From NCBI RefSeq assembly GCF_000205165.1, contig NZ_GL883869.1, positions 1 through 64,000 of the forward strand: a stretch of 64,000 nucleotides of DNA, written 5' to 3'. Positions 1-64,000 of the stretch are shown in pieces (positions within the stretch are counted from its first letter, which is position 1; every line of letters starts with the position of its first letter). Both the position numbers and the translations under genes were made by a program. The DNA is from Paraprevotella xylaniphila YIT 11841. GTDB taxonomy: Bacteria > Bacteroidota > Bacteroidia > Bacteroidales > Bacteroidaceae. The notes beneath the pieces were generated by a model, which was not told the origin of the DNA, did not search any database, and was given only the letters and a program-made list of their open reading frames with translations.

Positions 1-1
1 A

Positions 2-274
2 CAGATGCTTTACGTCATCTTCAGCCTCCTGGGCATGTATGTGGACGTGGAAGTACGCACCCCGATGGGACGGGTGGACATGGTGATGCGCACGGCCACC
101 ACGCTCTACGTCGTGGAACTGAAACTGAACCAATCTGCCGAGGCCGCCATGCAACAGATTGACCTGAAGAACTATCCAGAACGCTTCGCCCTGTGCGGCT
201 TGCCCGTGGTGAAAGTTGGCATCAACTTCGACATGGAAAGGCATACCCTGAAAGATTGGGTAATCACTAACTAA
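2..274 (+). CDS. C-terminal part of PD-(D/E)XK nuclease-fold protein (DUF1703 / AAA-ATPase-like family), 5' truncated
   Basis: The reading frame is open from the window edge to a TAA at 272-274, so only the last 90 or so residues are visible. They show the core of a PD-(D/E)XK fold: an aspartate in the segment GRVDMVM, then a strand ending in VVELKLN, giving the D...E-x-K arrangement. This matches the C-terminal nuclease domain (PF08011-type) of the large AAA-ATPase-like proteins that occur in many copies in Bacteroidetes genomes and whose biological role is unsettled. The internal ATG at position 5 is not proposed as a start, because the coding frame continues upstream. The family call rests on fold motifs only. 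Confidence 0.7.
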   Translation, partial: QMLYVIFSLLGMYVDVEVRTPMGRVDMVMRTATTLYVVELKLNQSAEAAMQQIDLKNYPERFALCGLPVVKVGINFDMERHTLKDWVITN

Positions 275-291
275 AATACACCCAAGGGAAT

Positions 292-596
292 TTCCAAAAA
301 CATCCTTCATCCTTCAGGATGTATGTTAAATATCTATCATACAGCACATTAGAAACTGAACGATAAAATCTCATCTTTCAGTTCCCTTTCATGGCAGAAA
401 GCCGTCAAACGTTCTGCGCCAAATGATTTTTCAATCTAAGCCAAACGATTTTTCATTCTCCGCAGATTGGTTTTCCGTTCTCTTCCAAAGGAAATGAAAC
501 GTGGCTGAAGGATAGCTGAAACATCCTTCAGCCCATAACGCACAAACAATGAATCAATTAGCATGCATCCTGAAAGATGAAGGATGTTTTTGGGAA
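292..596. repeat. MITE-like element bounded by long inverted repeats
   Basis: The left arm (292-325) and the reverse complement of the right arm (562-596) match over about 34 bases with two mismatches and one gap; both contain AAAAACATCCTTCAT. Inside lies a perfect hairpin with 11-bp arms (GGCTGAAGGAT 503-513, ATCCTTCAGCC 523-533, 9-nt loop) and a direct repeat of a 20-mer (418-437 and 440-459, two mismatches). No open reading frame of note lies within. The structure fits a non-autonomous mobile repeat or a long structured transcript. No target-site duplication could be recognised with certainty. Confidence 0.55.
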
Positions 597-638
597 AACT
601 CTTATGTAGGAAGAGAGAGATAAGCTGATAATAAAACA

Positions 639-670
639 ATTGCGAATGGCGGATTTTATTCGTAACTTTG
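639..670 (+). promoter_or_regulatory. Bacteroidetes-type promoter of the GNAT gene
   Basis: ATTG at 639-642, a 20-nt spacer, and a -7 box TAACTTTG at 663-670. It lies 21 nt before the ATG at 692 and rules out the upstream in-frame TTG (668) as start, because that codon is part of the promoter. Confidence 0.7.
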
Positions 671-691
671 TCCATACAAAATATCCAAAAC

Positions 692-1171
692 ATGCACATT
701 ACAACTCCCATACGTACCACAGAGACTATTGAGGCACTGACCCGGCTGTGGGAAGCATCAGTACGGCAAAGCCACCATTTCCTGACAGAAAAGGACATAC
801 AAGCATTAAAACCATACGCAAAGGCCGGTCTCGAATCCATAGAAAACCTCTTTGTTTCATACGAGCAAAATGAAGCCACAGGATTTATCGGCATAGAAAA
901 AGACAAAATCGAAATGCTTTTCATCTCACCTGAATATTTCGGAAAAGGTATCGGGAAGCTACTGCTTACCATGGCTTGCGAGAAACTCGGCGTGCGATAT
1001 GTGGACGTAAACGAACAAAACCACAAGGCAGAAGGTTTCTACCGCCATTTGGGGTTCCAAACTTTTGAACGCACGGAAACAGACGAGCAAGGTAACCCAT
1101 TCCCTATCCTGAAAATGAAACGAGTACCCCTACCTCCCCCTACATATCAGATAGAAAGAGAAACGAAATAG
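692..1171 (+). CDS. GNAT family N-acetyltransferase, YjaB-like
   Basis: A 159-residue protein of the Gcn5-related acetyltransferase family, predicted cytosolic, transferring acetyl from acetyl-CoA to an amine. The acetyl-CoA pyrophosphate-binding motif A is visible (segment GKGIGKLLLTMA), followed by VNEQNHKAEGFYRHLGF, the motif B region with the usual Tyr. The order WEASVRQSHHFL, then EMLFISPE, then VNEQN resembles the E. coli YjaB subgroup. The start is the ATG at 692, because an upstream TTG in frame falls inside the -7 promoter box. It is monocistronic between a MITE-like repeat and slyD, which has its own promoter. The substrate is unknown. Confidence 0.85.
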   Translation: MHITTPIRTTETIEALTRLWEASVRQSHHFLTEKDIQALKPYAKAGLESIENLFVSYEQNEATGFIGIEKDKIEMLFISPEYFGKGIGKLLLTMACEKLGVRYVDVNEQNHKAEGFYRHLGFQTFERTETDEQGNPFPILKMKRVPLPPPTYQIERETK

Positions 1172-1203
1172 GGCTTTAAAACCATCAAAACAAGCCATCC
1201 GCT

Positions 1204-1233
1204 TTTGTTTGTCATTTATTTCCTGTAACTTTG
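1204..1233 (+). promoter_or_regulatory. Bacteroidetes-type promoter of slyD
   Basis: TTTG at 1204-1207, 18-nt spacer, -7 box TAACTTTG at 1226-1233, 30 nt before the ATG at 1264. The in-frame TTG at 1231 is part of the -7 box and is not a start. Confidence 0.65.
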
Positions 1234-1263
1234 CAACTCTTTATCATTAATAATAGGATATAT

Positions 1264-1869
1264 ATGGATACGACACCCAACAAGTACATCACCGTCGCAT
1301 ACGAACTCTATACGGATTTCGACGGGAAAAAAGAATTAGTGGAAAAAGCTCCTATTGAGCACCCTTTCCAGTTTATTTCGGATATGGGCACAACTTTAGA
1401 TGCTTTTGAAGCACAAATCAAACCGTTACAGAAAGGAGAGAAATTCAATTTCACACTGTCCGTAGAAGAAGCTTACGGTGAGTATGAACAGGAACGCGTA
1501 CTGGAACTGAACAAAGATGTATTCAAAATAAACGGACATTTTGACAAAGAGCATATTTATCCGGGAAGCGTGGTACCCTTGATGAATGCAGACGGAGCAC
1601 GTTTTAACGGAACAATCACAGACGTGAAAGAAGATACCGTAACCGTAGACCTGAATCATCCCTTAGCCGGAAAAGCATTGAACTTCATCGGTGAAGTCAC
1701 TGAAAATCGCGATGCGACAAAAGACGAAATACAAGGCATGCTCAACATGCTGAGCGGCGAAGGAGGTTGCGAATGCGGATGCGACAGTTGTGGTGGAGGT
1801 TGCGGAGACGATTGCGGCTGTGACGGGCATCATCACGAAGAGAGTTGCGGATGCGGACATTGCCATTAA
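1264..1869 (+). CDS. slyD: FKBP-type peptidyl-prolyl cis-trans isomerase SlyD with metal-binding tail
   Basis: A 201-residue cytosolic prolyl isomerase and chaperone. The FKBP half-domains flank an inserted chaperone flap (about residues 70-125). The core contains GTTLDAFEAQ, EEAYGEY and DLNHPLAGKALNF, typical of SlyD. After residue 165 comes a cysteine/histidine-rich tail with ten Cys and five His in about 35 residues, the counterpart of the nickel/zinc-binding tail of E. coli SlyD, so a metallochaperone role is plausible. The ATG at 1264 is chosen because the earlier TTG lies in the promoter. It is followed 39 nt later by aroC and could be cotranscribed with it. Confidence 0.93.
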   Translation: MDTTPNKYITVAYELYTDFDGKKELVEKAPIEHPFQFISDMGTTLDAFEAQIKPLQKGEKFNFTLSVEEAYGEYEQERVLELNKDVFKINGHFDKEHIYPGSVVPLMNADGARFNGTITDVKEDTVTVDLNHPLAGKALNFIGEVTENRDATKDEIQGMLNMLSGEGGCECGCDSCGGGCGDDCGCDGHHHEESCGCGHCH

Positions 1870-1908
1870 AAAACGGCATCTGTATATTTTATATCGGAAG
1901 GGTGAGAC

Positions 1909-2985
1909 ATGAGCAATACATTCGGTAACATATTCCGGCTGACGACTTTCGGGGAGAGCCACGGGCCTGGAATAGGCGGAATCATCGACGGATTTCCGGC
2001 CAGTATCGACATCGACCAGAACTTCATACAACGCGAATTGGACCGTCGTCGGCCGGGACAAAGCAGAATCACGACTCCCCGCAAAGAAGCGGACAAGGTG
2101 GAACTGCTGTCCGGAGTGTTCGAAGGCAAATCTACCGGGTGCCCTATCGGCTTCCTGGTACGCAACACCAACCAACATTCCAATGATTACGACAACATAC
2201 GCAACCTGTACCGACCATCACATGCCGATTTCACCTACACTCAAAAATACGGCTTGCGTGACCATACGGGTGGAGGACGTTCTTCGGCACGTGAAACCAT
2301 AGCACGTTGCGTGGGCGGTGCCTTGGCAAAACTGGCTCTCAAACAAATCGGAGTGGAAATCTATGCCTATACCTCACAAGTGGGTAACATAGCTTTGGAA
2401 CACGATTATACGCATTACGACCCGGCACAAATCGAAACGAACGATGTACGTTGCCCGGATACGGAAAAAGCCGCTGCCATGGAAAGCCTCATTTCGGAAG
2501 TCAAAGCAAAAGGAGATACAATCGGAGGTATCATCACGGGAGTAATCCGCCATTGCCCCATAGGGTTGGGTGAACCGGCTTTCAGCAAACTCCATGCTGC
2601 ATTGGGAGGTGCCATGTTGGGCATCAACGCCGTAAAAGGATTCGAATACGGACGAGGGTTTGCCGGAGTAAGCCAACGGGGAAGTGAACAAAATGATGTC
2701 TTCATAGCAAAAAATGGAACCATCGGAACACGCACCAACAATAGCGGAGGCATACAAGGCGGAATCAGCAACGGACAAGACATCTATTTCAGGGTGGCTT
2801 TCAAGCCAGTCGCTACCATCCTGATGGAACAGGAAACCGTAACACTGGACGGAACCCCGACGATCATAAAAGCTCGCGGACGGCACGATGCCTGCGTACT
2901 TCCTCGTGCGGTACCTGTGGTAGAAGCTATGGCGGCCATGACGATTCTGGATTATTACCTGCTCAACAAAACCACGCATTTATAA
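1909..2985 (+). CDS. aroC: Chorismate synthase
   Basis: A 358-residue enzyme that converts 5-enolpyruvylshikimate-3-phosphate to chorismate, the last common step of aromatic amino acid synthesis, with reduced FMN as cofactor. All three family signatures are visible: [16 protein letters not shown] near the N terminus, [14 protein letters not shown] around residue 125, and [18 protein letters not shown] near the C terminus. The FMN-contacting loop [15 protein letters not shown] is also present. The length is normal for the family. The gene starts 39 nt after slyD; a short AT-rich spacer and an independent small transcription unit follow. Confidence 0.97.
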
Positions 2986-3043
2986 TTGCAACGGAGAAAA
3001 ATACCCGGATTCGTAGAAAAAAGCAGTTATTTCGCAGATTCTA

Positions 3044-3075
3044 TTTGGATGCGGCCGAAGGAATAACTATCTTTG
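3044..3075 (+). promoter_or_regulatory. Strong promoter of a putative small RNA
   Basis: TTTG at 3044-3047, 20-nt spacer, -7 box TATCTTTG at 3068-3075: a close match to the Bacteroidetes housekeeping consensus. It is followed not by a gene but by a hairpin terminator about 75-105 nt further on. Confidence 0.7.
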
Positions 3076-3081
3076 AAACGT

Positions 3082-3181
3082 AAAGGATATAAAGTTGTGA
3101 AACTTTAAGATAGCTTAGTTAAAAGTTTAGTTTAGTTTTTGTGTTGGTATCCCGCCTCGGTTTTGAGGCGGGATATTTTTT
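3082..3181 (+). ncRNA. Putative orphan small RNA, about 100 nt
   Basis: Between the promoter at 3044-3075 and the terminator at 3148-3181 there is no reading frame longer than a few codons. The predicted transcript has a 5' AU hairpin (AAAGTT 3091-3096 and AACTTT 3101-3106 around GTGA), an unstructured AU-rich middle (TAGTTAAAAGTTTAGTTTAG), and a GC-rich terminator stem. This promoter-short RNA-terminator layout is typical of bacterial small RNAs. No Rfam family was recognised. The 5' end is estimated from the -7 box. Confidence 0.55.
3148..3181 (+). terminator. Intrinsic terminator
   Basis: Perfect 11-bp stem (TATCCCGCCTC 3148-3158, GAGGCGGGATA 3165-3175) with a 6-nt loop, followed by six T (3176-3181). 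It ends the putative small RNA and any read-through from aroC. The stretch from 3182 to 3402 holds no gene that I can see. Confidence 0.85.
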
Positions 3182-3402
3182 CCCACATGTTCCTTTTTCT
3201 ACCTTTCTCTTTCAGCAGTTTGAAAAGGAGCCAACCTCACCAAATCCATTGTATTTTTATAAGGACAACTGCAAGGTTGTAATCTAAAAAACAAAACAAC
3301 CATTTTCATACCTATTCGTAACTATTTTGCATAAATTTTATCCGAATCATCAGTTTTGAAAAATATCTTTTCTTTTTCTCAAGAAAAACCGGATTACGCC
3401 CC

Positions 3403-3433
3403 ATTGCATTTTGGCAATCAATTAGTACTTTTG
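3403..3433 (+). promoter_or_regulatory. Promoter of the gltB operon
   Basis: ATTG at 3403-3406, 19-nt spacer, -7 box TACTTTTG at 3426-3433, 46 nt before the gltB ATG. Confidence 0.6.
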
Positions 3434-3479
3434 CAAAACAAAACGTCACGATACAACAAAATAATATCGCATATAGATT

Positions 3480-6400
3480 ATGAAACAAGAAAAACAAAAT
3501 CCTTTTATCAAATATAACGGCATTAAAGATGCAAAGAAGCACATCCACAAGGCAAGTGGATTGTACGACGCCTCGAACGAACATGACGCATGCGGAGTAG
3601 GTATGATTGTGGACATACACGGCAACAAATCCCATGAATTAGTGGATTCTGCCCTTAAAGTGTTGGAAAACATGAAGCACAGGGGGGCGGAAGGCGCCGA
3701 CAACAAGACGGGCGACGGGGCAGGCATCATGCTCCAAATCCCCCATGAATTCATCCTCCTGCAAGGCATCCCCGTCCCGGAAAAAGGAAAATACGGCACA
3801 GGGCTTGTCTTCCTGCCCAAGGACGGGCAGGAGCAATCCCACATGCTAAGCATCATGATTGAGGAGATAGAACGGGAAGGCTTGAACCTGATGCACTTGC
3901 GCAACGTGCCGGTCAATTCGTCTATCCTTGGAAAAGACGCATTGGGCACGGAACCAAGCATCAAGCAAGTATTCATCACCGGTTCCACTGATACGGAGAA
4001 CTTGGAACGCACCCTATATATAATAAGGAAGAGGATTGAGAACCGCATACATCACAAAGATTTCTATATCGTATCCCTGTCGAGCAAGAATATCGTGTAC
4101 AAAGGAATGCTGTCGTCCGTACAAGTGAGGGAATACTTCCCCGACCTGACCCAACCGTACTTCACCAGTGGGTTGGCCGTCGTGCATTCCCGATTCAGCA
4201 CCAATACCTTCCCGACCTGGAGCCTGGCGCAGCCTTTCCGCCTGTTGGCGCATAACGGTGAAATCAACACCATACGGGGCAACCGAGCTTGGATGGAGGC
4301 ACGGGAAAGCGTGCTCTCCACACCCACGCTTGGCAACGTGAAACAAATCAGGCCCATCATCCAACCCGGCATGAGCGACAGTGCCTCGTTGGACAACGTG
4401 TTGGAATTCTTCGTCATGTCCGGCCTGAGCCTGCCCCACGCCATGGCCATGTTGGTGCCGGAATCCTTCAACGACAAGAACCCTATCAGCGAAGACCTGA
4501 AGGCTTTCTATGAGTACCACTCCATCCTGATGGAACCGTGGGACGGCCCGGCCGCCCTGCTCTTCAGTGACGGACGCTATGCCGGAGGCATGCTCGACCG
4601 CAACGGCCTGCGCCCTGCCCGTTACCTGATAACGCGGAACGACATGATGGTCGTGGCCAGCGAGGCAGGCACCATCCACTTCGAGCCGGGGGACATCAAG
4701 GAAAAAGGACGGTTGCAACCGGGCAAAATACTCTTGGTGGACACCCAAGAGGGAAAAATATACTATGACGGGGAACTGAAAGTCCAGTTGGCTGCTGCCA
4801 AGCCCTATCAGCAATGGCTCTCCACGAACCGTATAGAACTGGACACGCTGCGAAGTGGGCGGAAAGTTGAAAACAATGTGGAGGACTACAGTCGCAAGCT
4901 GCGTAACTTCGGCTATACGCGCGAAGATATCGAACGCACACTCATCCCGATGGCAACGAACGGAGCGGAGCCGACCGCTTCCATGGGGAACGACACCCCC
5001 GTTGCCGTGCTCTCCGACAAGCCTCAACTGCTGTTCAACTATTTCCGCCAACAGTTTGCCCAAGTGACCAACCCTCCCATCGACCCGATCCGCGAGGAAC
5101 TGGTCATGTCGCTGAGCGAGTACATCGGTGCCGTGGGTATGAACATCCTGTTGCCGAGCGAAGCACACTGCAAAATGGTACGCTTGCCTCATCCTGCATT
5201 GACCAACACCCAGTTGGATATCCTGTGCAACATACGTTACAAGGGGTTCAACACCGTGAAGCTCCCCATCCTGTTCGACGTGCACGGAGGGAAGGCTGCC
5301 TTGCAAGAAGCCTTGTCCACCTTATGCAAGCAAGCGGAAGCGTCCGTCGACGAAGGAGTGAACTACATTATCCTGTCCGACCGCGGAGTGGATGCCGGAC
5401 ACGCAGCCATCCCCTCGCTGTTGGCCGTAAGTGCCGTACACCACCATTTGATTTCCGTACAGAAACGCGTGCAGACCGCACTGATTATCGAAAGCGGTGA
5501 AATCCGTGAGGTCATGCACGCGGCCCTGCTGTTGGGTTACGGGGCAAGTGCCATCAATCCCTATATGGCTTTTGCCGTATTAGACGATTTGGTCAAGCGA
5601 CACGAAATACAGATGAATTACGAAACAGCAGAGAAAAACTACATCAAGGCTATCTGCAAAGGATTGTACAAGGTGATGAGCAAGATGGGCATCAGCACGA
5701 TACGTTCTTACCGAGGTGCCAAAATATTCGAAGCTGTCGGACTCAGTGAGGAATTACTGAAAACCTATTTCGGCACGCCGGCCTCTACCATCGGTGGCAT
5801 ACGGTTGGAGGAAATCGCAAAAGACTATACCATTTTCCACGATGCCGGTTTCCGGCTCACAGAACCCGGGCACCTCTTGCCCCATACCGGACTGTTCTCT
5901 TTCCGCAAAGATGGCGAGCAACATGCCTGGAATCCTGAAACCATATCAGCCCTGCAAATCGCCACGCGCCTTGGCAGTTACAAGAAATTCAAGGAATTCA
6001 CGAAGATGGTGGACGGGAAAAAACAGCCGATATTCCTGCGCGATTTCTTCGGGTTCAAACGTAACCCCGTCGACATCAACAAGGTAGAACCCGTGGAGGA
6101 CATCGTCAAGCATTTCGTCACCGGTGCCATGTCGTTCGGTGCCATCAGCAAGGAAGCCCACGAAGCCCTGGCATTGGCCATGAACGAGCTTGGCACCCGA
6201 AGCAATACGGGAGAAGGCGGGGAAGACAACGCCCGTTTCCATGAGACATACGAAGGCATCCCTCTTTGCAGCAAGACCAAGCAGGTGGCATCCGGACGTT
6301 TCGGTGTCACGACCGAATACCTCGCCAATGCCGAAGAGATACAAATCAAAGTAGCACAAGGTGCCAAACCGGGGGAAGGTGGCCAACTTCCGGGTTTCAA

Positions 6401-8015
6401 AGTGGATGAGGTGATTGCCAAAACGCGCCACTCCATTCCGGGCATATCCCTGATTTCTCCCCCGCCCCACCACGACATCTACTCCATCGAAGATTTGGCA
6501 CAACTGATTTTCGACCTGAAGAATGTCAACCCACAAGCTCGAATCAGCGTAAAACTGGTAGCCGAAAGTGGGGTCGGCACGATAGCCGCCGGAGTGGCCA
6601 AGGCCAAGGCCGACCTGATTGTCATCTCGGGCGCGGAAGGTGGAACGGGTGCTTCGCCTGCGTCATCCATGCGTTATGCGGGCATCTCTCCGGAAATCGG
6701 TCTTAGTGAGACCCAACAGACTTTGGTACTCAACGGACTGCGCGGACAAGTACGCCTGCAAACCGACGGACAACTCAAAACAGGGCGCGACATCATCGGC
6801 ATGGCCCTCCTCGGGGCCGAAGAATTCGGCTTCGGCACGACCGTGCTTATCGTATTAGGATGCGTCATGATGCGCAAATGCCACACCAACGCCTGCCCAG
6901 TCGGGGTCGCCACCCAAGACCCGGTATTGCGCAGCCATTTCCGAGGACACTATAAATATGTGGTGAATTATTTCCGCTTTTTGGCCGAAGAAGTACGCGA
7001 ATACTTGGCAGAAATGGGATTCACACGACTGGAAGACATCGTGGGGCGCACTGACCTCATCGAAATTAAGCCTGTGGAAAAAGAGACAAAAATTGGGCTG
7101 TTGGACTTCAGCCGCCTATTACACAAGGTGGAAAGCAATACGGCCATCCATCACGTATGCGAACAAAAGCATGAAATCAGCCACGTGAAAGACGTGGAAA
7201 TCATAGCCTCAGCCACAGAAGCCCTCGAACATGGCAAGGAAGTATCCTTGGAATACGCCATCGCCAACACCGACCGCTCCGTAGGAGCCATGCTGTCAGG
7301 TGCCGTAGCCACACGGTATGGCAACGAAGGGCTTCCTGAACAAACCATCAACGTGAAATTCAAAGGTTCCGCCGGACAAAGCTTCGGGGCGTTCCTAGCC
7401 CACGGCATCTGCTTCAAACTGGAAGGCGAGGCAAACGATTACTTGGGCAAAGGGTTGAGCGGCGGACTGATTTCCGTCTGTCCTCCCGTGCGTTCCAACT
7501 TCGATGCGGAAAAGAACACTATTGCGGGCAACACGCTGCTATATGGTGCCACGAGCGGCGAGGTCTACATCAACGGCCGGGCCGGCGAACGTTTTGCCGT
7601 ACGCAACTCCGGAGCCATCGCCGTCGTGGAAGGTGTGGGAGACCACTGCTGCGAATACATGACAGGGGGGCGCGTGGTCGTGTTAGGCGAAACCGGACGC
7701 AATTTCGCTGCCGGCATGAGCGGGGGCGTGGCATACGTTTGGGACAAAAGCCATACGTTCGACTACTTCTGCAACATGGAAATGGTGGAACTTTCGCTTT
7801 TGGAAAACTCCACCTCACGCAAAGAGCTGCATGAACTTGTCCGCCAACACTACCTCTACACCGGTTCGAGCCTGGCCCGCACCATGCTGGACGACTGGAA
7901 TCACTACGTAGACGAGTTCATACAAGTCACACCCATCGAATACAAGCGCGTACTGGCAGAAGAGCAAATGCGCAAACTGCAACAAAAAATAGCAGACGTA
8001 CAACGGGATTACTAA
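3480..8015 (+). CDS. gltB: Glutamate synthase large subunit
   Basis: A 1,511-residue alpha subunit of NADPH-type glutamate synthase (GOGAT), which uses ammonia released from glutamine to aminate 2-oxoglutarate. It begins with a short propeptide; the catalytic cysteine of the class II amidotransferase domain is Cys38 (HDACGVGM), expected to become the N terminus after cleavage. A central linker domain and the FMN-binding synthase barrel follow. The 3Fe-4S cysteines are Cys1128, Cys1134 and Cys1139 (C-x5-C-x4-C, ending CPVGVATQD). The C-terminal third is the GxGxG beta-helix (SGAIAVVEGVGDHCCEYMTGG). gltD starts 34 nt downstream. Confidence 0.98.
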   Translation: MKQEKQNPFIKYNGIKDAKKHIHKASGLYDASNEHDACGVGMIVDIHGNKSHELVDSALKVLENMKHRGAEGADNKTGDGAGIMLQIPHEFILLQGIPVPEKGKYGTGLVFLPKDGQEQSHMLSIMIEEIEREGLNLMHLRNVPVNSSILGKDALGTEPSIKQVFITGSTDTENLERTLYIIRKRIENRIHHKDFYIVSLSSKNIVYKGMLSSVQVREYFPDLTQPYFTSGLAVVHSRFSTNTFPTWSLAQPFRLLAHNGEINTIRGNRAWMEARESVLSTPTLGNVKQIRPIIQPGMSDSASLDNVLEFFVMSGLSLPHAMAMLVPESFNDKNPISEDLKAFYEYHSILMEPWDGPAALLFSDGRYAGGMLDRNGLRPARYLITRNDMMVVASEAGTIHFEPGDIKEKGRLQPGKILLVDTQEGKIYYDGELKVQLAAAKPYQQWLSTNRIELDTLRSGRKVENNVEDYSRKLRNFGYTREDIERTLIPMATNGAEPTASMGNDTPVAVLSDKPQLLFNYFRQQFAQVTNPPIDPIREELVMSLSEYIGAVGMNILLPSEAHCKMVRLPHPALTNTQLDILCNIRYKGFNTVKLPILFDVHGGKAALQEALSTLCKQAEASVDEGVNYIILSDRGVDAGHAAIPSLLAVSAVHHHLISVQKRVQTALIIESGEIREVMHAALLLGYGASAINPYMAFAVLDDLVKRHEIQMNYETAEKNYIKAICKGLYKVMSKMGISTIRSYRGAKIFEAVGLSEELLKTYFGTPASTIGGIRLEEIAKDYTIFHDAGFRLTEPGHLLPHTGLFSFRKDGEQHAWNPETISALQIATRLGSYKKFKEFTKMVDGKKQPIFLRDFFGFKRNPVDINKVEPVEDIVKHFVTGAMSFGAISKEAHEALALAMNELGTRSNTGEGGEDNARFHETYEGIPLCSKTKQVASGRFGVTTEYLANAEEIQIKVAQGAKPGEGGQLPGFKVDEVIAKTRHSIPGISLISPPPHHDIYSIEDLAQLIFDLKNVNPQARISVKLVAESGVGTIAAGVAKAKADLIVISGAEGGTGASPASSMRYAGISPEIGLSETQQTLVLNGLRGQVRLQTDGQLKTGRDIIGMALLGAEEFGFGTTVLIVLGCVMMRKCHTNACPVGVATQDPVLRSHFRGHYKYVVNYFRFLAEEVREYLAEMGFTRLEDIVGRTDLIEIKPVEKETKIGLLDFSRLLHKVESNTAIHHVCEQKHEISHVKDVEIIASATEALEHGKEVSLEYAIANTDRSVGAMLSGAVATRYGNEGLPEQTINVKFKGSAGQSFGAFLAHGICFKLEGEANDYLGKGLSGGLISVCPPVRSNFDAEKNTIAGNTLLYGATSGEVYINGRAGERFAVRNSGAIAVVEGVGDHCCEYMTGGRVVVLGETGRNFAAGMSGGVAYVWDKSHTFDYFCNMEMVELSLLENSTSRKELHELVRQHYLYTGSSLARTMLDDWNHYVDEFIQVTPIEYKRVLAEEQMRKLQQKIADVQRDY

Positions 8016-8049
8016 CAGAATCGACAAACGACAAAAAATAAAGAAAAAA

Positions 8050-9414
8050 ATGGGAAACCCTAAAGCATTCCTCACCATATCGCGGCAGGAAGCCGGCTAC
8101 CGCCCGGTGCACGACCGCATCAACGACTTCGGAGAAGTGGAACAGACCCTGAACACCAGTGACCGCAAACTGCAAGCCTCACGCTGCATGGATTGCGGAG
8201 TGCCTTTCTGCCACTGGGCATGCCCCTTAGGTAACCGTCCGCCCGAGTTCCAAGATGCGCTTTACAAAGGCAAATGGGAAGAAGCATACGAAATCCTGTC
8301 CCAAACCAACGATTTTCCGGAATTCACCGGGCGCATCTGCCCTGCGCTCTGCGAGAAAAGCTGCGTGCTGAAACTGGCCATCGATGCCCCGGTCACCATC
8401 CGTGAGGATGAGGCGGCCATCATCGAAGCAGCTTTCCGCGAAGGTTATGTCAAACCGAAGACCTACCCACGAAACGGGAAGAAAGTGGCCGTCGTAGGTT
8501 CCGGCCCGGCAGGCATGGCTGCCGCCAACCAACTGAACCGCATAGGGTATGAAGTAACGGTATTTGAAAAGGATGAAAGCGTGGGCGGATTACTACGCTT
8601 CGGGATTCCGAACTTTAAACTCAACAAGGCCATCATAGACAGGAGAATAGAAATCATGAAAGCTGAAGGCGTCATCTTCAAGACAAACTCACCCGTAGAC
8701 ATGGAACACCTGCCCGAGGGTTTCGACGCTTACTGTATTTGCACGGGAACGCCACAGGCACGCGACCTTGACATCCCGGGACGCAACCTCAAAGGCATAC
8801 ACTTCGCATTGGAAATGCTGGCCCAACAAAACCGGATTTTGGCCGGACAGACCTTCGGCAAGGAAGAACGCATAAACGCCAAAGGCAAACATGTGGTCGT
8901 CATCGGTGGCGGAGATACGGGAAGCGACTGCATCGGTACAAGCAACCGACAGGGTGCGGCCAATGTCACCCAAATCGAAATCATGCCGAAACCTCCGGTA
9001 GGCCATAACCCTGCCACACCATGGCCGCAATGGCCCGTAATCTTAAAGACCAGTTCCAGCCACGAAGAAGGATGCACACGCCGGTGGTGCCTGACCTCCA
9101 ACCGTTTCATCGGCACGAAAGACGGCCGGGTTTGCGGTGTGGAAGTGGAAGAAGTGGAGTGGGTTCCCAATCCGGACGGAGGCCGTCCCGTCATGCGCCC
9201 TACTGGGAAAAAGGAAACTCTCAAGGCTGACCTCGTGCTGTTGGCCATGGGATTCCTCAAGCCCCAACAGCCGGCATTCGCAAGCAATGTTTTCGTGGCC
9301 GGAGACGCGGCCACCGGTGCTAGCCTCGTAGTCCGCTGCATCGCAGGAGGACGCAAAGCGGCCCAAGACATCAACGCTTACTTAACAAAAGCTTTAACGC
9401 CATGTGTGGAATAA
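8050..9414 (+). CDS. gltD: Glutamate synthase small subunit
   Basis: A 454-residue beta subunit that moves electrons from NAD(P)H through FAD and 4Fe-4S clusters to GltB. The N-terminal cluster cysteines are visible: Cys46, 49, 54 and 58 (CMDCGVPFCHWAC) and Cys97, 101 and 105 (CPALCEKSC). Two dinucleotide-binding motifs follow: VVGSGPAGMAAANQL for FAD and VVIGGGDTGSDC for NAD(P)H, then GDAATGASLVVRCIAGG near the end. The 3' end overlaps asnB by 13 nt, so the two are probably translationally coupled. Confidence 0.97.
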   Translation: MGNPKAFLTISRQEAGYRPVHDRINDFGEVEQTLNTSDRKLQASRCMDCGVPFCHWACPLGNRPPEFQDALYKGKWEEAYEILSQTNDFPEFTGRICPALCEKSCVLKLAIDAPVTIREDEAAIIEAAFREGYVKPKTYPRNGKKVAVVGSGPAGMAAANQLNRIGYEVTVFEKDESVGGLLRFGIPNFKLNKAIIDRRIEIMKAEGVIFKTNSPVDMEHLPEGFDAYCICTGTPQARDLDIPGRNLKGIHFALEMLAQQNRILAGQTFGKEERINAKGKHVVVIGGGDTGSDCIGTSNRQGAANVTQIEIMPKPPVGHNPATPWPQWPVILKTSSSHEEGCTRRWCLTSNRFIGTKDGRVCGVEVEEVEWVPNPDGGRPVMRPTGKKETLKADLVLLAMGFLKPQQPAFASNVFVAGDAATGASLVVRCIAGGRKAAQDINAYLTKALTPCVE

Positions 9415-11135
9415 CAGCCCTTTTCAACCTCAAACAACAAACGCCTGAATTACGAAAAAAGGCTTTGTCCATGTCTAAGAAAATCCGGCACCGCGGGCCG
9501 GATTGGAGTGGCATTTATTGTGGCAAGACAGCCATCTTATGCCACGAACGCCTTTCCATCGTTGATCCGCAAAGCGGCGGGCAGCCTCTTTTCTCGCCCG
9601 ACCGTAAACAAATACTGGCCGTCAACGGGGAAATCTACAACCACCGCCAAATCCGTGAACAGTATACCGGACGATACGACTTCCAAACGGGCAGCGACTG
9701 CGAGGTCATCCTCGCGCTCTACCGGGACAAAGGCATCCATTTCTTAGAAGACCTGAATGGAATTTTTGCCTTCGCCCTTTATGACGAAGAACAGGACGAC
9801 TTCCTGATAGCCCGCGACCCCATCGGAGTCATACCTTTATATATAGGACATGACAAGGACGGCATCCTATATCTGGCCAGCGAACTGAAAGCACTTGAAG
9901 GTTTCTGCGACGAATACGAGCCGTTCTTGCCGGGACATTATTACTGTGGCAAGGAAGGGAAGATGACGCGTTGGTACACCCGTGATTGGATGGACTACTC
10001 GAACGTGAAGGACAATTATACCCATGACGCCTGTAACGCTACTAAAGTCACGGACTGTGGAAACAGCTATCCCATACAAGTAGAAGCCGTACGTGATGCC
10101 TTGGAAGCTGCCGTACGCCGCCAACTGATGAGCGACGTTCCCTATGGCGTGCTGCTCTCCGGCGGATTGGACAGTTCCGTCATTTCGGCCATAGTGCGGA
10201 AGTTTGCGGCACGCCGCATCGAGACCGACGGGCAATCCACGGCGTGGTGGCCGCAACTCCACAGCTTCGCCGTGGGACTGAAAGGCGCCCCGGACTTGGC
10301 CAAGGCCAAGGAAGTTGCCAACTACATCGGTACCGTACACCACGAAATCAACTATACCATCCAAGAGGGATTGGATGCCGTGCGTGATGTCATCTACTAC
10401 ATCGAGACCTACGACGTGACCACCGTGCGCGCCTCCACCCCGATGTACCTGCTTGCCCGCGTCATCAAGAGCATGGGCATCAAGATGGTATTGAGCGGTG
10501 AAGGCGCAGATGAAGTGTTCGGCGGTTACCTCTATTTCCACAAAGCACCGGATGCCCAGGCCTTTCACGAAGAAACGGTGCGCAAGCTCTCCAAACTGTA
10601 CCTTTACGACTGCCTGCGAGCCAACAAATCCCTCTCAGCATGGGGCGTGGAAGGGCGCGTTCCTTTCCTCGACAAGGAATTTCTCGACGTGGCCATGCGC
10701 CTCAACCCGGCAGTCAAAATGTGCCCGGGCAAGACGATTGAAAAGAAAATCGTACGCGATGCTTTCGCCAATCTCTTACCCGAAAGCGTGGTCTGGCGGC
10801 AGAAAGAACAATTCAGCGACGGCGTGGGATACAGTTGGATTGACACATTGAAGGATATCACATCACAGGCCGTCAGCGACGAACAGATGGCACATGCCTC
10901 GGAACGGTTTCCCATCAACCCGCCCATGAACAAAGAAGAATACTATTACCGTAGCATCTTCGAAGAATATTTCCCGAGCGACAGCGCAGCCCGAAGCGTA
11001 CCGAGCGTACCGAGTGTGGCCTGCTCCACAGCCGAAGCCTTGGCTTGGGACACCTCGTTCAAAGGACAAAACGAACCGAGCGGGCGAGCCGTAAACGGAA
11101 TACATGAAGATGCATACAGGAAAACGAAAATATGA
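9402..11135 (+). CDS. asnB: Asparagine synthetase B, glutamine-hydrolysing
   Basis: A 577-residue enzyme making asparagine from aspartate, glutamine and ATP. Initiator Met is followed by Cys2 (MCGITALFN), the nucleophile of the class II glutaminase domain; the ATP pyrophosphatase loop SGGLDSS begins at residue 253, and [12 protein letters not shown] is also present. The start lies inside the end of gltD (13-nt overlap) and the stop overlaps dapF by 4 nt, so glutamate and asparagine synthesis and the dap genes form one coupled operon. A low-complexity SVPSVPSVA segment occurs near the C terminus. Confidence 0.97.
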
Positions 11136-11938
11136 AAATAGAATTTACCAAAATGCAGGGGGCTGGCAATGACTACATCTACGTCAATACCCTGAAGTAC
11201 CCCGTCTCGCATCCCGAGGCATTGGCAAAGGAATGGAGCAAACCACATACCGGCATCGGAAGCGACGGGCTTGTCCTGATAGGGCCTTCCGAAACAGGCG
11301 ATTTCAGCATGCGCATCTTCAACGCAGACGGTTCAGAAGCCATGATGTGCGGCAATGCCAGCCGCTGCGTCGGCAAGTACGTGTATGAATACGGACTTAC
11401 CGATAAAAAAGAAATCGCCTTGGAAACCCTCTCCGGAATAAAAACCTTATATTTACATTTACAAGGCGAGAATGTGGATTCGGTAACCGTAGACATGGGG
11501 GCTCCGTGCGACATTCGTACCGTGGATTTAGGAAACGGCTATCTTTTCCGTGAAGGTACAGCCGTAAACATGGGCAACCCGCATCTGGTGATTTTCACCC
11601 ATGACGTTTCTGCTATTGACTTGCTTTCCGAAGGTCCGGCCATGGAACATCACCCGCTATTCCCGAACCGCGTCAACGTGGAATTCGCCCAGGTCTTACC
11701 CGACGGGAATGTCCGGATGCGTGTATGGGAACGAGGCTCAGGTATTACACAGGCCTGTGGAACAGGAGCGTGCGCTACGGCCGTAGCCGCAGCTTTCACC
11801 GGACGTGGCAAAGGCAAGACCGACATCATCATGGATGGAGGCACACTCACCATCGAATACGAACCGCAAAACGACCGGATTCTGATGACCGGTCCTGCCA
11901 CAAAAGTATTCGACGGAACAATAAATATGGATAGATAA
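11132..11938 (+). CDS. dapF: Diaminopimelate epimerase
   Basis: A 268-residue cofactor-independent racemase converting LL- to meso-diaminopimelate for lysine and peptidoglycan. The two catalytic cysteines are Cys73 ([11 protein letters not shown]) and Cys209 (ACGTGACATA), in the expected two-fold pseudo-symmetric halves. Its ATG overlaps the asnB stop codon as ATGA. dapL follows after 15 nt, so the enzyme that makes its substrate is encoded directly downstream. Confidence 0.97.
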
Positions 11939-11953
11939 AAACAACATAGCATT

Positions 11954-13183
11954 ATGGCATTAGTAAACGAACATTACCTCAAACTTCCGGGAAACTATTT
12001 ATTCTCGGACATCGCCAAGAAAATAAACACGTTCAAAGTGACCCACCCGGGCAAAAGGCTCATCCGCCTGGGTATAGGGGATGTGACCCGTCCGCTGCCA
12101 CAGGCATGTATCACGGCCATGCATAAGGCCGTGGACGAAATGTCCACGGCTGAAACATTCCATGGATACGGACCAGAGCAAGGCTATGATTTCCTGATTG
12201 AAGCCATCCTCAAAAATGATTTCGCTTCTCGCGGCATCAGCCTGAGCCCTACTGAAATCTTCATCAACGACGGTGCCAAAAGCGACACCGGCAACATCGG
12301 TGAGGTCCTGCGTTGGGACAACAGTATGGGCGTGACCGACCCCATCTATCCGGTCTACATAGACAGCAATGTCATGTGCGGACGATCCGGCGAATTGGGA
12401 GAAGACGGGAAGTGGAGCAATGTCACCTACCTGCCCTGCACGGCAGAAAACCATTTCATCCCGCAAATTCCCGACCGGCGCATAGACATCATCTACCTAT
12501 GTTATCCCAACAACCCGACCGGCACAACCCTAACTAAGACGGAACTGAAAAAATGGGTGGATTACGCCTTAGCCAATGACACCTTGATTTTCTTCGATGC
12601 CGCATACGAAGCCTACATCCGTGAAGACGATGTTCCCCACTCCATCTACGAAATCAAAGGTGCGAAACGTTGTGCCATCGAGTTCCGTAGCTTTTCCAAA
12701 ACGGCAGGGTTCACAGGTGTGCGCTGCGGTTATACGGTAGTACCCAAAGAACTGACAGCCGCCACCTTGGAGGGCGAACGTGTCCCCGTCAACAAACTCT
12801 GGAATCGCCGCCAATGCACCAAGTTCAACGGCACGAGTTACATCACCCAACGCGGAGCGGAAGCCATCTATACGGCAGAAGGCAAGGCGCAAGTGAAAGC
12901 CACCATCGACTATTATATGGAAAACGCACACATCATGCGCGAAGGCCTGCAATCTGCCGGATTCAAGGTCTATGGCGGAGTCAACGCGCCCTACATTTGG
13001 CTGAAAACACCCGATAACACGGGTTCCTGGCGTTTTTTCGAGCAACTGCTATACGAAGTAAACGTAGTCGGCACACCGGGCGTAGGCTTCGGCCCCAACG
13101 GCGAAGGCTACCTCCGCCTCACGGCTTTCGGCGAGCGCGAAGACTGCATCGAAGCCATGCGGCGCATCAGGATGTGGATATAA
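11954..13183 (+). CDS. dapL: LL-diaminopimelate aminotransferase
   Basis: A 409-residue PLP-dependent fold type I aminotransferase that converts tetrahydrodipicolinate directly to LL-diaminopimelate with glutamate as donor, bypassing the DapC/D/E acyl route. The PLP lysine is Lys249 in SFSKTAGFTGVRCGY; YPNNPTGT and the N-terminal substrate loop around LIRLGIGDVTRPLP are typical of the family. Pairing with dapF and with the glutamate-producing genes upstream makes metabolic sense, because glutamate is the amino donor. Confidence 0.97.
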   Translation: MALVNEHYLKLPGNYLFSDIAKKINTFKVTHPGKRLIRLGIGDVTRPLPQACITAMHKAVDEMSTAETFHGYGPEQGYDFLIEAILKNDFASRGISLSPTEIFINDGAKSDTGNIGEVLRWDNSMGVTDPIYPVYIDSNVMCGRSGELGEDGKWSNVTYLPCTAENHFIPQIPDRRIDIIYLCYPNNPTGTTLTKTELKKWVDYALANDTLIFFDAAYEAYIREDDVPHSIYEIKGAKRCAIEFRSFSKTAGFTGVRCGYTVVPKELTAATLEGERVPVNKLWNRRQCTKFNGTSYITQRGAEAIYTAEGKAQVKATIDYYMENAHIMREGLQSAGFKVYGGVNAPYIWLKTPDNTGSWRFFEQLLYEVNVVGTPGVGFGPNGEGYLRLTAFGEREDCIEAMRRIRMWI

Positions 13184-13233
13184 ACAGAGGCGTTTATACT
13201 CCAACAGCTACATAAATTAAGTTAAAAGGATTC

Positions 13234-13262
13234 CACTCTTTTGTTCAAAAGACAAAAGAGTG
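13234..13262 (+). promoter_or_regulatory. Perfect inverted repeat overlapping a promoter
   Basis: CACTCTTTTGT (13234-13244) and ACAAAAGAGTG (13252-13262) form a perfect 11-bp dyad with a 7-nt centre. It covers the -33 TTTG of the next promoter and ends one base before the -7 box. No T-run follows, so an operator is more likely than a terminator. Confidence 0.5.
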
Positions 13263-13271
13263 CGTATCTTT
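13240..13271 (+). promoter_or_regulatory. Promoter of the small exported protein gene
   Basis: TTTG at 13240-13243, 20-nt spacer, -7 box TATCTTTG at 13264-13271, only 9 nt before the ATG at 13281, so the leader would be nearly absent. Confidence 0.65.
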
Positions 13272-13280
13272 GTACTATTA

Positions 13281-13688
13281 ATGAAGCATTTTCAAAAAAT
13301 CATACTGTCATTCCTATTTGCAGCCATTACATTTCTAATTTCTGCCAATACGAACGCTTTCCGTGAACAACACTCGGAAAGTAAAAAAGTATATGCCGAA
13401 AATGTACACAAACAGCAAGAGTTACACACGGTAAAGCCACAAGTCTTATTCGATGGGGAAATTTCACCGGAAATCGTATGGGCACGGGTATTGACAGCCC
13501 AACCTACACGTTCTCTGCAAAATTTCCATTTACAGACTTTGCAATACCTGCCATTCCGCACCCAAAAACGATTATCTGCACTATGCGGAATGAGCACCAA
13601 TGGCAAACAATTCGAAACGGCAGCCCCATTCTACTGCCAACCTTCATGCGAATACTATGTATTCGCTTTATGCCGCCTACTCATTTAG
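13281..13688 (+). CDS. Small exported protein of unknown function
   Basis: A 135-residue protein with a clear signal peptide (MKHFQKIILSFLFAAITFLI, cleavage probably after SANTNA). The mature part is basic, contains WARVLTAQPTRSLQNFHLQT, and has three cysteines near the C terminus. I recognise no domain. An upstream in-frame GTG (13260) lies within the promoter dyad, so the ATG at 13281 is chosen. The gene has its own promoter overlapped by an inverted repeat. An overlapping + frame (13478-13783) looks like a shadow. Confidence 0.55.
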   Translation: MKHFQKIILSFLFAAITFLISANTNAFREQHSESKKVYAENVHKQQELHTVKPQVLFDGEISPEIVWARVLTAQPTRSLQNFHLQTLQYLPFRTQKRLSALCGMSTNGKQFETAAPFYCQPSCEYYVFALCRLLI

Positions 13689-13789
13689 CGAGATTTCCTT
13701 ATCCGATTTATAGACAGACTGGCAAAGGTTCATTTTGCCGGAATAATAGTGTATTATCTCATTATGTTTTATTTTATAATTAAAAAGAT

Positions 13790-14317
13790 ATGGAAAATCA
13801 AGCTATAGCCCAACATCCTAACGAACAGGATATCCAAAAAAGATTCAACTCACGTAACGCAGTCTCATCCGGCATACTTATAACAATAGGCGTTTTCATG
13901 GTATCGCTTACCCTTACGATGCACACTACAGACAGCAATATCCTTTCGCTCGTTTTCATGGCGTGTGGAGGAAGTATGGCCATTTATGGCATGATACGGA
14001 TTTTGAGCCATGCCTCCAGAACCGTATATGCTCCTACCGGCAGTACAATTAAAGAATACCATCTATACTATTCTCCGGAACATTTTGATACATTGCAACA
14101 TGTCATTGAAGCTAATGGGGTTCCCGAATGCATTCCTGTAGCTCCGGTGGACAATACTACAGTCAGACTGGATATCCTCATGTCGGAAGATAAGAAGTTT
14201 GCCCGGTTACAGTTATTGAAATACGAAAACTATATTTTCCATCCGGCCACGGAAGTTTATTATTATCCCGAAGCTGAAGCCAGACGCATCCATGCCTTAA
14301 TGAAAAATAGCAAGTAA
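13790..14317 (+). CDS. Conserved-type small membrane protein, function unknown
   Basis: A 175-residue protein with a short polar N terminus, two predicted membrane helices (about residues 25-45, containing SGILITIGVFMVSLTL, and 50-70, containing SLVFMACGGSMAIYGM), and a soluble C-terminal domain of about 100 residues ending in EVYYYPEAEARRIHALM. The adenine-rich TAAAAAGAT precedes the ATG. No known family was recognised. It may be cotranscribed with the exported protein 101 nt upstream and is followed by a terminator-like hairpin. Confidence 0.65.
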   Translation: MENQAIAQHPNEQDIQKRFNSRNAVSSGILITIGVFMVSLTLTMHTTDSNILSLVFMACGGSMAIYGMIRILSHASRTVYAPTGSTIKEYHLYYSPEHFDTLQHVIEANGVPECIPVAPVDNTTVRLDILMSEDKKFARLQLLKYENYIFHPATEVYYYPEAEARRIHALMKNSK

Positions 14318-14340
14318 ATATTCCACACACTTCTTTTAGC

Positions 14341-14393
14341 ACCCTCCACACGGATTTGTCTTTCATAGAGACATCTTTTGTGGAGGGTTCTTT
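14341..14393 (+). terminator. Probable intrinsic terminator
   Basis: ACCCTCCAC (14341-14349) pairs with GTGGAGGGT (14380-14388), followed by TCTTTT. The 30-nt interior can form a smaller stem (TGTCT with AGACA). Confidence 0.55.
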
Positions 14394-14469
14394 TGCATGG
14401 CCAAAAATTATCCATATATTTGCCACAAGCGTTTCTGCAATTCTACATTACAAGATAAAAAAGCGGGTA

Positions 14470-14652
14470 ATGAAATACCGTTGACATCCCGAATGAATGC
14501 AGCGGACACTTGTTTGACATTGTACACTGTAACGGTGCGACACATCTCTACACCAACGGCCAACTCATTGCAGATAAATTCCACGATGTCCACTCGCTAT
14601 TCTACGGCCCATGGTGACTGCCACCAACTGAAGTACGCATACCCATTACAAT
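14470..14652 (+). pseudogene. Possible remnant of a small gene
   Basis: A TATATTTG box at 14413-14420 is followed by an ATG at 14470 that meets a TGA after four codons (14482-14484). Shifting one base gives a protein-like frame (GHLFDIVHCNGATHLYTNGQ...) that runs to a TGA at 14615 and stays protein-like (LPPTEVRIPITIHH) beyond it into the 3' end of the opposite-strand lipoprotein gene. This reads as a decayed gene with one frameshift and one nonsense change. The evidence is only the look of the translation. Confidence 0.25.
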
Positions 14653-15524
14653 TCACCACGGTTTTATTTCATTAAAAACATAGTCTATCGTGACACTATC
14701 AGGAACCTTGTCTATGACGGAAGCCATATAAGCAGTAGTTTTCTCACCAATCAAAGACGGATAGAACTCGTGTGTGACCTCATAACGGTACACGGTTGGC
14801 GACAAGGGAACAAGTTCCACTTTAAAACCTTTCACCCCCACACCACTTTCTACAGTGTATTTCCAAAGTATCACAGAATAACGGCTGTAATCCACCGTAT
14901 AAAAGAATGTATAGTCCCAAGCTTCAGGCCACGTCACATACTTTAAGAAATCCGGTATCATACGTATCAAAGCAAATTCCTTGTCTTCCATATCAAGTTC
15001 GGGAGTCGACAAACCACTCTTTAAAACATTCGTAGTGTATATCAATCCCAAACCACGTTCGCTCCTCACCGAAAGCGACACACCGCACGATGCCGGAAGT
15101 TTGGCATATTTCCCACAAATCAAACGGACGGAAGAAGTATCGGCAGGGGAATAAAAGTAGTCAAATAAGTATTCGAAGCACCCACCAACTTCCACCAACG
15201 TGTCACGTTTCACATAATATGAAGTTCCGCGCTCCCCAACAAATAAGTATACCGTTCGAAATCCAAATCCTCAGGCACTGGCAACGTGTCCGGTAACCAC
15301 ACAGACAAATCGTCACGGCTGTCAAGGCGTATCACTCGATTCCGTTCCAATAAAGGTAATAAAGAAGCGAAGAAAGAAGAATCTGTAGCTGACAACATTT
15401 CCTTCACTATCTCAATCTTATTTATGTCCTCACTATCAGGACACATTGTTTCCTTATCCTCGTCTTCTGTATCACTGCAAGCAATCCAACACACCACAGA
15501 CGCGAGAAACATAATTTTTCTCAT
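14653..15524 (-). pseudogene. Lipoprotein gene broken by a single-base frameshift
   Basis: The 5' part (15524 to about 15252) starts MRKIMFLASVVCWIAC with lipobox cysteine Cys16 and an acidic stretch after it, as in surface-exported Bacteroidetes lipoproteins; it then stops at 15210. The 3' part (15213-14653, only a GTG at the junction) continues the same protein. Restoring one G at the GG at 15252-15253 joins LDFER to VYLFVGERGTSYYVKR and yields a single protein of about 295 residues. The function is unknown. It lies 150 nt downstream of the hexuronate operon and on the same strand. Either it is a real pseudogene or the base is a sequencing error. Confidence 0.6.
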
Positions 15525-15628
15525 AATACTGTATTATTTAATTAACAATCAACTTATACGCAAGGTTGTGGCATTCCCCTTCCTCACAGCAGTTCCTCCT
15601 AACCACAAGTATTGATGGCACAACCCCT

Positions 15629-15666
15629 TCCAATCCGCCCTGTCTCCAAGCAGGGCGAATCGGAAG
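15629..15666 (-). terminator. Hairpin downstream of the hexuronate operon
   Basis: CGCCCTG (15636-15642) pairs perfectly with CAGGGCG (15651-15657), with outer TTCC/GGAA pairing. There is no U-run on the - strand side, so termination is uncertain; it could also stabilise the 3' end. Confidence 0.35.
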
Positions 15667-15674
15667 AAGAACCG

Positions 15675-16487
15675 TCACATGGCAAAGGCATTGAAGCCCC
15701 CATCCACCACGGCCACCGTCCCGGTAACGAAGGCCGAGGCATCGCTGATGAGATAGTGTATCGTGCCGCAAAGCTCTTCGGGACGGCCGAAACGTTTGAA
15801 CGGTGTCTGGCGGATGACATCCTCGCCGCGCGGTGTCAGGCTACCGTCGGGGTTGGTAAGCAGCGCACGGTTCTGGTTCGTCAGGAAGAAGCCCGGCGCG
15901 ATGGCGTTCACACGGATGCCGGAAGTGAATTTCGTGGCTACTTCATTGGCCAAGAAGGCCGTGAAGTTGGAAATGCCCGCTTTGGCTGCCGCATAACCGC
16001 ACACGCGGGTCATGGGACGGAAAGCCGCCATGGAACTGAAATTGACAATCGCGCCCTTTCCTGCCTCCACCATCGGGCGGAGGAATATCTGCGTGGGGAT
16101 GACCGTTCCCGTAAGGTTTACATTCAACACCCGTTCGAACTCTTCCACCTTGAGGTCGAAGAATGTCCCGGTCGGCGCAATGGTGGCACCCGGCATGTTG
16201 CCGCCCGCCGCATTGAGCAAGGCATCCACCTTGCCGTAGGCCGACAACACGTCTTGCAGGTTCTGCTCCACTACGACCGGATTCATCACATCCGTTTTCA
16301 GAAACATCACCTCGCCGCCTTTTCCGCAAATATCATCCGCTATCTGTTTGCCGGTCTCTTCATTACGCCCCATCAGTACCACCTTGGCACCTTGCAGGGC
16401 AAGGTACTCCCCGATTTCCCGGCCTAGCACACCCGTACCGCCGGTAACGACCACCACTTGTCCTTGAATATCAAATAAATTCTTCAT
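15675..16487 (-). CDS. uxuB: SDR-family fructuronate reductase (D-mannonate oxidoreductase)
   Basis: A 270-residue NAD(P)H-dependent short-chain dehydrogenase. The nucleotide-binding TGGTGVLG, the NAAGGNMPG loop, the catalytic Ser (NFSSMAAF) and the Y-x3-K pair (GYAAAKAG) are visible. Genes of this SDR type next to uxuA, as in B. subtilis yjmF/uxuB, reduce D-fructuronate to D-mannonate, the step between UxaC and UxuA. This is the last gene of the four-gene - strand operon, 29 nt after uxuA. Assignment to this reaction relies on context, since SDR sequences alone do not fix the substrate. Confidence 0.82.
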   Translation of the reverse strand: MKNLFDIQGQVVVVTGGTGVLGREIGEYLALQGAKVVLMGRNEETGKQIADDICGKGGEVMFLKTDVMNPVVVEQNLQDVLSAYGKVDALLNAAGGNMPGATIAPTGTFFDLKVEEFERVLNVNLTGTVIPTQIFLRPMVEAGKGAIVNFSSMAAFRPMTRVCGYAAAKAGISNFTAFLANEVATKFTSGIRVNAIAPGFFLTNQNRALLTNPDGSLTPRGEDVIRQTPFKRFGRPEELCGTIHYLISDASAFVTGTVAVVDGGFNAFAM

Positions 16488-16516
16488 GTCCGTTTATTTT
16501 TAACCTTTATCCATTT

Positions 16517-17698
16517 TCAAATTTTTCCTTCCGCTATCTCACGGTTCACTACTGCCATAACCCCTTCCATCTGCCCAAGGGCCAACATGCGCCCGTGGAA
16601 AGAGTAACCGGCATTGTACCCCATCTTCTCGTCGCCCAACATCAGAGGAGCATGGTCTACCCTCATCGGCAAGGAAGGATTCTCCTTTTGGAACGTGCGT
16701 ACCAAATCAATGATGCCCGCACGTCCGGCCAGATGGGAAGCTTCCTTGAAATTGCCGCCGGGCAGCACGTCCGTGCTGCGCAGATGCACGAATTTCGTGC
16801 GAGAAGCATACTTGCGTGCCAGTTCCGGCACATTATTGTGCGCTCCGGCACTCAACGAACCGGCACAGAACGTCAACCCGTTGTGCGGGTTGTCCACAGC
16901 GTTCAGGAACCAAGTGATGTCCTCGTCGCACGTCACGATGCGTGGCAACCCCAGTATCTGCAAGGGAGGATCGTCGGGATGCACGCACATGTCCACCCCG
17001 TATTGCTCGCATACCGGCATGACAGCGGAGAGGAAATAACGCATGTTCTCGCGCAAGGCATCACGGTCTATACCTTTATACAGGCCGAGCAGCTCGCGGA
17101 AGATTTCCACCGGCTTCTCATCGTCTTCCTTGATATTGCCGTTCACGAACCCCTGCGTCTTGATGATGATGTTTTCCACCAGTTTATGGTCATCCTCCGG
17201 TGTCATCACAGCTTTCTTCCGTTCCACCTGTTCCATGATGTCTGCCCCGTAATCGGTTTCCGCCCCTTCTCGCTTCAGGATGCAACAATCGAAATAGGCG
17301 AAATCCGCACGGTCGAAATAAAGCGACGACGTGCCGTCCGCATTCGGATGTTCCAAGTCGGTACGCGCCCAGTCGAGCACGGGCATGAAGTTGTAGCACA
17401 CCGTCTTGATACCGGCCTTGCCCAGATTGGCCAAGCTCACGATATAGTTCTCTATCAGGCGGTCACGGTCAAGACCGCCATACTTAATGCTTTCACTCAC
17501 CGGAAGGCTTTCCACCACCGACCAACGCAGACCGGCCGCTACGACATAGTCCCGCATTTCCGCCACTGCCTCGTAAGGCCAGATTTCCCCGTTCGGGATG
17601 TCATGCAAAGCCGTCACGATGCCTTCCACGCCAATCTGGCGCAACATGGACAACGTGATTTTGTCTTTCTTCCCGAACCATCTCCAAGTTTTTTCCAT
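16517..17698 (-). CDS. uxuA: Mannonate dehydratase
   Basis: A 393-residue TIM-barrel enzyme that dehydrates D-mannonate to 2-keto-3-deoxygluconate. The N terminus MEKTWRWFGKKDKITLSMLR, the CVHPDDPPLQILGLPRI segment with metal-ligand residues, and FCAGSLSAGAHNN are typical of UxuA. The length matches the family. It sits 12 nt after uxaC and 29 nt before the SDR, in pathway order. It acts on products from both glucuronate and, via the reductase, fructuronate. Confidence 0.96.
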   Translation of the reverse strand: MEKTWRWFGKKDKITLSMLRQIGVEGIVTALHDIPNGEIWPYEAVAEMRDYVVAAGLRWSVVESLPVSESIKYGGLDRDRLIENYIVSLANLGKAGIKTVCYNFMPVLDWARTDLEHPNADGTSSLYFDRADFAYFDCCILKREGAETDYGADIMEQVERKKAVMTPEDDHKLVENIIIKTQGFVNGNIKEDDEKPVEIFRELLGLYKGIDRDALRENMRYFLSAVMPVCEQYGVDMCVHPDDPPLQILGLPRIVTCDEDITWFLNAVDNPHNGLTFCAGSLSAGAHNNVPELARKYASRTKFVHLRSTDVLPGGNFKEASHLAGRAGIIDLVRTFQKENPSLPMRVDHAPLMLGDEKMGYNAGYSFHGRMLALGQMEGVMAVVNREIAEGKI

Positions 17699-17710
17699 AT
17701 CTTCTTTTCT

Positions 17711-19114
17711 TTAGAACCTAAAATAGTTTTTGGCATTGTAATAGCAGATGTCTTCCACCATCTGCCGGATGCGCGGCATTTCGCCTACGGGCATCTCGCC
17801 CTTCTCCACGTCACGCCCCAAAAGGTTACAGAGCGTACGGCGGAAGTATTCATGGCGCGGGTAGGAAAGGAACGACCGCGAGTCGGTCAGCATCCCTACA
17901 AAACGGCTCAACAGGCCGAGCACGGAAAGGGCGTTCATCTGCCGCTCCATCCCGTCCTTCTGGTCGTTGAACCACCATCCCGAACCGAACTGTATCTTGC
18001 CCGGCACGCTCCCGTCCTGGAAATTACCAATCATCGTGGCCACCATCTCGTTGGCCGCCGGGTTCAGGTTGTAGAGGATGGTTTGGGGGAGGATGCCACG
18101 GCTGTCCAAGCGGTCAAGGAACCGTGCCATGGAGAGGGCGGTGTTGAACTCGCCGATGGAATCGAAACCCGTATCCGGCCCCACGAGACGCATCATCCGA
18201 CTGTTGGCATTGCGTATCGTCCCGTAATGGAATTGTTGTGTCCATCCCTTTTCGGCATCCATCCGGGCAAACTCCACCAACATGGCCGACTTGAAACGGG
18301 CACATTCCGCACCGTCCAAAGGCGTACCGCCATATACCTTGTCAAACAACCGCTTAATGTCGTTTTCCACATAATCTTCTGCATAGAATTCCGACAGCCC
18401 GTGGTCTGAAAGACGGCAGCCTTGTGCGGCAAAGAAGTCATGACGTGCTTCCAATGCTCCGACAAAATCGGCATAACAGGAAATGGACTGCCCGGAAACT
18501 TGCTCCAACCGCCCCACATAGTCGCGGAATGACGAGGGACTCTCCACGGCCATCGCTTTGTCCGGTCGCCACGTCGGGAGCATCCGGATCTCAAAACCGC
18601 TCGCTTTCGCGGCGATATGGTATTCCAAACTGTCCACCGGGTCATCGGTGGTGCATACTGTTTCCACATGGTAATGCCGCATCAGCCCACGTGCGGAAAA
18701 CCCAGGTTGTGCCAGTTTCTCGTTGCATTCTTCGTAAATCTCGCGAGCCGTTGAGGGGTTCAACAATTTGTCGATGCCGAAAGCCGTGCGCAGTTCCAGA
18801 TGCGTCCAGTGGTACAACGGGTTGCGCAAGGTATAGGGTACTGTCTCCGCCCATTTTTCAAACTTTTCCCAATCGGAAGCATCGCCCGTAATGTAACGTT
18901 CGTCCACCCCGTTAGTGCGCATGGCACGCCACTTGTAATGGTCGCCCCCCAACCACAATTCCGTAATGGAACGGAAGCGGTAGTCCTCCGCCACCATCCG
19001 TGGGTCGAGATGGCAATGGTAATCAATGACAGGCAAGCGTTCGGCATGCCCGTGATAAAGCTCCCGCGCGGTATCCGTCCCGAGCAGGAAATCCTTGTCC
19101 ATAAATGGTTTCAT
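17711..19114 (-). CDS. uxaC: Glucuronate isomerase (uronate isomerase)
   Basis: A 467-residue amidohydrolase-fold isomerase converting D-glucuronate to D-fructuronate and D-galacturonate to D-tagaturonate. The metal motif H33-x-H35 is seen in VIDYHCHLDP; TDDPVDSLEYH and GSGWWFNDQKDGMERQMNALS are characteristic. There is no separate tagaturonate reductase or altronate dehydratase in the window, so the operon as seen serves glucuronate better than galacturonate. It starts 12 nt after the transporter gene. Confidence 0.96.
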   Translation of the reverse strand: MKPFMDKDFLLGTDTARELYHGHAERLPVIDYHCHLDPRMVAEDYRFRSITELWLGGDHYKWRAMRTNGVDERYITGDASDWEKFEKWAETVPYTLRNPLYHWTHLELRTAFGIDKLLNPSTAREIYEECNEKLAQPGFSARGLMRHYHVETVCTTDDPVDSLEYHIAAKASGFEIRMLPTWRPDKAMAVESPSSFRDYVGRLEQVSGQSISCYADFVGALEARHDFFAAQGCRLSDHGLSEFYAEDYVENDIKRLFDKVYGGTPLDGAECARFKSAMLVEFARMDAEKGWTQQFHYGTIRNANSRMMRLVGPDTGFDSIGEFNTALSMARFLDRLDSRGILPQTILYNLNPAANEMVATMIGNFQDGSVPGKIQFGSGWWFNDQKDGMERQMNALSVLGLLSRFVGMLTDSRSFLSYPRHEYFRRTLCNLLGRDVEKGEMPVGEMPRIRQMVEDICYYNAKNYFRF

Positions 19115-19126
19115 GTTTCTTGTCTC

Positions 19127-20602
19127 CTATTCTTTAATCAACTGGTAGCGCGGCACCAAGAGTTTGATGATGACCCAACTCAACAGATACCCTAACGACG
19201 CCACCATAAATACTATCATATAACCGGCTTCGATACCCCGGAAGCCTAAAAACTCCATCTGCGTTTCCTTGGAATAGGTAAACAACATACCGGAACACAT
19301 GTTGAACAGCAAACAACCGATACCGCCCGACATACCACCAATACCCGTCACTGTGGCCACGGCGGATTTGGGAAACATGTCGCCCACCACGGAATAGACA
19401 TTCGCGCTCCAACTCTGATGCGCCGCCCCGATGATGCCGATTATCACGATGGGAAACCAATACGACCAACTCCCCAAAGGCTGGGCCACCAAGCCGATAA
19501 GGGGAAAGAAGGCATAAATAAGCATGGCGCGCATGCGTCCGGCATAAGGGTTCATACCCTTGTGCCCCACGAACCATGTGGGCAAATAGCCCCCCACGAT
19601 GGAAAGCATCGAAATCAGATAGAGGGTGAAAATGAGTAACATGCCCGTCGTGGAGTCCGAACTGTATCCGTAGACATCATGCACGTAAGCCGGTGCCCAA
19701 AAGAGGAAGAACCACCACACGCCATCGGGCAGGAAACGTCCGGCCACGACAGCCCATGTCTGGCGATAAGTCAGGCACTTCCAAATGCTGATACCCCTCG
19801 TCGGACGAGCCTCATCCGTACCTTCGGCTAAAGAAGCATCGGCGACGGAATCCTGCTCAATGTAGGCCAGTTCCGCAGCATTGACACGCTTGCTTTTCTG
19901 CGGCGCATCATACACATACACCCAAACGCCCATCCAGACGAAGCCCACAGCACCCACCAAGAGGAAGGACATCTCCCAACCCCAACAACGAGCCAGCAAA
20001 GGTATGACGAAAGGAGCAAGCAAGGCCCCTATCTGTGCCCCGCTGTTGAACACACTGGTAGCGAACCCACGGTCCTTTTTCGGAAAATATTCTGCCGTAA
20101 TCTTGATGGCTGCCGGAAAATTTCCGGATTCGCCAATGGCCAACACGCAGCGGGCTGCCAAAAAAAGCCAGACGCTGACAGTGGCCACGGTCCACACACC
20201 GTCCCCCACCGTCTGCAACGTAGCCAGGTTCTGCCGCGCCCCCGCGAAATCCGTCAGCCACTCGCCACCCAACAGCCCGTTAGTGGCAATCCCGCAAAAG
20301 GCATGGAGGCACGCCCCGGCCGACCACAGCCCTATGGCCCACAAATAACCGCGCCGCGCACCTACCTTGTCGATAAACTTGCCGACGACCAACATGGCTA
20401 TGGCGTACACAATGGAGAAACACCCCGTGATAAGCCCATAGTCCGTGTCGTTCCACCCGAATTCAGGCGCAATAAAATCCTTCCACGTCAGCGATAAAAC
20501 CTGACGGTCCATGTAGTTGATGGCCGTAGCCAGAAACAACATGGAACACACGACCCAACGATAACGGGTCATTCCTGCAAATGTTTGATTTGATTCATTC
20601 AT
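19127..20602 (-). CDS. exuT: MFS hexuronate transporter, ExuT-like
   Basis: A 491-residue major facilitator protein of the anion:cation symporter group with about 12 hydrophobic segments; NYMDRQVLSLTWKDF in the first segment and GESGNFPAAIKITAEYFPKKDRG in the fourth/fifth region are typical of hexuronate transporters. It would bring glucuronate or galacturonate across the inner membrane. I place the start at the ATG at 20602 (MNESNQTFAGMTRYR); the in-frame upstream extension covers a -7-like box. It is first gene of the four-gene operon. Confidence 0.9.
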   Translation of the reverse strand: MNESNQTFAGMTRYRWVVCSMLFLATAINYMDRQVLSLTWKDFIAPEFGWNDTDYGLITGCFSIVYAIAMLVVGKFIDKVGARRGYLWAIGLWSAGACLHAFCGIATNGLLGGEWLTDFAGARQNLATLQTVGDGVWTVATVSVWLFLAARCVLAIGESGNFPAAIKITAEYFPKKDRGFATSVFNSGAQIGALLAPFVIPLLARCWGWEMSFLLVGAVGFVWMGVWVYVYDAPQKSKRVNAAELAYIEQDSVADASLAEGTDEARPTRGISIWKCLTYRQTWAVVAGRFLPDGVWWFFLFWAPAYVHDVYGYSSDSTTGMLLIFTLYLISMLSIVGGYLPTWFVGHKGMNPYAGRMRAMLIYAFFPLIGLVAQPLGSWSYWFPIVIIGIIGAAHQSWSANVYSVVGDMFPKSAVATVTGIGGMSGGIGCLLFNMCSGMLFTYSKETQMEFLGFRGIEAGYMIVFMVASLGYLLSWVIIKLLVPRYQLIKE

Positions 20603-20644
20603 GTTTTTCCGGTTTTCCTTAAAGTTTATATTCCGTAAACGTTG

Positions 20645-20706
20645 CAAATATATAGTTTTCACCCACAAACGAGCCTAAAAAACAACTCGAATTACATGCG
20701 ATGTAA
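20645..20706 (-). promoter_or_regulatory. exuT operon promoter -7 box and upstream dyad
   Basis: On the - strand, TATATTTG lies at 20652-20645, about 43 nt before the exuT ATG. A clear -33 box is not seen. Further upstream, TTACAT-GCG-ATGTAA (20692-20706) is a perfect 6-bp dyad that could bind a repressor or activator. Confidence 0.45.
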
Positions 20707-21201
20707 CATATTCAAAAAAATTTGCTACACCACAAAAAGCCCAAGCCATGCCACTCGTTAAAATCCGGAAGGCTCCCACTACTTACAAAGATAAGCCATA
20801 CCACTCCTGCCCGAAAACGTATTCATGAAATTGAACGAAACGGCACCCCATTTTGAACGAAAAGCCACATAAAAACAAAATGTCAAAATGCAAAAGACAC
20901 ACATGCGAGAATGCGCCATTTCCCTCCTAAAAGATAAACAGCTCCCCACGATGCATTCTCGCACGATGGCACCGGAACAGAAAGACACTCACTCGGGATT
21001 CATACCGACTCGGCCTCACGGCAAAGCCCAAATCCTGCGGACATTTACGGCTAAGCGGTCATCTTTTACCCACATTCACCTTACATCTTGTCATTAGTTC
21101 CTTGTACGCCCATCGTCGTGAAATAGCTCGAAAAAGAGCTTTTCCATGATGCTTCCACCACGGAATCTTCTTTGTTTCCGACCCATTTGCGGAGGTTTTT
21201 A

Positions 21202-21223
21202 TTTTTTTCTGCGCAGAAAAAAA
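21202..21223. repeat. Perfect 22-nt palindrome
   Basis: Seven T, CTGCGCAG, then seven A: symmetrical about 21212/21213. It stands three bases before a second hairpin. Confidence 0.6.
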
Positions 21224-21226
21224 TAT

Positions 21227-21264
21227 CGCTTTCAGCCAAATGAAAAATCATTTGGCTGAAAGCG
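21227..21264. repeat. Perfect 17-bp hairpin repeat
   Basis: CGCTTTCAGCCAAATGA (21227-21243) and its exact complement TCATTTGGCTGAAAGCG (21248-21264) around AAAA. Its - strand contains GCCAAATGATTTTTCA, which is also present at 418-433 and, with one change, at 440-455, so this is a dispersed intergenic repeat. Confidence 0.65.
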
Positions 21265-21450
21265 GCAAGCAAAAAAGCGTAAAAAAATGAAAGAAATGCG
21301 GCATAGGAACATTTCATCCGGTGTCCTATTAACATTTCGTTTCTATTTATGGCATTTAACAGCTCTATCAAAAGTGCTTTGATTGACATTTTGTCAGCAC
21401 TATACCCCCAAGTGAAGCCATTCCATACAGGCAAAACTATCTTTCAGTTT

Positions 21451-21482
21451 TTTGGAGGGAGAGAGGAAATATGATAAATTTG
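21451..21482 (+). promoter_or_regulatory. Promoter of the 21519 gene
   Basis: TTTG at 21451-21454, 20-nt spacer, -7 box TAAATTTG at 21475-21482. It excludes the in-frame ATG at 21471 as start. Confidence 0.65.
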
Positions 21483-21518
21483 CGACCGAAAACACGATTC
21501 TCATTTCAAATCCATCCG

Positions 21519-23753
21519 ATGATGATCAAACAGAAACTTTTAACGGGATACCTCTTGCTATGCCCGTTGTGCCTGCAAGCACAGAAATGGCTTCCGGCAA
21601 CGCCGGAGGAAAACCGCGAAATCCGATTATTGGGATGCCGTTACGACAAAGAACGGTTAGTTAGCCGCACGCCCATAGACGGCAGAAACCCCGAATGGGA
21701 AGTCCGCACGGAAAAACAAAAGGTACAGGACGGCGAACTGTTCACGTTCCGCTTCAAGGCTTTAAAAGACATGCCCGAATCCGGTGTGGCCGTGGCTTTC
21801 GACCGCTACCGTTGGACGAGCGACAATTACGTGATGATTCCGGCTTCCGTCTACAACGGCAACCGCCAACGCATCGTGAACCGCAATTACGCCACAGGGC
21901 TCGACCCGTCGGATTATGACCGTCCGGACCTGGCCCTGACCTCCAACCCCATCCCGCAGCTTTCGCCTGATTTTGGCAGCTCCTCCCGTTTGGAGGTGAG
22001 CGTATGCAACGCCGCCACTCCGGTCATCGCATTCCTCGACCGGCAAAAGCAAGAAGGTGTTCTCCTCCTGACCGACCAGGGAATCGAACGGGACGGACAA
22101 ATCATAGACCACGCGCTGATAGTGGAAGAGGCTCCGGACCGCAGCATGGCCTCGTTCGTCATCAGTGCGCCCGGCGTGAGGGAGAAAAAGCCGGAGTTCA
22201 TCGGCTTCAGCCCCAGTCCGGACCGCGGCCTCGCGATACGCAAGGGAGACGAAATCACCATCCGCGTGACCCGCCTCAGCTATCCCTGCCACGACGTGCC
22301 GCAACTGCTCGGCCACTTCATGCACGACCGCAAACGCCATATCCGATGCGCCGCTCCACGCCACCTCGTGCCGATGAGCGAAGTGTTGTCCATCATGGAC
22401 CGGAACATCGACGCACGCTATTACCAAAAAGACATTGTGGAGTTCTACCGCCCCGAAACGGCCGACTGGATGTCGTACGGATGGATTGGCGGACTCATCA
22501 ACACCTATCCCATGCTTGCCATCGGCGACGACGAACACCTGCGCCGCGTGGCCCGCACGTTCGACTTCGCCCTGCCCCGTGCCAAAGGGGAAAGCGGTTA
22601 TTACTATGACATCCTGCAACCGGACGGCACGGTGCTCAACCGCGATGCCGCCGCCGTCGTGCCGGGCGTGGCTGTGACGCGCCGCAATGCCGACGTGCTC
22701 TATTGGATGGTGAAACAATTCGACCTGATGAAGCGGATGGGCAAAAGCGACCGTATCCGGCCCGAGTGGGAAGATGCCGTGCGCAAACTGGCCGACGCAT
22801 TCGTACGCACATGGAAGGAAGAAGGTACATGGGGGAACTACCTGCACGTGGAAACAGGAAAAGTGGCCGTGTTCAACACCACGAGCGGAGCAATGGCCGC
22901 AGGGGGACTGGCGTTGGCTGCGGAATACTTCAACTGCCCGGATTATTTGGAAGTGGCCGAACAAGCTGCATCCGACTTCTACCGTCAGTTTTCCATTGTA
23001 GGCTTCACTTCGGGCGGATGTGGGGACATCCTGCAGAATTCCGATTCCGAAACCGCCGCCGCCCTGATGACCTCTTTAACGACACTATACGAAAAGACCG
23101 GAAAAGCCGATTACCTGCAACAAGCCCAAGACTTGGCTCATTTATGCGCTTCGTGGACCGTCTCGTTCGACTACCGTCTGCCCGACGACACGCCATTGGC
23201 CCAGTTGGGAGCCAACTTGACAGGTGCCGTATGGGCCAGCACACAAAACAAACATGGCGCACCGGGATTCTGCACACAGTCGGGCGACGCGCTGTTCAAA
23301 CTCTACCGCGCCACGGGCGACACGTTGTATGCCGAACTCCTGCGCGACATCATCCATGCGCATGCCGAGGGCATCCAACCCAACGGCAAAATCACGGAAC
23401 GCCTCACTTACTGCGACTCCGACCGGCGCGGTTCGCGGGCCGACGGATGGGAGACGGGATGGAACGAGACGAACGGGGCGTTGATGGCTTTGGAAATACC
23501 GGGCATATATGTCCGCACCGACCTCGGCCAGTTCTACGTGTTCGACTGCGTGGAAGCACAGGTGGTAAAAAACGACACCAAACGGCTTGTTCTCCGCCTC
23601 ACCAACCCCACGGCATACGATGCGGAAGTCACCCTCGTGGCCGAAAACGGCGAATCAGCGAAGAAACCTTTGGGCGACAACGCTTTCCTCAAATGGAAAG
23701 ACAAGGTGAAAGTAAAAGCCGGACAGTCGGTCTCCTACACGATCAAGAAATAA
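21519..23753 (+). CDS. Exported (alpha/alpha)-barrel hydrolase or lyase candidate, family not identified
   Basis: A 744-residue exported protein with a signal peptide (MIKQKLLTGYLLLCPLCLQA). The N-terminal 250 residues look like a beta-sandwich; residues from about 290 show helix pairs with WMSYGWIGGLINTYPMLAIG, NTTSGAMAAGGLALAAEYF and ADGWETGWNETNGALMALE, the style of six-hairpin glycosidases. A short beta domain ends the protein. I could not assign a CAZy family; GH154-like beta-glucuronidase is one thing to test, since the hexuronate operon lies next door. The start is at 21519 (or the adjacent ATG at 21522) because the earlier ATG sits inside the promoter. Confidence 0.7.
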   Translation: MMIKQKLLTGYLLLCPLCLQAQKWLPATPEENREIRLLGCRYDKERLVSRTPIDGRNPEWEVRTEKQKVQDGELFTFRFKALKDMPESGVAVAFDRYRWTSDNYVMIPASVYNGNRQRIVNRNYATGLDPSDYDRPDLALTSNPIPQLSPDFGSSSRLEVSVCNAATPVIAFLDRQKQEGVLLLTDQGIERDGQIIDHALIVEEAPDRSMASFVISAPGVREKKPEFIGFSPSPDRGLAIRKGDEITIRVTRLSYPCHDVPQLLGHFMHDRKRHIRCAAPRHLVPMSEVLSIMDRNIDARYYQKDIVEFYRPETADWMSYGWIGGLINTYPMLAIGDDEHLRRVARTFDFALPRAKGESGYYYDILQPDGTVLNRDAAAVVPGVAVTRRNADVLYWMVKQFDLMKRMGKSDRIRPEWEDAVRKLADAFVRTWKEEGTWGNYLHVETGKVAVFNTTSGAMAAGGLALAAEYFNCPDYLEVAEQAASDFYRQFSIVGFTSGGCGDILQNSDSETAAALMTSLTTLYEKTGKADYLQQAQDLAHLCASWTVSFDYRLPDDTPLAQLGANLTGAVWASTQNKHGAPGFCTQSGDALFKLYRATGDTLYAELLRDIIHAHAEGIQPNGKITERLTYCDSDRRGSRADGWETGWNETNGALMALEIPGIYVRTDLGQFYVFDCVEAQVVKNDTKRLVLRLTNPTAYDAEVTLVAENGESAKKPLGDNAFLKWKDKVKVKAGQSVSYTIKK

Positions 23754-23761
23754 AACAAGAC

Positions 23762-23801
23762 GAAAGCCATTCCTGCCCCCGGCACGGCAAGAATGGCTTT
23801 C
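23762..23801. terminator. Terminator between convergent genes
   Basis: GAAAGCCATTC (23762-23772) pairs with GAATGGCTTTC (23791-23801), with further TGCC/GGCA pairing inside, then TGTTTTC. It lies between convergent genes and may serve both. Confidence 0.65.
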
Positions 23802-23839
23802 TGTTTTCATCGGCACAGTCCTGACACGAGAGATAGGTG

Positions 23840-25756
23840 TCAGCGCAAATTCCAATATACCACGTAACGTTGGCGATGGACATCATACAAGGGCTTGACC
23901 TCCACGCCGTCGGGCGTGACGAACGCCAAAGCCTTTCCCTTGCGTTGCAACACGTTGCCGGGATGCTTCTCGTCCCAACGCAACGCACAGGGCAGCCCTT
24001 CGGGAATATGATAGTCGTACGAATAATAATCATTGTACTTCGCCGGATCGGAATACGGTGCAGGCGCTTGCATGCCTTCCGTCCCCAATTCACCGGCCAG
24101 TACCACCGGCCCGTAAAGCAAAGCCCCACGCTCCGTCCCGTCCGGTGTACGCTCCAGACGCAGCCCCATGGCATAATCCGCTTCTATACGGTCGCCATCC
24201 TTCCAACGGCGCGACAGGAGGATATACGAGCCGGGCTTTTGCCGCACTTTCACTTTCTTGCCGTTGACTTTCACGCTGACCTCACTGCTCCATGACGGAT
24301 AGCGGAGCCTTACCGTCAGCTGCTTCGGCTCGTCCAACCCGACCGTGAACGTCACCTTGCCCTCTTCGGGGAAACGGGTATCCTGCCGCAAGACCAGTCC
24401 CTTTTCCCGCCATTTCACTTCGGAAGGGATAAACAGATTCACGAAGATGCCGTCCCGGTCATGATAATAAATGGCTTCGGCATACTTGGCGTGGTTCTCG
24501 AACCCGCTGCCCACACAGCACCAAAACGAATTCTCGGGCGTGCTGTACACCCGGTGCGTACCCGTCTGCAAAGGAAGGAAATAGGCCACCATCCCCGATG
24601 CAGGGTCCTGTTGGCCGAGGATGTGGTTGTACAAGGCACGTTCGTAATAATCGGCCACCTCGGGCGAGGCATCCCAACAGAACAAGTGGCGGCTCAGTTT
24701 CAGCATGTTGTATGTGCAACAGGTCTCGCCCGTATAACCGCTGATATGCGCGGTGAACTTGTCCGTGGGAAAATAATGTTCCTTGTCGCTGCTGCAACCC
24801 GGCGCAAACGTGTGGCGGTCAATCATCGTATGCCAGAAAAACTCGCTCAGGGCCTTGCTGTCCGCATCGCCGGTCAGTTCATAATTCCGGGCCTCGGCCA
24901 ACACTTTCGGGATGAACGTGTTCGTGTGCTTCGTACCCAAATCGTCCTTTTGCGCCTTCAATGGGTCGATGACCTCGTTGTGGTAGAAGAAACCGGCCAA
25001 CCATTTGTAACGTTCGTCGCCCGTCAAGGCATAAAGGTTGTAAAACGACTCGTTGACGCCTCCGAACTCGTTCCGTATCATCTTGCGGCGCGTCTCTTCC
25101 GAAAGGGGTTTGAGTTTCGCATAGGCCCAGTCGCCCATCTTTCTCACCACCTCCAAAGCCTGCGTGTTGCCGGCATAAAGATATTGGTCTATCAGCCCGG
25201 AGAATATCTTGTGCAAAGTATACCACGGTGCCCAAACACTTGTGGCACGGATATTACGGTTAATCAGTTCTTCAGGAAATGCACTTAAATAACCGTTCCC
25301 AAGGGCAACCTGCACCTCTGCCAAACCGGCCACAAGACTGTCGCCTTTCAGTTTGAACACTTCGCTTCCCGTCGCGGCATACATCAATGACAGGGCCGAA
25401 AGGAAATGCCCCGTGGTATGTCCCCGCAACTCGCAGTCTAGGGACTCCCATCCGCCCAACTTCTTCACGGTCATGTAACCGCCCTCTCGCCCCGCAAAGA
25501 TACCGGCCGTGGTCCGGAAACCATGCAACAAGCGGTCCACGCCAATAGACACCATCCAAACGGAATCCCGCATCATGTTGTCGCGGAAACGCCCCGGCAA
25601 CAACCTTACGTCCTGCAATTCAAAACTCTCCGCAGCAAGCGGCACTTTCACCCCTTCCTTGAATTTGTCCCCGTATATGCCGGGATAAACGGATTGGGCG
25701 CAAGCCATAGTGGCACAGGCACACAACAAACTACATAACCATTTTCTTTGTTTCAT
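23840..25756 (-). CDS. Beta-L-arabinofuranosidase family protein (DUF1680; GH127/GH146-like)
   Basis: A 638-residue exported enzyme with signal peptide (MKQRKWLCSLLCACATMACA). The zinc-thiolate catalytic centre of the family is visible: Glu344 and Cys346 in GETCCTYNM, and Cys413-Cys414 in FWCCVGSGFENHAKYAE; in GH127 the first Cys of the CC pair is the nucleophile. DELRGHTTGHFLSALS-like and AGFFYHNEVIDPL segments fit the (alpha/alpha)6 barrel. It would release terminal L-arabinofuranose. GH127 and GH146 cannot be told apart by eye. It is 13 nt downstream of the heparinase-type gene, so it is in one operon with it. Confidence 0.88.
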   Translation of the reverse strand: MKQRKWLCSLLCACATMACAQSVYPGIYGDKFKEGVKVPLAAESFELQDVRLLPGRFRDNMMRDSVWMVSIGVDRLLHGFRTTAGIFAGREGGYMTVKKLGGWESLDCELRGHTTGHFLSALSLMYAATGSEVFKLKGDSLVAGLAEVQVALGNGYLSAFPEELINRNIRATSVWAPWYTLHKIFSGLIDQYLYAGNTQALEVVRKMGDWAYAKLKPLSEETRRKMIRNEFGGVNESFYNLYALTGDERYKWLAGFFYHNEVIDPLKAQKDDLGTKHTNTFIPKVLAEARNYELTGDADSKALSEFFWHTMIDRHTFAPGCSSDKEHYFPTDKFTAHISGYTGETCCTYNMLKLSRHLFCWDASPEVADYYERALYNHILGQQDPASGMVAYFLPLQTGTHRVYSTPENSFWCCVGSGFENHAKYAEAIYYHDRDGIFVNLFIPSEVKWREKGLVLRQDTRFPEEGKVTFTVGLDEPKQLTVRLRYPSWSSEVSVKVNGKKVKVRQKPGSYILLSRRWKDGDRIEADYAMGLRLERTPDGTERGALLYGPVVLAGELGTEGMQAPAPYSDPAKYNDYYSYDYHIPEGLPCALRWDEKHPGNVLQRKGKALAFVTPDGVEVKPLYDVHRQRYVVYWNLR

Positions 25757-25769
25757 CTATCTATGTTTT

Positions 25770-28049
25770 TTATGATTTAACCTGTTTCTTCAATATCACA
25801 TTTCCATCCTCATAGACCACCTTTTCTGCATGTCCGTTTACCCGCAAGGATGAAGGACGCGAGCCTGCATGGAAAACAGCCCGCACGTAGGGCTGTCCTT
25901 GTACGTGCACATCCAGCTCCTTGCCTTCGGCATGCTGCATCACGAACAGCTTCGACAAGGAAGAATAATAAGAAACGCCGCCCCGGCGCAGGGCACTGCC
26001 ATAGCAAACGAAAATGTCCCCGGCCGTAGACGGGTCTGCCCCTTCGTCATACGTCACGGTGAACATATAGGCATCCGTGGTCCACCCGTCGGCCTCAATC
26101 CATGAATTATTGTGCATCAACCTGCCGTCGGCCTGTTGGTTGATATACATGTCGGTCACTTTACCACCGCGACGCACCCGCAGCCCTATCCAGTCCTTGC
26201 CTTCGCGTTTCTCCATATAAGGCAGGTCTTTGTCTCCGGGATGGTCTTTCAGGATGATGGCGGTCAACCCTTTGATGCGTTTATGCTCACCGGGCAAATG
26301 GAATGAATAATACTCCTCTTTGCCTTTCAAGTCTTCCGTCGGTCCGGTCTTCACTTCCCAATACAAATCTTCCGGATAGTCATGCACGAAATCGGACAAG
26401 GCCAGCAGACGGGGATAAAGCGGACGGATGATGACAGACGCACTATCCGACGTGACGGTCAAGTCCGGCCCCCGCTTCACGGCTTTTCCGCTATAATGCC
26501 ACAACCATTCGAAGTGCCCGGCATGATGTGCCTTGATGTCGTCTATCACGTAAATGACCTTATCCATCCAAAGGAAATGGCGGAAATTCCGGCTGAACTT
26601 GTCCGCCATCGGCCCCGTACCGTTGGCCAACACATATTTCACCTGCCCGTTATCCATCAGATGGTGCAGGCTACCGCGCAGATAAGAGCCTTCATACTGC
26701 TGTTCCCGCGACTGCCCTTCGCCATTGAAAAGCACCACGTTGTGCGCATCGCTTTGGAAGAAATATCCCCGGTATTCCGGATTGGGATAGCTGCAATTCC
26801 CGGCATCCTTGAGGATGTCCACGCCTTTATGGAAGAGTATGAGCGAATTGGCATCGGCATGCGAGTGGTTCCAGGTATGCCCGCTCTTGACGGCCAACAT
26901 CGTGGCATCCTTTTTCCATGAATCGCGCACCATGGCCCATCCGAAATCTTTCAGCAGCCATGAGGTCGGCAAATCCGGCGTTCCGGGTGCCTTCCGCGCG
27001 TCCGGCATGTACAGGAACCCCATGGGGCGGTTACGGAAATAACCGTCACGATGTTGCCCGTCCTGTACTTGGTTGAAGTACCATAACATGTCCGGACGCT
27101 GTATCCCCAAGGCATACAAGAGCATCATGCTCGACTCTGCCGTCACATTCTTATGACTGTCACCGAAATTGATGTCGTAAAGGATGCCCGTACGCGGATA
27201 ACAAACTTGCAGGAAATAATCGGGCAGCTTTTCCAGTTGCGGTATGGGAGAAGCCTTCTGGCCGGGATACGCGTTCTGCCAGGCTATCCTGTACTGCAAA
27301 GCTTCCTGTATGCCGAAGTTGGCATAGTTGAGGCTTTCGTACATGCCTCCGGACTCGTCGAACGTTTTCATCTTGTTTTGCAACACGTCCCCGGCAAAAC
27401 CGAACCATTCGGGCATGACCTCATTCAAGGTTGCCGCCCACTCGCGGGCCTGAGGCAGCTCGTTCTGCAACGCCAAAGCCAACATGCCCGCATTGTACAC
27501 GCAAGAGGTCCACCAGTTATGTCCCATGGAATTGAGGGTATGGATACGCGTGGGTTCCAATACCCAGTCGCCCAAAGCCGGTTCCAACCCGAGACGAAGC
27601 AACTTTTCAGCCAAATCCTTCCTTTCTTGTCCGGACAAGGTCTCGTAGATGGCATCATACGCCAGGGCGGACATCAGGCATTTGTGGGACAACCCCAAAT
27701 CGGACCGCCATACGGGCTTCCGCGACAGCATTTCCTCGCTTCCCCATGTCTTGGCACTCGTCAACGATTGCAAAATGGACTTCAAACGGTCGGCATAACG
27801 TTGGTCGCCTGTCATCAGGTAAGCCAAAGATAGATAGTCCGCCCTCCGGAAATTATTTCCTTTCAAAGCCCCGTCGGCCACCTTGCGGATGTCCTCCCAA
27901 CAACGGGCCATGCAGGTATCCGACTCCATCCTCGACTTGGCCGCTTCCACCCTCGCCTTTGTAAACAGCAAGGCCGGATGCTTGACTTGCTGCGCATACA
28001 GCGAAAAGGAGAGGAAAAGTCCTCCCACACAAACAAAAAACTTTTTCAT
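25770..28049 (-). CDS. Heparinase II/III family protein, candidate polysaccharide lyase
   Basis: A 759-residue exported protein (signal peptide MKKFFVCVGGLFLSFSLYA). The N-terminal half is an (alpha/alpha) toroid containing THTLNSMGHNWWTSCVYNAG-like and DESGGMYESLNYANFG segments. The C-terminal half is the heparinase II/III beta-sandwich, with the metal-site signature N394-HSHAD399 followed by LILFHKGVDILKDAG. Members cleave uronic-acid linkages by beta-elimination, but the exact family and substrate cannot be read here. The gene is led by a copy of the conserved 31-bp element and is divergent from the GH97 gene. Confidence 0.82.
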   Translation of the reverse strand: MKKFFVCVGGLFLSFSLYAQQVKHPALLFTKARVEAAKSRMESDTCMARCWEDIRKVADGALKGNNFRRADYLSLAYLMTGDQRYADRLKSILQSLTSAKTWGSEEMLSRKPVWRSDLGLSHKCLMSALAYDAIYETLSGQERKDLAEKLLRLGLEPALGDWVLEPTRIHTLNSMGHNWWTSCVYNAGMLALALQNELPQAREWAATLNEVMPEWFGFAGDVLQNKMKTFDESGGMYESLNYANFGIQEALQYRIAWQNAYPGQKASPIPQLEKLPDYFLQVCYPRTGILYDINFGDSHKNVTAESSMMLLYALGIQRPDMLWYFNQVQDGQHRDGYFRNRPMGFLYMPDARKAPGTPDLPTSWLLKDFGWAMVRDSWKKDATMLAVKSGHTWNHSHADANSLILFHKGVDILKDAGNCSYPNPEYRGYFFQSDAHNVVLFNGEGQSREQQYEGSYLRGSLHHLMDNGQVKYVLANGTGPMADKFSRNFRHFLWMDKVIYVIDDIKAHHAGHFEWLWHYSGKAVKRGPDLTVTSDSASVIIRPLYPRLLALSDFVHDYPEDLYWEVKTGPTEDLKGKEEYYSFHLPGEHKRIKGLTAIILKDHPGDKDLPYMEKREGKDWIGLRVRRGGKVTDMYINQQADGRLMHNNSWIEADGWTTDAYMFTVTYDEGADPSTAGDIFVCYGSALRRGGVSYYSSLSKLFVMQHAEGKELDVHVQGQPYVRAVFHAGSRPSSLRVNGHAEKVVYEDGNVILKKQVKS

Positions 28050-28081
28050 CTTATATCTAAATCATTAAACGCTTCTATATC

Positions 28082-28112
28082 CTAATACGATTGAAAACCG
28101 CAAAATACTGAC
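28082..28112 (-). promoter_or_regulatory. Conserved PUL element, copy D
   Basis: On the + strand CTAATACGATTGAAA, 5 nt, AAAATACTGAC; read toward the heparinase-type gene it becomes GTCAGTATTTT-N5-TTTCAATCGTATTAG, ending 33 nt before the start codon. It is one of five copies. No TAnnTTTG box was found beside it. Confidence 0.7.
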
Positions 28113-28138
28113 TCGAAAAGAAAAAAAATCAGTTTGGC

Positions 28139-28170
28139 GTAAGTGAATTGCCTTTCCCAATCGTATTAGG
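28139..28170 (+). promoter_or_regulatory. Conserved PUL element, copy E
   Basis: GTAAGTGAATT (28139-28149), 5 nt, then TCCCAATCGTATTAGG (28155-28170), 38 nt before the GH97 start codon. It is divergent from copy D; the two form a near-symmetrical arrangement (ATCCTAATACGATTG and CAATCGTATTAGGAT) over the shared intergenic region. Confidence 0.7.
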
Positions 28171-28207
28171 ATATGAACAAGGTTTTAAAAATCAAATTTT
28201 ACCATCA

Positions 28208-30130
28208 ATGAAAAAACAATTCATTTCTTTGTGCATGTTGTGGTTGGCCACCTCGGGATGGGCCTCGCCACACACTTACAAACTATGGTCGCCCGACCGC
28301 AATTACGAGTTCACCTTTACGCAAGAGGATTCGGACGGTGCAACCCGGCTGTCCTACACCTTATCATACAAGGGAAAAAAGATTATAGGGAAATCAGACC
28401 TGGGAGTAGACATAGAAAACAAATTATTGGAAAGTGCCCTCGACATTCCTAACGCCCCTTGCAAGCAGTGGGGCGACAACTTGGCTTTTATCGGGGTGGA
28501 TTCTGCCGAACACAAAGAGACATGGAAACCTTTATATGGCGAACGGGCAGAAATCCCAGACCATTACCGCAGCCTGTGTGTCAAGTTCAGGAAAGGAGAA
28601 GCCCCTTCGGAAAAAGCACCGGACGGTTATGACCGTTCCCGTACTTATTTCATGAACGTGGAAGTGAGGGCTTACAACGAAGGTGTGGCCTTCCGCTACC
28701 ACTTCCCCTCCACCACCAACGGGCTGTTCCTGCATATCACCAAGGAACTGACCGAATTTGCCATGCCCGAAGGCACCATGGCCTACTATGAACCGTGGGC
28801 ACAAGCCCCCATCACATTGCTGCCGCTAAAGGGATGGGACGGAGAAAGCGAACGCCCCTTGACCATGAAGCTGCCGGACGGATTGACCGTGTCCTTGGGC
28901 GAAGCCCGCATGCGCGATTATGTGCGTACCAAATTCGGACTTTCCCCCTCCCGGCCGAACACCGTCACGGCCAACATGTATGACTGCGCGGATGTCATCT
29001 CGCCCTACGATACGCCTTGGCGCGTCATCATGGCGGCAGAACGCCCCGTAGATTTGATTGCCCACAACCATATCTACCTGAACCTGAACGATCCCTGTGC
29101 GCTGCAAGGAGACCTTTCATGGATTAAACCCGGCAAGGCATTCCGCTGTGGGTTAAAACAAAAAGACGCGTTGGCGGCTGTGGATTTCGCAGCCGAACGA
29201 GGCCTGCAATACATAGAACTGGATGCCGGATGGTATGGGCCGGAGATGTTCATGAGCAGTGACGCCACAAAAGTGGCCGAAGGTAAGGATCTGGATTTCA
29301 AAGCGCTTTGCGACTATGCGGCCACAAAAGGCATCGGCGTATGGGTTTACGTGAACCAACGCGCCCTGATTCAACAATTAGACGACATACTTCCCCTTTA
29401 TAAAAAATGGGGCATCAAAGGCATCAAGTTCGGTTTCGTACAGGTGGGCAACCAGTTCTGGACCATCTGGTTGCATAACGCCGTACGCAAATGCGCGGAT
29501 TATGGCATCATGGTGGACATACATGACGAGTACCGCCCCACGGGATTGAGCCGCACCCTGCCCAACCTGATGACCCAGGAAGGCATAGCCGGTAACGAAA
29601 CCATGCCCGACGCACGGCACAACACCACCTTACCCTTCACGCGTTTCCTTGCCGGACCGGCAGACTACACGCCTTGTTACTTCAACAACCGGGTAAAAGC
29701 CACACACGGCCACCAATTGGCCATGCCTGTGGTGTATTACAGTCCCATCACTTTCCTCTATTGGTACGACACGCCCCAACTCTACCGAGGCGAAAAGGAA
29801 CTGGACTTCTGGAAACACGTACCGACCACATGGGACGAGACCTACCCGATAGACGGGCAAATCGGTGAGTACGTAGCCATCGCACGGCGCAGCGGACAAA
29901 AATGGTTTGTGGGAGTCATGAACGGTATGGACGCACGGACACTCTCGTTACCCACGGAGTTCCTGCAACGGGGAAAGAAGTATGTGGTGACACTTTACGA
30001 GGATGACCCTGATTTGGACACACGTACCAAGGTTGCCACCAGACAAAAGACCATCAAAGGCGGCCAGTCCCTCAAACTAGAATTGCAAGCTTCCGGCGGG
30101 GCGGCCATGGAAATAGAAAAAGCCCCATAA
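28208..30130 (+). CDS. GH97 family glycoside hydrolase (SusB-type fold)
   Basis: A 640-residue exported enzyme with signal peptide MKKQFISLCMLWLATSGWAS. It has the N-terminal GH97 super-sandwich (KLWSPDRNYEFTFTQ), the TIM barrel with YIELDAGWYGPEMF and MVDIHDEYRPTGLSRTLPN, and the small C-terminal beta domain. Known members are calcium-dependent alpha-glucosidases (inverting) or alpha-galactosidases (retaining, Asp nucleophile). The Asp residues 437 and 440 in VDIHDEY are candidates for the retaining type, but I cannot decide. The ATG at 28208 is chosen over 28148 because the longer frame would run through the regulatory element. Confidence 0.9.
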   Translation: MKKQFISLCMLWLATSGWASPHTYKLWSPDRNYEFTFTQEDSDGATRLSYTLSYKGKKIIGKSDLGVDIENKLLESALDIPNAPCKQWGDNLAFIGVDSAEHKETWKPLYGERAEIPDHYRSLCVKFRKGEAPSEKAPDGYDRSRTYFMNVEVRAYNEGVAFRYHFPSTTNGLFLHITKELTEFAMPEGTMAYYEPWAQAPITLLPLKGWDGESERPLTMKLPDGLTVSLGEARMRDYVRTKFGLSPSRPNTVTANMYDCADVISPYDTPWRVIMAAERPVDLIAHNHIYLNLNDPCALQGDLSWIKPGKAFRCGLKQKDALAAVDFAAERGLQYIELDAGWYGPEMFMSSDATKVAEGKDLDFKALCDYAATKGIGVWVYVNQRALIQQLDDILPLYKKWGIKGIKFGFVQVGNQFWTIWLHNAVRKCADYGIMVDIHDEYRPTGLSRTLPNLMTQEGIAGNETMPDARHNTTLPFTRFLAGPADYTPCYFNNRVKATHGHQLAMPVVYYSPITFLYWYDTPQLYRGEKELDFWKHVPTTWDETYPIDGQIGEYVAIARRSGQKWFVGVMNGMDARTLSLPTEFLQRGKKYVVTLYEDDPDLDTRTKVATRQKTIKGGQSLKLELQASGGAAMEIEKAP

Positions 30131-30160
30131 GAAGCATCCATTTTTTGCCAATACTAAAAA

Positions 30161-30188
30161 CCGGGGATGCCGTTCTTGGCATCCCCGG
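30161..30188. terminator. Bidirectional terminator between convergent genes
   Basis: Perfect 11-bp stem CCGGGGATGCC (30161-30171) and GGCATCCCCGG (30178-30188) with a 6-nt loop. On the - strand five T follow directly, so it mainly ends the 34078-30212 gene; it may also end the GH97 transcript. Confidence 0.75.
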
Positions 30189-30211
30189 AATATTTGTACT
30201 TGTTACCCTCG

Positions 30212-33200
30212 TCAATGTACCACAACCTTCTTACCATTTACAATGTAAATTCCCGGACGGGTAGGATTCGAAATGGCACGCCCCGAAAGGTCATAGGTTC
30301 CTTGCATTCCTTCAACCACCGTGTCTGCCTCCACATCATTGATGCCGGTCACATCATCTTCGGTCACGTTACTTCCGTAATAGAAAAGGCTAAAATTATC
30401 GAACACAATCCAGTCGGAAGGAACCACCTTGGTGTTTTTCAAGCCCACTTTCATGTCTTCTACATCTTTCTTGATTTCTACGACAAGCGTATTGTCGTAA
30501 AGATGTTCCTCCATATAATCGACAGCTGCGGCCACATTATTAGGGATATACAAATCCTGCGTCAAGACCTGAGAAGCCGTTCCCAACTTTTTCTCTTGTC
30601 CTCCTGCCATGATATTGTTAATCAGGGAAGACTTGTTATATAAATAAACAGCTGCGGCCACGTTGTCAATGCCGGAAACATAATCCTTACCGACTTGGGA
30701 ATAGGCACCCGGACGTTCAAAACCCTGTACCCCGACACGATACACCCCTTTGGGCATTTGTTTCAACGTCTGATACATGTCGAACGTCGAAGAAGTATTG
30801 CACAGCCCGTTCGTGAAAAGAAGCACGTCGGCTTGAGCGCATTCCCAACCATCGAGGCTTTCCATACCGGCATTGTCAATCAGGAAAGAGAGGTCGTAGG
30901 CCGACAGGTTGTCAAGCACCGTGTTCGCCATGAACGAAGTGATGCCCGTGTACATCTCGCGGATGGCACCATCCAGTTCTTCTACGGTTGTAAGCTTGTC
31001 CACTGCCGCTTCCATCTTTTGGGTCAAGGCCGTGAAGCTACCGGAAGCATCGTCCGTGGCATCATGATGCGGAACGTCCATCATCTCCTTGGCACCGGCC
31101 ACATAACGGCGCAGCTTCTCACGGTTCAAAGCCACTTTACCTTCGTCCACCAAACGCAACTGGTCGGCCGTGAGGATGACCCAACGTTGGTTGGCTGCCG
31201 CATTACTGAAATCCTGCGAAGAAGCCGTCTTTATCTCTCCGTCTGCCTCGGCCTGCAATGCCGGAGGAGTCTCAATCCTACGCTTGCCTTCGCATATCCA
31301 ATACCCCTTGGTATTAATGGAATGTTCACCCGCTCCCAAAATAACCGGAACACGGCCTCTCATCAGGTGGAAACTTTCATTCTCTCCGGGTTCGGCCACT
31401 TCGGCGGTCTTGATGGTACCGCTTTTGAAAGTAAAATACTTACCCGACTTGGCATTGCGCAACAGGTAATAGCATGTCTGGGGTTGGAATACAAGATACC
31501 AGGCGTAGGCATCGTCACCAACCAATTCGTCCGTAGAAACAGCACGATAAGCCAACGTGCCGTCCGCATTCTCTGTCAGGTAAGCCGTTCCGCGTCCGTA
31601 AGCCTCATCTTCGTTCGTGATATAGTATTTGACATCATCCTCGCTCTCGAATATATAATAAGGAGTGGGCGAACCACCGGAAGGAGGCAAGCCGTCTACC
31701 CCCAGTCCAAACGTCTGCAAGGCATTGGCGATATAAAGCAAACGCGTGCCATTGTCCGCACCGGCTCCGTTGATGCCGAAAGGCCCCATGTGCATGCCAT
31801 CACCGTTACACAAATCCTGTCCGTTGGTCAAAAACTCCACAATAAGGTTGGCCAAGTCACCTTGCCACCATACACCGGACTGGATTTTAGGCATTTTGGT
31901 GGGATACAAACCCTGCCACTTGGTAGATGCCTTGAGTTCTTCATACCACCAACGTCCGTGTTGACCTACTCCCACACCATGATTGGATTCATGCATTACC
32001 GTTCCAGTGCGTTGGTATGCAGGGTTAGGTCCTACCGACATCCATCCCCCATAACTACATTCTGCCGTCGGAGTGCCGGCACCAAAAGACACTGTAATCC
32101 CATAATCCCGTATGCTCGTCCATTTGTTGTAGTAATCCATCGCCTCGCGACACGCATTACTAATCCGTTCGTTATCTGCCGGTTCCCCATTGTTGGCATA
32201 ACTCCAAGTACAGTTCCCCATGGGAAGCGTTATGATTTTGCGCACTTCACCGTATCCCACAGCATTACCCTGTGTCATGGCAAAAGCACGTACATAATAT
32301 ACTGTGGCCGGTTCCAAAGGTTCCATGATATAAATGAGACCGGGATAGTTCAACACTTGCTCCCCTTCGGTCACATAATTGTCTGCCAAAGTCGGTTCTT
32401 TGTGGGTGGCCCAACAATAGCCCTGCAACTTGATGTCCTTCTCTTCCATGCCATTCACGGTGACACGTCCCAAAGCTCCGACGGCACCACGGGGAATGAA
32501 ACTCGATGTCACCACCCCCGGCACATCACCCGAAGGATTGGCCGCATAATACAGCAATTCTGCTTGAGCCAACTCCTTGACCAACAATTCTATTTCTTCC
32601 CTTGTACTCTTGGCCGCCTTGTAAAGCCCGTCAGCCTTGTCGATGGCCGCCTTCAGCCCGTCCGCGCCGTTAGCCAATCCTTCGGCAAGCACCTTCTCCG
32701 ACTTTTGGATGGCTTCCAAGAAGAAAGCATAATCCCCCACACTGGTTTGCGAGGCATTGATTGCCGCACGCAAAACGGCTGCATAACCCGCGATGTCTTC
32801 CACCTCAGTCACAGCCTTGGCTTCTTTCACGGCCTTCGTCAGCGCGGCAAGACTGTCGGCATGCTGGTAGGAAGCGAGCAACGCTTCTCCTTCCTGTATC
32901 ATCTGCTTGAACTCCGCAAACTGGACATCGGCATCGAATCCCGTATAATAAATATGGAAATCATCAAAAGCCACTTTGTCTCCGGTACATCCTATTGTGT
33001 TCACTCCTATTTGAGCCTGATTGTCCACTACCACGAAATCGAGCGTGTACTGAGCTGTTCGGTTCAGTTCTTTCTTCGCATTGTTGGCATACACATAAGC
33101 ACCACTCTGTACAATGGCCGGATTACTTTCCAGAATGTTTTGAGCCGACAATGTAAGCCGGTAGTTCCCGTTGGGCAATTCTACAAACTGGTAGATGTCA

Positions 33201-34078
33201 GCATCCGGCACTTTTGCCCCACCATTCCAAATCTCACAATAATAGGAACCGCTCTTCAGCACAAAAACGTCATTGCCTTGGGTGCCGAACCCAGTAGACA
33301 CCCATCCCTTGGTATCGTCCTCAAAATCTGGATTCAACATATTGGAAGTCATTTCCAACGGTTCTTCGGGTGAAGCCAACGCAAGCCGGTAATTATAAAT
33401 GGCAGCCTTCAATGCAGCATACACCTCGGTCACATCCTTAGTAGAAGTCCCGTCTACCACAGCTTTCCCGTCAGCCAAAGCGGCATCGAGCACTTTCTGT
33501 TCGGGTGTGTCAAGATGCTTGTCGATACTCTCGGCTTCTGTGATAAGTTTGCCCACCTCTTCACGAAAAACTTCATAAGTCTCTTCCGTTGGTTCTTCAA
33601 GAGTCAAGTGAAAATCATCCACACATACGTAATTCCCCGTTGCCCCTTGTACAAGGAGACCAATCTCCAATGTACCATCTACCGTCGTAGTCTTCACGTC
33701 ATATTTTCCCGGCAAATTAATTTCGGTTTTGTCGTCATTGGCATACAACCACACCCCTGTCTGTTTGGCATCGGCATCATTCTGTTGGATGTTCTGCGCG
33801 ACCACGCTCACCGTATAAGTACCCGCAGGCAAATCGGTTAACACCTGCTCGACACTGCCATCCGCCACCCGGCTTCCGGCTCCACTCCAGGTCTCGACAT
33901 AATAATCGCCCACCTTCAAAGGGAAGTCGCTATTTCCTTGGCGTCCCATCCTACTGATTTCCCAACCGGTAGCTTCCTCCTCGAAGCCGGGATTGACAAT
34001 GCGCTCCGTCATGTCCGTCTGTGCATGCAGCGACAAGGCCACGCACATGAAGAGAGATAGAAAGAATTGTTTTTTCAT
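30212..34078 (-). CDS. Giant exported multidomain protein with zincin-like HESNH motif
   Basis: A 1,288-residue protein with signal peptide MKKQFFLSLFMCVALSLHA. Two similar N-terminal jelly-roll modules (NPGFEEEATGWE near residue 29 and NPDFEDDTKGW near residue 250, each ending in VDDFHLT or FDDFHIY) are separated by helical linkers with coiled-coil character. A fibronectin-like segment follows, then a probable metallopeptidase core: M695-H696-E697-S-N-H700-GVGVG-Q-H707, which is HExxH plus a third His at a spacing one residue longer than the classical metzincin motif. After a further carbohydrate-module-like region the C terminus is YDLSGRAISNPTRPGIYIVNGKKVVVH, a sorting-type tail. It may cut glycoproteins or host or dietary protein attached to the glycan; this is inference. 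Confidence 0.65.
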   Translation of the reverse strand: MKKQFFLSLFMCVALSLHAQTDMTERIVNPGFEEEATGWEISRMGRQGNSDFPLKVGDYYVETWSGAGSRVADGSVEQVLTDLPAGTYTVSVVAQNIQQNDADAKQTGVWLYANDDKTEINLPGKYDVKTTTVDGTLEIGLLVQGATGNYVCVDDFHLTLEEPTEETYEVFREEVGKLITEAESIDKHLDTPEQKVLDAALADGKAVVDGTSTKDVTEVYAALKAAIYNYRLALASPEEPLEMTSNMLNPDFEDDTKGWVSTGFGTQGNDVFVLKSGSYYCEIWNGGAKVPDADIYQFVELPNGNYRLTLSAQNILESNPAIVQSGAYVYANNAKKELNRTAQYTLDFVVVDNQAQIGVNTIGCTGDKVAFDDFHIYYTGFDADVQFAEFKQMIQEGEALLASYQHADSLAALTKAVKEAKAVTEVEDIAGYAAVLRAAINASQTSVGDYAFFLEAIQKSEKVLAEGLANGADGLKAAIDKADGLYKAAKSTREEIELLVKELAQAELLYYAANPSGDVPGVVTSSFIPRGAVGALGRVTVNGMEEKDIKLQGYCWATHKEPTLADNYVTEGEQVLNYPGLIYIMEPLEPATVYYVRAFAMTQGNAVGYGEVRKIITLPMGNCTWSYANNGEPADNERISNACREAMDYYNKWTSIRDYGITVSFGAGTPTAECSYGGWMSVGPNPAYQRTGTVMHESNHGVGVGQHGRWWYEELKASTKWQGLYPTKMPKIQSGVWWQGDLANLIVEFLTNGQDLCNGDGMHMGPFGINGAGADNGTRLLYIANALQTFGLGVDGLPPSGGSPTPYYIFESEDDVKYYITNEDEAYGRGTAYLTENADGTLAYRAVSTDELVGDDAYAWYLVFQPQTCYYLLRNAKSGKYFTFKSGTIKTAEVAEPGENESFHLMRGRVPVILGAGEHSINTKGYWICEGKRRIETPPALQAEADGEIKTASSQDFSNAAANQRWVILTADQLRLVDEGKVALNREKLRRYVAGAKEMMDVPHHDATDDASGSFTALTQKMEAAVDKLTTVEELDGAIREMYTGITSFMANTVLDNLSAYDLSFLIDNAGMESLDGWECAQADVLLFTNGLCNTSSTFDMYQTLKQMPKGVYRVGVQGFERPGAYSQVGKDYVSGIDNVAAAVYLYNKSSLINNIMAGGQEKKLGTASQVLTQDLYIPNNVAAAVDYMEEHLYDNTLVVEIKKDVEDMKVGLKNTKVVPSDWIVFDNFSLFYYGSNVTEDDVTGINDVEADTVVEGMQGTYDLSGRAISNPTRPGIYIVNGKKVVVH

Positions 34079-34163
34079 TGTGGTTAATTTTAAAAATTAG
34101 AAATCAAGATAATTATTGGTGCTCCTTCTCATTTTGATAAAAGAAACCGGATTACCTTGTTAC

Positions 34164-34171
34164 AAAGGTAA
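34164..34171 (-). promoter_or_regulatory. -7 box upstream of the zincin-like gene
   Basis: TACCTTTG on the - strand (34171-34164), about 86 nt before the start codon. A convincing -33 box is not seen. This gene lacks the 31-bp PUL element. Confidence 0.4.
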
Positions 34172-34239
34172 GGGAAAGCCTCAACCAATACATTGAATTA
34201 TATCGACAAAGAATAGCACTTTACCACCCATTCTTACAT

Positions 34240-36143
34240 TTATCTCATATCCCCCATGCAAACCTTCAATGAACGGCATCGCCTACCGTTGTCACTCCAA
34301 CGCAAGACAAATACCCCACGCCCCGGCAGGTGTATTTCCGTCTTGCCCCATCTGTCACCCAACATACTGCAAAGGCTACCATCAGCCGAATATAGCCGTA
34401 AATCGAGCAATGCCCCGTCTGCCCACAGACGAAGCACGCTCCCATGTACATCATAACGCACATCAGCAACGGTTTGTATTGATGGCACTCCCGTAACAAA
34501 GTTTTCCAGTTCTTCCACACTACGGAATGTTTTAACCCAAGCCACACGATAAACATCATTCACTAATCCCGCCACTTTCAAACCGAACCGCGAAAGTTCC
34601 CATAGGTCTTCACTGCCCAACCGGTTATCCGCACCGAAATTTCTCGTGCGGAGGTCGCAATAATACACGTCGTCCCCGATACGACCGGTCCACTTACCGT
34701 AACCGTTGCCGAAAGGCCCGCGTTCCGTGTCCACCGCAATCCGGTCAGGTTCCGCGCCGTCCACCTTGATGGCAAACACAGGCCAGTTACGCCCATCAAG
34801 CAAAGTCTTTCCCGTCAACTTGATGTCCCCGCGATAGGAACGTCAGACTGCTTGGCACAATGCACCACCATACACCCGTCATCCACAGCAAGCTCCACGC
34901 CGGAAGTCACAGCCGTCCATCCGGCCACCGTCGCATCCGCACGGGCAAAGTCTTCATCCAAATGTCCCAGACCTTCGGGAGCAGGCAACGGAGCAGCCTC
35001 ATAGAACAATAAAGACCCGCAATCACCTTCGGGATTGAAACCCTCAGGACGGAACTTCTCCAATAACTCCTCCGTATAGGGCATTTCCAACCCACGGCGA
35101 TGGACATAATGGTTGAATGGAGCCTCGAAGATGGGACGTATCACCCCTCGTCCTTTTTCCGATATGACCGGCCAGTTGCTGTATTTTCCTGTCACATCTT
35201 TCCATACCTTGTAAGGGACATCGTAGCCCAAATTGTAACGTGCCACATACTCGCACCCTTTCAAGAAACGGTTGTCCAACAACCCATAAAGGTCATCTCC
35301 CTGATGCCAAGCTACCTCACACACCATCGCCATGGCCGACAGTCCCAACATGCTATGCTGTTGGTCACGCCCGCTCTCCTGAAGCTGTCCGGTCTCACCG
35401 TCGATATAGTTCCGAATCGTGCCGTTATCCTCTCCGTTCAGGTAGAAATCCTTTGCCCGGTCATACATTTCCCTGTCATCCGTCAGGATGGCTGTTGCCA
35501 TATAAGCCTTCGTCACGATCAAGCCCCAATTTCCGTTGGTACAGGCCGGCATGGCATAAAAATCGTCCATTGCCCGCTGAAAATGTTCCTTCAACATAGC
35601 CACGACGTTTTCAATCTCGGTCCCAGGGATTCCGGAGTCCGTATGCTTCAGTATTTCCAAGGCACTGGCTATCTTAAATCCTTCCAAGCCTGCCAAAAGC
35701 ATGCGGTCGTTCGATTCTGGTATTCCTTGCAAGGTAGAAGCATAAGCCGAAAGGATATCCATCGATTTACGGGCATACATCCGGTTGTCCGTCAACACCC
35801 ACATCAGGGCATCCTCGTAGGCCGCACTGAAATCCGAACTCATCCCATTCGAGGTGTACTTGTAATCCGGATGGTCGCGCGAAATATAAGGGTAAGGGCC
35901 GTTCATTTTATATGCCTCTCCTACTCGGGGCGAAGATTTCAATAATAGAAAACCTTCATACACAGGATAAGCCCGACGAGCAATATAGTCTTTCATTCGG
36001 GACACGCTCTCCTTCGTGACAACGATACCGGGGTGGACAAACGACTTTTCGCCATTTTCCTCTAATCCGGCACTTTCTGCCTTCATGCCCCAAACACTGA
36101 GTAAGACCAATAACAAGCCACGCAAAAAATGTCTGTGTGTCAT
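34240..36143 (-). pseudogene. Alginate_lyase-type (PF05426-like) protein gene split by a frameshift
   Basis: The first frame (start at 36143, signal peptide MTHRHFLRGLLLVLLSVWGM) runs to a TGA at 34815 and covers an (alpha/alpha) lyase-type domain with ALMWVLTDNRMYARKSMDIL, TNGNWGLI and QESGRDQQHSMLGL. The next frame (to 34240) has no ATG start and begins exactly where the first loses sense. Adding one base near the TTCC at about 34836-34842 joins SDVP to YRGDIKLTGKTLLDG and restores one protein of about 634 residues. The C-terminal module ends with a VAWVKTFRSVEELENF motif also seen in the 57812-60430 protein. Start 36143 is preferred over 36185, which lacks a signal peptide at the N terminus. 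Confidence 0.65.
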
Positions 36144-36181
36144 ATCATATCTTTTATTTACTGTTCCACAAATTCCGTACC

Positions 36182-38779
36182 TCATGGCAAAACCAACTTT
36201 TTACCGTCCACCACATAGATTCCGCCCGGCAAGGCCACGCGCCAATCCGGCCCGGAGGTATCCACCGGCACGCGAGTACCGTCTATACGGTAAACGGCAG
36301 GAGAACCTTCACATTCCATTGATATGCGAGGCACAGTAAGAGGAGTATCTTTCAAATCCTCACCATAGCGTGCCATCAACTCTTCCAAGGTATAAAAGCC
36401 AATGTCATCTATTCTCGTGTCTTTATACAGCGACTCTCCATTCACGGCAAAGCACAAACCTTTCAATGTGTAAGCCTCCACGCCTTCCGCATAGCAATCC
36501 CCCAATAAAGGCTCGATACGGCGGTTGGCAGAAGAATCCAACTGCCAGACGAACAACTGTTCGTCTCCGCCCGCTCCGCATCCTTTCACGGAATAGGTTG
36601 CCGCCTGCCCGCTCGTACTGGCCTTCGTCTCGTCATCCATTCCTCCGGGTAACCGATAGGTTGCTTCTTGGAACGCCACCATGTTCAAGTTCACACCATG
36701 GATAGCCAAGTACAATTTATCCGAAGTTATATGATATGCCATAGGTTCGCCCACCACGGTAAAAGTCGGTACAAGTTCACTTGCATAACGATTGGAAACC
36801 AAAAGTTTGTCACTCTGGTCTGTCAGAATTTCCCCTTTCCCTATAGGAGTAGAATAATCACGGGAGTTCCACACATAATCGGTTTCTTCCGAAGGACGGG
36901 CTGTCTCCTCCACACGGATAGAACGCAGACGGACTGCATTATCCGTTCCTTTTACGGTCATACGCAACACACTGGCACCCGCACGAAGCCTCAACACACC
37001 TAACTCATGTTCTTGGAATCCTTGTCCCACAGGCAATTCGCCCCCAACAGCCGTGCCATTATCCACTGCGGCATACAGTGCGCCTCCAACTACCGACACC
37101 TCAGCATCGGCCCAAATGCGATAATACCCGTCTTTGGCTACGGTAAAACTATAGTTCATCCATTCACCATCTTCCATCCCGGTTACGACATAGCTATCGC
37201 CTACCGTTTCTATTTCCACGGTACCGTCCGTACGATACAACTTACATTTTTCCGTGCCTTTGTCATGGTAAGTCAGCCCTTCACCGTTTGCGGCCAAACT
37301 ATAGAAGTCATAATCCACGGCCCGTATCGTTCCAGGCAAGGCCGGAAGCCCAGACACATGCCGACCATCCACAAACGTCCCGCCATCTCCGGCCATCCAA
37401 ACCGTACGGTAATCCAACAAACCTCCGGGCATGCTGCCATCCTCCGCCTTCTTCACATCGAAAGCACGCTGTACCCAAAGCAAACTATCTGCCGGTAATC
37501 CCATACGTACCTTATATTGCATCCACATCGTACCGGGACTGTGAAACTGCTTCCCTCTCGTCCAATCCGTTTGGTTTCCTTCCGACCATGGATTGATTTT
37601 CAGGCCCTCCCAACGGGCACAACGCGCCATGCGGCGGATGAATTGCCCATTCTCCACCGTTGGCTCAAAAAGTTCTTCTTCCGGCCAATACTTGTTCTTC
37701 ATCTGTTCACGGTTATACCAACCGTAGTTGTACTTGGCTGCATAAGTGATGCCCTGCAAGATTCGCCCGCCGTAGGCAGAAAACACGTCATCGCCTTGGT
37801 TCCATGCCGTACGGGCAATGTCCACCATATTACACATGCCGTCCATGATATGCCCTTGGTCACGCGAAGCCTCCTGACACTGGCCGTTCTCCCAAATCCA
37901 ATACTTCAACTCATCGTCATAACCATAGTCTTTCTCCTCGCCCACCGTAATCTTGCTTGCGTCATATAAGATATAGTATTCATCATTCACGTGTGACTGA
38001 ACACCGTGCGGTATTTTCGGCCCTTTAGGATAAGGCAGGTCATCCTGACGATGGGACAGACTCAACAATTTTCGGTAAGCCCGCTCGTAAATGGTATCGT
38101 TGTCCAAATAGATACCCATGGCCATCAGGGTACGCAAACCATACAAGCCTTGGTTGCCATGTCGTCCCGGATCACCTTGAAAAATATTCCAATACACCGT
38201 CACACGGTTTTCCAACGTGTCGGATGAGGAGTATTTGGCATAATAATCTTCCACTGTACTATATCCGGGACTCACCAGGAAATCCTTGAACCCCTGTTGG
38301 TCTTCGGGTTTCCATCCCTCATAATCACGCAATAATTCGGCAGCCTCAATGAGCATGGTAGCCTTGGAAGCATCCAAGCAATTCGTCCCATAAGGTTTAA
38401 TACTACGTACGGGAGCATAGCGGTTCAGCACGGCCACGGCTTTGTCCGCATAGGACGTTTCATCCGTCAGCTTCCACATCATGGCATTATGGAAAGCCAC
38501 CTGTCCGAACTCATCCAACCACAAATTAGGATTATCCCAAATGACAGGCTGCCCTTCGTGGACAGGCAAAGGACGTTCATAGTCACGATAAGTCGTGTAA
38601 CGGCTTTCCTTGAATTCAAGGAAAGCCGAATAATAAGGTTCTTGACCGACATCCACCATGGCCCGCATCCTGTCGATGTCAGCCTGTGTATAGGATATGC
38701 CGGGATGCTTAAACACACGCTGCTGCCCCATGGCATTCAGTCCGGCCAGGCAAACGCACAATAATATCATCTTTTTCAT
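36182..38779 (-). CDS. Alginate_lyase-type (PF05426-like) exported enzyme with CBM-like and sorting domains
   Basis: An 865-residue protein; the start is set at the ATG at 38779, 7 nt after a clear GGAGG, giving signal peptide MKKMILLCVCLAGLNAMG. Residues to about 480 form the helical lyase-type domain (HNAMMWKLTDETSYADKAV, GRHGNQGLYGLRTLMAMG, QEASRDQGHIMDGM) and are a paralogue of the broken gene downstream. A CBM6-like sandwich follows (GEWMNYSFTVAKDGYYRIWA). The last 60 residues include YRIDGTRVPVD and GGIYVVDGKKLVLP, a sorting-type tail. It starts 13 nt after susD. Families with this fold (for example PL5, PL17 N-domain, PL38) cut alginate or glucuronan; the substrate here is not known. 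Confidence 0.78.
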   Translation of the reverse strand: MKKMILLCVCLAGLNAMGQQRVFKHPGISYTQADIDRMRAMVDVGQEPYYSAFLEFKESRYTTYRDYERPLPVHEGQPVIWDNPNLWLDEFGQVAFHNAMMWKLTDETSYADKAVAVLNRYAPVRSIKPYGTNCLDASKATMLIEAAELLRDYEGWKPEDQQGFKDFLVSPGYSTVEDYYAKYSSSDTLENRVTVYWNIFQGDPGRHGNQGLYGLRTLMAMGIYLDNDTIYERAYRKLLSLSHRQDDLPYPKGPKIPHGVQSHVNDEYYILYDASKITVGEEKDYGYDDELKYWIWENGQCQEASRDQGHIMDGMCNMVDIARTAWNQGDDVFSAYGGRILQGITYAAKYNYGWYNREQMKNKYWPEEELFEPTVENGQFIRRMARCARWEGLKINPWSEGNQTDWTRGKQFHSPGTMWMQYKVRMGLPADSLLWVQRAFDVKKAEDGSMPGGLLDYRTVWMAGDGGTFVDGRHVSGLPALPGTIRAVDYDFYSLAANGEGLTYHDKGTEKCKLYRTDGTVEIETVGDSYVVTGMEDGEWMNYSFTVAKDGYYRIWADAEVSVVGGALYAAVDNGTAVGGELPVGQGFQEHELGVLRLRAGASVLRMTVKGTDNAVRLRSIRVEETARPSEETDYVWNSRDYSTPIGKGEILTDQSDKLLVSNRYASELVPTFTVVGEPMAYHITSDKLYLAIHGVNLNMVAFQEATYRLPGGMDDETKASTSGQAATYSVKGCGAGGDEQLFVWQLDSSANRRIEPLLGDCYAEGVEAYTLKGLCFAVNGESLYKDTRIDDIGFYTLEELMARYGEDLKDTPLTVPRISMECEGSPAVYRIDGTRVPVDTSGPDWRVALPGGIYVVDGKKLVLP

Positions 38780-38792
38780 ACATCCTCCTTTT

Positions 38793-40517
38793 TTATTTTC
38801 CGTCAAACTTCACCGTCGTAGGCAAATACCAGTTCTGCGGATTTTTCAGTTTGGCGCGTATGGCCTCGCGTCCGCTACCCGTAAACTTATCTGCCACTTT
38901 GTCTGCCAAATAAGAAGGATCGTTCCGATAACGGGCAATGCGCATCAGGTCATGGAAACGGTTACCCTCCAATGCCGTCTCCAAGGCATATTCCGCAAGA
39001 AGTTCGTCCTCCACGAATCGCAGGGTATCTTCGGCCGTAGCACATTCTTCGATGACATACGTCGGGTCAAGCTGCAGGTTCTGTTGCCCACAACCACGCC
39101 CGTGCAAACCGTAGTTCCCGGAGAAGAAGCCCACATTTCCCGAATACGTAAGCCCGAAATCTATCCAAGGCTCACCGGTCAATTCGTCTTTCAACAGGTC
39201 ATTGTATATTTCATAAGTATCCTTGTTCAGGCCATATTTCAGCACACCATAGAATGCCAGTTTAGGCTTTCCCAAGCGATTGACGGCCTCGGCATAACGC
39301 AGGTAAACCAAAGCCGTGCGGCACAAGATAACGTAAGCGTTGTCATTGGCTTCCATATAATTATACTTGTCCACATACGGACGTTCCGTCTCACTCCCGT
39401 TCACGGTTTCCATCTCCCGGACGTATGTACCGTATTCTCCACGCAAGTCTCCGCTCACGGGTTTGGTGTTGATGGTATAAGCCTGTCCATTGAACAAATC
39501 AATCAACGTTTGGGAAGGAGCCAGAACATACGAAGAATTGAACATTTTGGATAATCCGGAAGAATTCCCTGCATATTCGTCAGTAAAAGGAATAGCTGTC
39601 AAAATGTCGGAATACGCGAACCCTGAGAACTGTGTCGGCCAATTCATTCCGGCAGGCAACAACGTGGACTCATTGTAGGAATTTGCATAAGAAGATGTCG
39701 TCAAACGGTTCCAATATATCAGGTCATAATATGTTTGCGCCGCTTTCAAGAAATCACGGTTCCACATATAAAGTTCGCCCAACACGAAACGTATAGGCAA
39801 CATCAGTTGGTTGGCCGTATAATTCTCGTATCGCACAGAACCGGCAAAACCAGGATCTGCATTTCCCATCACCCAGCCATTGCTTGTCGGCGTGTCGTCC
39901 GATACCATCCAAGGCAACACGTTTTCCAAATCCTGAATCAACACAGGCAACAAACCATCCAAATCCAATGTCCGCATCTCCACCGGACGACTCACATCCA
40001 AAAAGGCATCGTCAGCATACTTCACCCGTCCATAATCCAAACACAACTGCAAGTAACACCAAGCACGGAGCGTCTTGGCCTGTGCCATATAAGGACGCAA
40101 CACCTTGACAGGATAATTCTTATCCTCCTCCCTACGGGTAATAGTGGTATCCAAGCGGTGGATATAATAATTGCAATTGTTAATCAACGCATAATATTCG
40201 CGTTCTTTCAGGTAAGAGTTTTCCTCATCCACATTGAATTCACAGATGTCATGCAATTCCTGAGAGGAGTTTTCCGTCACATCCATCAGGTCCCCCCGGA
40301 GTTCGCCCATAATCACATAATTGTCCCCGACAGCCTGCAACCCTTGCAACAGGCCGAACAACCCGGCCCGGGCTGCTGTTTCGTCCTCGTAACGCTGCCC
40401 ATCGGTTTTCAACACGGCATCAGAATCCGTTTCAAAAAAGTCGCTGCAAGAAGCACACAACCATCCGGCGCATCCAAAACCTATATATAATAAGGTATAT
40501 CTCAAAATCTTCTTCAT
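38793..40517 (-). CDS. SusD/RagB-family outer-membrane lipoprotein (pair 2)
   Basis: A 574-residue SusD-like glycan-binding lid that sits on its SusC partner. The lipobox cysteine is Cys24 (CASCSDFFETDSD), with the Asp-rich export signal behind it. The N-terminal region with GLLQGLQAVGDNYVIMGELRGD and the TPR-like helices (AQAKTLRAWCYLQLCLDYG) are standard. The C-terminal half ends in ALEGNRFHDLMRIARYRND and NWYLPTTVKFDGK. It begins 5 nt after susC-2. It is one of two SusC/SusD pairs in the locus. Confidence 0.93.
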   Translation of the reverse strand: MKKILRYTLLYIGFGCAGWLCASCSDFFETDSDAVLKTDGQRYEDETAARAGLFGLLQGLQAVGDNYVIMGELRGDLMDVTENSSQELHDICEFNVDEENSYLKEREYYALINNCNYYIHRLDTTITRREEDKNYPVKVLRPYMAQAKTLRAWCYLQLCLDYGRVKYADDAFLDVSRPVEMRTLDLDGLLPVLIQDLENVLPWMVSDDTPTSNGWVMGNADPGFAGSVRYENYTANQLMLPIRFVLGELYMWNRDFLKAAQTYYDLIYWNRLTTSSYANSYNESTLLPAGMNWPTQFSGFAYSDILTAIPFTDEYAGNSSGLSKMFNSSYVLAPSQTLIDLFNGQAYTINTKPVSGDLRGEYGTYVREMETVNGSETERPYVDKYNYMEANDNAYVILCRTALVYLRYAEAVNRLGKPKLAFYGVLKYGLNKDTYEIYNDLLKDELTGEPWIDFGLTYSGNVGFFSGNYGLHGRGCGQQNLQLDPTYVIEECATAEDTLRFVEDELLAEYALETALEGNRFHDLMRIARYRNDPSYLADKVADKFTGSGREAIRAKLKNPQNWYLPTTVKFDGK

Positions 40518-40522
40518 GGTTT

Positions 40523-43500
40523 TTACAAATTAAGTTTCACACCGATTTGATAAGAACGACCGTGGCTCAACAATCCATTGTCGATACCTTGGTACAACAC
40601 ACCGGACTGCATGGACACGTCCGGATCCGGCCCCAGATACTTGGTCAAGGTCAAAAGGTTGGAAGCACCCGCCCAAAACGTTACGCCTTGGATATAAATG
40701 TTGTTGATAGGCCAACGATAAGACAGACGTACATCCTTCAACTTGAAAAAGCTGCCGTCTTCTATCCAACGCGAACTGAAACGACTGTTCCCCATCGGGT
40801 CGCCATACACCGCTTTCGGCATATCCGTCACCTGTCCTTCGTAGCGCCAACGGTTCATGACCGCCTGAGTCTGGTTGAACGTACCGGACATGCTCTCCAA
40901 AGTCTGCCGTTGATAATTGTATATATCACCGCCACATTTGAACGTACAGAGTAGGTCCAAAGCAAAACGCCCCATCGTGAAACGGTTTCCCCACGAACCA
41001 GTGAAATCAGGATTCGGATCACCTATGACCGTTTTGTCCTTATCATCCAATACCCCGTCTGCGTGCAAGTCGGCAAAACGTACATCACCGGCATGAAAAG
41101 TGCTATAGGAGGCATCTTCATTCTGTATCCTCAATCCTGCAACACGCGCCTCGGCTTCCGTAGCATACACCCCGTGAGCCTCATAACCATAGAACACTCC
41201 GGCAGGACGGCCTACAGAAGTCAAGACTTCTCCCCCCAATATCTCCGTAGTGTAATCCCCATCCGGCAAGGCCGTGATTTCATTCCTATAGCGAGCGATG
41301 CCTATTTCCGTATTCCATTTGAACGGTTTGGTATCCAACACTTTGGCAGAAAAGGCTATTTCGATTCCTTTGTTGGAAAGTTCGCCTCCGTTTTGCAGGA
41401 AATCTTCCAAACCGGTTTCCGTATCTGCTTGCTTCCATGTGAGCAAGTCTTTCGTCCGATGTTGGTAATAATCCACGCTGATGCCCAACCGGTCGTTCAG
41501 GAAAGCCAAATCCACACCCACGTTCCATTTGCGTGTCGTCTCCCATTTCAAGGCAGAATTGGCAAGGTTCGCCAACTTCAGACCCACGGCTGAACCCAGA
41601 TAATTCACTCCGGAAAGATAAGAATAGCCATACATACCGTCGATGTTGTCGTTCCCTGTGATACCGAAACTGGCTCTTAGGTTCAAACGGTCGACAAAAG
41701 CCAATGGACGCATAAAACGTTCATTAGTGACTAACCATGAGCCACCTACACTCGGGAACGTCCCCCACGTGCCTCCGCACATCCGGAAACTTCCGGGGGC
41801 ATCCTTTCCGAAACGGGAAGAAGCATCCATGGAAACTGCCGCCCACAAAGTATAACGTTCCTGATAGGTATATTTTCCTTGTGCATACAAAGCCACGGAA
41901 CTCCAATCGGTGTTCAAGCCGTCCACCGTACGGTAAGACAAAGAATTATTCATGTTCGATACCTTGTCGTTTCCCGTATTATGACCGTCCTCATATACAC
42001 TCTTGAAAGAGGAATTCATAATGCGGTATCCCACAAAGGCATCCACAAAATGGTCATTGTGAATCAACTTATGATAAGACACTTTGGCCTCACCGAACAA
42101 GTTGTTCTGTGTTACCGTCTGGTCCTTCACCGTATTCTCCCACACTTGATTGCCAACGACTTGCGGGGACACGCCTACCATCGGGGAAAAATAATGGCTT
42201 TTAGAGTTATTGAAGCTATAACTAAAACGCCCCTCAACTGACCAGTTGTCCGTTATGTCCCATTTCGGTGCCAAACTCACCCCGAAACGGTATTGTTTGT
42301 TCGTATTCTCGGCATTGGCCAACAAAGCCAACGGATTGGACACACCCAAATCATCCACGTCATTCAGCGTGTTCGTCAACTGAGTACCATCGTCAGTATA
42401 GCTGTATCCCACCAAAAAAGGAGCCTTAACCAGTGCCAAATAACGCGGCGAGGTGGTCTTGTTCACCCCGTCATCCTGAAGCGTATAATTCAGATTCGTA
42501 AAATACACATCCGTAGCCAAAGTCAAGGTCTTGGTCAGGAACACATCGGAATTGATACGGGCGTTCAAACGGGAAAAGTCCGTTTCTTCCACTACGCCTT
42601 TCTGTCCGTCATAGCTCAACGAAATGGAATACTTGGCAATATCGTCCCCGCCCTGCACATTAATGCCGTAATGCTGCATATTGCCGTTACGGGTCACATT
42701 ATCCGTCCAATCATTATGCTGGTGGTAAGTGGAATAGTCCGCTGCTGCCGGATTCATTCCTAAATATCCATCGAACAACGTAGCCCACTTGCCAGACTGC
42801 CCGCTGCCTTTCAGCATCTCACTCAAATAGGTACGATAGGCATCGCTCCCCATCACCCTCATGGCTTTAGGAGCCTGTTGGAAACCGAAAGACAAGTCGG
42901 CTGCGATACGGGTCGTAATGCTGCGCCCACGCTTCGTCGACACAAGGATAACCCCATTAGCTCCTTTACTGCCGTATAAAGAAGTCGCGTCCTTGATAAC
43001 CTGTACGGACTCTATGTCGTTCACGTCAATAAAAGCCAACGGATTCTCATAAAAGCCGTCATGAACGGTCTCCACCAACGTAGAAGTATCCCATATCGTA
43101 CCATCCACAACGATCAAAGGCTGTGCGTTCACATTTAATGAATTGTATCCCCGTATGAACATGTTGGAACCTTCACCGCCCACAGCACTCCGGGTGGCCG
43201 TACGCACATCGCTTCCCCATCGTTCCCCCAACACATCATCTAATGAAACGGCTTGCGTATTGGTAAAGGCATCCTCCCCTTTCAACGTCAGGAACGCATC
43301 ACTGTACACAGAAACCTCCTTCACCGAATCGCCCTGCAAAGGCACGATACGCTGCAAGTATCCTTCCGAAGAAAGCGTCAATTGTACCATATAAGACGGT
43401 ACACGCACTCTATACCTACCATTTTCGTCCGTCAAAGAAGACCACGCTCCAGCTGCCACCCTGACTCCTTGCACAGGATATCCGGTCTGTGCGTCTGTCA

Positions 43501-43618
43501 CCTTTCCACTCACATACATTTCTCGCACCTCTTTTCCCCGTCCGAAAAGTTCTCCGGCCTGTGCGGAAACAAATCCCAAAGCCATGGTCATCATGGCATA
43601 TTTTAATATGTCCGTCAT
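40523..43618 (-). CDS. SusC/RagA-family TonB-dependent transporter (pair 2)
   Basis: A 1,031-residue outer-membrane receptor. After the signal peptide comes a carboxypeptidase-regulatory-like domain (VSGKVTDAQTGYPVQGVRV), then the TonB plug with SNMFIRGYNSLNVNAQPLIVV and DATSLYGSKGANGVILVSTKRG, and a 22-strand barrel ending in GRSYQIGVKLNL. It imports oligosaccharides in partnership with the SusD protein downstream. A short N-terminal extension (LFGRGKEVREMYV) precedes the regulatory domain. It is more divergent than SusC-1 and lies 4 nt after the fourth FAS1 lipoprotein gene. Confidence 0.94.
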   Translation of the reverse strand: MTDILKYAMMTMALGFVSAQAGELFGRGKEVREMYVSGKVTDAQTGYPVQGVRVAAGAWSSLTDENGRYRVRVPSYMVQLTLSSEGYLQRIVPLQGDSVKEVSVYSDAFLTLKGEDAFTNTQAVSLDDVLGERWGSDVRTATRSAVGGEGSNMFIRGYNSLNVNAQPLIVVDGTIWDTSTLVETVHDGFYENPLAFIDVNDIESVQVIKDATSLYGSKGANGVILVSTKRGRSITTRIAADLSFGFQQAPKAMRVMGSDAYRTYLSEMLKGSGQSGKWATLFDGYLGMNPAAADYSTYHQHNDWTDNVTRNGNMQHYGINVQGGDDIAKYSISLSYDGQKGVVEETDFSRLNARINSDVFLTKTLTLATDVYFTNLNYTLQDDGVNKTTSPRYLALVKAPFLVGYSYTDDGTQLTNTLNDVDDLGVSNPLALLANAENTNKQYRFGVSLAPKWDITDNWSVEGRFSYSFNNSKSHYFSPMVGVSPQVVGNQVWENTVKDQTVTQNNLFGEAKVSYHKLIHNDHFVDAFVGYRIMNSSFKSVYEDGHNTGNDKVSNMNNSLSYRTVDGLNTDWSSVALYAQGKYTYQERYTLWAAVSMDASSRFGKDAPGSFRMCGGTWGTFPSVGGSWLVTNERFMRPLAFVDRLNLRASFGITGNDNIDGMYGYSYLSGVNYLGSAVGLKLANLANSALKWETTRKWNVGVDLAFLNDRLGISVDYYQHRTKDLLTWKQADTETGLEDFLQNGGELSNKGIEIAFSAKVLDTKPFKWNTEIGIARYRNEITALPDGDYTTEILGGEVLTSVGRPAGVFYGYEAHGVYATEAEARVAGLRIQNEDASYSTFHAGDVRFADLHADGVLDDKDKTVIGDPNPDFTGSWGNRFTMGRFALDLLCTFKCGGDIYNYQRQTLESMSGTFNQTQAVMNRWRYEGQVTDMPKAVYGDPMGNSRFSSRWIEDGSFFKLKDVRLSYRWPINNIYIQGVTFWAGASNLLTLTKYLGPDPDVSMQSGVLYQGIDNGLLSHGRSYQIGVKLNL

Positions 43619-43622
43619 CGCA

Positions 43623-45254
43623 TTATTCTATTACAGGTTCAAAAATTAGGCAATCTATCCGCATGGTACGGGTATATTTCGTCGTCTCATTCCGGGCCAC
43701 ATTCGCCTGCACACGCAGTTTCACGCAATCATTATCCTGCGTTTCAGGACCGGAAAAGGGGGATTCCGAATAGTTGGCATAAGGCAACTTGATTTGGGTG
43801 ACGAACATCTTCGTCATGGTACTGCCATTCGTCGGAGTCTCACCCACGATTACCTCATCCTCATACATCCTACCATCCTCATGCACATAATTCAAATAAA
43901 AATTCACTTTCGTACTGTCAGCTTCCACGCCCTCCATATAGGCACAAGCCGGAGCAAACACACAATACACGTTGTACCGGGCTGCCAATGTATTAGGCAC
44001 GGTAAACTGTACAATAGGCTGTTGGCGAGGATTCTCACTGGTAGCCGTCACCTCAATAAAACGTTGTTCTGATACAGAATCCCGAAACAGAGTAGCGGAC
44101 GAGCTGCGCGAACTGATAACCGCATAATTGGACTCTCGTCCCGAAGTATTCTCGGCCTCGACCACGATGGTCTTCAACCAAGACTCCTCCGGCTTATGGA
44201 GCAAGTCATCGGTTTTCCAAATCCGGCCGTTGCTGACAGGTTCTTCAACGGCCCCGGCTAACAGGTAAGAAGGATGATGGAATACATTGCCCGAAGTGGA
44301 AGCCAAAGAATCACCGGGAACAGAGGAAAAATCAACGTCCTTGCGGAATACCAAATCCATACAAATGGCTTGCTTCATCCAAGCTTCCGACAAGGAGTCC
44401 GACAAGGCCGTACTTACGGCATACTCCCTGTCTGGAATAATCAAGGATTTCACGGTGTCTTTCAACGTCTCGCCGAAAGTACGGAAATACTCTGCCATAC
44501 GCCCCCGGCTTTTTTTCCATCCCTCATCAGAGGGAACAATCATCGTGTACACACTGTCTTCCGAATGCAAATGACCATACCGCCGCAACCAATCATTATT
44601 GAAATCGAAAATCGAATCGTACACGATTTGTCCCAAAGCGTTCTTGCCGATAGCCGTACTCTTTTCCTCATTGAACGTGTATTCGTCAAAAGAAGTCAGG
44701 AATGCCGCAAGCGAATCCGTCCCATTTCCTTCCTGGCAGATATTCTCATACAGATTATAATAGAACGGGGCTATCCGCGACAAACCGTGAACCAGTCCGT
44801 TTCCGGCCGGGATTTCTTCTGCCTTTACCGGAACTCCGGCAAAAGTATAGTTACCGTTTTCACGGGCATAGTCCTGCGATTTCCCGTTCAGCATTTTCAC
44901 CCTCACGGAAGAAGTATCGGCCAAGTCTACCCCTCCATAAAGGTAACGGGAAATATGGTTCTCCAAGAATTGAGACTTCGTTTCCGCATTCACCGTGTAA
45001 CCGGCCATAGCCTCATTGTCCGGAACCCATACCGTAAAGGTCTGGTCCGTGGCCAATACGGAATCCAGTCCCGCACGTTTCACCACACTGCAAAACTCAG
45101 AGTACTCCGGCATGCTCTCCAACACTTGCATCAGGTTACGGGTCTCCACGGTCCCGTCCAAACCGTAATGCTCGTCCCACAGGTTATCCTGGCAACCGGC
45201 CATAACGGCCAATGCCCCGGCGGCTAACGATATTTTTATCATAATCTTCTTCAT
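43623..45254 (-). CDS. FAS1 (fasciclin)-domain lipoprotein with C-terminal CBM-like module
   Basis: About 543 residues. Start at the ATG at 45254, which has AAGGA six nt before it; an ATG four codons earlier (45266) is also possible. The lipobox cysteine is in VMAGCQDNLWDE. The first FAS1 domain shows FTVWVPDNEAMAGY and NGLVHGLSRIAPFYYNLYE; a second shows YTMIVPSDEGWKKS. The last 200 residues look like a beta-sandwich binding module (IVVEAENTSGRESNYAVISS, then YNVYCVFAPACAYMEG). It sits between SusD-1 and SusC-2, where a SusE-type surface glycan-binding protein would be expected. Confidence 0.8.
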   Translation of the reverse strand: MKKIMIKISLAAGALAVMAGCQDNLWDEHYGLDGTVETRNLMQVLESMPEYSEFCSVVKRAGLDSVLATDQTFTVWVPDNEAMAGYTVNAETKSQFLENHISRYLYGGVDLADTSSVRVKMLNGKSQDYARENGNYTFAGVPVKAEEIPAGNGLVHGLSRIAPFYYNLYENICQEGNGTDSLAAFLTSFDEYTFNEEKSTAIGKNALGQIVYDSIFDFNNDWLRRYGHLHSEDSVYTMIVPSDEGWKKSRGRMAEYFRTFGETLKDTVKSLIIPDREYAVSTALSDSLSEAWMKQAICMDLVFRKDVDFSSVPGDSLASTSGNVFHHPSYLLAGAVEEPVSNGRIWKTDDLLHKPEESWLKTIVVEAENTSGRESNYAVISSRSSSATLFRDSVSEQRFIEVTATSENPRQQPIVQFTVPNTLAARYNVYCVFAPACAYMEGVEADSTKVNFYLNYVHEDGRMYEDEVIVGETPTNGSTMTKMFVTQIKLPYANYSESPFSGPETQDNDCVKLRVQANVARNETTKYTRTMRIDCLIFEPVIE

Positions 45255-45272
45255 GATGTCCTTCATTTGGAA

Positions 45273-46889
45273 TTACTGTTCTTTTGTTGCATAATATGAA
45301 TTCTGGTGTAATTGGGTATTGGCGTTCATCTCCGTCAACGATATGGGAAGATACCAAGCCAACGGATTGGACAGGCGAGCCTTGTAAGTAGAAATCTCAC
45401 GGGCATACGCCTCCTCTAACAAAGCATACGAATTTGAAGTTGACCCTTCCCGGCGCACCTTGCGCAACAGGTCGTACCATCTCTTACCCTCGAAGCAAAG
45501 CTCGCGACGACGTTCTTGCAGAACCATCGCACGCACGTCATCCATCGTAGGATAATCTGCATACTCCAATGAATCCATTTCCATCGTGGCACGCTTGTAA
45601 GTGACGTTACACAACGAGATAACCGTCTTCCGTTCGTCATCCGTCACAGCCATTTCGGCCAAAGCTTCCGCTTTCATCAAATAAATGTCGGAAAGACGGT
45701 AGAATATCCAATTAGCCGTACTGGTAGAACTTCGGTAAACATATTCTCCCGAAGAATGGGGCACCAAAGCCGATGCCGGCGACTGCCCTTCATACTTGAA
45801 CACTTTGAAACTCGTAGGAGGAACAACAGCACCGTCCGACCCGACATCCACAGTAGCTGCCACAAAGTCACGGGCACGGTAATCATATTGCACGTCCTGA
45901 TAAGCATTGAACATTTGCGCTGTCGGTTCGAAATGCGCACTCTTACCCTTGCTGCTGTTACCATACAGATTGGCCGTAGCACCATTCATCTTCCCTTCGC
46001 TGTCGAAATTCAATTCGAAAATGCTCTCGGTGGAATTTCCTGTATAAAAGACCGAATTATATATACGGTTTCCCTCCACCATCATCATCTCCGTCTCATA
46101 TAAAGCTTCATTGCGCAACACGCGGTCACAAGCATCCACACAAGCTTGATAGTCGGCACGTGCATCGGCATTGCCTACATCGGAAGCTTTCCACAAATAC
46201 ACATCGGCCAGAAGCGCACGCACGCCATTTTTTGTAATGCGTCCACGAGTGTACTGTTCCGTGGGCCACTCCTCTGGAGCATAACTTTCCGCCAGTTTCA
46301 AATCCTCTATCATGGCCGGTACGATAACACCGTCAGCCGAACTCTGTGCCACTTGGTAATCCTGCTGTTCACTTTCGCTGGGTTCCGTCACGTAAGGCAC
46401 ATCACCGAAACTACGTATCAAATAGAAATAACAGAGCGCACGCAAGGTATATGCTTCTGCCAGATAATTGTGCAAACGTTCTTCGGTAAAGTTGGCATCA
46501 CGATCACGTACGGCAGGAGCCGACTTAATGACCTTGTTACAGATATTGATGACTTTATAAAAATCGCCCCAAGTCACCAATGCGTTAGAGGACAGCAGAT
46601 TGGCATCTTTCAGATACTGTTCGTCCGTAGAAGCCGATGTCGAATAATCCATATTGTCCGAACGCGCCTCCCCCCAATAGATTATCCGGCTAATCACATT
46701 GTCTTCCAACATAAAACGGTAGCAAGAGGCCACCACGCTCTGCACATCCTCTCCCGTCTCCCAATATTCATCGTCCACGATGTCATCTTCCGGATAAAGT
46801 GTCAGGAAATCGTTGCATGCAGTAAAAGCCCACAGGCATGAGGCTGCCAACAAGATATTTTTCAGATAGTATTTCATTGTTTTCATCAT
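45273..46889 (-). CDS. SusD/RagB-family outer-membrane lipoprotein (pair 1)
   Basis: A 538-residue SusD homologue. The lipobox cysteine lies in AFTACNDFLTLYPEDD; helical repeats (AEAYTLRALCYFYLIRSFGDVPYV) and the C-terminal SusD domain (ERRRELCFEGKRWYDLLRKVR) follow. Start may be the first ATG (46889) or the ATG at 46877 (MKYYLKNILL); both give a signal peptide. It lies 13 nt after susC-1. It is the typical SusD sequence, unlike the more divergent SusD-2. Confidence 0.95.
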   Translation of the reverse strand: MMKTMKYYLKNILLAASCLWAFTACNDFLTLYPEDDIVDDEYWETGEDVQSVVASCYRFMLEDNVISRIIYWGEARSDNMDYSTSASTDEQYLKDANLLSSNALVTWGDFYKVINICNKVIKSAPAVRDRDANFTEERLHNYLAEAYTLRALCYFYLIRSFGDVPYVTEPSESEQQDYQVAQSSADGVIVPAMIEDLKLAESYAPEEWPTEQYTRGRITKNGVRALLADVYLWKASDVGNADARADYQACVDACDRVLRNEALYETEMMMVEGNRIYNSVFYTGNSTESIFELNFDSEGKMNGATANLYGNSSKGKSAHFEPTAQMFNAYQDVQYDYRARDFVAATVDVGSDGAVVPPTSFKVFKYEGQSPASALVPHSSGEYVYRSSTSTANWIFYRLSDIYLMKAEALAEMAVTDDERKTVISLCNVTYKRATMEMDSLEYADYPTMDDVRAMVLQERRRELCFEGKRWYDLLRKVRREGSTSNSYALLEEAYAREISTYKARLSNPLAWYLPISLTEMNANTQLHQNSYYATKEQ

Positions 46890-46902
46890 TTCCGTTTTTT
46901 AA

Positions 46903-49900
46903 TTAAAATGTGGCTGAAAGTCCGAAAGTCCATTCCTTGGCACGTGGAGTCATGGAGTTGTCCACAGCTATGCCATAATAGTCTTTGGCCGTATCCGTAC
47001 AAATAGAAATCTCTGGATCTACACCGGAATATTTGGTAAAACACCAAAGGTTGTTCACCGTGAGATAAGCACTCAGGTTCGTCATTCCGATACGCTTTAC
47101 CCAATTAGAGGGAAAACGGTAACGGAAAGTGATATATTTCACACGAAGGAACGATCCGTCTTCCACATAACGGTCGGAAGCCAACCAATTGTACCCTTGG
47201 TTATATACGGCACGAGGCATGTCGGTCACATCACCTTCCTTACGCCAACGCCAATTCACCGTCGTACACTGATTGTAGGCATTATACATGTTCTCGGCGT
47301 TCATACGGGCCATATTCACAATCTTGTTGCCCCAACGGTAATTGCAGAACAGATTCACGGAGAAACGGTCATAACGCAAAGTGAACCCGAAACCACCCTG
47401 CATTTTGGGGTTACAGTTTCCTAAATAAACCACATCATACTGGTCGATACTACCGTCGTGGTTAATGTCCTCGTAAATGGCATCCCCACCTTGGAACTGG
47501 TACTTGGTCGTGCTGTGGTAATAGTACATCGGTTTCACCGTTCCGTCGAAGTTCGTCATCGGCACACCGTTCTCATCCCGGGCCACCGGACAGGTTTTTC
47601 CCTCGGCAACAGCCTGGTCATAACGGTCATAACTGTAAGAATACACACCTTTGTAGCGGAAGCCGTAAATAGAACCGAAAGAATTTCCCTCCTGCAAACG
47701 GGTATAATAAGCACCGTTCCCAAAGGCCGAATGATTGTTGAAGTTGTTCAATACACTCGGATCAAGGCTTCGGATCATGTTCTTGTTAGAAGCAAAGTTC
47801 GTATTGATATCCAACGAGAACTTGCCTTTTTCCACCACCTTGTTGAAATTGACTGTAAGTTCCCAACCGTCATTGTCCATCCGTCCTACGTTCTTGTAGG
47901 TCAAAGTAGCAAAACCAGAAGAAGACGGTATATCGATATCCTTAAACAACAAGTCGTCCGTACGCTTCTTGTACCAATCATACACGACAGATACCTTCCC
48001 GTTCCAAAGTTCCATATCGAATCCCAAGTTCAACGAGGTCACCTTTTCCCATTTCAAGCCGTCGAGCCGGATACGGGTAGGATACACCGCGCTCAAATCC
48101 ATATATCCCGTGGAATTCGTTGTCAACAAGCTGTATTGCAGGTAGTTTTTCCCGGGTTGTCGTCCGGCAATACCCCAACTCGGACGGAAAGCCAACAATG
48201 TCAGAACCTTTCCAGTGTACTTGTTCAACCAAGGTTCATCCGAAATAATCCATTTTCCACCCACGCCGGGGAAGAAGCCGTAACGGTTGGAGGGGCCGAA
48301 TTGCGTGGATCCGTCCACACGTAAATTGGCATCAAAGATGTAACGTCCCTTGAAGCTGTAGTGCACGCGTCCCATCCACCCCAAGGTCTTATCATTACTG
48401 TTACCGTTCTCCGTTCCTGAAATATAACCTGTAGCCGTGGCATCCGTAATATCCGAACTCGGCAATCCTTGTTTTTTCACATATTGGGAATGGCTGGTCG
48501 TAGTAGTCAATTGCATCAGAGCCTGTGCCTGCAAGTTATGGTCGTCATTCAGGAAATGGCTCTGATAAGTGATACCATGCTCCGTTGCCACAGTCAGTTT
48601 ACCGGAAGTCTTGGTTTCTGCCACATTGGCCGAACCGTAATTGTCCGCAGCGTTGTACACGCATTCGGCCGGCAAGAACTTTTCCTCCCTTTCGTTGTTC
48701 AAATCGATGGCCACCCATCCCAAATAACGCAGATAATGCTTTGCCGGATCGAAAAAGTCATACTGCAAGGACATCTTCGGCATCAGACGATAACCTTTCA
48801 GGTCATTTTTGGCCAACTTGCCCAAAGCCACAGGATTCTTCAAGTCACGCTGTTCCTTGTTGAAGTCCGTATTGATGTCCATGTTAAGGTAACGCCCGGT
48901 ACTGTTTCCGTCTGCATCTTCCTCGTAAACGGCCATGTTCGGCATCTTCTTGTAAGCTATATCTAACAATTTATCATAATTACGGTCGTTATCCGAATAG
49001 GTAAACTGGAACTCTGAGGTAAACAACATACGGTCGGACACATAATAATCCAACTGCGAACGGGTAGAGAAACGTTTGTAACGTTCACCCATGACCGTAC
49101 CTTTCTCGTCATAATATCCTCCCGAAATACGGAAAGCAGCCCTTTCGCCTCCTCCCGATACGGTCAGGTAGTGGTCATTCGTCCAACCGTGACGCGTCAC
49201 CTCGTCCACCCAGTCTGTATTATTATTGTAATTCTGGTTATCGGGTTCATAACGCAACTCGTCATAGTCATACTGTTCATAAGTCTCGTCGCGCCCACTC
49301 AGCGTACGGTTGAAATATGCCTGCTTCATCATCATGGTATAGTCACCGCCCGACAGGAGCTTCATTCCCTTGGGCTGTGTGGCACCGGATAATTTATAGG
49401 TATAAGAAACCCGTGTCTTGCCGCGTGTACCCCGCTTGGTCTTGATAAGCAGCACACCGTTGGCTCCTTTGGATCCCCACATGGCCGTAGAAGCCGCATC
49501 CTTAAGTACCGTGATTTCTTCGATATCCTCCGTGTTCACGCTCAACAAGTCCGCATATTCTTCTTCATTGGCCGTGCCGAAGTCGAAGCTCTCATCTATT
49601 TCACCACTGTAAGGAACACCATTGACTACCACCAAAGGCTGCGAATTACCGGTTATGGAAGTTGTTCCACGGATACGCATTTGGCTGCCCGAACCGGGAC
49701 TTCCTCCCATGACAATGTCCAGACCGGCCACACGTCCCTGCAAGGCATCGTCCGCCGAAGCCACCGATACGCCTTCCATGGCATCCATCTTGAACGTCGT
49801 CATGGCCATGCTCACCTCCCGTTGGGGGATATTGAACGCCCCGTCCGGACCTTTTTTATGAGCCTTGACCACCACTTCGCTCACTTTCATCGTATTGTCC

Positions 49901-50193
49901 ACCATCTTGACGTTGAACTTGCGTTGAGAGCCGATGGGAAACTCCTGCGTCTTATACCCCATATAGGTGAACACCAACTTATTGTTCACATTCTTCACCT
50001 TGAATGCGAAGTTACCGTTCATATCCGTAGTCATTCCCCCGACCACACGGTTCGTGGCATCCTTTTCAGCCACGGTACAGCCCATCAGTTCAAGGCCGTC
50101 ATTCGCATCCACCACATGCCCGCTCACCATCACCTGCGCCCCGGCATGCAGCATTGTGCCTAAAAAAGCCAATAATATCAATACTCTCTTCAT
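46903..50193 (-). CDS. SusC/RagA-family TonB-dependent transporter (pair 1)
   Basis: About 1,096 residues, starting at ATG 50193 (MKRVLILLAFLGTMLHAGAQ), 22 nt after the upstream FAS1 lipoprotein; an in-frame extension to 50235 would overlap that gene. The order is carboxypeptidase-like regulatory domain (VSGHVVDANDGLELMGCTV), plug (QMRIRGTTSITGNSQPLVVV; DAASTAMWGSKGANGVLLIK), and beta-barrel ending in EWTFGLSATF with the terminal Phe typical of outer-membrane proteins. Confidence 0.96.
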   Translation of the reverse strand: MKRVLILLAFLGTMLHAGAQVMVSGHVVDANDGLELMGCTVAEKDATNRVVGGMTTDMNGNFAFKVKNVNNKLVFTYMGYKTQEFPIGSQRKFNVKMVDNTMKVSEVVVKAHKKGPDGAFNIPQREVSMAMTTFKMDAMEGVSVASADDALQGRVAGLDIVMGGSPGSGSQMRIRGTTSITGNSQPLVVVNGVPYSGEIDESFDFGTANEEEYADLLSVNTEDIEEITVLKDAASTAMWGSKGANGVLLIKTKRGTRGKTRVSYTYKLSGATQPKGMKLLSGGDYTMMMKQAYFNRTLSGRDETYEQYDYDELRYEPDNQNYNNNTDWVDEVTRHGWTNDHYLTVSGGGERAAFRISGGYYDEKGTVMGERYKRFSTRSQLDYYVSDRMLFTSEFQFTYSDNDRNYDKLLDIAYKKMPNMAVYEEDADGNSTGRYLNMDINTDFNKEQRDLKNPVALGKLAKNDLKGYRLMPKMSLQYDFFDPAKHYLRYLGWVAIDLNNEREEKFLPAECVYNAADNYGSANVAETKTSGKLTVATEHGITYQSHFLNDDHNLQAQALMQLTTTTSHSQYVKKQGLPSSDITDATATGYISGTENGNSNDKTLGWMGRVHYSFKGRYIFDANLRVDGSTQFGPSNRYGFFPGVGGKWIISDEPWLNKYTGKVLTLLAFRPSWGIAGRQPGKNYLQYSLLTTNSTGYMDLSAVYPTRIRLDGLKWEKVTSLNLGFDMELWNGKVSVVYDWYKKRTDDLLFKDIDIPSSSGFATLTYKNVGRMDNDGWELTVNFNKVVEKGKFSLDINTNFASNKNMIRSLDPSVLNNFNNHSAFGNGAYYTRLQEGNSFGSIYGFRYKGVYSYSYDRYDQAVAEGKTCPVARDENGVPMTNFDGTVKPMYYYHSTTKYQFQGGDAIYEDINHDGSIDQYDVVYLGNCNPKMQGGFGFTLRYDRFSVNLFCNYRWGNKIVNMARMNAENMYNAYNQCTTVNWRWRKEGDVTDMPRAVYNQGYNWLASDRYVEDGSFLRVKYITFRYRFPSNWVKRIGMTNLSAYLTVNNLWCFTKYSGVDPEISICTDTAKDYYGIAVDNSMTPRAKEWTFGLSATF

Positions 50194-50215
50194 TGCATTG
50201 CTGTTTAAGGTCATT

Positions 50216-52702
50216 TTAATTCTGTTTTGAATCACCGGACGGACGGTCGAACATCAGCACTTGGTCTATTTGCTGAATTACGGCATACGTATAAGCCTCA
50301 ATTGTCGTGGCTTTCTCCTTGTCGCTATTGTTCAAGGTAAGGTCACGCGTCATCAAGTTATAGGCGTTTCCATTCGTCAGCACATGGGCCGTCACCTTTC
50401 CGAGCGCATGGTCCGCTTCCGAAGAGAGGGTCACGCTTCCGCCCCGGTTCGTCACATAAATCGGATAAAACTTGTTCGTATTCTCGTTGATCGTAGAAGT
50501 CAGATAAGCCTCGTCCTCCACTTGTTCTCCTTTGACGAACACGGAATTATCTTGAAAATGATAACGCACGAAACGCTCCATCACGTTCTCCAACGAATCA
50601 CGCACCGACAGGTCACCCTCGTTCTCAATCTGCGCCACTGTGGGAATCCAGCCTTTTTCCTGTGCCCCACGTATCGCCTCGTTCGTCGGCACATACACGG
50701 TATAATGATATTGGTTCAAGAACTTCACCTTGCGTCCGGGAGCCACGGTAGAAGTAGTCGGGTTGTTGACAAAGATGCCCAACAAGGCACACATGTCATA
50801 AAACTCCTTGAATTCATCCCGTGTGGAAAGCACGTCATAGATAGAAGTGGTGGTATTCTGCAGAATGCCATCAATCAAATAAGCATTGCCGTTCTCCTTA
50901 TTATATACTTTCGTAATGGACAAAGGAGTTTCATTACCAGCCCCGCTGATTTTATTATCTGCCGTGATACGAATCGGGGCATAGCCCTTGGTAATGAAGT
51001 ATTCCTGCCCTGCAGCCCGCGCCGCAGCAAAATCCTCATTGCTGGCCGTCACCAGGGTTTGGCAGTTCAGGATGTCCTCCAAACGGTTTTTCAGGATGCC
51101 GCTATTGCTGACCACTCCATTCGTGCCCAAAGGAAAACCATTGTCCATAATCACTTCCCCGTCCGAAGTCCGGGTGGCCGTGGCAGCCACTGTATTCTGC
51201 GCTGTCAAGTTAAAATCCAACTTACACTGGTAATTGGTCGAAGCATATGATTTGGCCACCGGATCCACGTAATCCGTCATGTATTCATTCGGCGTGATAA
51301 AAAACTGGTACGTACTTTTCAAAGAACGCAAATAGTAAACGAATTGTGCATCCACCATGGCTTGGTTGAATATGGAATTCAATGAATCGATTTTAGCCGG
51401 CCCCATCACCGTCCGGTAGTCTAACGGCGTAAAGACTTTGTCCGTCACATATACCACTCCGTTGCGCCCTACGAATTTATCCACGATATTCTCCTTGCTT
51501 ACTTCCATCTCATAACCGGCCTCATCCTTGATGTCGTTAAAACGACTGGGCAACGAAGAAAGGAAAGAATATTTCTGATGATTGGCCACGATGTCAGCGG
51601 CAATGTTATCCGGCACGTTGTCCCACGAACCGAAAGCCTCGAAGAAATCGCTGCCCTCTCCGTCGGCCGACAAAAAGCGGTCCATGGCCTCGTTCGTTGG
51701 CACGAACATGCAACCCATATCCGTTTCATAACCGGGTTGGTTGGAGTTTCCCCCCTTGGGTTGGTACAAATTCCATCCGGGATCGAAATAAAGCAAACCC
51801 GGTGCATTCGTACCGTTGAACTCCGTAAAAGCATACGCCGGACTTTGATTGAAATAACGGGTTTGGAAAATAGAATCGCCATTCTCGTCACGTTTATAGA
51901 ACACCGGACAAGCGAAACGGTCCATCAAACTGTTGAAACGACTCACATTTCCGTTGGAACGGATATAGGCTGCCATGTTCTCGGGCGGAACCAATACATC
52001 CTCCAACTCATGCAGGTAGCCGTTCTGGCATACGATGTCCTTCTGGATAATCTTGTTGGCAAACAATGACGCATCCTCAGCCTCACGGGGAATGCCGGTC
52101 ACAAAACTGAAATCATCGTCCGTAATGCGCTTACCTTCCATCACATCGGGGAAGAACTGCACCAATGTCCATTTCGTCGCATCGGACAACAATTTGATGG
52201 GTTTCCCTGCCCGGCGATAGGGTGCAAAGAATTTACTGTCCGGCAACTTGTCGGCGGCCACCACCGGAATGGTATCTTCCACCTCGAAATCCGTCGTACG
52301 GCGGAACGTGATTTGCCCACGGTCGCTCAACGACAAACGCTCCAACAGCTGTGAATAAGGGATAGTCCCAATTTTCAGCAACATCATTTTGAAAGAATAA
52401 GGCAAGTCCTCGTAACGGCGATACCCCATTTCGTTTTCCTGGAAAAAACGCTCGAAAGAGGCATCATTGGAGAAAAACAGCGTATTGCTTCCCGATACCT
52501 TCATGGCATCCGTATACCCGCAATCATCTATCAGACGGATATAATAGTTACAGTCCCCGCGCTTTTGCAGGTAATCATAGATGTTGCTGTTCAGCCACGA
52601 CGGGATATGGTCTTCCATCTCCTCGAACTTGTCCGTACAGGCGACCGGGAACGCCCATGCAGCCCCCAGAGCCAACATCGTCAGTAATTTATAGTATTTC
52701 AT
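50216..52702 (-). CDS. Multi-FAS1-domain lipoprotein
   Basis: An 828-residue lipoprotein (Cys22 in PVACTDKFEEMED). At least three FAS1-type repeats are visible from the paired motifs: TLFFSNDASFERFF with CQNGYLHELEDVLVPP, GCMFVPTNEAMDRFL with NGVVYVTDKVFTP, and YTVYVPTNEAIRGA toward the end; FFITPNEYM with AYLIDGILQNT may mark a fourth. It stands directly before susC-1 with 22 nt spacing. FAS1 domains are adhesion modules in many organisms; a glycan-binding role here is inferred from position and lipidation. Confidence 0.8.
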   Translation of the reverse strand: MKYYKLLTMLALGAAWAFPVACTDKFEEMEDHIPSWLNSNIYDYLQKRGDCNYYIRLIDDCGYTDAMKVSGSNTLFFSNDASFERFFQENEMGYRRYEDLPYSFKMMLLKIGTIPYSQLLERLSLSDRGQITFRRTTDFEVEDTIPVVAADKLPDSKFFAPYRRAGKPIKLLSDATKWTLVQFFPDVMEGKRITDDDFSFVTGIPREAEDASLFANKIIQKDIVCQNGYLHELEDVLVPPENMAAYIRSNGNVSRFNSLMDRFACPVFYKRDENGDSIFQTRYFNQSPAYAFTEFNGTNAPGLLYFDPGWNLYQPKGGNSNQPGYETDMGCMFVPTNEAMDRFLSADGEGSDFFEAFGSWDNVPDNIAADIVANHQKYSFLSSLPSRFNDIKDEAGYEMEVSKENIVDKFVGRNGVVYVTDKVFTPLDYRTVMGPAKIDSLNSIFNQAMVDAQFVYYLRSLKSTYQFFITPNEYMTDYVDPVAKSYASTNYQCKLDFNLTAQNTVAATATRTSDGEVIMDNGFPLGTNGVVSNSGILKNRLEDILNCQTLVTASNEDFAAARAAGQEYFITKGYAPIRITADNKISGAGNETPLSITKVYNKENGNAYLIDGILQNTTTSIYDVLSTRDEFKEFYDMCALLGIFVNNPTTSTVAPGRKVKFLNQYHYTVYVPTNEAIRGAQEKGWIPTVAQIENEGDLSVRDSLENVMERFVRYHFQDNSVFVKGEQVEDEAYLTSTINENTNKFYPIYVTNRGGSVTLSSEADHALGKVTAHVLTNGNAYNLMTRDLTLNNSDKEKATTIEAYTYAVIQQIDQVLMFDRPSGDSKQN

Positions 52703-52726
52703 GATACGGTAATATTTGTTTCCTTT

Positions 52727-54718
52727 TTAATGTGTATCTTCACTCTCTATCAGGTTAGTCGGCATGAACTCGATATAATCCAGATGGCAGTTGCCATTGA
52801 GCATCTGCACGAAACGGAATTCATGCGTGGAAGTCTCCGGCCAACTGAAAATCCCCAATACCTTGCGCATCTCGAAAGGATCGTTACGGGTGGAACCTTT
52901 TATCCCGCCGCTTTGCCCCATCATCAATTCACGCGAACAGAAGCTGTCCGGTCCTTTCATGAATCCACGGTTGTGCATGCTCTTGTCATTCTCGTAACCG
53001 TATGGGTCGTCTTCGCGGGAACCTTCATCCCACCATGCCCCGGAATTGTCCTGTGTAAACTGCCACACCTGTTCCCAACCGATGGAAGCGTCCGTTCCCT
53101 TCAGCCGCATGTCGATAGGGATGCCGCAAGGCTCGTCGTCCAGATAGAATTGCGTGATGCCACGCGTGGCCGCATCCACACGATAACCGATGCGCACTTC
53201 ATAACTTCCTGCCGGCACCGGCCCCACGGTAATGGACGCATCGAACATGCCCCAGATTTCGAGATAATCCCCAAGGAAGAAACTGTGCATGTTGGAACCT
53301 ATATACTTGGCAAATATCGTACTGCTTTCCTCGAACTTGAAATTCTTACAATACCCTTGCGGCACATAATAATCCTTGTTGGAGATGACATCGTTGTTAC
53401 GGAGTTCCGGCGTAAAGATGGTGAAGTCCATGCGGATACGCTTGCCACGCATGATACGCCCTATCTTATCCTCATCATACACCAACATGCCGGTAAGCGC
53501 ATGGATGACCCCGTTCTGGCAATCCAGATTACTATGCGCCATATCCAATGTCACCACATCGTCTTCTTCCTCTGCCATATTCGTATATTTCGCGTCATAA
53601 CAGTTGCGTTCATCGTTGAATACGGGCTTCTGCGCATCTTGGTCTCCCCATTTGAACGCCTGTACCGTGATAATAGTCTGGTCAGCCATAGGCACCAGAT
53701 ATTGTTCCAACCAAAACGAACCGTCACGATAGTTCTCGCGCAACCAGTCCGCATCAATCCAGGTGTGGGTCATCACATAATCCCGCGTGTTTACGATTTG
53801 GTTGGAAGTCAGCATCACCGGCAACAGGTGGTAGGCCACAAAACGGTAAAGGCTGCTGCGCTCATCCGTGTCCGGCAAATCCTTCCCTTCGGGGAAGTAC
53901 GTCCGGGCATAAGCCCGCATGTCTTCCAAAGACCGGATACCGTTCAAGGCCAACACGGAATCCGTTTCCAATAAAGCCGTATAACGGTAATTCTTAGTCT
54001 TGGGGAAATTCGCGCTACCCGAATAAGGGTCGTCTGCCGGTTTGGATGTAGCGGGAACATAAGTCTCATCGTCCAAAAGCGTCAGGGCATCCCGTAACCC
54101 GGTAGCATGCAGGGCCTCACCATACAGTTTGAAATGCCCCTCAGACTCGATGTAATCGGCCACCAAGTCCGTATTGCCGGCCAACGCCTTGTCCACCACA
54201 TGCACCACGCCATTCACTTTAATATGGTCGCCCGACACGATACGCGCCGTATTGTTGACCATCCAAGAGGCACCGTCAGACGCAATGGAGGTGTACAAAT
54301 AACGCCCCAACATGTTTTTCGTCTCGATGGCACCGGACTCGAACCCCGCTGTCTCATAATAAGGCACGCCATTGGCCTCACCGTCTATCAAATGGTAAAA
54401 CACCATCTCTTTGACCGCCTCCACGGAGTCCAAGAAGTTGTCGAACGTGCCATACCCTTGTTCCGAAGCATAAGCTTCCATCGCCTCATTGTCCGGCACG
54501 AAACAAGTATACGCCCCGTACGATTCCAACAAGGAGAAAGCCCCCGCCACCCTCAACGCCTCCGCAAAATCGGAATATTCCGCGTTGTTTTCCACAAAGT
54601 CACCGATGGTCTCTCCCGTAAACGTCGTGTAGTTCTCTCCCACGTCGTCCGAGTCTTGACAGGCGGTAAAACCAGCTAGGACCATAACCGCGATACATGA
54701 CAAAAACTTAAGCCTCAT
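52727..54718 (-). CDS. FAS1-domain lipoprotein, tandem paralogue A
   Basis: A 663-residue lipoprotein (Cys20 in GFTACQDSDDVGENY). Two FAS1 domains: the first with YTCFVPDNEAMEAY and HIKVNGVVHVVDKALAG, the second ending in CQNGVIHALTGMLVYDED. The C-terminal 230 residues form a beta-rich module (GMFDASITVGPVPAGSYEVRIGYR, GIPIDMRLKGTDASIGW) found elsewhere with FAS1 lipoproteins. It is a close paralogue of the next upstream gene, with an 86-bp identical stretch. Element copy C lies 72 nt before its start. Confidence 0.82.
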   Translation of the reverse strand: MRLKFLSCIAVMVLAGFTACQDSDDVGENYTTFTGETIGDFVENNAEYSDFAEALRVAGAFSLLESYGAYTCFVPDNEAMEAYASEQGYGTFDNFLDSVEAVKEMVFYHLIDGEANGVPYYETAGFESGAIETKNMLGRYLYTSIASDGASWMVNNTARIVSGDHIKVNGVVHVVDKALAGNTDLVADYIESEGHFKLYGEALHATGLRDALTLLDDETYVPATSKPADDPYSGSANFPKTKNYRYTALLETDSVLALNGIRSLEDMRAYARTYFPEGKDLPDTDERSSLYRFVAYHLLPVMLTSNQIVNTRDYVMTHTWIDADWLRENYRDGSFWLEQYLVPMADQTIITVQAFKWGDQDAQKPVFNDERNCYDAKYTNMAEEEDDVVTLDMAHSNLDCQNGVIHALTGMLVYDEDKIGRIMRGKRIRMDFTIFTPELRNNDVISNKDYYVPQGYCKNFKFEESSTIFAKYIGSNMHSFFLGDYLEIWGMFDASITVGPVPAGSYEVRIGYRVDAATRGITQFYLDDEPCGIPIDMRLKGTDASIGWEQVWQFTQDNSGAWWDEGSREDDPYGYENDKSMHNRGFMKGPDSFCSRELMMGQSGGIKGSTRNDPFEMRKVLGIFSWPETSTHEFRFVQMLNGNCHLDYIEFMPTNLIESEDTH

Positions 54719-54789
54719 AACTTATATTCTTTTATCTTCTTCATTTATTCATTCCCAACGGAAAGGGTTGTTCTATCCCCTTCTATACC

Positions 54790-54820
54790 CTACTACGATT
54801 GGGATTTTTAAAATACCTAC
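54790..54820 (-). promoter_or_regulatory. Conserved PUL element, copy C
   Basis: Read toward the gene: GTAGGTATTTT-N5-TCCCAATCGTAGTAG, followed by GGTATAGAAGGGGATAGAAC. The last block is also found after copy B, as expected if the leader was duplicated together with the gene. Confidence 0.72.
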
Positions 54821-54849
54821 AAGAAGCTTAAAAAAAATACTTTTTCCCG

Positions 54850-56847
54850 TCAATGCGTATCTTCATCCTCTAACAGGTTGGTCGGAATGAACTCGATGTA
54901 GTCGAAATGACAACTTCCGTCCAACATTTGTACCACACGGAATTCGTGCGTCGCCATTTCCGGCCAACTGAAAATCCCCAAGACTTTACGCAAAGCATAC
55001 GGGTCGTTACGGGCTGAAGCCTTCACTCCTCCGGTCACACCTGAAATCAGCAGTTCCTTGGACCCGAAACTATCCGGAGCTTTCATAAAGTTACGGTTAT
55101 GGAGGCTTTTGTCATTTTCATAGCCATAATAGTCATCCGGATTTCCTTCCCCCCAACTGCCGATATAGGGATTGTTGACCTGTGTGTACACGTATGCCTG
55201 TTCCCAACCGATAGAAGCATCAGTTCCTTTCAAGCGCATGTCAATAGGTATACCGCAGGGCACACCATCGAAATAAAACTGCGTGATACCGCGATGGTTC
55301 GTGTTTACACGATAACCGATACGAACTTCGTAACTTCCTTCCGGTATCGGCCCGACGGTAATAGACACATCGAACATGCCCCACATCTCCATAAAATCAT
55401 GCAAGTAGTCGCTGTGCATGTTGTCCCCTACATATTTTGCAAAGACATTGCTGCTTTCCTCGTATCGCAATTTCTTGCAATACCCCTCAGGTATATAATA
55501 ACATTTGTTAGAAATAATATCGTTGTTACGAAGCTCAGGAAAGAACGTAGTGAAATCCATACGGAAACGCTTGCCACGCATAATGCGTCCTATCTTATCC
55601 TTGTCATACACCAACATGCCGGTAAGCGCATGGATGACCCCGTTCTGGCAATCCAGATTACTATGCGCCATATCCAATGTCACCACATCTTCCTCTTCTT
55701 CGGCCATATTCGTATATTTCGGGTCATAACAGTTGCGTTCATCATTGAACACCGGTTTTTGAGCCGGTTGGTCACCCCATTGGAATGCTTGCACCGTAAT
55801 AATCGACTCGTCTGCCATAGGTACCAAATACTGCTCCAACCAGAAACGTCCGTCACGGTAATTCTCGCGCCGCCAGTCTTCGTCCATCCAAGTCTGCGTT
55901 ATCACCAAATCCCGTGTATTCACAATTTGATTGGAAGTCAGCATCACCGGTAAGAGATGATAACCTACAAAACGGCTGAGACTGCTGCGCTTGTCATCAT
56001 CCGGCAAATCTGCCCCTTCGGGATAATACCGTTCTGCATATTCCCGCATGTCGTCCAAAGTATGGATCCCGTTCAAAGCCAACACGGAGTCTGTCTCCAA
56101 TAAGGCTGTATAACGGAATTTCTTAGCTGCGGGGAAATAACAAGTAGAAGAATAGGGGTCGTTAGACGGTTTGGTCGTAGCCTGTACATAAGTCTCATCG
56201 TCCAAAAGCATCAATGAATCCCGCCATCCGGTAGCATGCAAAGCCTCGCCATACAGTTTGAAATGCCCTTCCGACTCGATATAATCGGCCAACAAATCCG
56301 TGTTACCGGCCAGGACTTTGTCTACCAAATGCACCACGCCGTTCACTTTTATATGATCCCCCGAAATGATGCGTGCCGTACTGTTGATCATCCAAGCCGC
56401 CCCGTCAGGCGCAATGGAGGTGTACAAATAACGCCCCAACATGTTTTTCGTCTCAATGGCACCGTTCTCAAACCCGGCCGTTTCATAGTTGCCCACGCCT
56501 CCGCTTTCGCCGTCAATCAAATGGTAGAACACCATCTCCTTGACCGCCTCCACGGAGTCCAAGAAATGTTCGAACGTCCCATAACCTTGTTCTCTCACGT
56601 AAGCTTCCATCGCCTCATTGTCCGGCACGAAACAAGTGTATGCTCCGTACGACTCCAACAAAGAGAAAGCATTGGCCGTTTTCAAGGCTTCCGTAAAATC
56701 GGAATACTCCGCATTATTCTCCAGAAAATCACTGATGGTTTCTCCGGTGAACGTCGTGTAATTCTCTCCCACGTCATCCGAATCCTGACAGGCGGTAAAA
56801 CCAGTCAGCACCATAACCGCGATACATGACAAATACTTAAACCTCAT
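54850..56847 (-). CDS. FAS1-domain lipoprotein, tandem paralogue B
   Basis: A 665-residue lipoprotein starting MRFKYLSCIAVMVLTGFTAC, the same start as paralogue A; the frame is open eight codons further (56871), but in paralogue A the matching upstream frame is closed by a TGA, so 56847 is chosen. The same two FAS1 domains and C-terminal beta-rich module are present, with many conservative changes. It is the first gene of the long - strand PUL operon, led by element copy B. Confidence 0.82.
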   Translation of the reverse strand: MRFKYLSCIAVMVLTGFTACQDSDDVGENYTTFTGETISDFLENNAEYSDFTEALKTANAFSLLESYGAYTCFVPDNEAMEAYVREQGYGTFEHFLDSVEAVKEMVFYHLIDGESGGVGNYETAGFENGAIETKNMLGRYLYTSIAPDGAAWMINSTARIISGDHIKVNGVVHLVDKVLAGNTDLLADYIESEGHFKLYGEALHATGWRDSLMLLDDETYVQATTKPSNDPYSSTCYFPAAKKFRYTALLETDSVLALNGIHTLDDMREYAERYYPEGADLPDDDKRSSLSRFVGYHLLPVMLTSNQIVNTRDLVITQTWMDEDWRRENYRDGRFWLEQYLVPMADESIITVQAFQWGDQPAQKPVFNDERNCYDPKYTNMAEEEEDVVTLDMAHSNLDCQNGVIHALTGMLVYDKDKIGRIMRGKRFRMDFTTFFPELRNNDIISNKCYYIPEGYCKKLRYEESSNVFAKYVGDNMHSDYLHDFMEMWGMFDVSITVGPIPEGSYEVRIGYRVNTNHRGITQFYFDGVPCGIPIDMRLKGTDASIGWEQAYVYTQVNNPYIGSWGEGNPDDYYGYENDKSLHNRNFMKAPDSFGSKELLISGVTGGVKASARNDPYALRKVLGIFSWPEMATHEFRVVQMLDGSCHFDYIEFIPTNLLEDEDTH

Positions 56848-56916
56848 AACTTTATTTTTTATTTTCTTCATTTATTCATTCCCTACGGAAAGGGCTGTTC
56901 TATCCCCTTCTATACC

Positions 56917-56947
56917 CTACTACGATTGGGAATAAGAAAATACCTAC
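56917..56947 (-). promoter_or_regulatory. Conserved PUL element, copy B
   Basis: Read toward the gene: GTAGGTATTTT-N5-TCCCAATCGTAGTAG, 70 nt before ATG 56847. It heads the FAS1-SusC-SusD operon and is divergent from the toxin-antitoxin promoter. Confidence 0.74.
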
Positions 56948-56984
56948 GCCAAACAAAAAAATCATATTACCAAACCACAAGACA

Positions 56985-57016
56985 CTTGCCATTCAAAAAA
57001 TGTTTTGCTACCTTTG
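56985..57016 (+). promoter_or_regulatory. Promoter of the toxin-antitoxin pair
   Basis: CTTG at 56985-56988, 20-nt spacer, -7 box TACCTTTG at 57009-57016, 34 nt before the antitoxin ATG at 57051. Confidence 0.65.
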
Positions 57017-57050
57017 CTTTCTAGCACTTAGGAAGAAAACGAATACTATT

Positions 57051-57233
57051 ATGGAAAAGAAAAACAGGAAACCATCCATGCGGACAAACAGCCAAGAGGC
57101 CATCGAACTGCTTACAAAAATAAAAAACAGCGGAGGTAAAAGGAAATTCAACAAGTTGGGCGAATGGCTCTCACAAAACCCCGAACCTCTATTTACATGG
57201 GATGAGAAAGATTTGAAATACATATTGAAATGA
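57051..57233 (+). CDS. Putative antitoxin partner of the PIN toxin
   Basis: A 60-residue basic protein (MEKKNRKPSMRTNSQEAIE then LLTKIKNSGGKRKFNKLGEW). Its length, gene order and the ATGA overlap with the following PIN-domain gene point to an antitoxin, but it has no recognised DNA-binding fold; the segment ending in FTWDEKDLKYILK could wrap the toxin. The start at 57051 is chosen because the upstream in-frame ATG (57000) precedes the -7 box. Confidence 0.6.
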   Translation: MEKKNRKPSMRTNSQEAIELLTKIKNSGGKRKFNKLGEWLSQNPEPLFTWDEKDLKYILK

Positions 57234-57661
57234 GAGCATACCTCGATACAAATATCCTTGCCTTTATGGTCGGACAAGATAACGGGGCTTCTATAAGCGA
57301 TGATGTCAAGGCTATCATCAAAGATTATGAAACATTGCTCTTCTCAAGTTCCGTATGCTTTGCTGAACTCGTGCATCTTATACAAATAGGAAAGGTGCGC
57401 ATTCCTGAATGCAAAGACATACGCCGTGCAGCAAATGTAGCACTGCAAAGGTTAAGCGAATTAGGTATTAACATGGTCGCAACTTCAGGCACACACATAG
57501 ACACATTGGTTGATTTGCCTTTATATGATGACCACCGAGACCCAAACGACCGGATGATAATTGCGCAAGCGATTTCTGACCGTATACCTCTTGTCAGCTC
57601 CGACAGGAAGTTCTCACGCTATGAACGTTACGGGCTTGATTTCATATACAACGAAAGATAA
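57230..57661 (+). CDS. PIN-domain protein, VapC-like toxin
   Basis: A 143-residue putative Mg-dependent ribonuclease. The PIN acidic residues are visible: Asp6 (YLDTNIL), Glu46 (CFAELVHL), Asp107 (DPNDRMIIAQA) and Asp125 (LVSSDRKF). This is the size and layout of type II toxins such as VapC. It overlaps the small upstream gene by 4 nt. The pair is on the + strand within a - strand PUL and is closed by a strong bidirectional terminator, so it looks like an inserted module. Confidence 0.85.
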   Translation: MRAYLDTNILAFMVGQDNGASISDDVKAIIKDYETLLFSSSVCFAELVHLIQIGKVRIPECKDIRRAANVALQRLSELGINMVATSGTHIDTLVDLPLYDDHRDPNDRMIIAQAISDRIPLVSSDRKFSRYERYGLDFIYNER

Positions 57662-57719
57662 CGATAACACTACCGGCATGACATGCGGATAAAAAATCAT
57701 TTTGTCCGTTTTATCCAAT

Positions 57720-57753
57720 AAATCCGCGCCTCTTGTCAAAAAGGCGCGGATTT
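57720..57753. terminator. Bidirectional terminator
   Basis: Perfect 12-bp stem AAATCCGCGCCT (57720-57731) and AGGCGCGGATTT (57742-57753) with a 10-nt loop. It separates the + strand toxin from the convergent - strand surface protein gene. Confidence 0.75.
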
Positions 57754-57811
57754 ATCTGTTTCCCGGCTCCGGCTCTTACCGGACAAGGACTAACCTAACC
57801 GGACTTGCATA

Positions 57812-60430
57812 TCAACGTACGATGACTTTCTTCACTGCCGCTCCGGCACGTACGATATAGATACCCGGACGGACGGTTTCATGCACCGTGCCCTCGAACT
57901 CGGACACGCAAGTGCCGTCAACCGTATAAATTGCACCAGATTCCGAAGTGAAGACGTTGATGGTGCGCCCCGTCACGAAGACCTTCAAGTCACCGCCATC
58001 GGCCTGCACGTCGCGCACGCCTGTGGCAAAGCTCTCGGATGGAATATCGTCCACAGTCTCGTAGGTACGGATCCAGTCGATGTAAAGCGCATCGCCTTGT
58101 TGGAAGCCCTGTGTGCTCATATATTGGCTTACATAATTGGTCTTTCCCACGCTGACATAACGCAACAAGTCCCAATAATACACATCACCCTTCATTTCCG
58201 CATCTGACAAATTTAAAGCAAATTCCGAATTCAAACCGTTCACTTGCTGAAGGAAATTAAACTTATCCACCGTAATCTCCGGGTTCGTACCCTTGCACTT
58301 CATGGCAATATAACGGCGTACGCCCGGGTTGAGGCTAATCATACAGGACTCGTCACGCACTCCGCCTTCAGGGTCACGGTCATAGAAGTTCGTGAACACG
58401 CCACCTTCACGGCGCATGGACGGACTGGTCGGATAAGTAGTCACATTGCCCAAAGACGTTCCGTCGAACGAATCGTATGTATCAGCCGCCGTCAGTTTCA
58501 GACACTGCAAATCTTCACCCTCTGCATCCTTATAAGTATCCTTGTTCACACGCGACCACATGCGCCAACGTTGCATACGCCAACCGTCCAACATGAAGGT
58601 CTGGCCGTGTTCGCCCATCACAAGTTCCGCACCGTTGATAGTCCCCTTGGTGCCCGGGTCGTCTTCTGCCTCTCCATTGAACTCCCAAGCCTCGAACAGC
58701 CCGGTCTTCTCGTCGTCCGAAGGAACATAGCTCGACAAGGCATCCTCTATCTGGAACAAATAAGGCTGCATACCTTCGTAATCCGTATCCGGGAATTCAT
58801 CTACCGTCTTCAACTCATAACCGGACTTATAATAATAGTATGAACCACATTTCATATCGAACAGTCCGAAACCGTCACGGTCGGCAAAGGTAAAGGAGGC
58901 CGCATCGCTTGCACCGTTCACCAAAAGCAAAGTCCCGTCAGTGCATTGCACCACCACGCCATCCTTGCCTTTCAGGTTATATGTGACCAAACCGTTGTTT
59001 TCGCCAACGGGCACAAAAGTTAAAGGCATGGCACTCTCGTTAGCACCCAAAGCCAAAGGACGTCCGGTATAACTGTCTTTCGTCACTTCATCAGACAAGG
59101 CATACAAAGAAACGGAACCGTCAGAAGTACGGATATAATTATATACCAAATCCTCAGTCGGGTTTACGAATGAATAGAACTCGGCTACGGCGGCATTCAC
59201 CTCTTCAATAGCGGCCAAATACTCTTCTGTCGTGGCATCCACCTTGTTGTAGACCCCGTCTGCCTTCGCATGTATTTCCTTCAAAGACGCATAGGCATTG
59301 TCAGCATCCCCCATGTAGTTCTGGAAACCTTTAATAACCTTTTCCGCTTCCCACAGCACAGTGTTCAGCACGTCCTTTTGAGGGTTTACCTTCTCACCAT
59401 CGCCCCAATTATTTTCAGCCGTCAGGCTTTCTTTGAATTCGGCCATGGAACGGAACGTCTTGAGCCACTTGATGTCTACATACGGCATGTCCTCCTTGTT
59501 CTTCGGGTCTGCCGAAACGATGGAACTGGGATTTTCCGCATCATAAATGATATTCTTCAATGTATCTGCCCGACAGATATAGCACAAATAAATGCTTTGG
59601 AGCTTAAAGCTGCCCAAACGCTCCAACAAACGCATGCTTTCCAAGCGTTCTGCGGTGGCAGTGTCCTTGATGGCCGCAAAGTTCCATGCCATAACGACAT
59701 CCGACTTGTCTTCATCGAACGACACGGGAATACGATGCGCCAAATATGTCGTGTCTTCCTTTTTGGCTTGTTTGTCGCCATTCGCCAATATAGCCCAAGT
59801 GGAATCGGGCGTTCCCGTGAGCCTGTTCCAGTCTCCATTATATTTGAGTTCCAAAGAATCGCGGCCAAGCGCGTCTTTTTCTCCCCAAGCAAACTGGCAA
59901 GCAAAGATGTCCATGGATTTCTGATTGAATCCCCACATTCCGCCATACGCGTCCCCGAAGTTCTCCTTGACGCTTGTACCTCCCTCATAAGGGCTGTACC
60001 ATCTCATTTCAACCCAAAAAGAACCTTTGTCTTTTGTACCGCCTTCGGCCTTGCTTTCCGAGTTCTTGATGGTGGAAGCTTTTAAGGCAAGGACAGGGAA
60101 GGCCGGGGTTATCGTCATAAGTCCCTCACCGGCAATCTTTTCCTTGATATCGAAACGATTACGCATCAAGAACCCACCTTTTTCGGGTTCATAATTCGTA
60201 TTATGCACTCCCAAATAAGACCTGATGTAATCACCGTCTACCACATAACTCCTCCGGTAATCTTCATTCTTCACCGCTGCACCTTCGTTACCGAACTCCA
60301 TTTTCGCACCAATTTCCAACTGGGCAGGTGTCCAATTGTAATAACCGTTCACGCCATGGATTTGTCGTTGAGCCACTGCCGTTCCAACATAGCATAACAA
60401 CGAGAACCCTAGTAAATGTCCTAAATTCAT
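57812..60430 (-). CDS. Large exported surface protein of unknown function with sorting-type tail
   Basis: An 872-residue protein with signal peptide MNLGHLLGFSLLCYVGTAVA. The first 350 residues form a beta-rich domain ending in VDIKWLKTFRSMAEFKES; a helical linker (NAYASLKEIHAKADGVYNKV) and an RICIN-like stretch follow; a second beta-rich domain ends in YIDWIRTYETVDDIPSES. The W-x-K/R-T-F/Y motif recurs in the broken lyase-type gene, so this may be a shared glycan-binding module. The C-terminal 70 residues carry a tail with IYTVDGTCVSEF and RPGIYIVRAG. Element copy A precedes the gene. Confidence 0.6.
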   Translation of the reverse strand: MNLGHLLGFSLLCYVGTAVAQRQIHGVNGYYNWTPAQLEIGAKMEFGNEGAAVKNEDYRRSYVVDGDYIRSYLGVHNTNYEPEKGGFLMRNRFDIKEKIAGEGLMTITPAFPVLALKASTIKNSESKAEGGTKDKGSFWVEMRWYSPYEGGTSVKENFGDAYGGMWGFNQKSMDIFACQFAWGEKDALGRDSLELKYNGDWNRLTGTPDSTWAILANGDKQAKKEDTTYLAHRIPVSFDEDKSDVVMAWNFAAIKDTATAERLESMRLLERLGSFKLQSIYLCYICRADTLKNIIYDAENPSSIVSADPKNKEDMPYVDIKWLKTFRSMAEFKESLTAENNWGDGEKVNPQKDVLNTVLWEAEKVIKGFQNYMGDADNAYASLKEIHAKADGVYNKVDATTEEYLAAIEEVNAAVAEFYSFVNPTEDLVYNYIRTSDGSVSLYALSDEVTKDSYTGRPLALGANESAMPLTFVPVGENNGLVTYNLKGKDGVVVQCTDGTLLLVNGASDAASFTFADRDGFGLFDMKCGSYYYYKSGYELKTVDEFPDTDYEGMQPYLFQIEDALSSYVPSDDEKTGLFEAWEFNGEAEDDPGTKGTINGAELVMGEHGQTFMLDGWRMQRWRMWSRVNKDTYKDAEGEDLQCLKLTAADTYDSFDGTSLGNVTTYPTSPSMRREGGVFTNFYDRDPEGGVRDESCMISLNPGVRRYIAMKCKGTNPEITVDKFNFLQQVNGLNSEFALNLSDAEMKGDVYYWDLLRYVSVGKTNYVSQYMSTQGFQQGDALYIDWIRTYETVDDIPSESFATGVRDVQADGGDLKVFVTGRTINVFTSESGAIYTVDGTCVSEFEGTVHETVRPGIYIVRAGAAVKKVIVR

Positions 60431-60480
60431 AAAAACAAAAATTTAAAGTTAAACCATAATTTTATAACTTCTCCTATTTC

Positions 60481-60511
60481 CTACTACGATTGGGAACGAG
60501 AAAATACCTAC
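60481..60511 (-). promoter_or_regulatory. Conserved PUL element, copy A
   Basis: Read toward the gene: GTAGGTATTTT-N5-TCCCAATCGTAGTAG, 50 nt before the start of the 60430 gene. Only the 5-nt spacer and the flanks differ from copies B and C. Confidence 0.74.
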
Positions 60512-60524
60512 GGCCTCATCACAT

Positions 60525-61949
60525 TTATCCACAAACCAATGTGGAAAGGGAGAGGGGTGGCAACTCGAATTCCAACCGTTGGCCGCCTATTTGCAGGTTA
60601 CGCTTTTCTGGTTGCGGTCCTGAATTGTATGTCACAACCACCGTCTTGCCCTCATGGTTACGGAAAGCCAACATGTTCCCAGGGGCAGACACTTTCAACC
60701 GCCGACTCCCGGGCTGCACAAAATGCGACAGGTGTTTCATCAAATAAAACTCATCAGTATAGACCACCTCACGTGTCTGGCGGTTCACCCTCACCAAGGA
60801 GTTTTGAGCCCAATCCCAACCGCTTTTGCCCGTCTCATCCAACACCATGTTCCAATACATATAGGAACTCACGCCATGGTTGAAACAATGCACCACGGCT
60901 TTCCAACTTCGTTCAAGCGAAGTCCAGTCGTTCTCCCCGTCGCCGCATTCGTTTTCCGTCTGCATGTAACGGTAACGGGGGTATTCGTGCTGAATAACCG
61001 GTAACGCTTGCTTTCCCGTCCATTGTACTCCGATACCATCGATGGCCGCAGCTGCATCCTTGTCTTTCAAGAACGCACGCACATAATCGGGATTCGGATA
61101 GTTCACCGTACCTAGCCAAATCTCAGTATCGATACTGTCTTTCTTAAATTGCGGGGCCAGGAACTTACCGACGAAAATGGCCAGATCCTCGGGGCGCCAT
61201 GTACAAGACGGCCAAGCCGGTTGCCAAGCGATTTCGTTCTGCGGCATCACCATGCTGATGTTCACCCCATTTTTCCGGTATTCCTGAATGTATTTGGAAA
61301 AATAAAGTGCGTATGCCTCCAAGTAGCCGACCTGCATGTTGAAGCCGGTCGTATGGATGAATGTGGCCCGACGGGGATCAAGACGGTTGTGTCCCGTCCC
61401 TAACTTATCCACCCCATGGCTTTTCAGAGAATAATGCTCATTGATTTTCATCCAGATGGGGGGTGTCCACGGACTGGCCCACAATTTCAAGTCTGGCCTC
61501 AACTTCAAGGCTTCCTTAATGTAGGGTATCAAAGTATAACGGTCACGCCCGACATTGAAATTACGCATCTCATAATCGTCTTTCACGTCGTCATAAGAGT
61601 AATAGGCAAAAGCATAATCGCTACAAGCTATCGGTGTACGCCCGTAAGCGAAGTTTATGCCTTCTTTAGCAAACAAGGCTTCCATGACTTTTCCACGTTC
61701 TTCTGCATCCAAACACTGCAAAGCATCCCAACCCAGTTCGTTGAAAGTCCCGCCAAACCCGTCTACCTCTTGCATCAGGCTGTCCGTATAAACATACACA
61801 TCAGCCTTTCGCCCGTCATTTTTCAACACTTTGACCTTCTGCCCCTTCCAACGTTCCGTAGCTGTAGTCGTAACCATCTCAATCTGTTGAGCTGCCACCG
61901 AAAGATATGTGCATCCCAACCCAATCCATAATAATACGTTTCTTTTCAT
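60525..61949 (-). CDS. GH30-family glycoside hydrolase
   Basis: A 474-residue exported enzyme (signal peptide MKRNVLLWIGLGCTYLSVAA). The clan GH-A barrel has VDGFGGTFNELGWDAL in the first strand, the acid/base Glu239 (VMPQNEIAWQPAW) and the nucleophile Glu332 (MQTENECGDGEND). The C-terminal beta domain follows (NMLAFRNHEGKTVVVTYNSG). GH30 members include beta-glucosidases, beta-1,6-glucanases and glucuronoxylanases; the subfamily cannot be read with confidence. It follows the GH28-like gene by 37 nt and is probably cotranscribed. Confidence 0.9.
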   Translation of the reverse strand: MKRNVLLWIGLGCTYLSVAAQQIEMVTTTATERWKGQKVKVLKNDGRKADVYVYTDSLMQEVDGFGGTFNELGWDALQCLDAEERGKVMEALFAKEGINFAYGRTPIACSDYAFAYYSYDDVKDDYEMRNFNVGRDRYTLIPYIKEALKLRPDLKLWASPWTPPIWMKINEHYSLKSHGVDKLGTGHNRLDPRRATFIHTTGFNMQVGYLEAYALYFSKYIQEYRKNGVNISMVMPQNEIAWQPAWPSCTWRPEDLAIFVGKFLAPQFKKDSIDTEIWLGTVNYPNPDYVRAFLKDKDAAAAIDGIGVQWTGKQALPVIQHEYPRYRYMQTENECGDGENDWTSLERSWKAVVHCFNHGVSSYMYWNMVLDETGKSGWDWAQNSLVRVNRQTREVVYTDEFYLMKHLSHFVQPGSRRLKVSAPGNMLAFRNHEGKTVVVTYNSGPQPEKRNLQIGGQRLEFELPPLSLSTLVCG

Positions 61950-61986
61950 ATTTATTGGTTTACAAATAATTTAAAAAATCAACATT

Positions 61987-63438
61987 TCATTTCACCGTCA
62001 TCGTGCGTACCACATCTGTTTCCGGACGGAACGGACGGCCGTTCACCGTCACATTCTCCAACGTGTACCCTCCTACGCTCCTCTGTTTGTCGTAGTCTAT
62101 GATCAGGCTAGGATTGATATTCCCCTCCGGGGCCGTCACCGAAATATTGCGGAAACGGACATTTTCGACACGGTTGCCCGGCGCACGGTTATACTTTTCA
62201 CTGTAATCCACGCGCATCTCGAACAAGCGGGCTTTCGGCACGTCTTCTATGCGAATGGAATCATACGTCACATCGCGGATGGTATTCTTGTCACCGCAAC
62301 CGATGGTAAGCATGCCGTCGCCTGCATGGAAAAGGATGTCGCAATCATGTATGCGCACGTTTTCCAATGTCTCGCCGGTCTCGCTACGGTCGTCGCCATG
62401 CGTCCCGATATTGACCGGATGCGCCCAGTCGCACCACAGAGTGGCCCTCGAAATGTCAAAGTCACTACTTCCTCCCCAATACCACCAACGGTGGTTGTAA
62501 AGGGCAATGCAGTCGTCCGAATTACGCAGGAACACGTTGTGGATTTTCACATGCCGGCAACACATCAGGTCTATGCCGTCGCTCCAAGGACGGGCAGAAA
62601 AAGACTTGAGGTTACGGATGGTGATGTTTTCCGACTGTCCGCCATATACCGTATAATGCTGTGGGTTCAATACGGTCACACCGTCCACCAATACGTCCTT
62701 GGAATAGGTGATTTCGATGCCGCGCAACGGATGGGCAATGATGCCCCGCCCGATGATGCGCACATCCTCGGCACGGTCTACAATAAGCCGTGCGCGGACC
62801 ACCGCGCCCGGTGCCAGATAAACGGTCGTATGGCTCGGTATCTTGATTTCCCCGCTAGGCAAATCCTTGGGCTTATGCACGCCCGGTCCGAAATAAATCA
62901 GCCGTGCGTCCTGCATGAATATGTCCTGCGCGTTTGGAGCCGTCCAGTTGATAGTGCCCGGTTCATCGCCTGTATAGGTTTCCGTAAGCATGGCATTGGC
63001 AAAGACATGCAGGTTCTGTTTCCGCTCGCCGTTGAATTCCACACTCAGGAATTCCGGACGCTGCAAGGCGAACTCCACCGTACGCTCGTCCACCTGCCGG
63101 GCCACAATGCCCCGTGAAGCCGGTTTCACCTTCACTGCCATCCGGCCGTCTGCGCCCAAAGCATCGGCACGGCAGTTCCTGACCTTCACCGCCACTGGCC
63201 CACCCATCTCGAATTCGGCAAAAGAAGCGTGACGGACTTTCCGCACATCCACTTCGCAATCCAGATTCGGAACTTGCCTCCACTCACTGTCACTGCCTGC
63301 AAGAGGCTTTACGTACACCTCGTAATCCGGATTCCGTTTCAGCCCTTCTTTTCCTTCGGGCCATTCACTCACCCGTATTTGTGCCTGCACCGTCCAAGCC
63401 ATCAGGCACAACAAGATGGCCATTTTACATTTTCCCAT
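61987..63438 (-). CDS. GH28-like right-handed beta-helix glycosidase
   Basis: A 483-residue exported protein (signal peptide around KMAILLCLMAWTVQA). Coils of a beta-helix are clear. GH28-type active-site blocks are present in modified form: PWSDGIDL, NSDDCIALYNH and NIGTHGDD. An extra N-terminal beta domain (IRVSEWPEGKEGLKRNPDYEVYV) precedes the helix, as in some Bacteroides exo-enzymes. The starts MGKCK (63438) and MAILL (63423) are both possible; the former overlaps the upstream gene by 14 nt. Because the classical G-H-G and R-I-K blocks are not exact, the substrate may not be galacturonate. Confidence 0.78.
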   Translation of the reverse strand: MGKCKMAILLCLMAWTVQAQIRVSEWPEGKEGLKRNPDYEVYVKPLAGSDSEWRQVPNLDCEVDVRKVRHASFAEFEMGGPVAVKVRNCRADALGADGRMAVKVKPASRGIVARQVDERTVEFALQRPEFLSVEFNGERKQNLHVFANAMLTETYTGDEPGTINWTAPNAQDIFMQDARLIYFGPGVHKPKDLPSGEIKIPSHTTVYLAPGAVVRARLIVDRAEDVRIIGRGIIAHPLRGIEITYSKDVLVDGVTVLNPQHYTVYGGQSENITIRNLKSFSARPWSDGIDLMCCRHVKIHNVFLRNSDDCIALYNHRWWYWGGSSDFDISRATLWCDWAHPVNIGTHGDDRSETGETLENVRIHDCDILFHAGDGMLTIGCGDKNTIRDVTYDSIRIEDVPKARLFEMRVDYSEKYNRAPGNRVENVRFRNISVTAPEGNINPSLIIDYDKQRSVGGYTLENVTVNGRPFRPETDVVRTMTVK

Positions 63439-64000
63439 TTGTCTCTTTGTTTAATATGATTTTACGCACACCCGTATGTTCTCCGTCGGATACCTTCAAC
63501 AGATATACACCGGAAGACATTTGACCGACCGGCATACCGCATTCCAAACCTCCGGAAACCCCGACCGTACCGACCAATGTACCGGACAGCGAATACAGGC
63601 CGACAACCGTATTACGGGCAGGAACTGACGAGAAGCGGACCGTAAGCCTGCCACCGGAAACTTCCGCACACCATTCCGCTCCGGCTTGTGCCATACTTTC
63701 CACACCGCTTCCCTCAATCACGACCTGCGTACGGACTACGGGAAGCGCGGAGGCATAAAGCAGATTGCCCGTTTGCAACGCCGTGATTTCGGAACGGCCC
63801 ACCGACAAAGGTAAAAGACCGTGACCGTCCACCACTTCAACCACGGAAGGAGCTGAACTCTTTAAAGCCACGGAAAGACCGGAAGTGGAGGATACCGGAG
63901 GCGTGAAAGCTTCATCGCCCACCTTGCATTCTGCCAACTCCCCAAAAATGATGGCCTGCGTGGCGGCTCCATATAAAGCCGAAACCTGACCGGCATCCAA
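63425..64000 (-). CDS. C-terminal part of an exported protein with Big-like and sorting-type domains, 5' truncated
   Basis: The frame is open at the right edge of the window; 191 residues are visible. A Big-type Ig-like domain (SGLSVALKSSAPSVVEVVDG then LPLSVGRSEITA) is followed by a C-terminal tail with VVGLYSLSGTLV and SGVYLLKVSDGEHTGVRKIIL, a type-A sorting-like domain. It overlaps the GH28-like gene by 14 nt, so it is the upstream gene of the same operon. The catalytic part lies outside the window. Confidence 0.7.
   Translation of the reverse strand: MDAGQVSALYGAATQAIIFGELAECKVGDEAFTPPVSSTSGLSVALKSSAPSVVEVVDGHGLLPLSVGRSEITALQTGNLLYASALPVVRTQVVIEGSGVESMAQAGAEWCAEVSGGRLTVRFSSVPARNTVVGLYSLSGTLVGTVGVSGGLECGMPVGQMSSGVYLLKVSDGEHTGVRKIILNKETNGKM

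Follow-up and report, generated by a model that had tools for sequence, protein, structure and literature searches.

A 31-bp element that recurs upstream of five genes in the window, the 64,000-nt stretch of Paraprevotella xylaniphila DNA analyzed here, is very likely an ECF sigma factor promoter, as judged from its sequence and genomic setting. We consider it rather likely that its main reader is the 174-aa ECF sigma factor encoded on the minus strand of the same contig (C65, 69493–70014), 5.5 kb beyond the window end; the genome has 15 Sigma70_r2 matches, this gene among them. The original prediction had offered two options, an ECF promoter with blocks about 17 nt apart and an activator operator overlapping a weak promoter. 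The former is favored because an ECF gene lies on the contig, because the array of sites is conserved in a genome of the same genus (G013), and because the 17-nt spacing is enriched near relatives of the sigma factor. Moreover, a separate downstream promoter hardly fits, since the element is so near the start codon.

The element and the genes behind it

All five copies were found at the positions first described, and site comparison extends their similarity to about 41 bp. The heparinase II/III-like lyase gene (25770–28049, minus strand; PF07940, Hepar_II_III_C) has a predicted ECF-type promoter at 28072–28112 on the same strand, with a −35 block at 28103–28112 and CGTA at 28086–28089, 36 nt from the ATG. 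Divergent to it, the predicted promoter of the GH97 gene (28208–30130, plus strand; PF10566/PF14508/PF14509) spans 28139–28179 on the plus strand (−35 block 28139–28148; CGTA 28162–28165), 42 nt from the ATG at 28208. Two paralogous Fasciclin (FAS1) genes (PF02469), both on the minus strand, are each preceded by a predicted promoter on that strand. For the gene at 52727–54718, it spans 54780–54820 (−35 block 54811–54820; CGTA 54794–54797), 75 nt from the ATG, and may also drive the SusC and SusD genes downstream on the same strand. For the gene at 54850–56871, it spans 56907–56947 (−35 block 56938–56947; CGTA 56921–56924), 49 nt from the ATG. Finally, the minus-strand gene at 57812–60430 has its predicted promoter at 60471–60511 (minus strand; −35 block 60502–60511; CGTA 60485–60488), 54 nt from the ATG. 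Its 872-aa product, previously called a large surface protein, has a signal-peptide-like start by eye and no Pfam match. The other four gene identities, as well as the closeness of every copy to a start codon, agree with the original prediction.

The exact 13-base core, CAATCGTANTAGG, occurs five times in the window and in none of 100 dinucleotide shuffles, and a 32-base pattern with up to three mismatches returns the same five window sites against a chance mean of 0.01. The earlier consensus, which ended in CAATCGTA-N-TAGG, matches four of the five copies exactly and the plus-strand copy (28139) with one mismatch. Its strongly constrained part is T-N2-GT-N17-CGTA; outside CGTA, the CAATCGTA-N-TAGG portion mostly varies in relatives. 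In all 12 sites used for a later model, T2, G5, T6 and CGTA are invariant. The two blocks are also mildly alike, in the manner of a direct repeat with a 20-bp period: their similarity is 0.57, and 95% of the values from 500 column permutations lie below 0.53. As first reported, no exact TAnnTTTG box, which marks the canonical Bacteroides sigma-ABfr promoter at −7, lies between the element and the ATG for any of the five copies; three single-mismatch boxes follow the copy at 60511.

Conservation and spacing among relatives

Within the genus, G013 carries the closest ECF orthologue (60%), a syntenic locus and eight sites. With a matrix from the five copies, five sites in this locus score clearly (24–36) and one weakly (13.9), while one shuffled window reached 12.5. 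The counterparts in G013 of the two Fasciclin promoters lie at 418663–418703 (for 54780–54820) and 420758–420798 (for 56907–56947), that of the 872-aa gene promoter at 423467–423507, and those of the divergent lyase/GH97 pair at 388288–388328 and 388355. This pair was outside the training set of the 12-site model, which scores it at E 0.007 and 0.92, respectively (rows 7 and 10 of 12); a further untrained match is C5:159 of the P. xylaniphila genome (E 2e-5). Similarly, G002 has a lyase-promoter counterpart at 293830–293870 and a GH97-promoter counterpart at 293803, before a GH97 remnant. The local ECF gene of G002 is seemingly lost, with its first codons alone left beside the truncated GH97 gene; four sites are kept at the homologous locus and three more lie elsewhere. 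An ECF factor (38–40%) on another contig could read them. G008 has one site (E 0.022) and neither a close ECF nor a close regulator relative.

To examine the spacing, we sampled 28 neighborhoods of sigma relatives (29–41% identity) with 607 upstream segments. T..GT-N17-CGTA occurs in 62 of the 607, as against 1–11 for every other spacer (mean 5.8), and 40 distinct sites are left after removal of near copies; two blocks at one fixed spacing, as in an ECF sigma promoter, are thus found at 17 nt. In seven genomes, 26 of 151 segments near sigma genes have the site versus 1 of 253 elsewhere (Fisher 3e-11), the controls being 20 stretches of 20 kb from the same seven genomes. Among the control stretches with a SusC relative (7 of 20), 0 of 78 segments have it. 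The pattern itself is post hoc, chosen after weak ECF-side matches and the G048 dyad, whereas the spacer and control-stretch comparisons are not. In the sigma neighborhoods of these seven genomes, the tetramer following TGAGT-N17 is CGTA 20 times and any other at most twice. Six of the 28 neighborhoods, including those of G045 (41% sigma relative) and G125 (40%), have no site in this test, which misses some sites (0 of 38 segments for G002 C1, where the model finds four).

The TAnnTTTG box is rarer, not absent, within 60 nt downstream of the sites (3 of 45 versus 45 of 253 control upstream stretches) and equally common in a wider window (13 of 45 versus 64 of 253). Given the equal-length control, it is not strikingly depleted; the argument is weaker than first thought, which takes a little off the probability of the ECF promoter reading. 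The sequence upstream of the sites is just slightly richer in A/T (0.71 versus 0.65).

Regulator genes, proposed cascade and alternatives

The divergent neighbor of the ECF gene (70332–73223, plus strand) encodes a 963-aa propeller/AraC regulator whose only Pfam matches are Reg_prop, SGL (propeller) and HTH_18; it has one membrane-helix-like stretch and no histidine kinase or receiver match in Pfam. Unbroken counterparts adjoining ECF relatives are 873–986 aa long. The best NCBIfam match of the ECF factor itself is TIGR02985 (Sig70_bacteroi1), at 97.1 bits, below the curated cut-off of 126.4. A scan of locus proteins that took in part of the short ORFs revealed no FecR anti-sigma factor, and both window SusC proteins have Plug and carboxypeptidase-regulatory domains and no STN domain.

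In the mechanism that we propose, the −35 block would be (G)T-N2-GT-(A/T)TT and the −10 block CGTA(T/G)TA, with exactly 17 bp from GT to CGTA. Going by ECF promoters in general, transcription would start about 7 nt past CGTA, close to where the TAGG block ends. The propeller/AraC protein may sense a glycan fragment and activate the ECF gene via a housekeeping-type TAnnTTTG promoter; the sigma factor would then bring polymerase to the site array of the polysaccharide locus. On balance, we lean toward a family-wide module in which a kinase-less membrane propeller/AraC sensor turns on transcription of a neighboring anti-sigma-free ECF factor, and this in turn reads T(A/G)AGT-N17-CGTA promoters that stand ahead of single genes within its polysaccharide locus, a module that would be undescribed and widespread in the bacterial family.

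The operator option of the original prediction finds some backing in the block likeness and the AraC neighbor, while the evidence as a whole favors the ECF promoter. The element would then be an operator with two direct half-sites at a 20-bp period, and the propeller/AraC regulator bound there would activate an overlapping or following weak housekeeping promoter; we regard this as distinctly unlikely. The lag-20 similarity does exceed the 95% permutation level, a regulator relative lies within 1.2 kb of the ECF gene at 24 of 31 ECF loci, and all three members of the genus that have site arrays retain the regulator (60–100%), one of them seemingly without its local ECF gene. Predicted operators of hybrid two-component regulators (HTCS) are likewise direct repeats with a similar period, two sites of 12–16 bp with 5–9 bp spacers, according to PMC3878776. 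However, little room is left for a following promoter: the median distance from CGTA to the ATG is 33 nt (55 of 62 sites, those with an in-frame ATG found), and TAnnTTTG lies there in 4 of 44 family sites, a count without an equal-length control. Furthermore, the stretch examined in G323 carries two sites and lacks a regulator relative, although its sigma gene lies at a contig end; the single sites of G434 and G030_C1 do not exceed what background could give; and G034, with a regulator relative and no ECF relative in 40 kb, has the site in 0 of 20 segments, a small sample. An imperfect inverted repeat between the two regulator genes, AGTC.G.-N9-ACGGACT, common to P. xylaniphila, G013 and G002 and unlike the 31-bp element, is an alternative operator candidate.

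That the element is an ECF promoter read mainly by another of the 15 sigma-70-type genes, or belongs to a promoter class shared by several ECF factors, is rather unlikely. G002 and G008 do retain sites without a close orthologue, and look-alikes lie far from the locus, at C53:1816, C82:162449 and C61:43797, the last with a counterpart at C17:19313 of G013. Nevertheless, under the 12-site model the matches in this genome at E<0.01 fall on C65 and C5 alone (a 20-site model adds C53, at E 0.008), and across the family the sites are concentrated next to relatives of the C65 sigma factor. Finally, recent duplication of upstream regions without any regulatory role is extremely improbable. Both FAS1 copies also share downstream leader sequence, and among the seven counterpart pairs there are four, those of lyase and GH97 compared with G013 and G002, in which the blocks are kept no or little better than the spacer. 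In the three FAS1 and 872-aa gene pairs compared with G013, however, the blocks (8–10 of 10–11 identical) are better kept than the spacer (2–5 of 11) and upstream flank (7–12 of 30), and the dyad precedes different genes across many genomes.

The preferred ECF promoter reading can be set beside known systems. Like the PUL-linked ECF/FecR-type anti-sigma systems of Bacteroides, which signal across the envelope via SusC, the ECF gene here lies beside a SusC/SusD locus, and its product matches TIGR02985 best, if below the cut-off; unlike them, no FecR was seen in the proteins scanned, SusC lacks STN, and a propeller/AraC membrane partner is present instead. The regulator shares with HTCS the Reg_prop propeller, one membrane-helix-like stretch and the AraC HTH, but has 963 aa and no kinase or receiver match. 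The presumed control resembles that of HrpL and of SigE of Streptomyces coelicolor, ECF factors without an anti-sigma factor that are turned on by another signaling protein (PMC8999054), except that here a polysaccharide locus is served and a one-component propeller/AraC protein would replace HrpRS or a two-component system. The SigW-type promoter of Bacillus subtilis is TGAAAC-N16-CGTA; the CGTA −10 core and the 16–17 nt spacing are alike, while the −35 block here resembles T(A/G)AGT. Promoter motif 2 of B. thetaiotaomicron shares with the element a non-canonical design of two blocks and a proposed link to ECF sigma factors; it differs in being described as near-palindromic, with TGTT near −10, and in its tie to oxidative stress (PMC7366714 and PMC12596196). 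According to PMC7366714, none of the ECF factors of B. thetaiotaomicron had a known motif as of 2020, and PMC3878776 describes promoter prediction for PUL ECF factors as challenging and dependent on start-site data. A literature search with most subscription papers outside its reach recognized no description of this module or consensus.

ECF sigma factors are abundant in Bacteroides PULs, and a searchable consensus with a fixed 17-nt spacer would make the PUL regulons of a sigma subfamily readable from sequence and could offer inducible orthogonal promoters. It would also point to a sensor-to-sigma cascade without an anti-sigma factor. Such a module, if true, would add one more kind of PUL switch to HTCS, SusR-like and ECF/anti-sigma systems, and its promoter code could be read. 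The design recurs beside related sigma factors in related bacteria and would give a testable rule for the activation of one class of glycan-degrading clusters.

Distant sites and rejected candidates

The element had been expected to bind distant genes into one regulon, and this holds in part: clear sites exist here and on C5, and the distant candidates on C53 and C82 are weak. The C5 site region is a probable continuation of the window's locus. Searched across the whole 3.79 Mb genome, as had been proposed, the exact core appears nowhere beyond the five copies of this polysaccharide locus, and a genome-wide regulon of many unrelated genes was rejected on this ground. Allowing one mismatch gives 10 further matches versus 8 for a backwards-read control, no clear excess. 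For 1500 bases of C5, Rfam gave a single sub-threshold match, which lies outside the leader and was attributed to chance, and the R2 search of 24 family genomes gave mostly background.

Several candidates were discarded. The place at 36822 (plus strand) in the window scores 21.8 by the 5-copy matrix and 12.0 by the 12-site matrix (shuffle bests 13–17) and lacks CGTA; it sits in the ORF of another gene on the opposite strand. C81:75621 in this genome and C41:23087 in G013 are antisense within a regulator gene. TAAGTANTT-N13-CGTA was rejected as an order-wide promoter: 32 of 150 genomes match, many examined loci lie within ORFs, and 48 matches are listed versus about 156 for the backwards-read control, a poor control owing to its ATG-like letters. 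The G045 match at C64:18406 lies directly upstream of an ORF, as in P. xylaniphila, G013, G002 and G008.

The repeated element and its neighbouring regulators

All five elements lie where the original prediction placed them (28082 -, 28139 +, 54790 -, 56917 -, 60481 -), and the copies are real, although the plus-strand copy at 28139 mismatches the proposed consensus at one position. The exact core CAATCGTANTAGG occurs five times in the window versus zero in 100 shuffles, and across the whole genome (3.79 Mb, 87 contigs) it is confined to these five places. The genes behind the elements encode a heparinase II/III-like lyase, GH97, two Fasciclin proteins, and an 872-aa protein for which a Pfam search gave no match. 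The same locus also carries two SusC/SusD pairs and genes for alginate-lyase-type proteins, GH30, GH28, and GH127. Adjoining it at 15675-20668 are genes for glucuronate isomerase, mannonate dehydratase, a short-chain dehydrogenase, and a sugar transporter, and these neighbours suggest that the substrate is a uronate-containing glycan.

Past the window end on the same contig (C65), an ECF sigma gene with Sigma70_r2 and r4 domains (69493-70014, -) is divergent from a gene for a 963-aa regulator with propeller repeats and an AraC HTH (70332-73223, +). Besides the N-terminal one, the regulator has one membrane-helix-like stretch near residue 750, and neither a kinase nor a receiver domain was matched in it. 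This divergent pair of ECF and kinase-less regulator spans C65 69443-73223 (L016:6444-10224). No FecR was found among the locus proteins scanned, neither SusC protein of the window shows the STN domain, and the sigma factor scores 97.1 bits against TIGR02985, under the curated cut-off of 126.4. The module varies on established forms of PUL control, and no description of it was recognised in the literature searched.

Sites within the genus

Among 100 relatives searched besides P. xylaniphila itself, the closest sigma relative is in genome G013 (60% identity), whose regulator is 68% identical. In the syntenic G013 locus, a matrix of the five copies detects six sites, five of them clear (24-36) and the sixth weak (13.9; one shuffled window reached 12.5), each upstream of a same-strand gene; it also picks a weak P. 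xylaniphila site at 75534 (13.8). T2, G5, T6, C24, G25, T26, and A27 are constant in all 12 sites. The 12-site model returns the same six P. xylaniphila sites plus C5:159, with the next best match at E 0.16, and the same six G013 sites plus a divergent pair, one site before the counterpart of the lyase gene (E 0.007) and one before that of GH97 (E 0.92, ranking below two matches elsewhere in G013).

Further sites lie in genome G002 at C1:293803, C1:293830, C1:299432, C1:287143, C11:35403, C11:31290, and C3:32387, in P. xylaniphila at C5:1364, and in genome G008 at C25:6459. Several are weak: C3:32387 has E 0.25, C5:1364 E 0.10, C11:31290 E 0.04, C1:287143 E 0.03, and the G008 site E 0.02. G002 299432, C11:35403, and the G008 site were initially found by a pattern already including the constant letters. 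Among 18 genus members, only P. xylaniphila, G013, and G002 have at least four matches at E 0.05 or better. Weak distant P. xylaniphila candidates lie upstream of a transglutaminase-like protein (C53:1816) and an alginate-lyase/LamG protein (C82:162449). The blocks stand out from the spacer only in three FAS1/872-aa counterpart pairs; in the lyase and GH97 pairs, they are kept little better than the spacer. By synteny with G013, the locus apparently runs on from the C65 end (77622) to the C5 start (1); no sequence overlap was found between these ends, and the flanking genes resemble GlnN, AmtB, and GlnK by eye.

Promoter or operator

Outside the genus, in 28 neighbourhoods around genes for sigma relatives (29-41%; some shortened by contig ends), T-N2-GT-N17-CGTA occurs in 62 of 607 upstream windows of ORFs of at least 150 aa, and the other 19 spacers in 1-11 each. 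At least one site is present in 22 neighbourhoods and at least two in 15, while six (G030_C5, G083, G125, G203a, G203b, G045) have none; the set includes near-identical loci, and 40 sites are left once near-copies are removed. By a crude rule, a signal peptide is encoded behind 56 of the 62 sites versus 366 of the 607 upstream windows. In the seven genomes with control stretches, sites fall in 26/151 upstream windows near the sigma gene versus 1/253 in controls (0/78 in control stretches with a SusC relative), and in those seven neighbourhoods TGAGT-N17 is followed by CGTA in 20 cases and by the runner-up tetramer in two. This test undercounts, missing all four G002 C1 sites (0/38). A site search with R2 over 24 family genomes stayed near background, with a few weak matches close to the ECF.

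These genomic comparisons lend good support to the predicted option that the element is an ECF promoter. For the 55 of 62 sites where an in-frame ATG could be identified, its median distance from CGTA is 33 nt. The canonical box TAnnTTTG occurs within 60 nt downstream of 3/45 distinct sites versus 45/253 equal-length control stretches, and between CGTA and ATG at 4/44 sites; in a wider window, of unequal lengths, it turns up as often as in the controls (13/45 versus 64/253). Thus, the main argument for a promoter is the lack of room, and the lack of a box is a weak second. On the operator side, the two blocks show mild likeness at a 20-bp period, which is the form predicted for HTCS operators (PMC3878776), and a regulator relative lies within 1.2 kb in 24 of 31 ECF loci examined (frame broken in G125). 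Genome G034, where the regulator is present and an ECF relative is missing, has sites in 0/20 upstream windows; G323, with its sigma gene at a contig end, has two sites, and no regulator was seen on the stretch examined. The cases of G002 and G008 cut against the ECF-promoter reading, as do the near-background R2 result, the small contrast between blocks and spacer in the lyase and GH97 pairs, and the weak distant candidates. G008 has one site without a close sigma or regulator gene. G002 seems to have lost its ECF gene along with most of GH97 and the intervening DNA, yet the constant letters persist in its sites at the promoters of the lyase gene and the GH97 remnant; a 38-40% ECF on its contig C3 may serve them. 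At G002 C1:293274-293810 (L195), an apparent deletion fuses the first ECF codons to about GH97 codon 50.

Putative cascade and related leaders

The DNA separating the ECF gene from the regulator gene carries TAnnTTTG boxes in both directions in P. xylaniphila, G013, and the G002 remnant, and all three share there an imperfect AGTCCGT-N9-ACGGACT-type inverted repeat (C65 70180), a candidate operator. Together, these features suggest a cascade in which the AraC-type regulator would act on the gene for the ECF, whose product would in turn act on the polysaccharide locus. Transcriptional activation of ECFs by other systems is known for HrpL and SigE (PMC8999054).

A leader of about 100 nt after the promoter (GTTAGTTAATATTGAAATTAGGTTAATGTG...) is common to seven sites upstream of different genes (P. 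xylaniphila C5:158 and 75534; G013 445414 and 452312; G002 299432 and C11:35363; G008 6419), six aligned and the seventh seen separately; Rfam gave no match on this leader in the C5 stretch. A look-alike promoter, TAGTTT...CGTATATACATA, stands upstream of a similar short reading frame at P. xylaniphila C61:43797 and G013 C17:19313, and possibly belongs to another ECF of related specificity.
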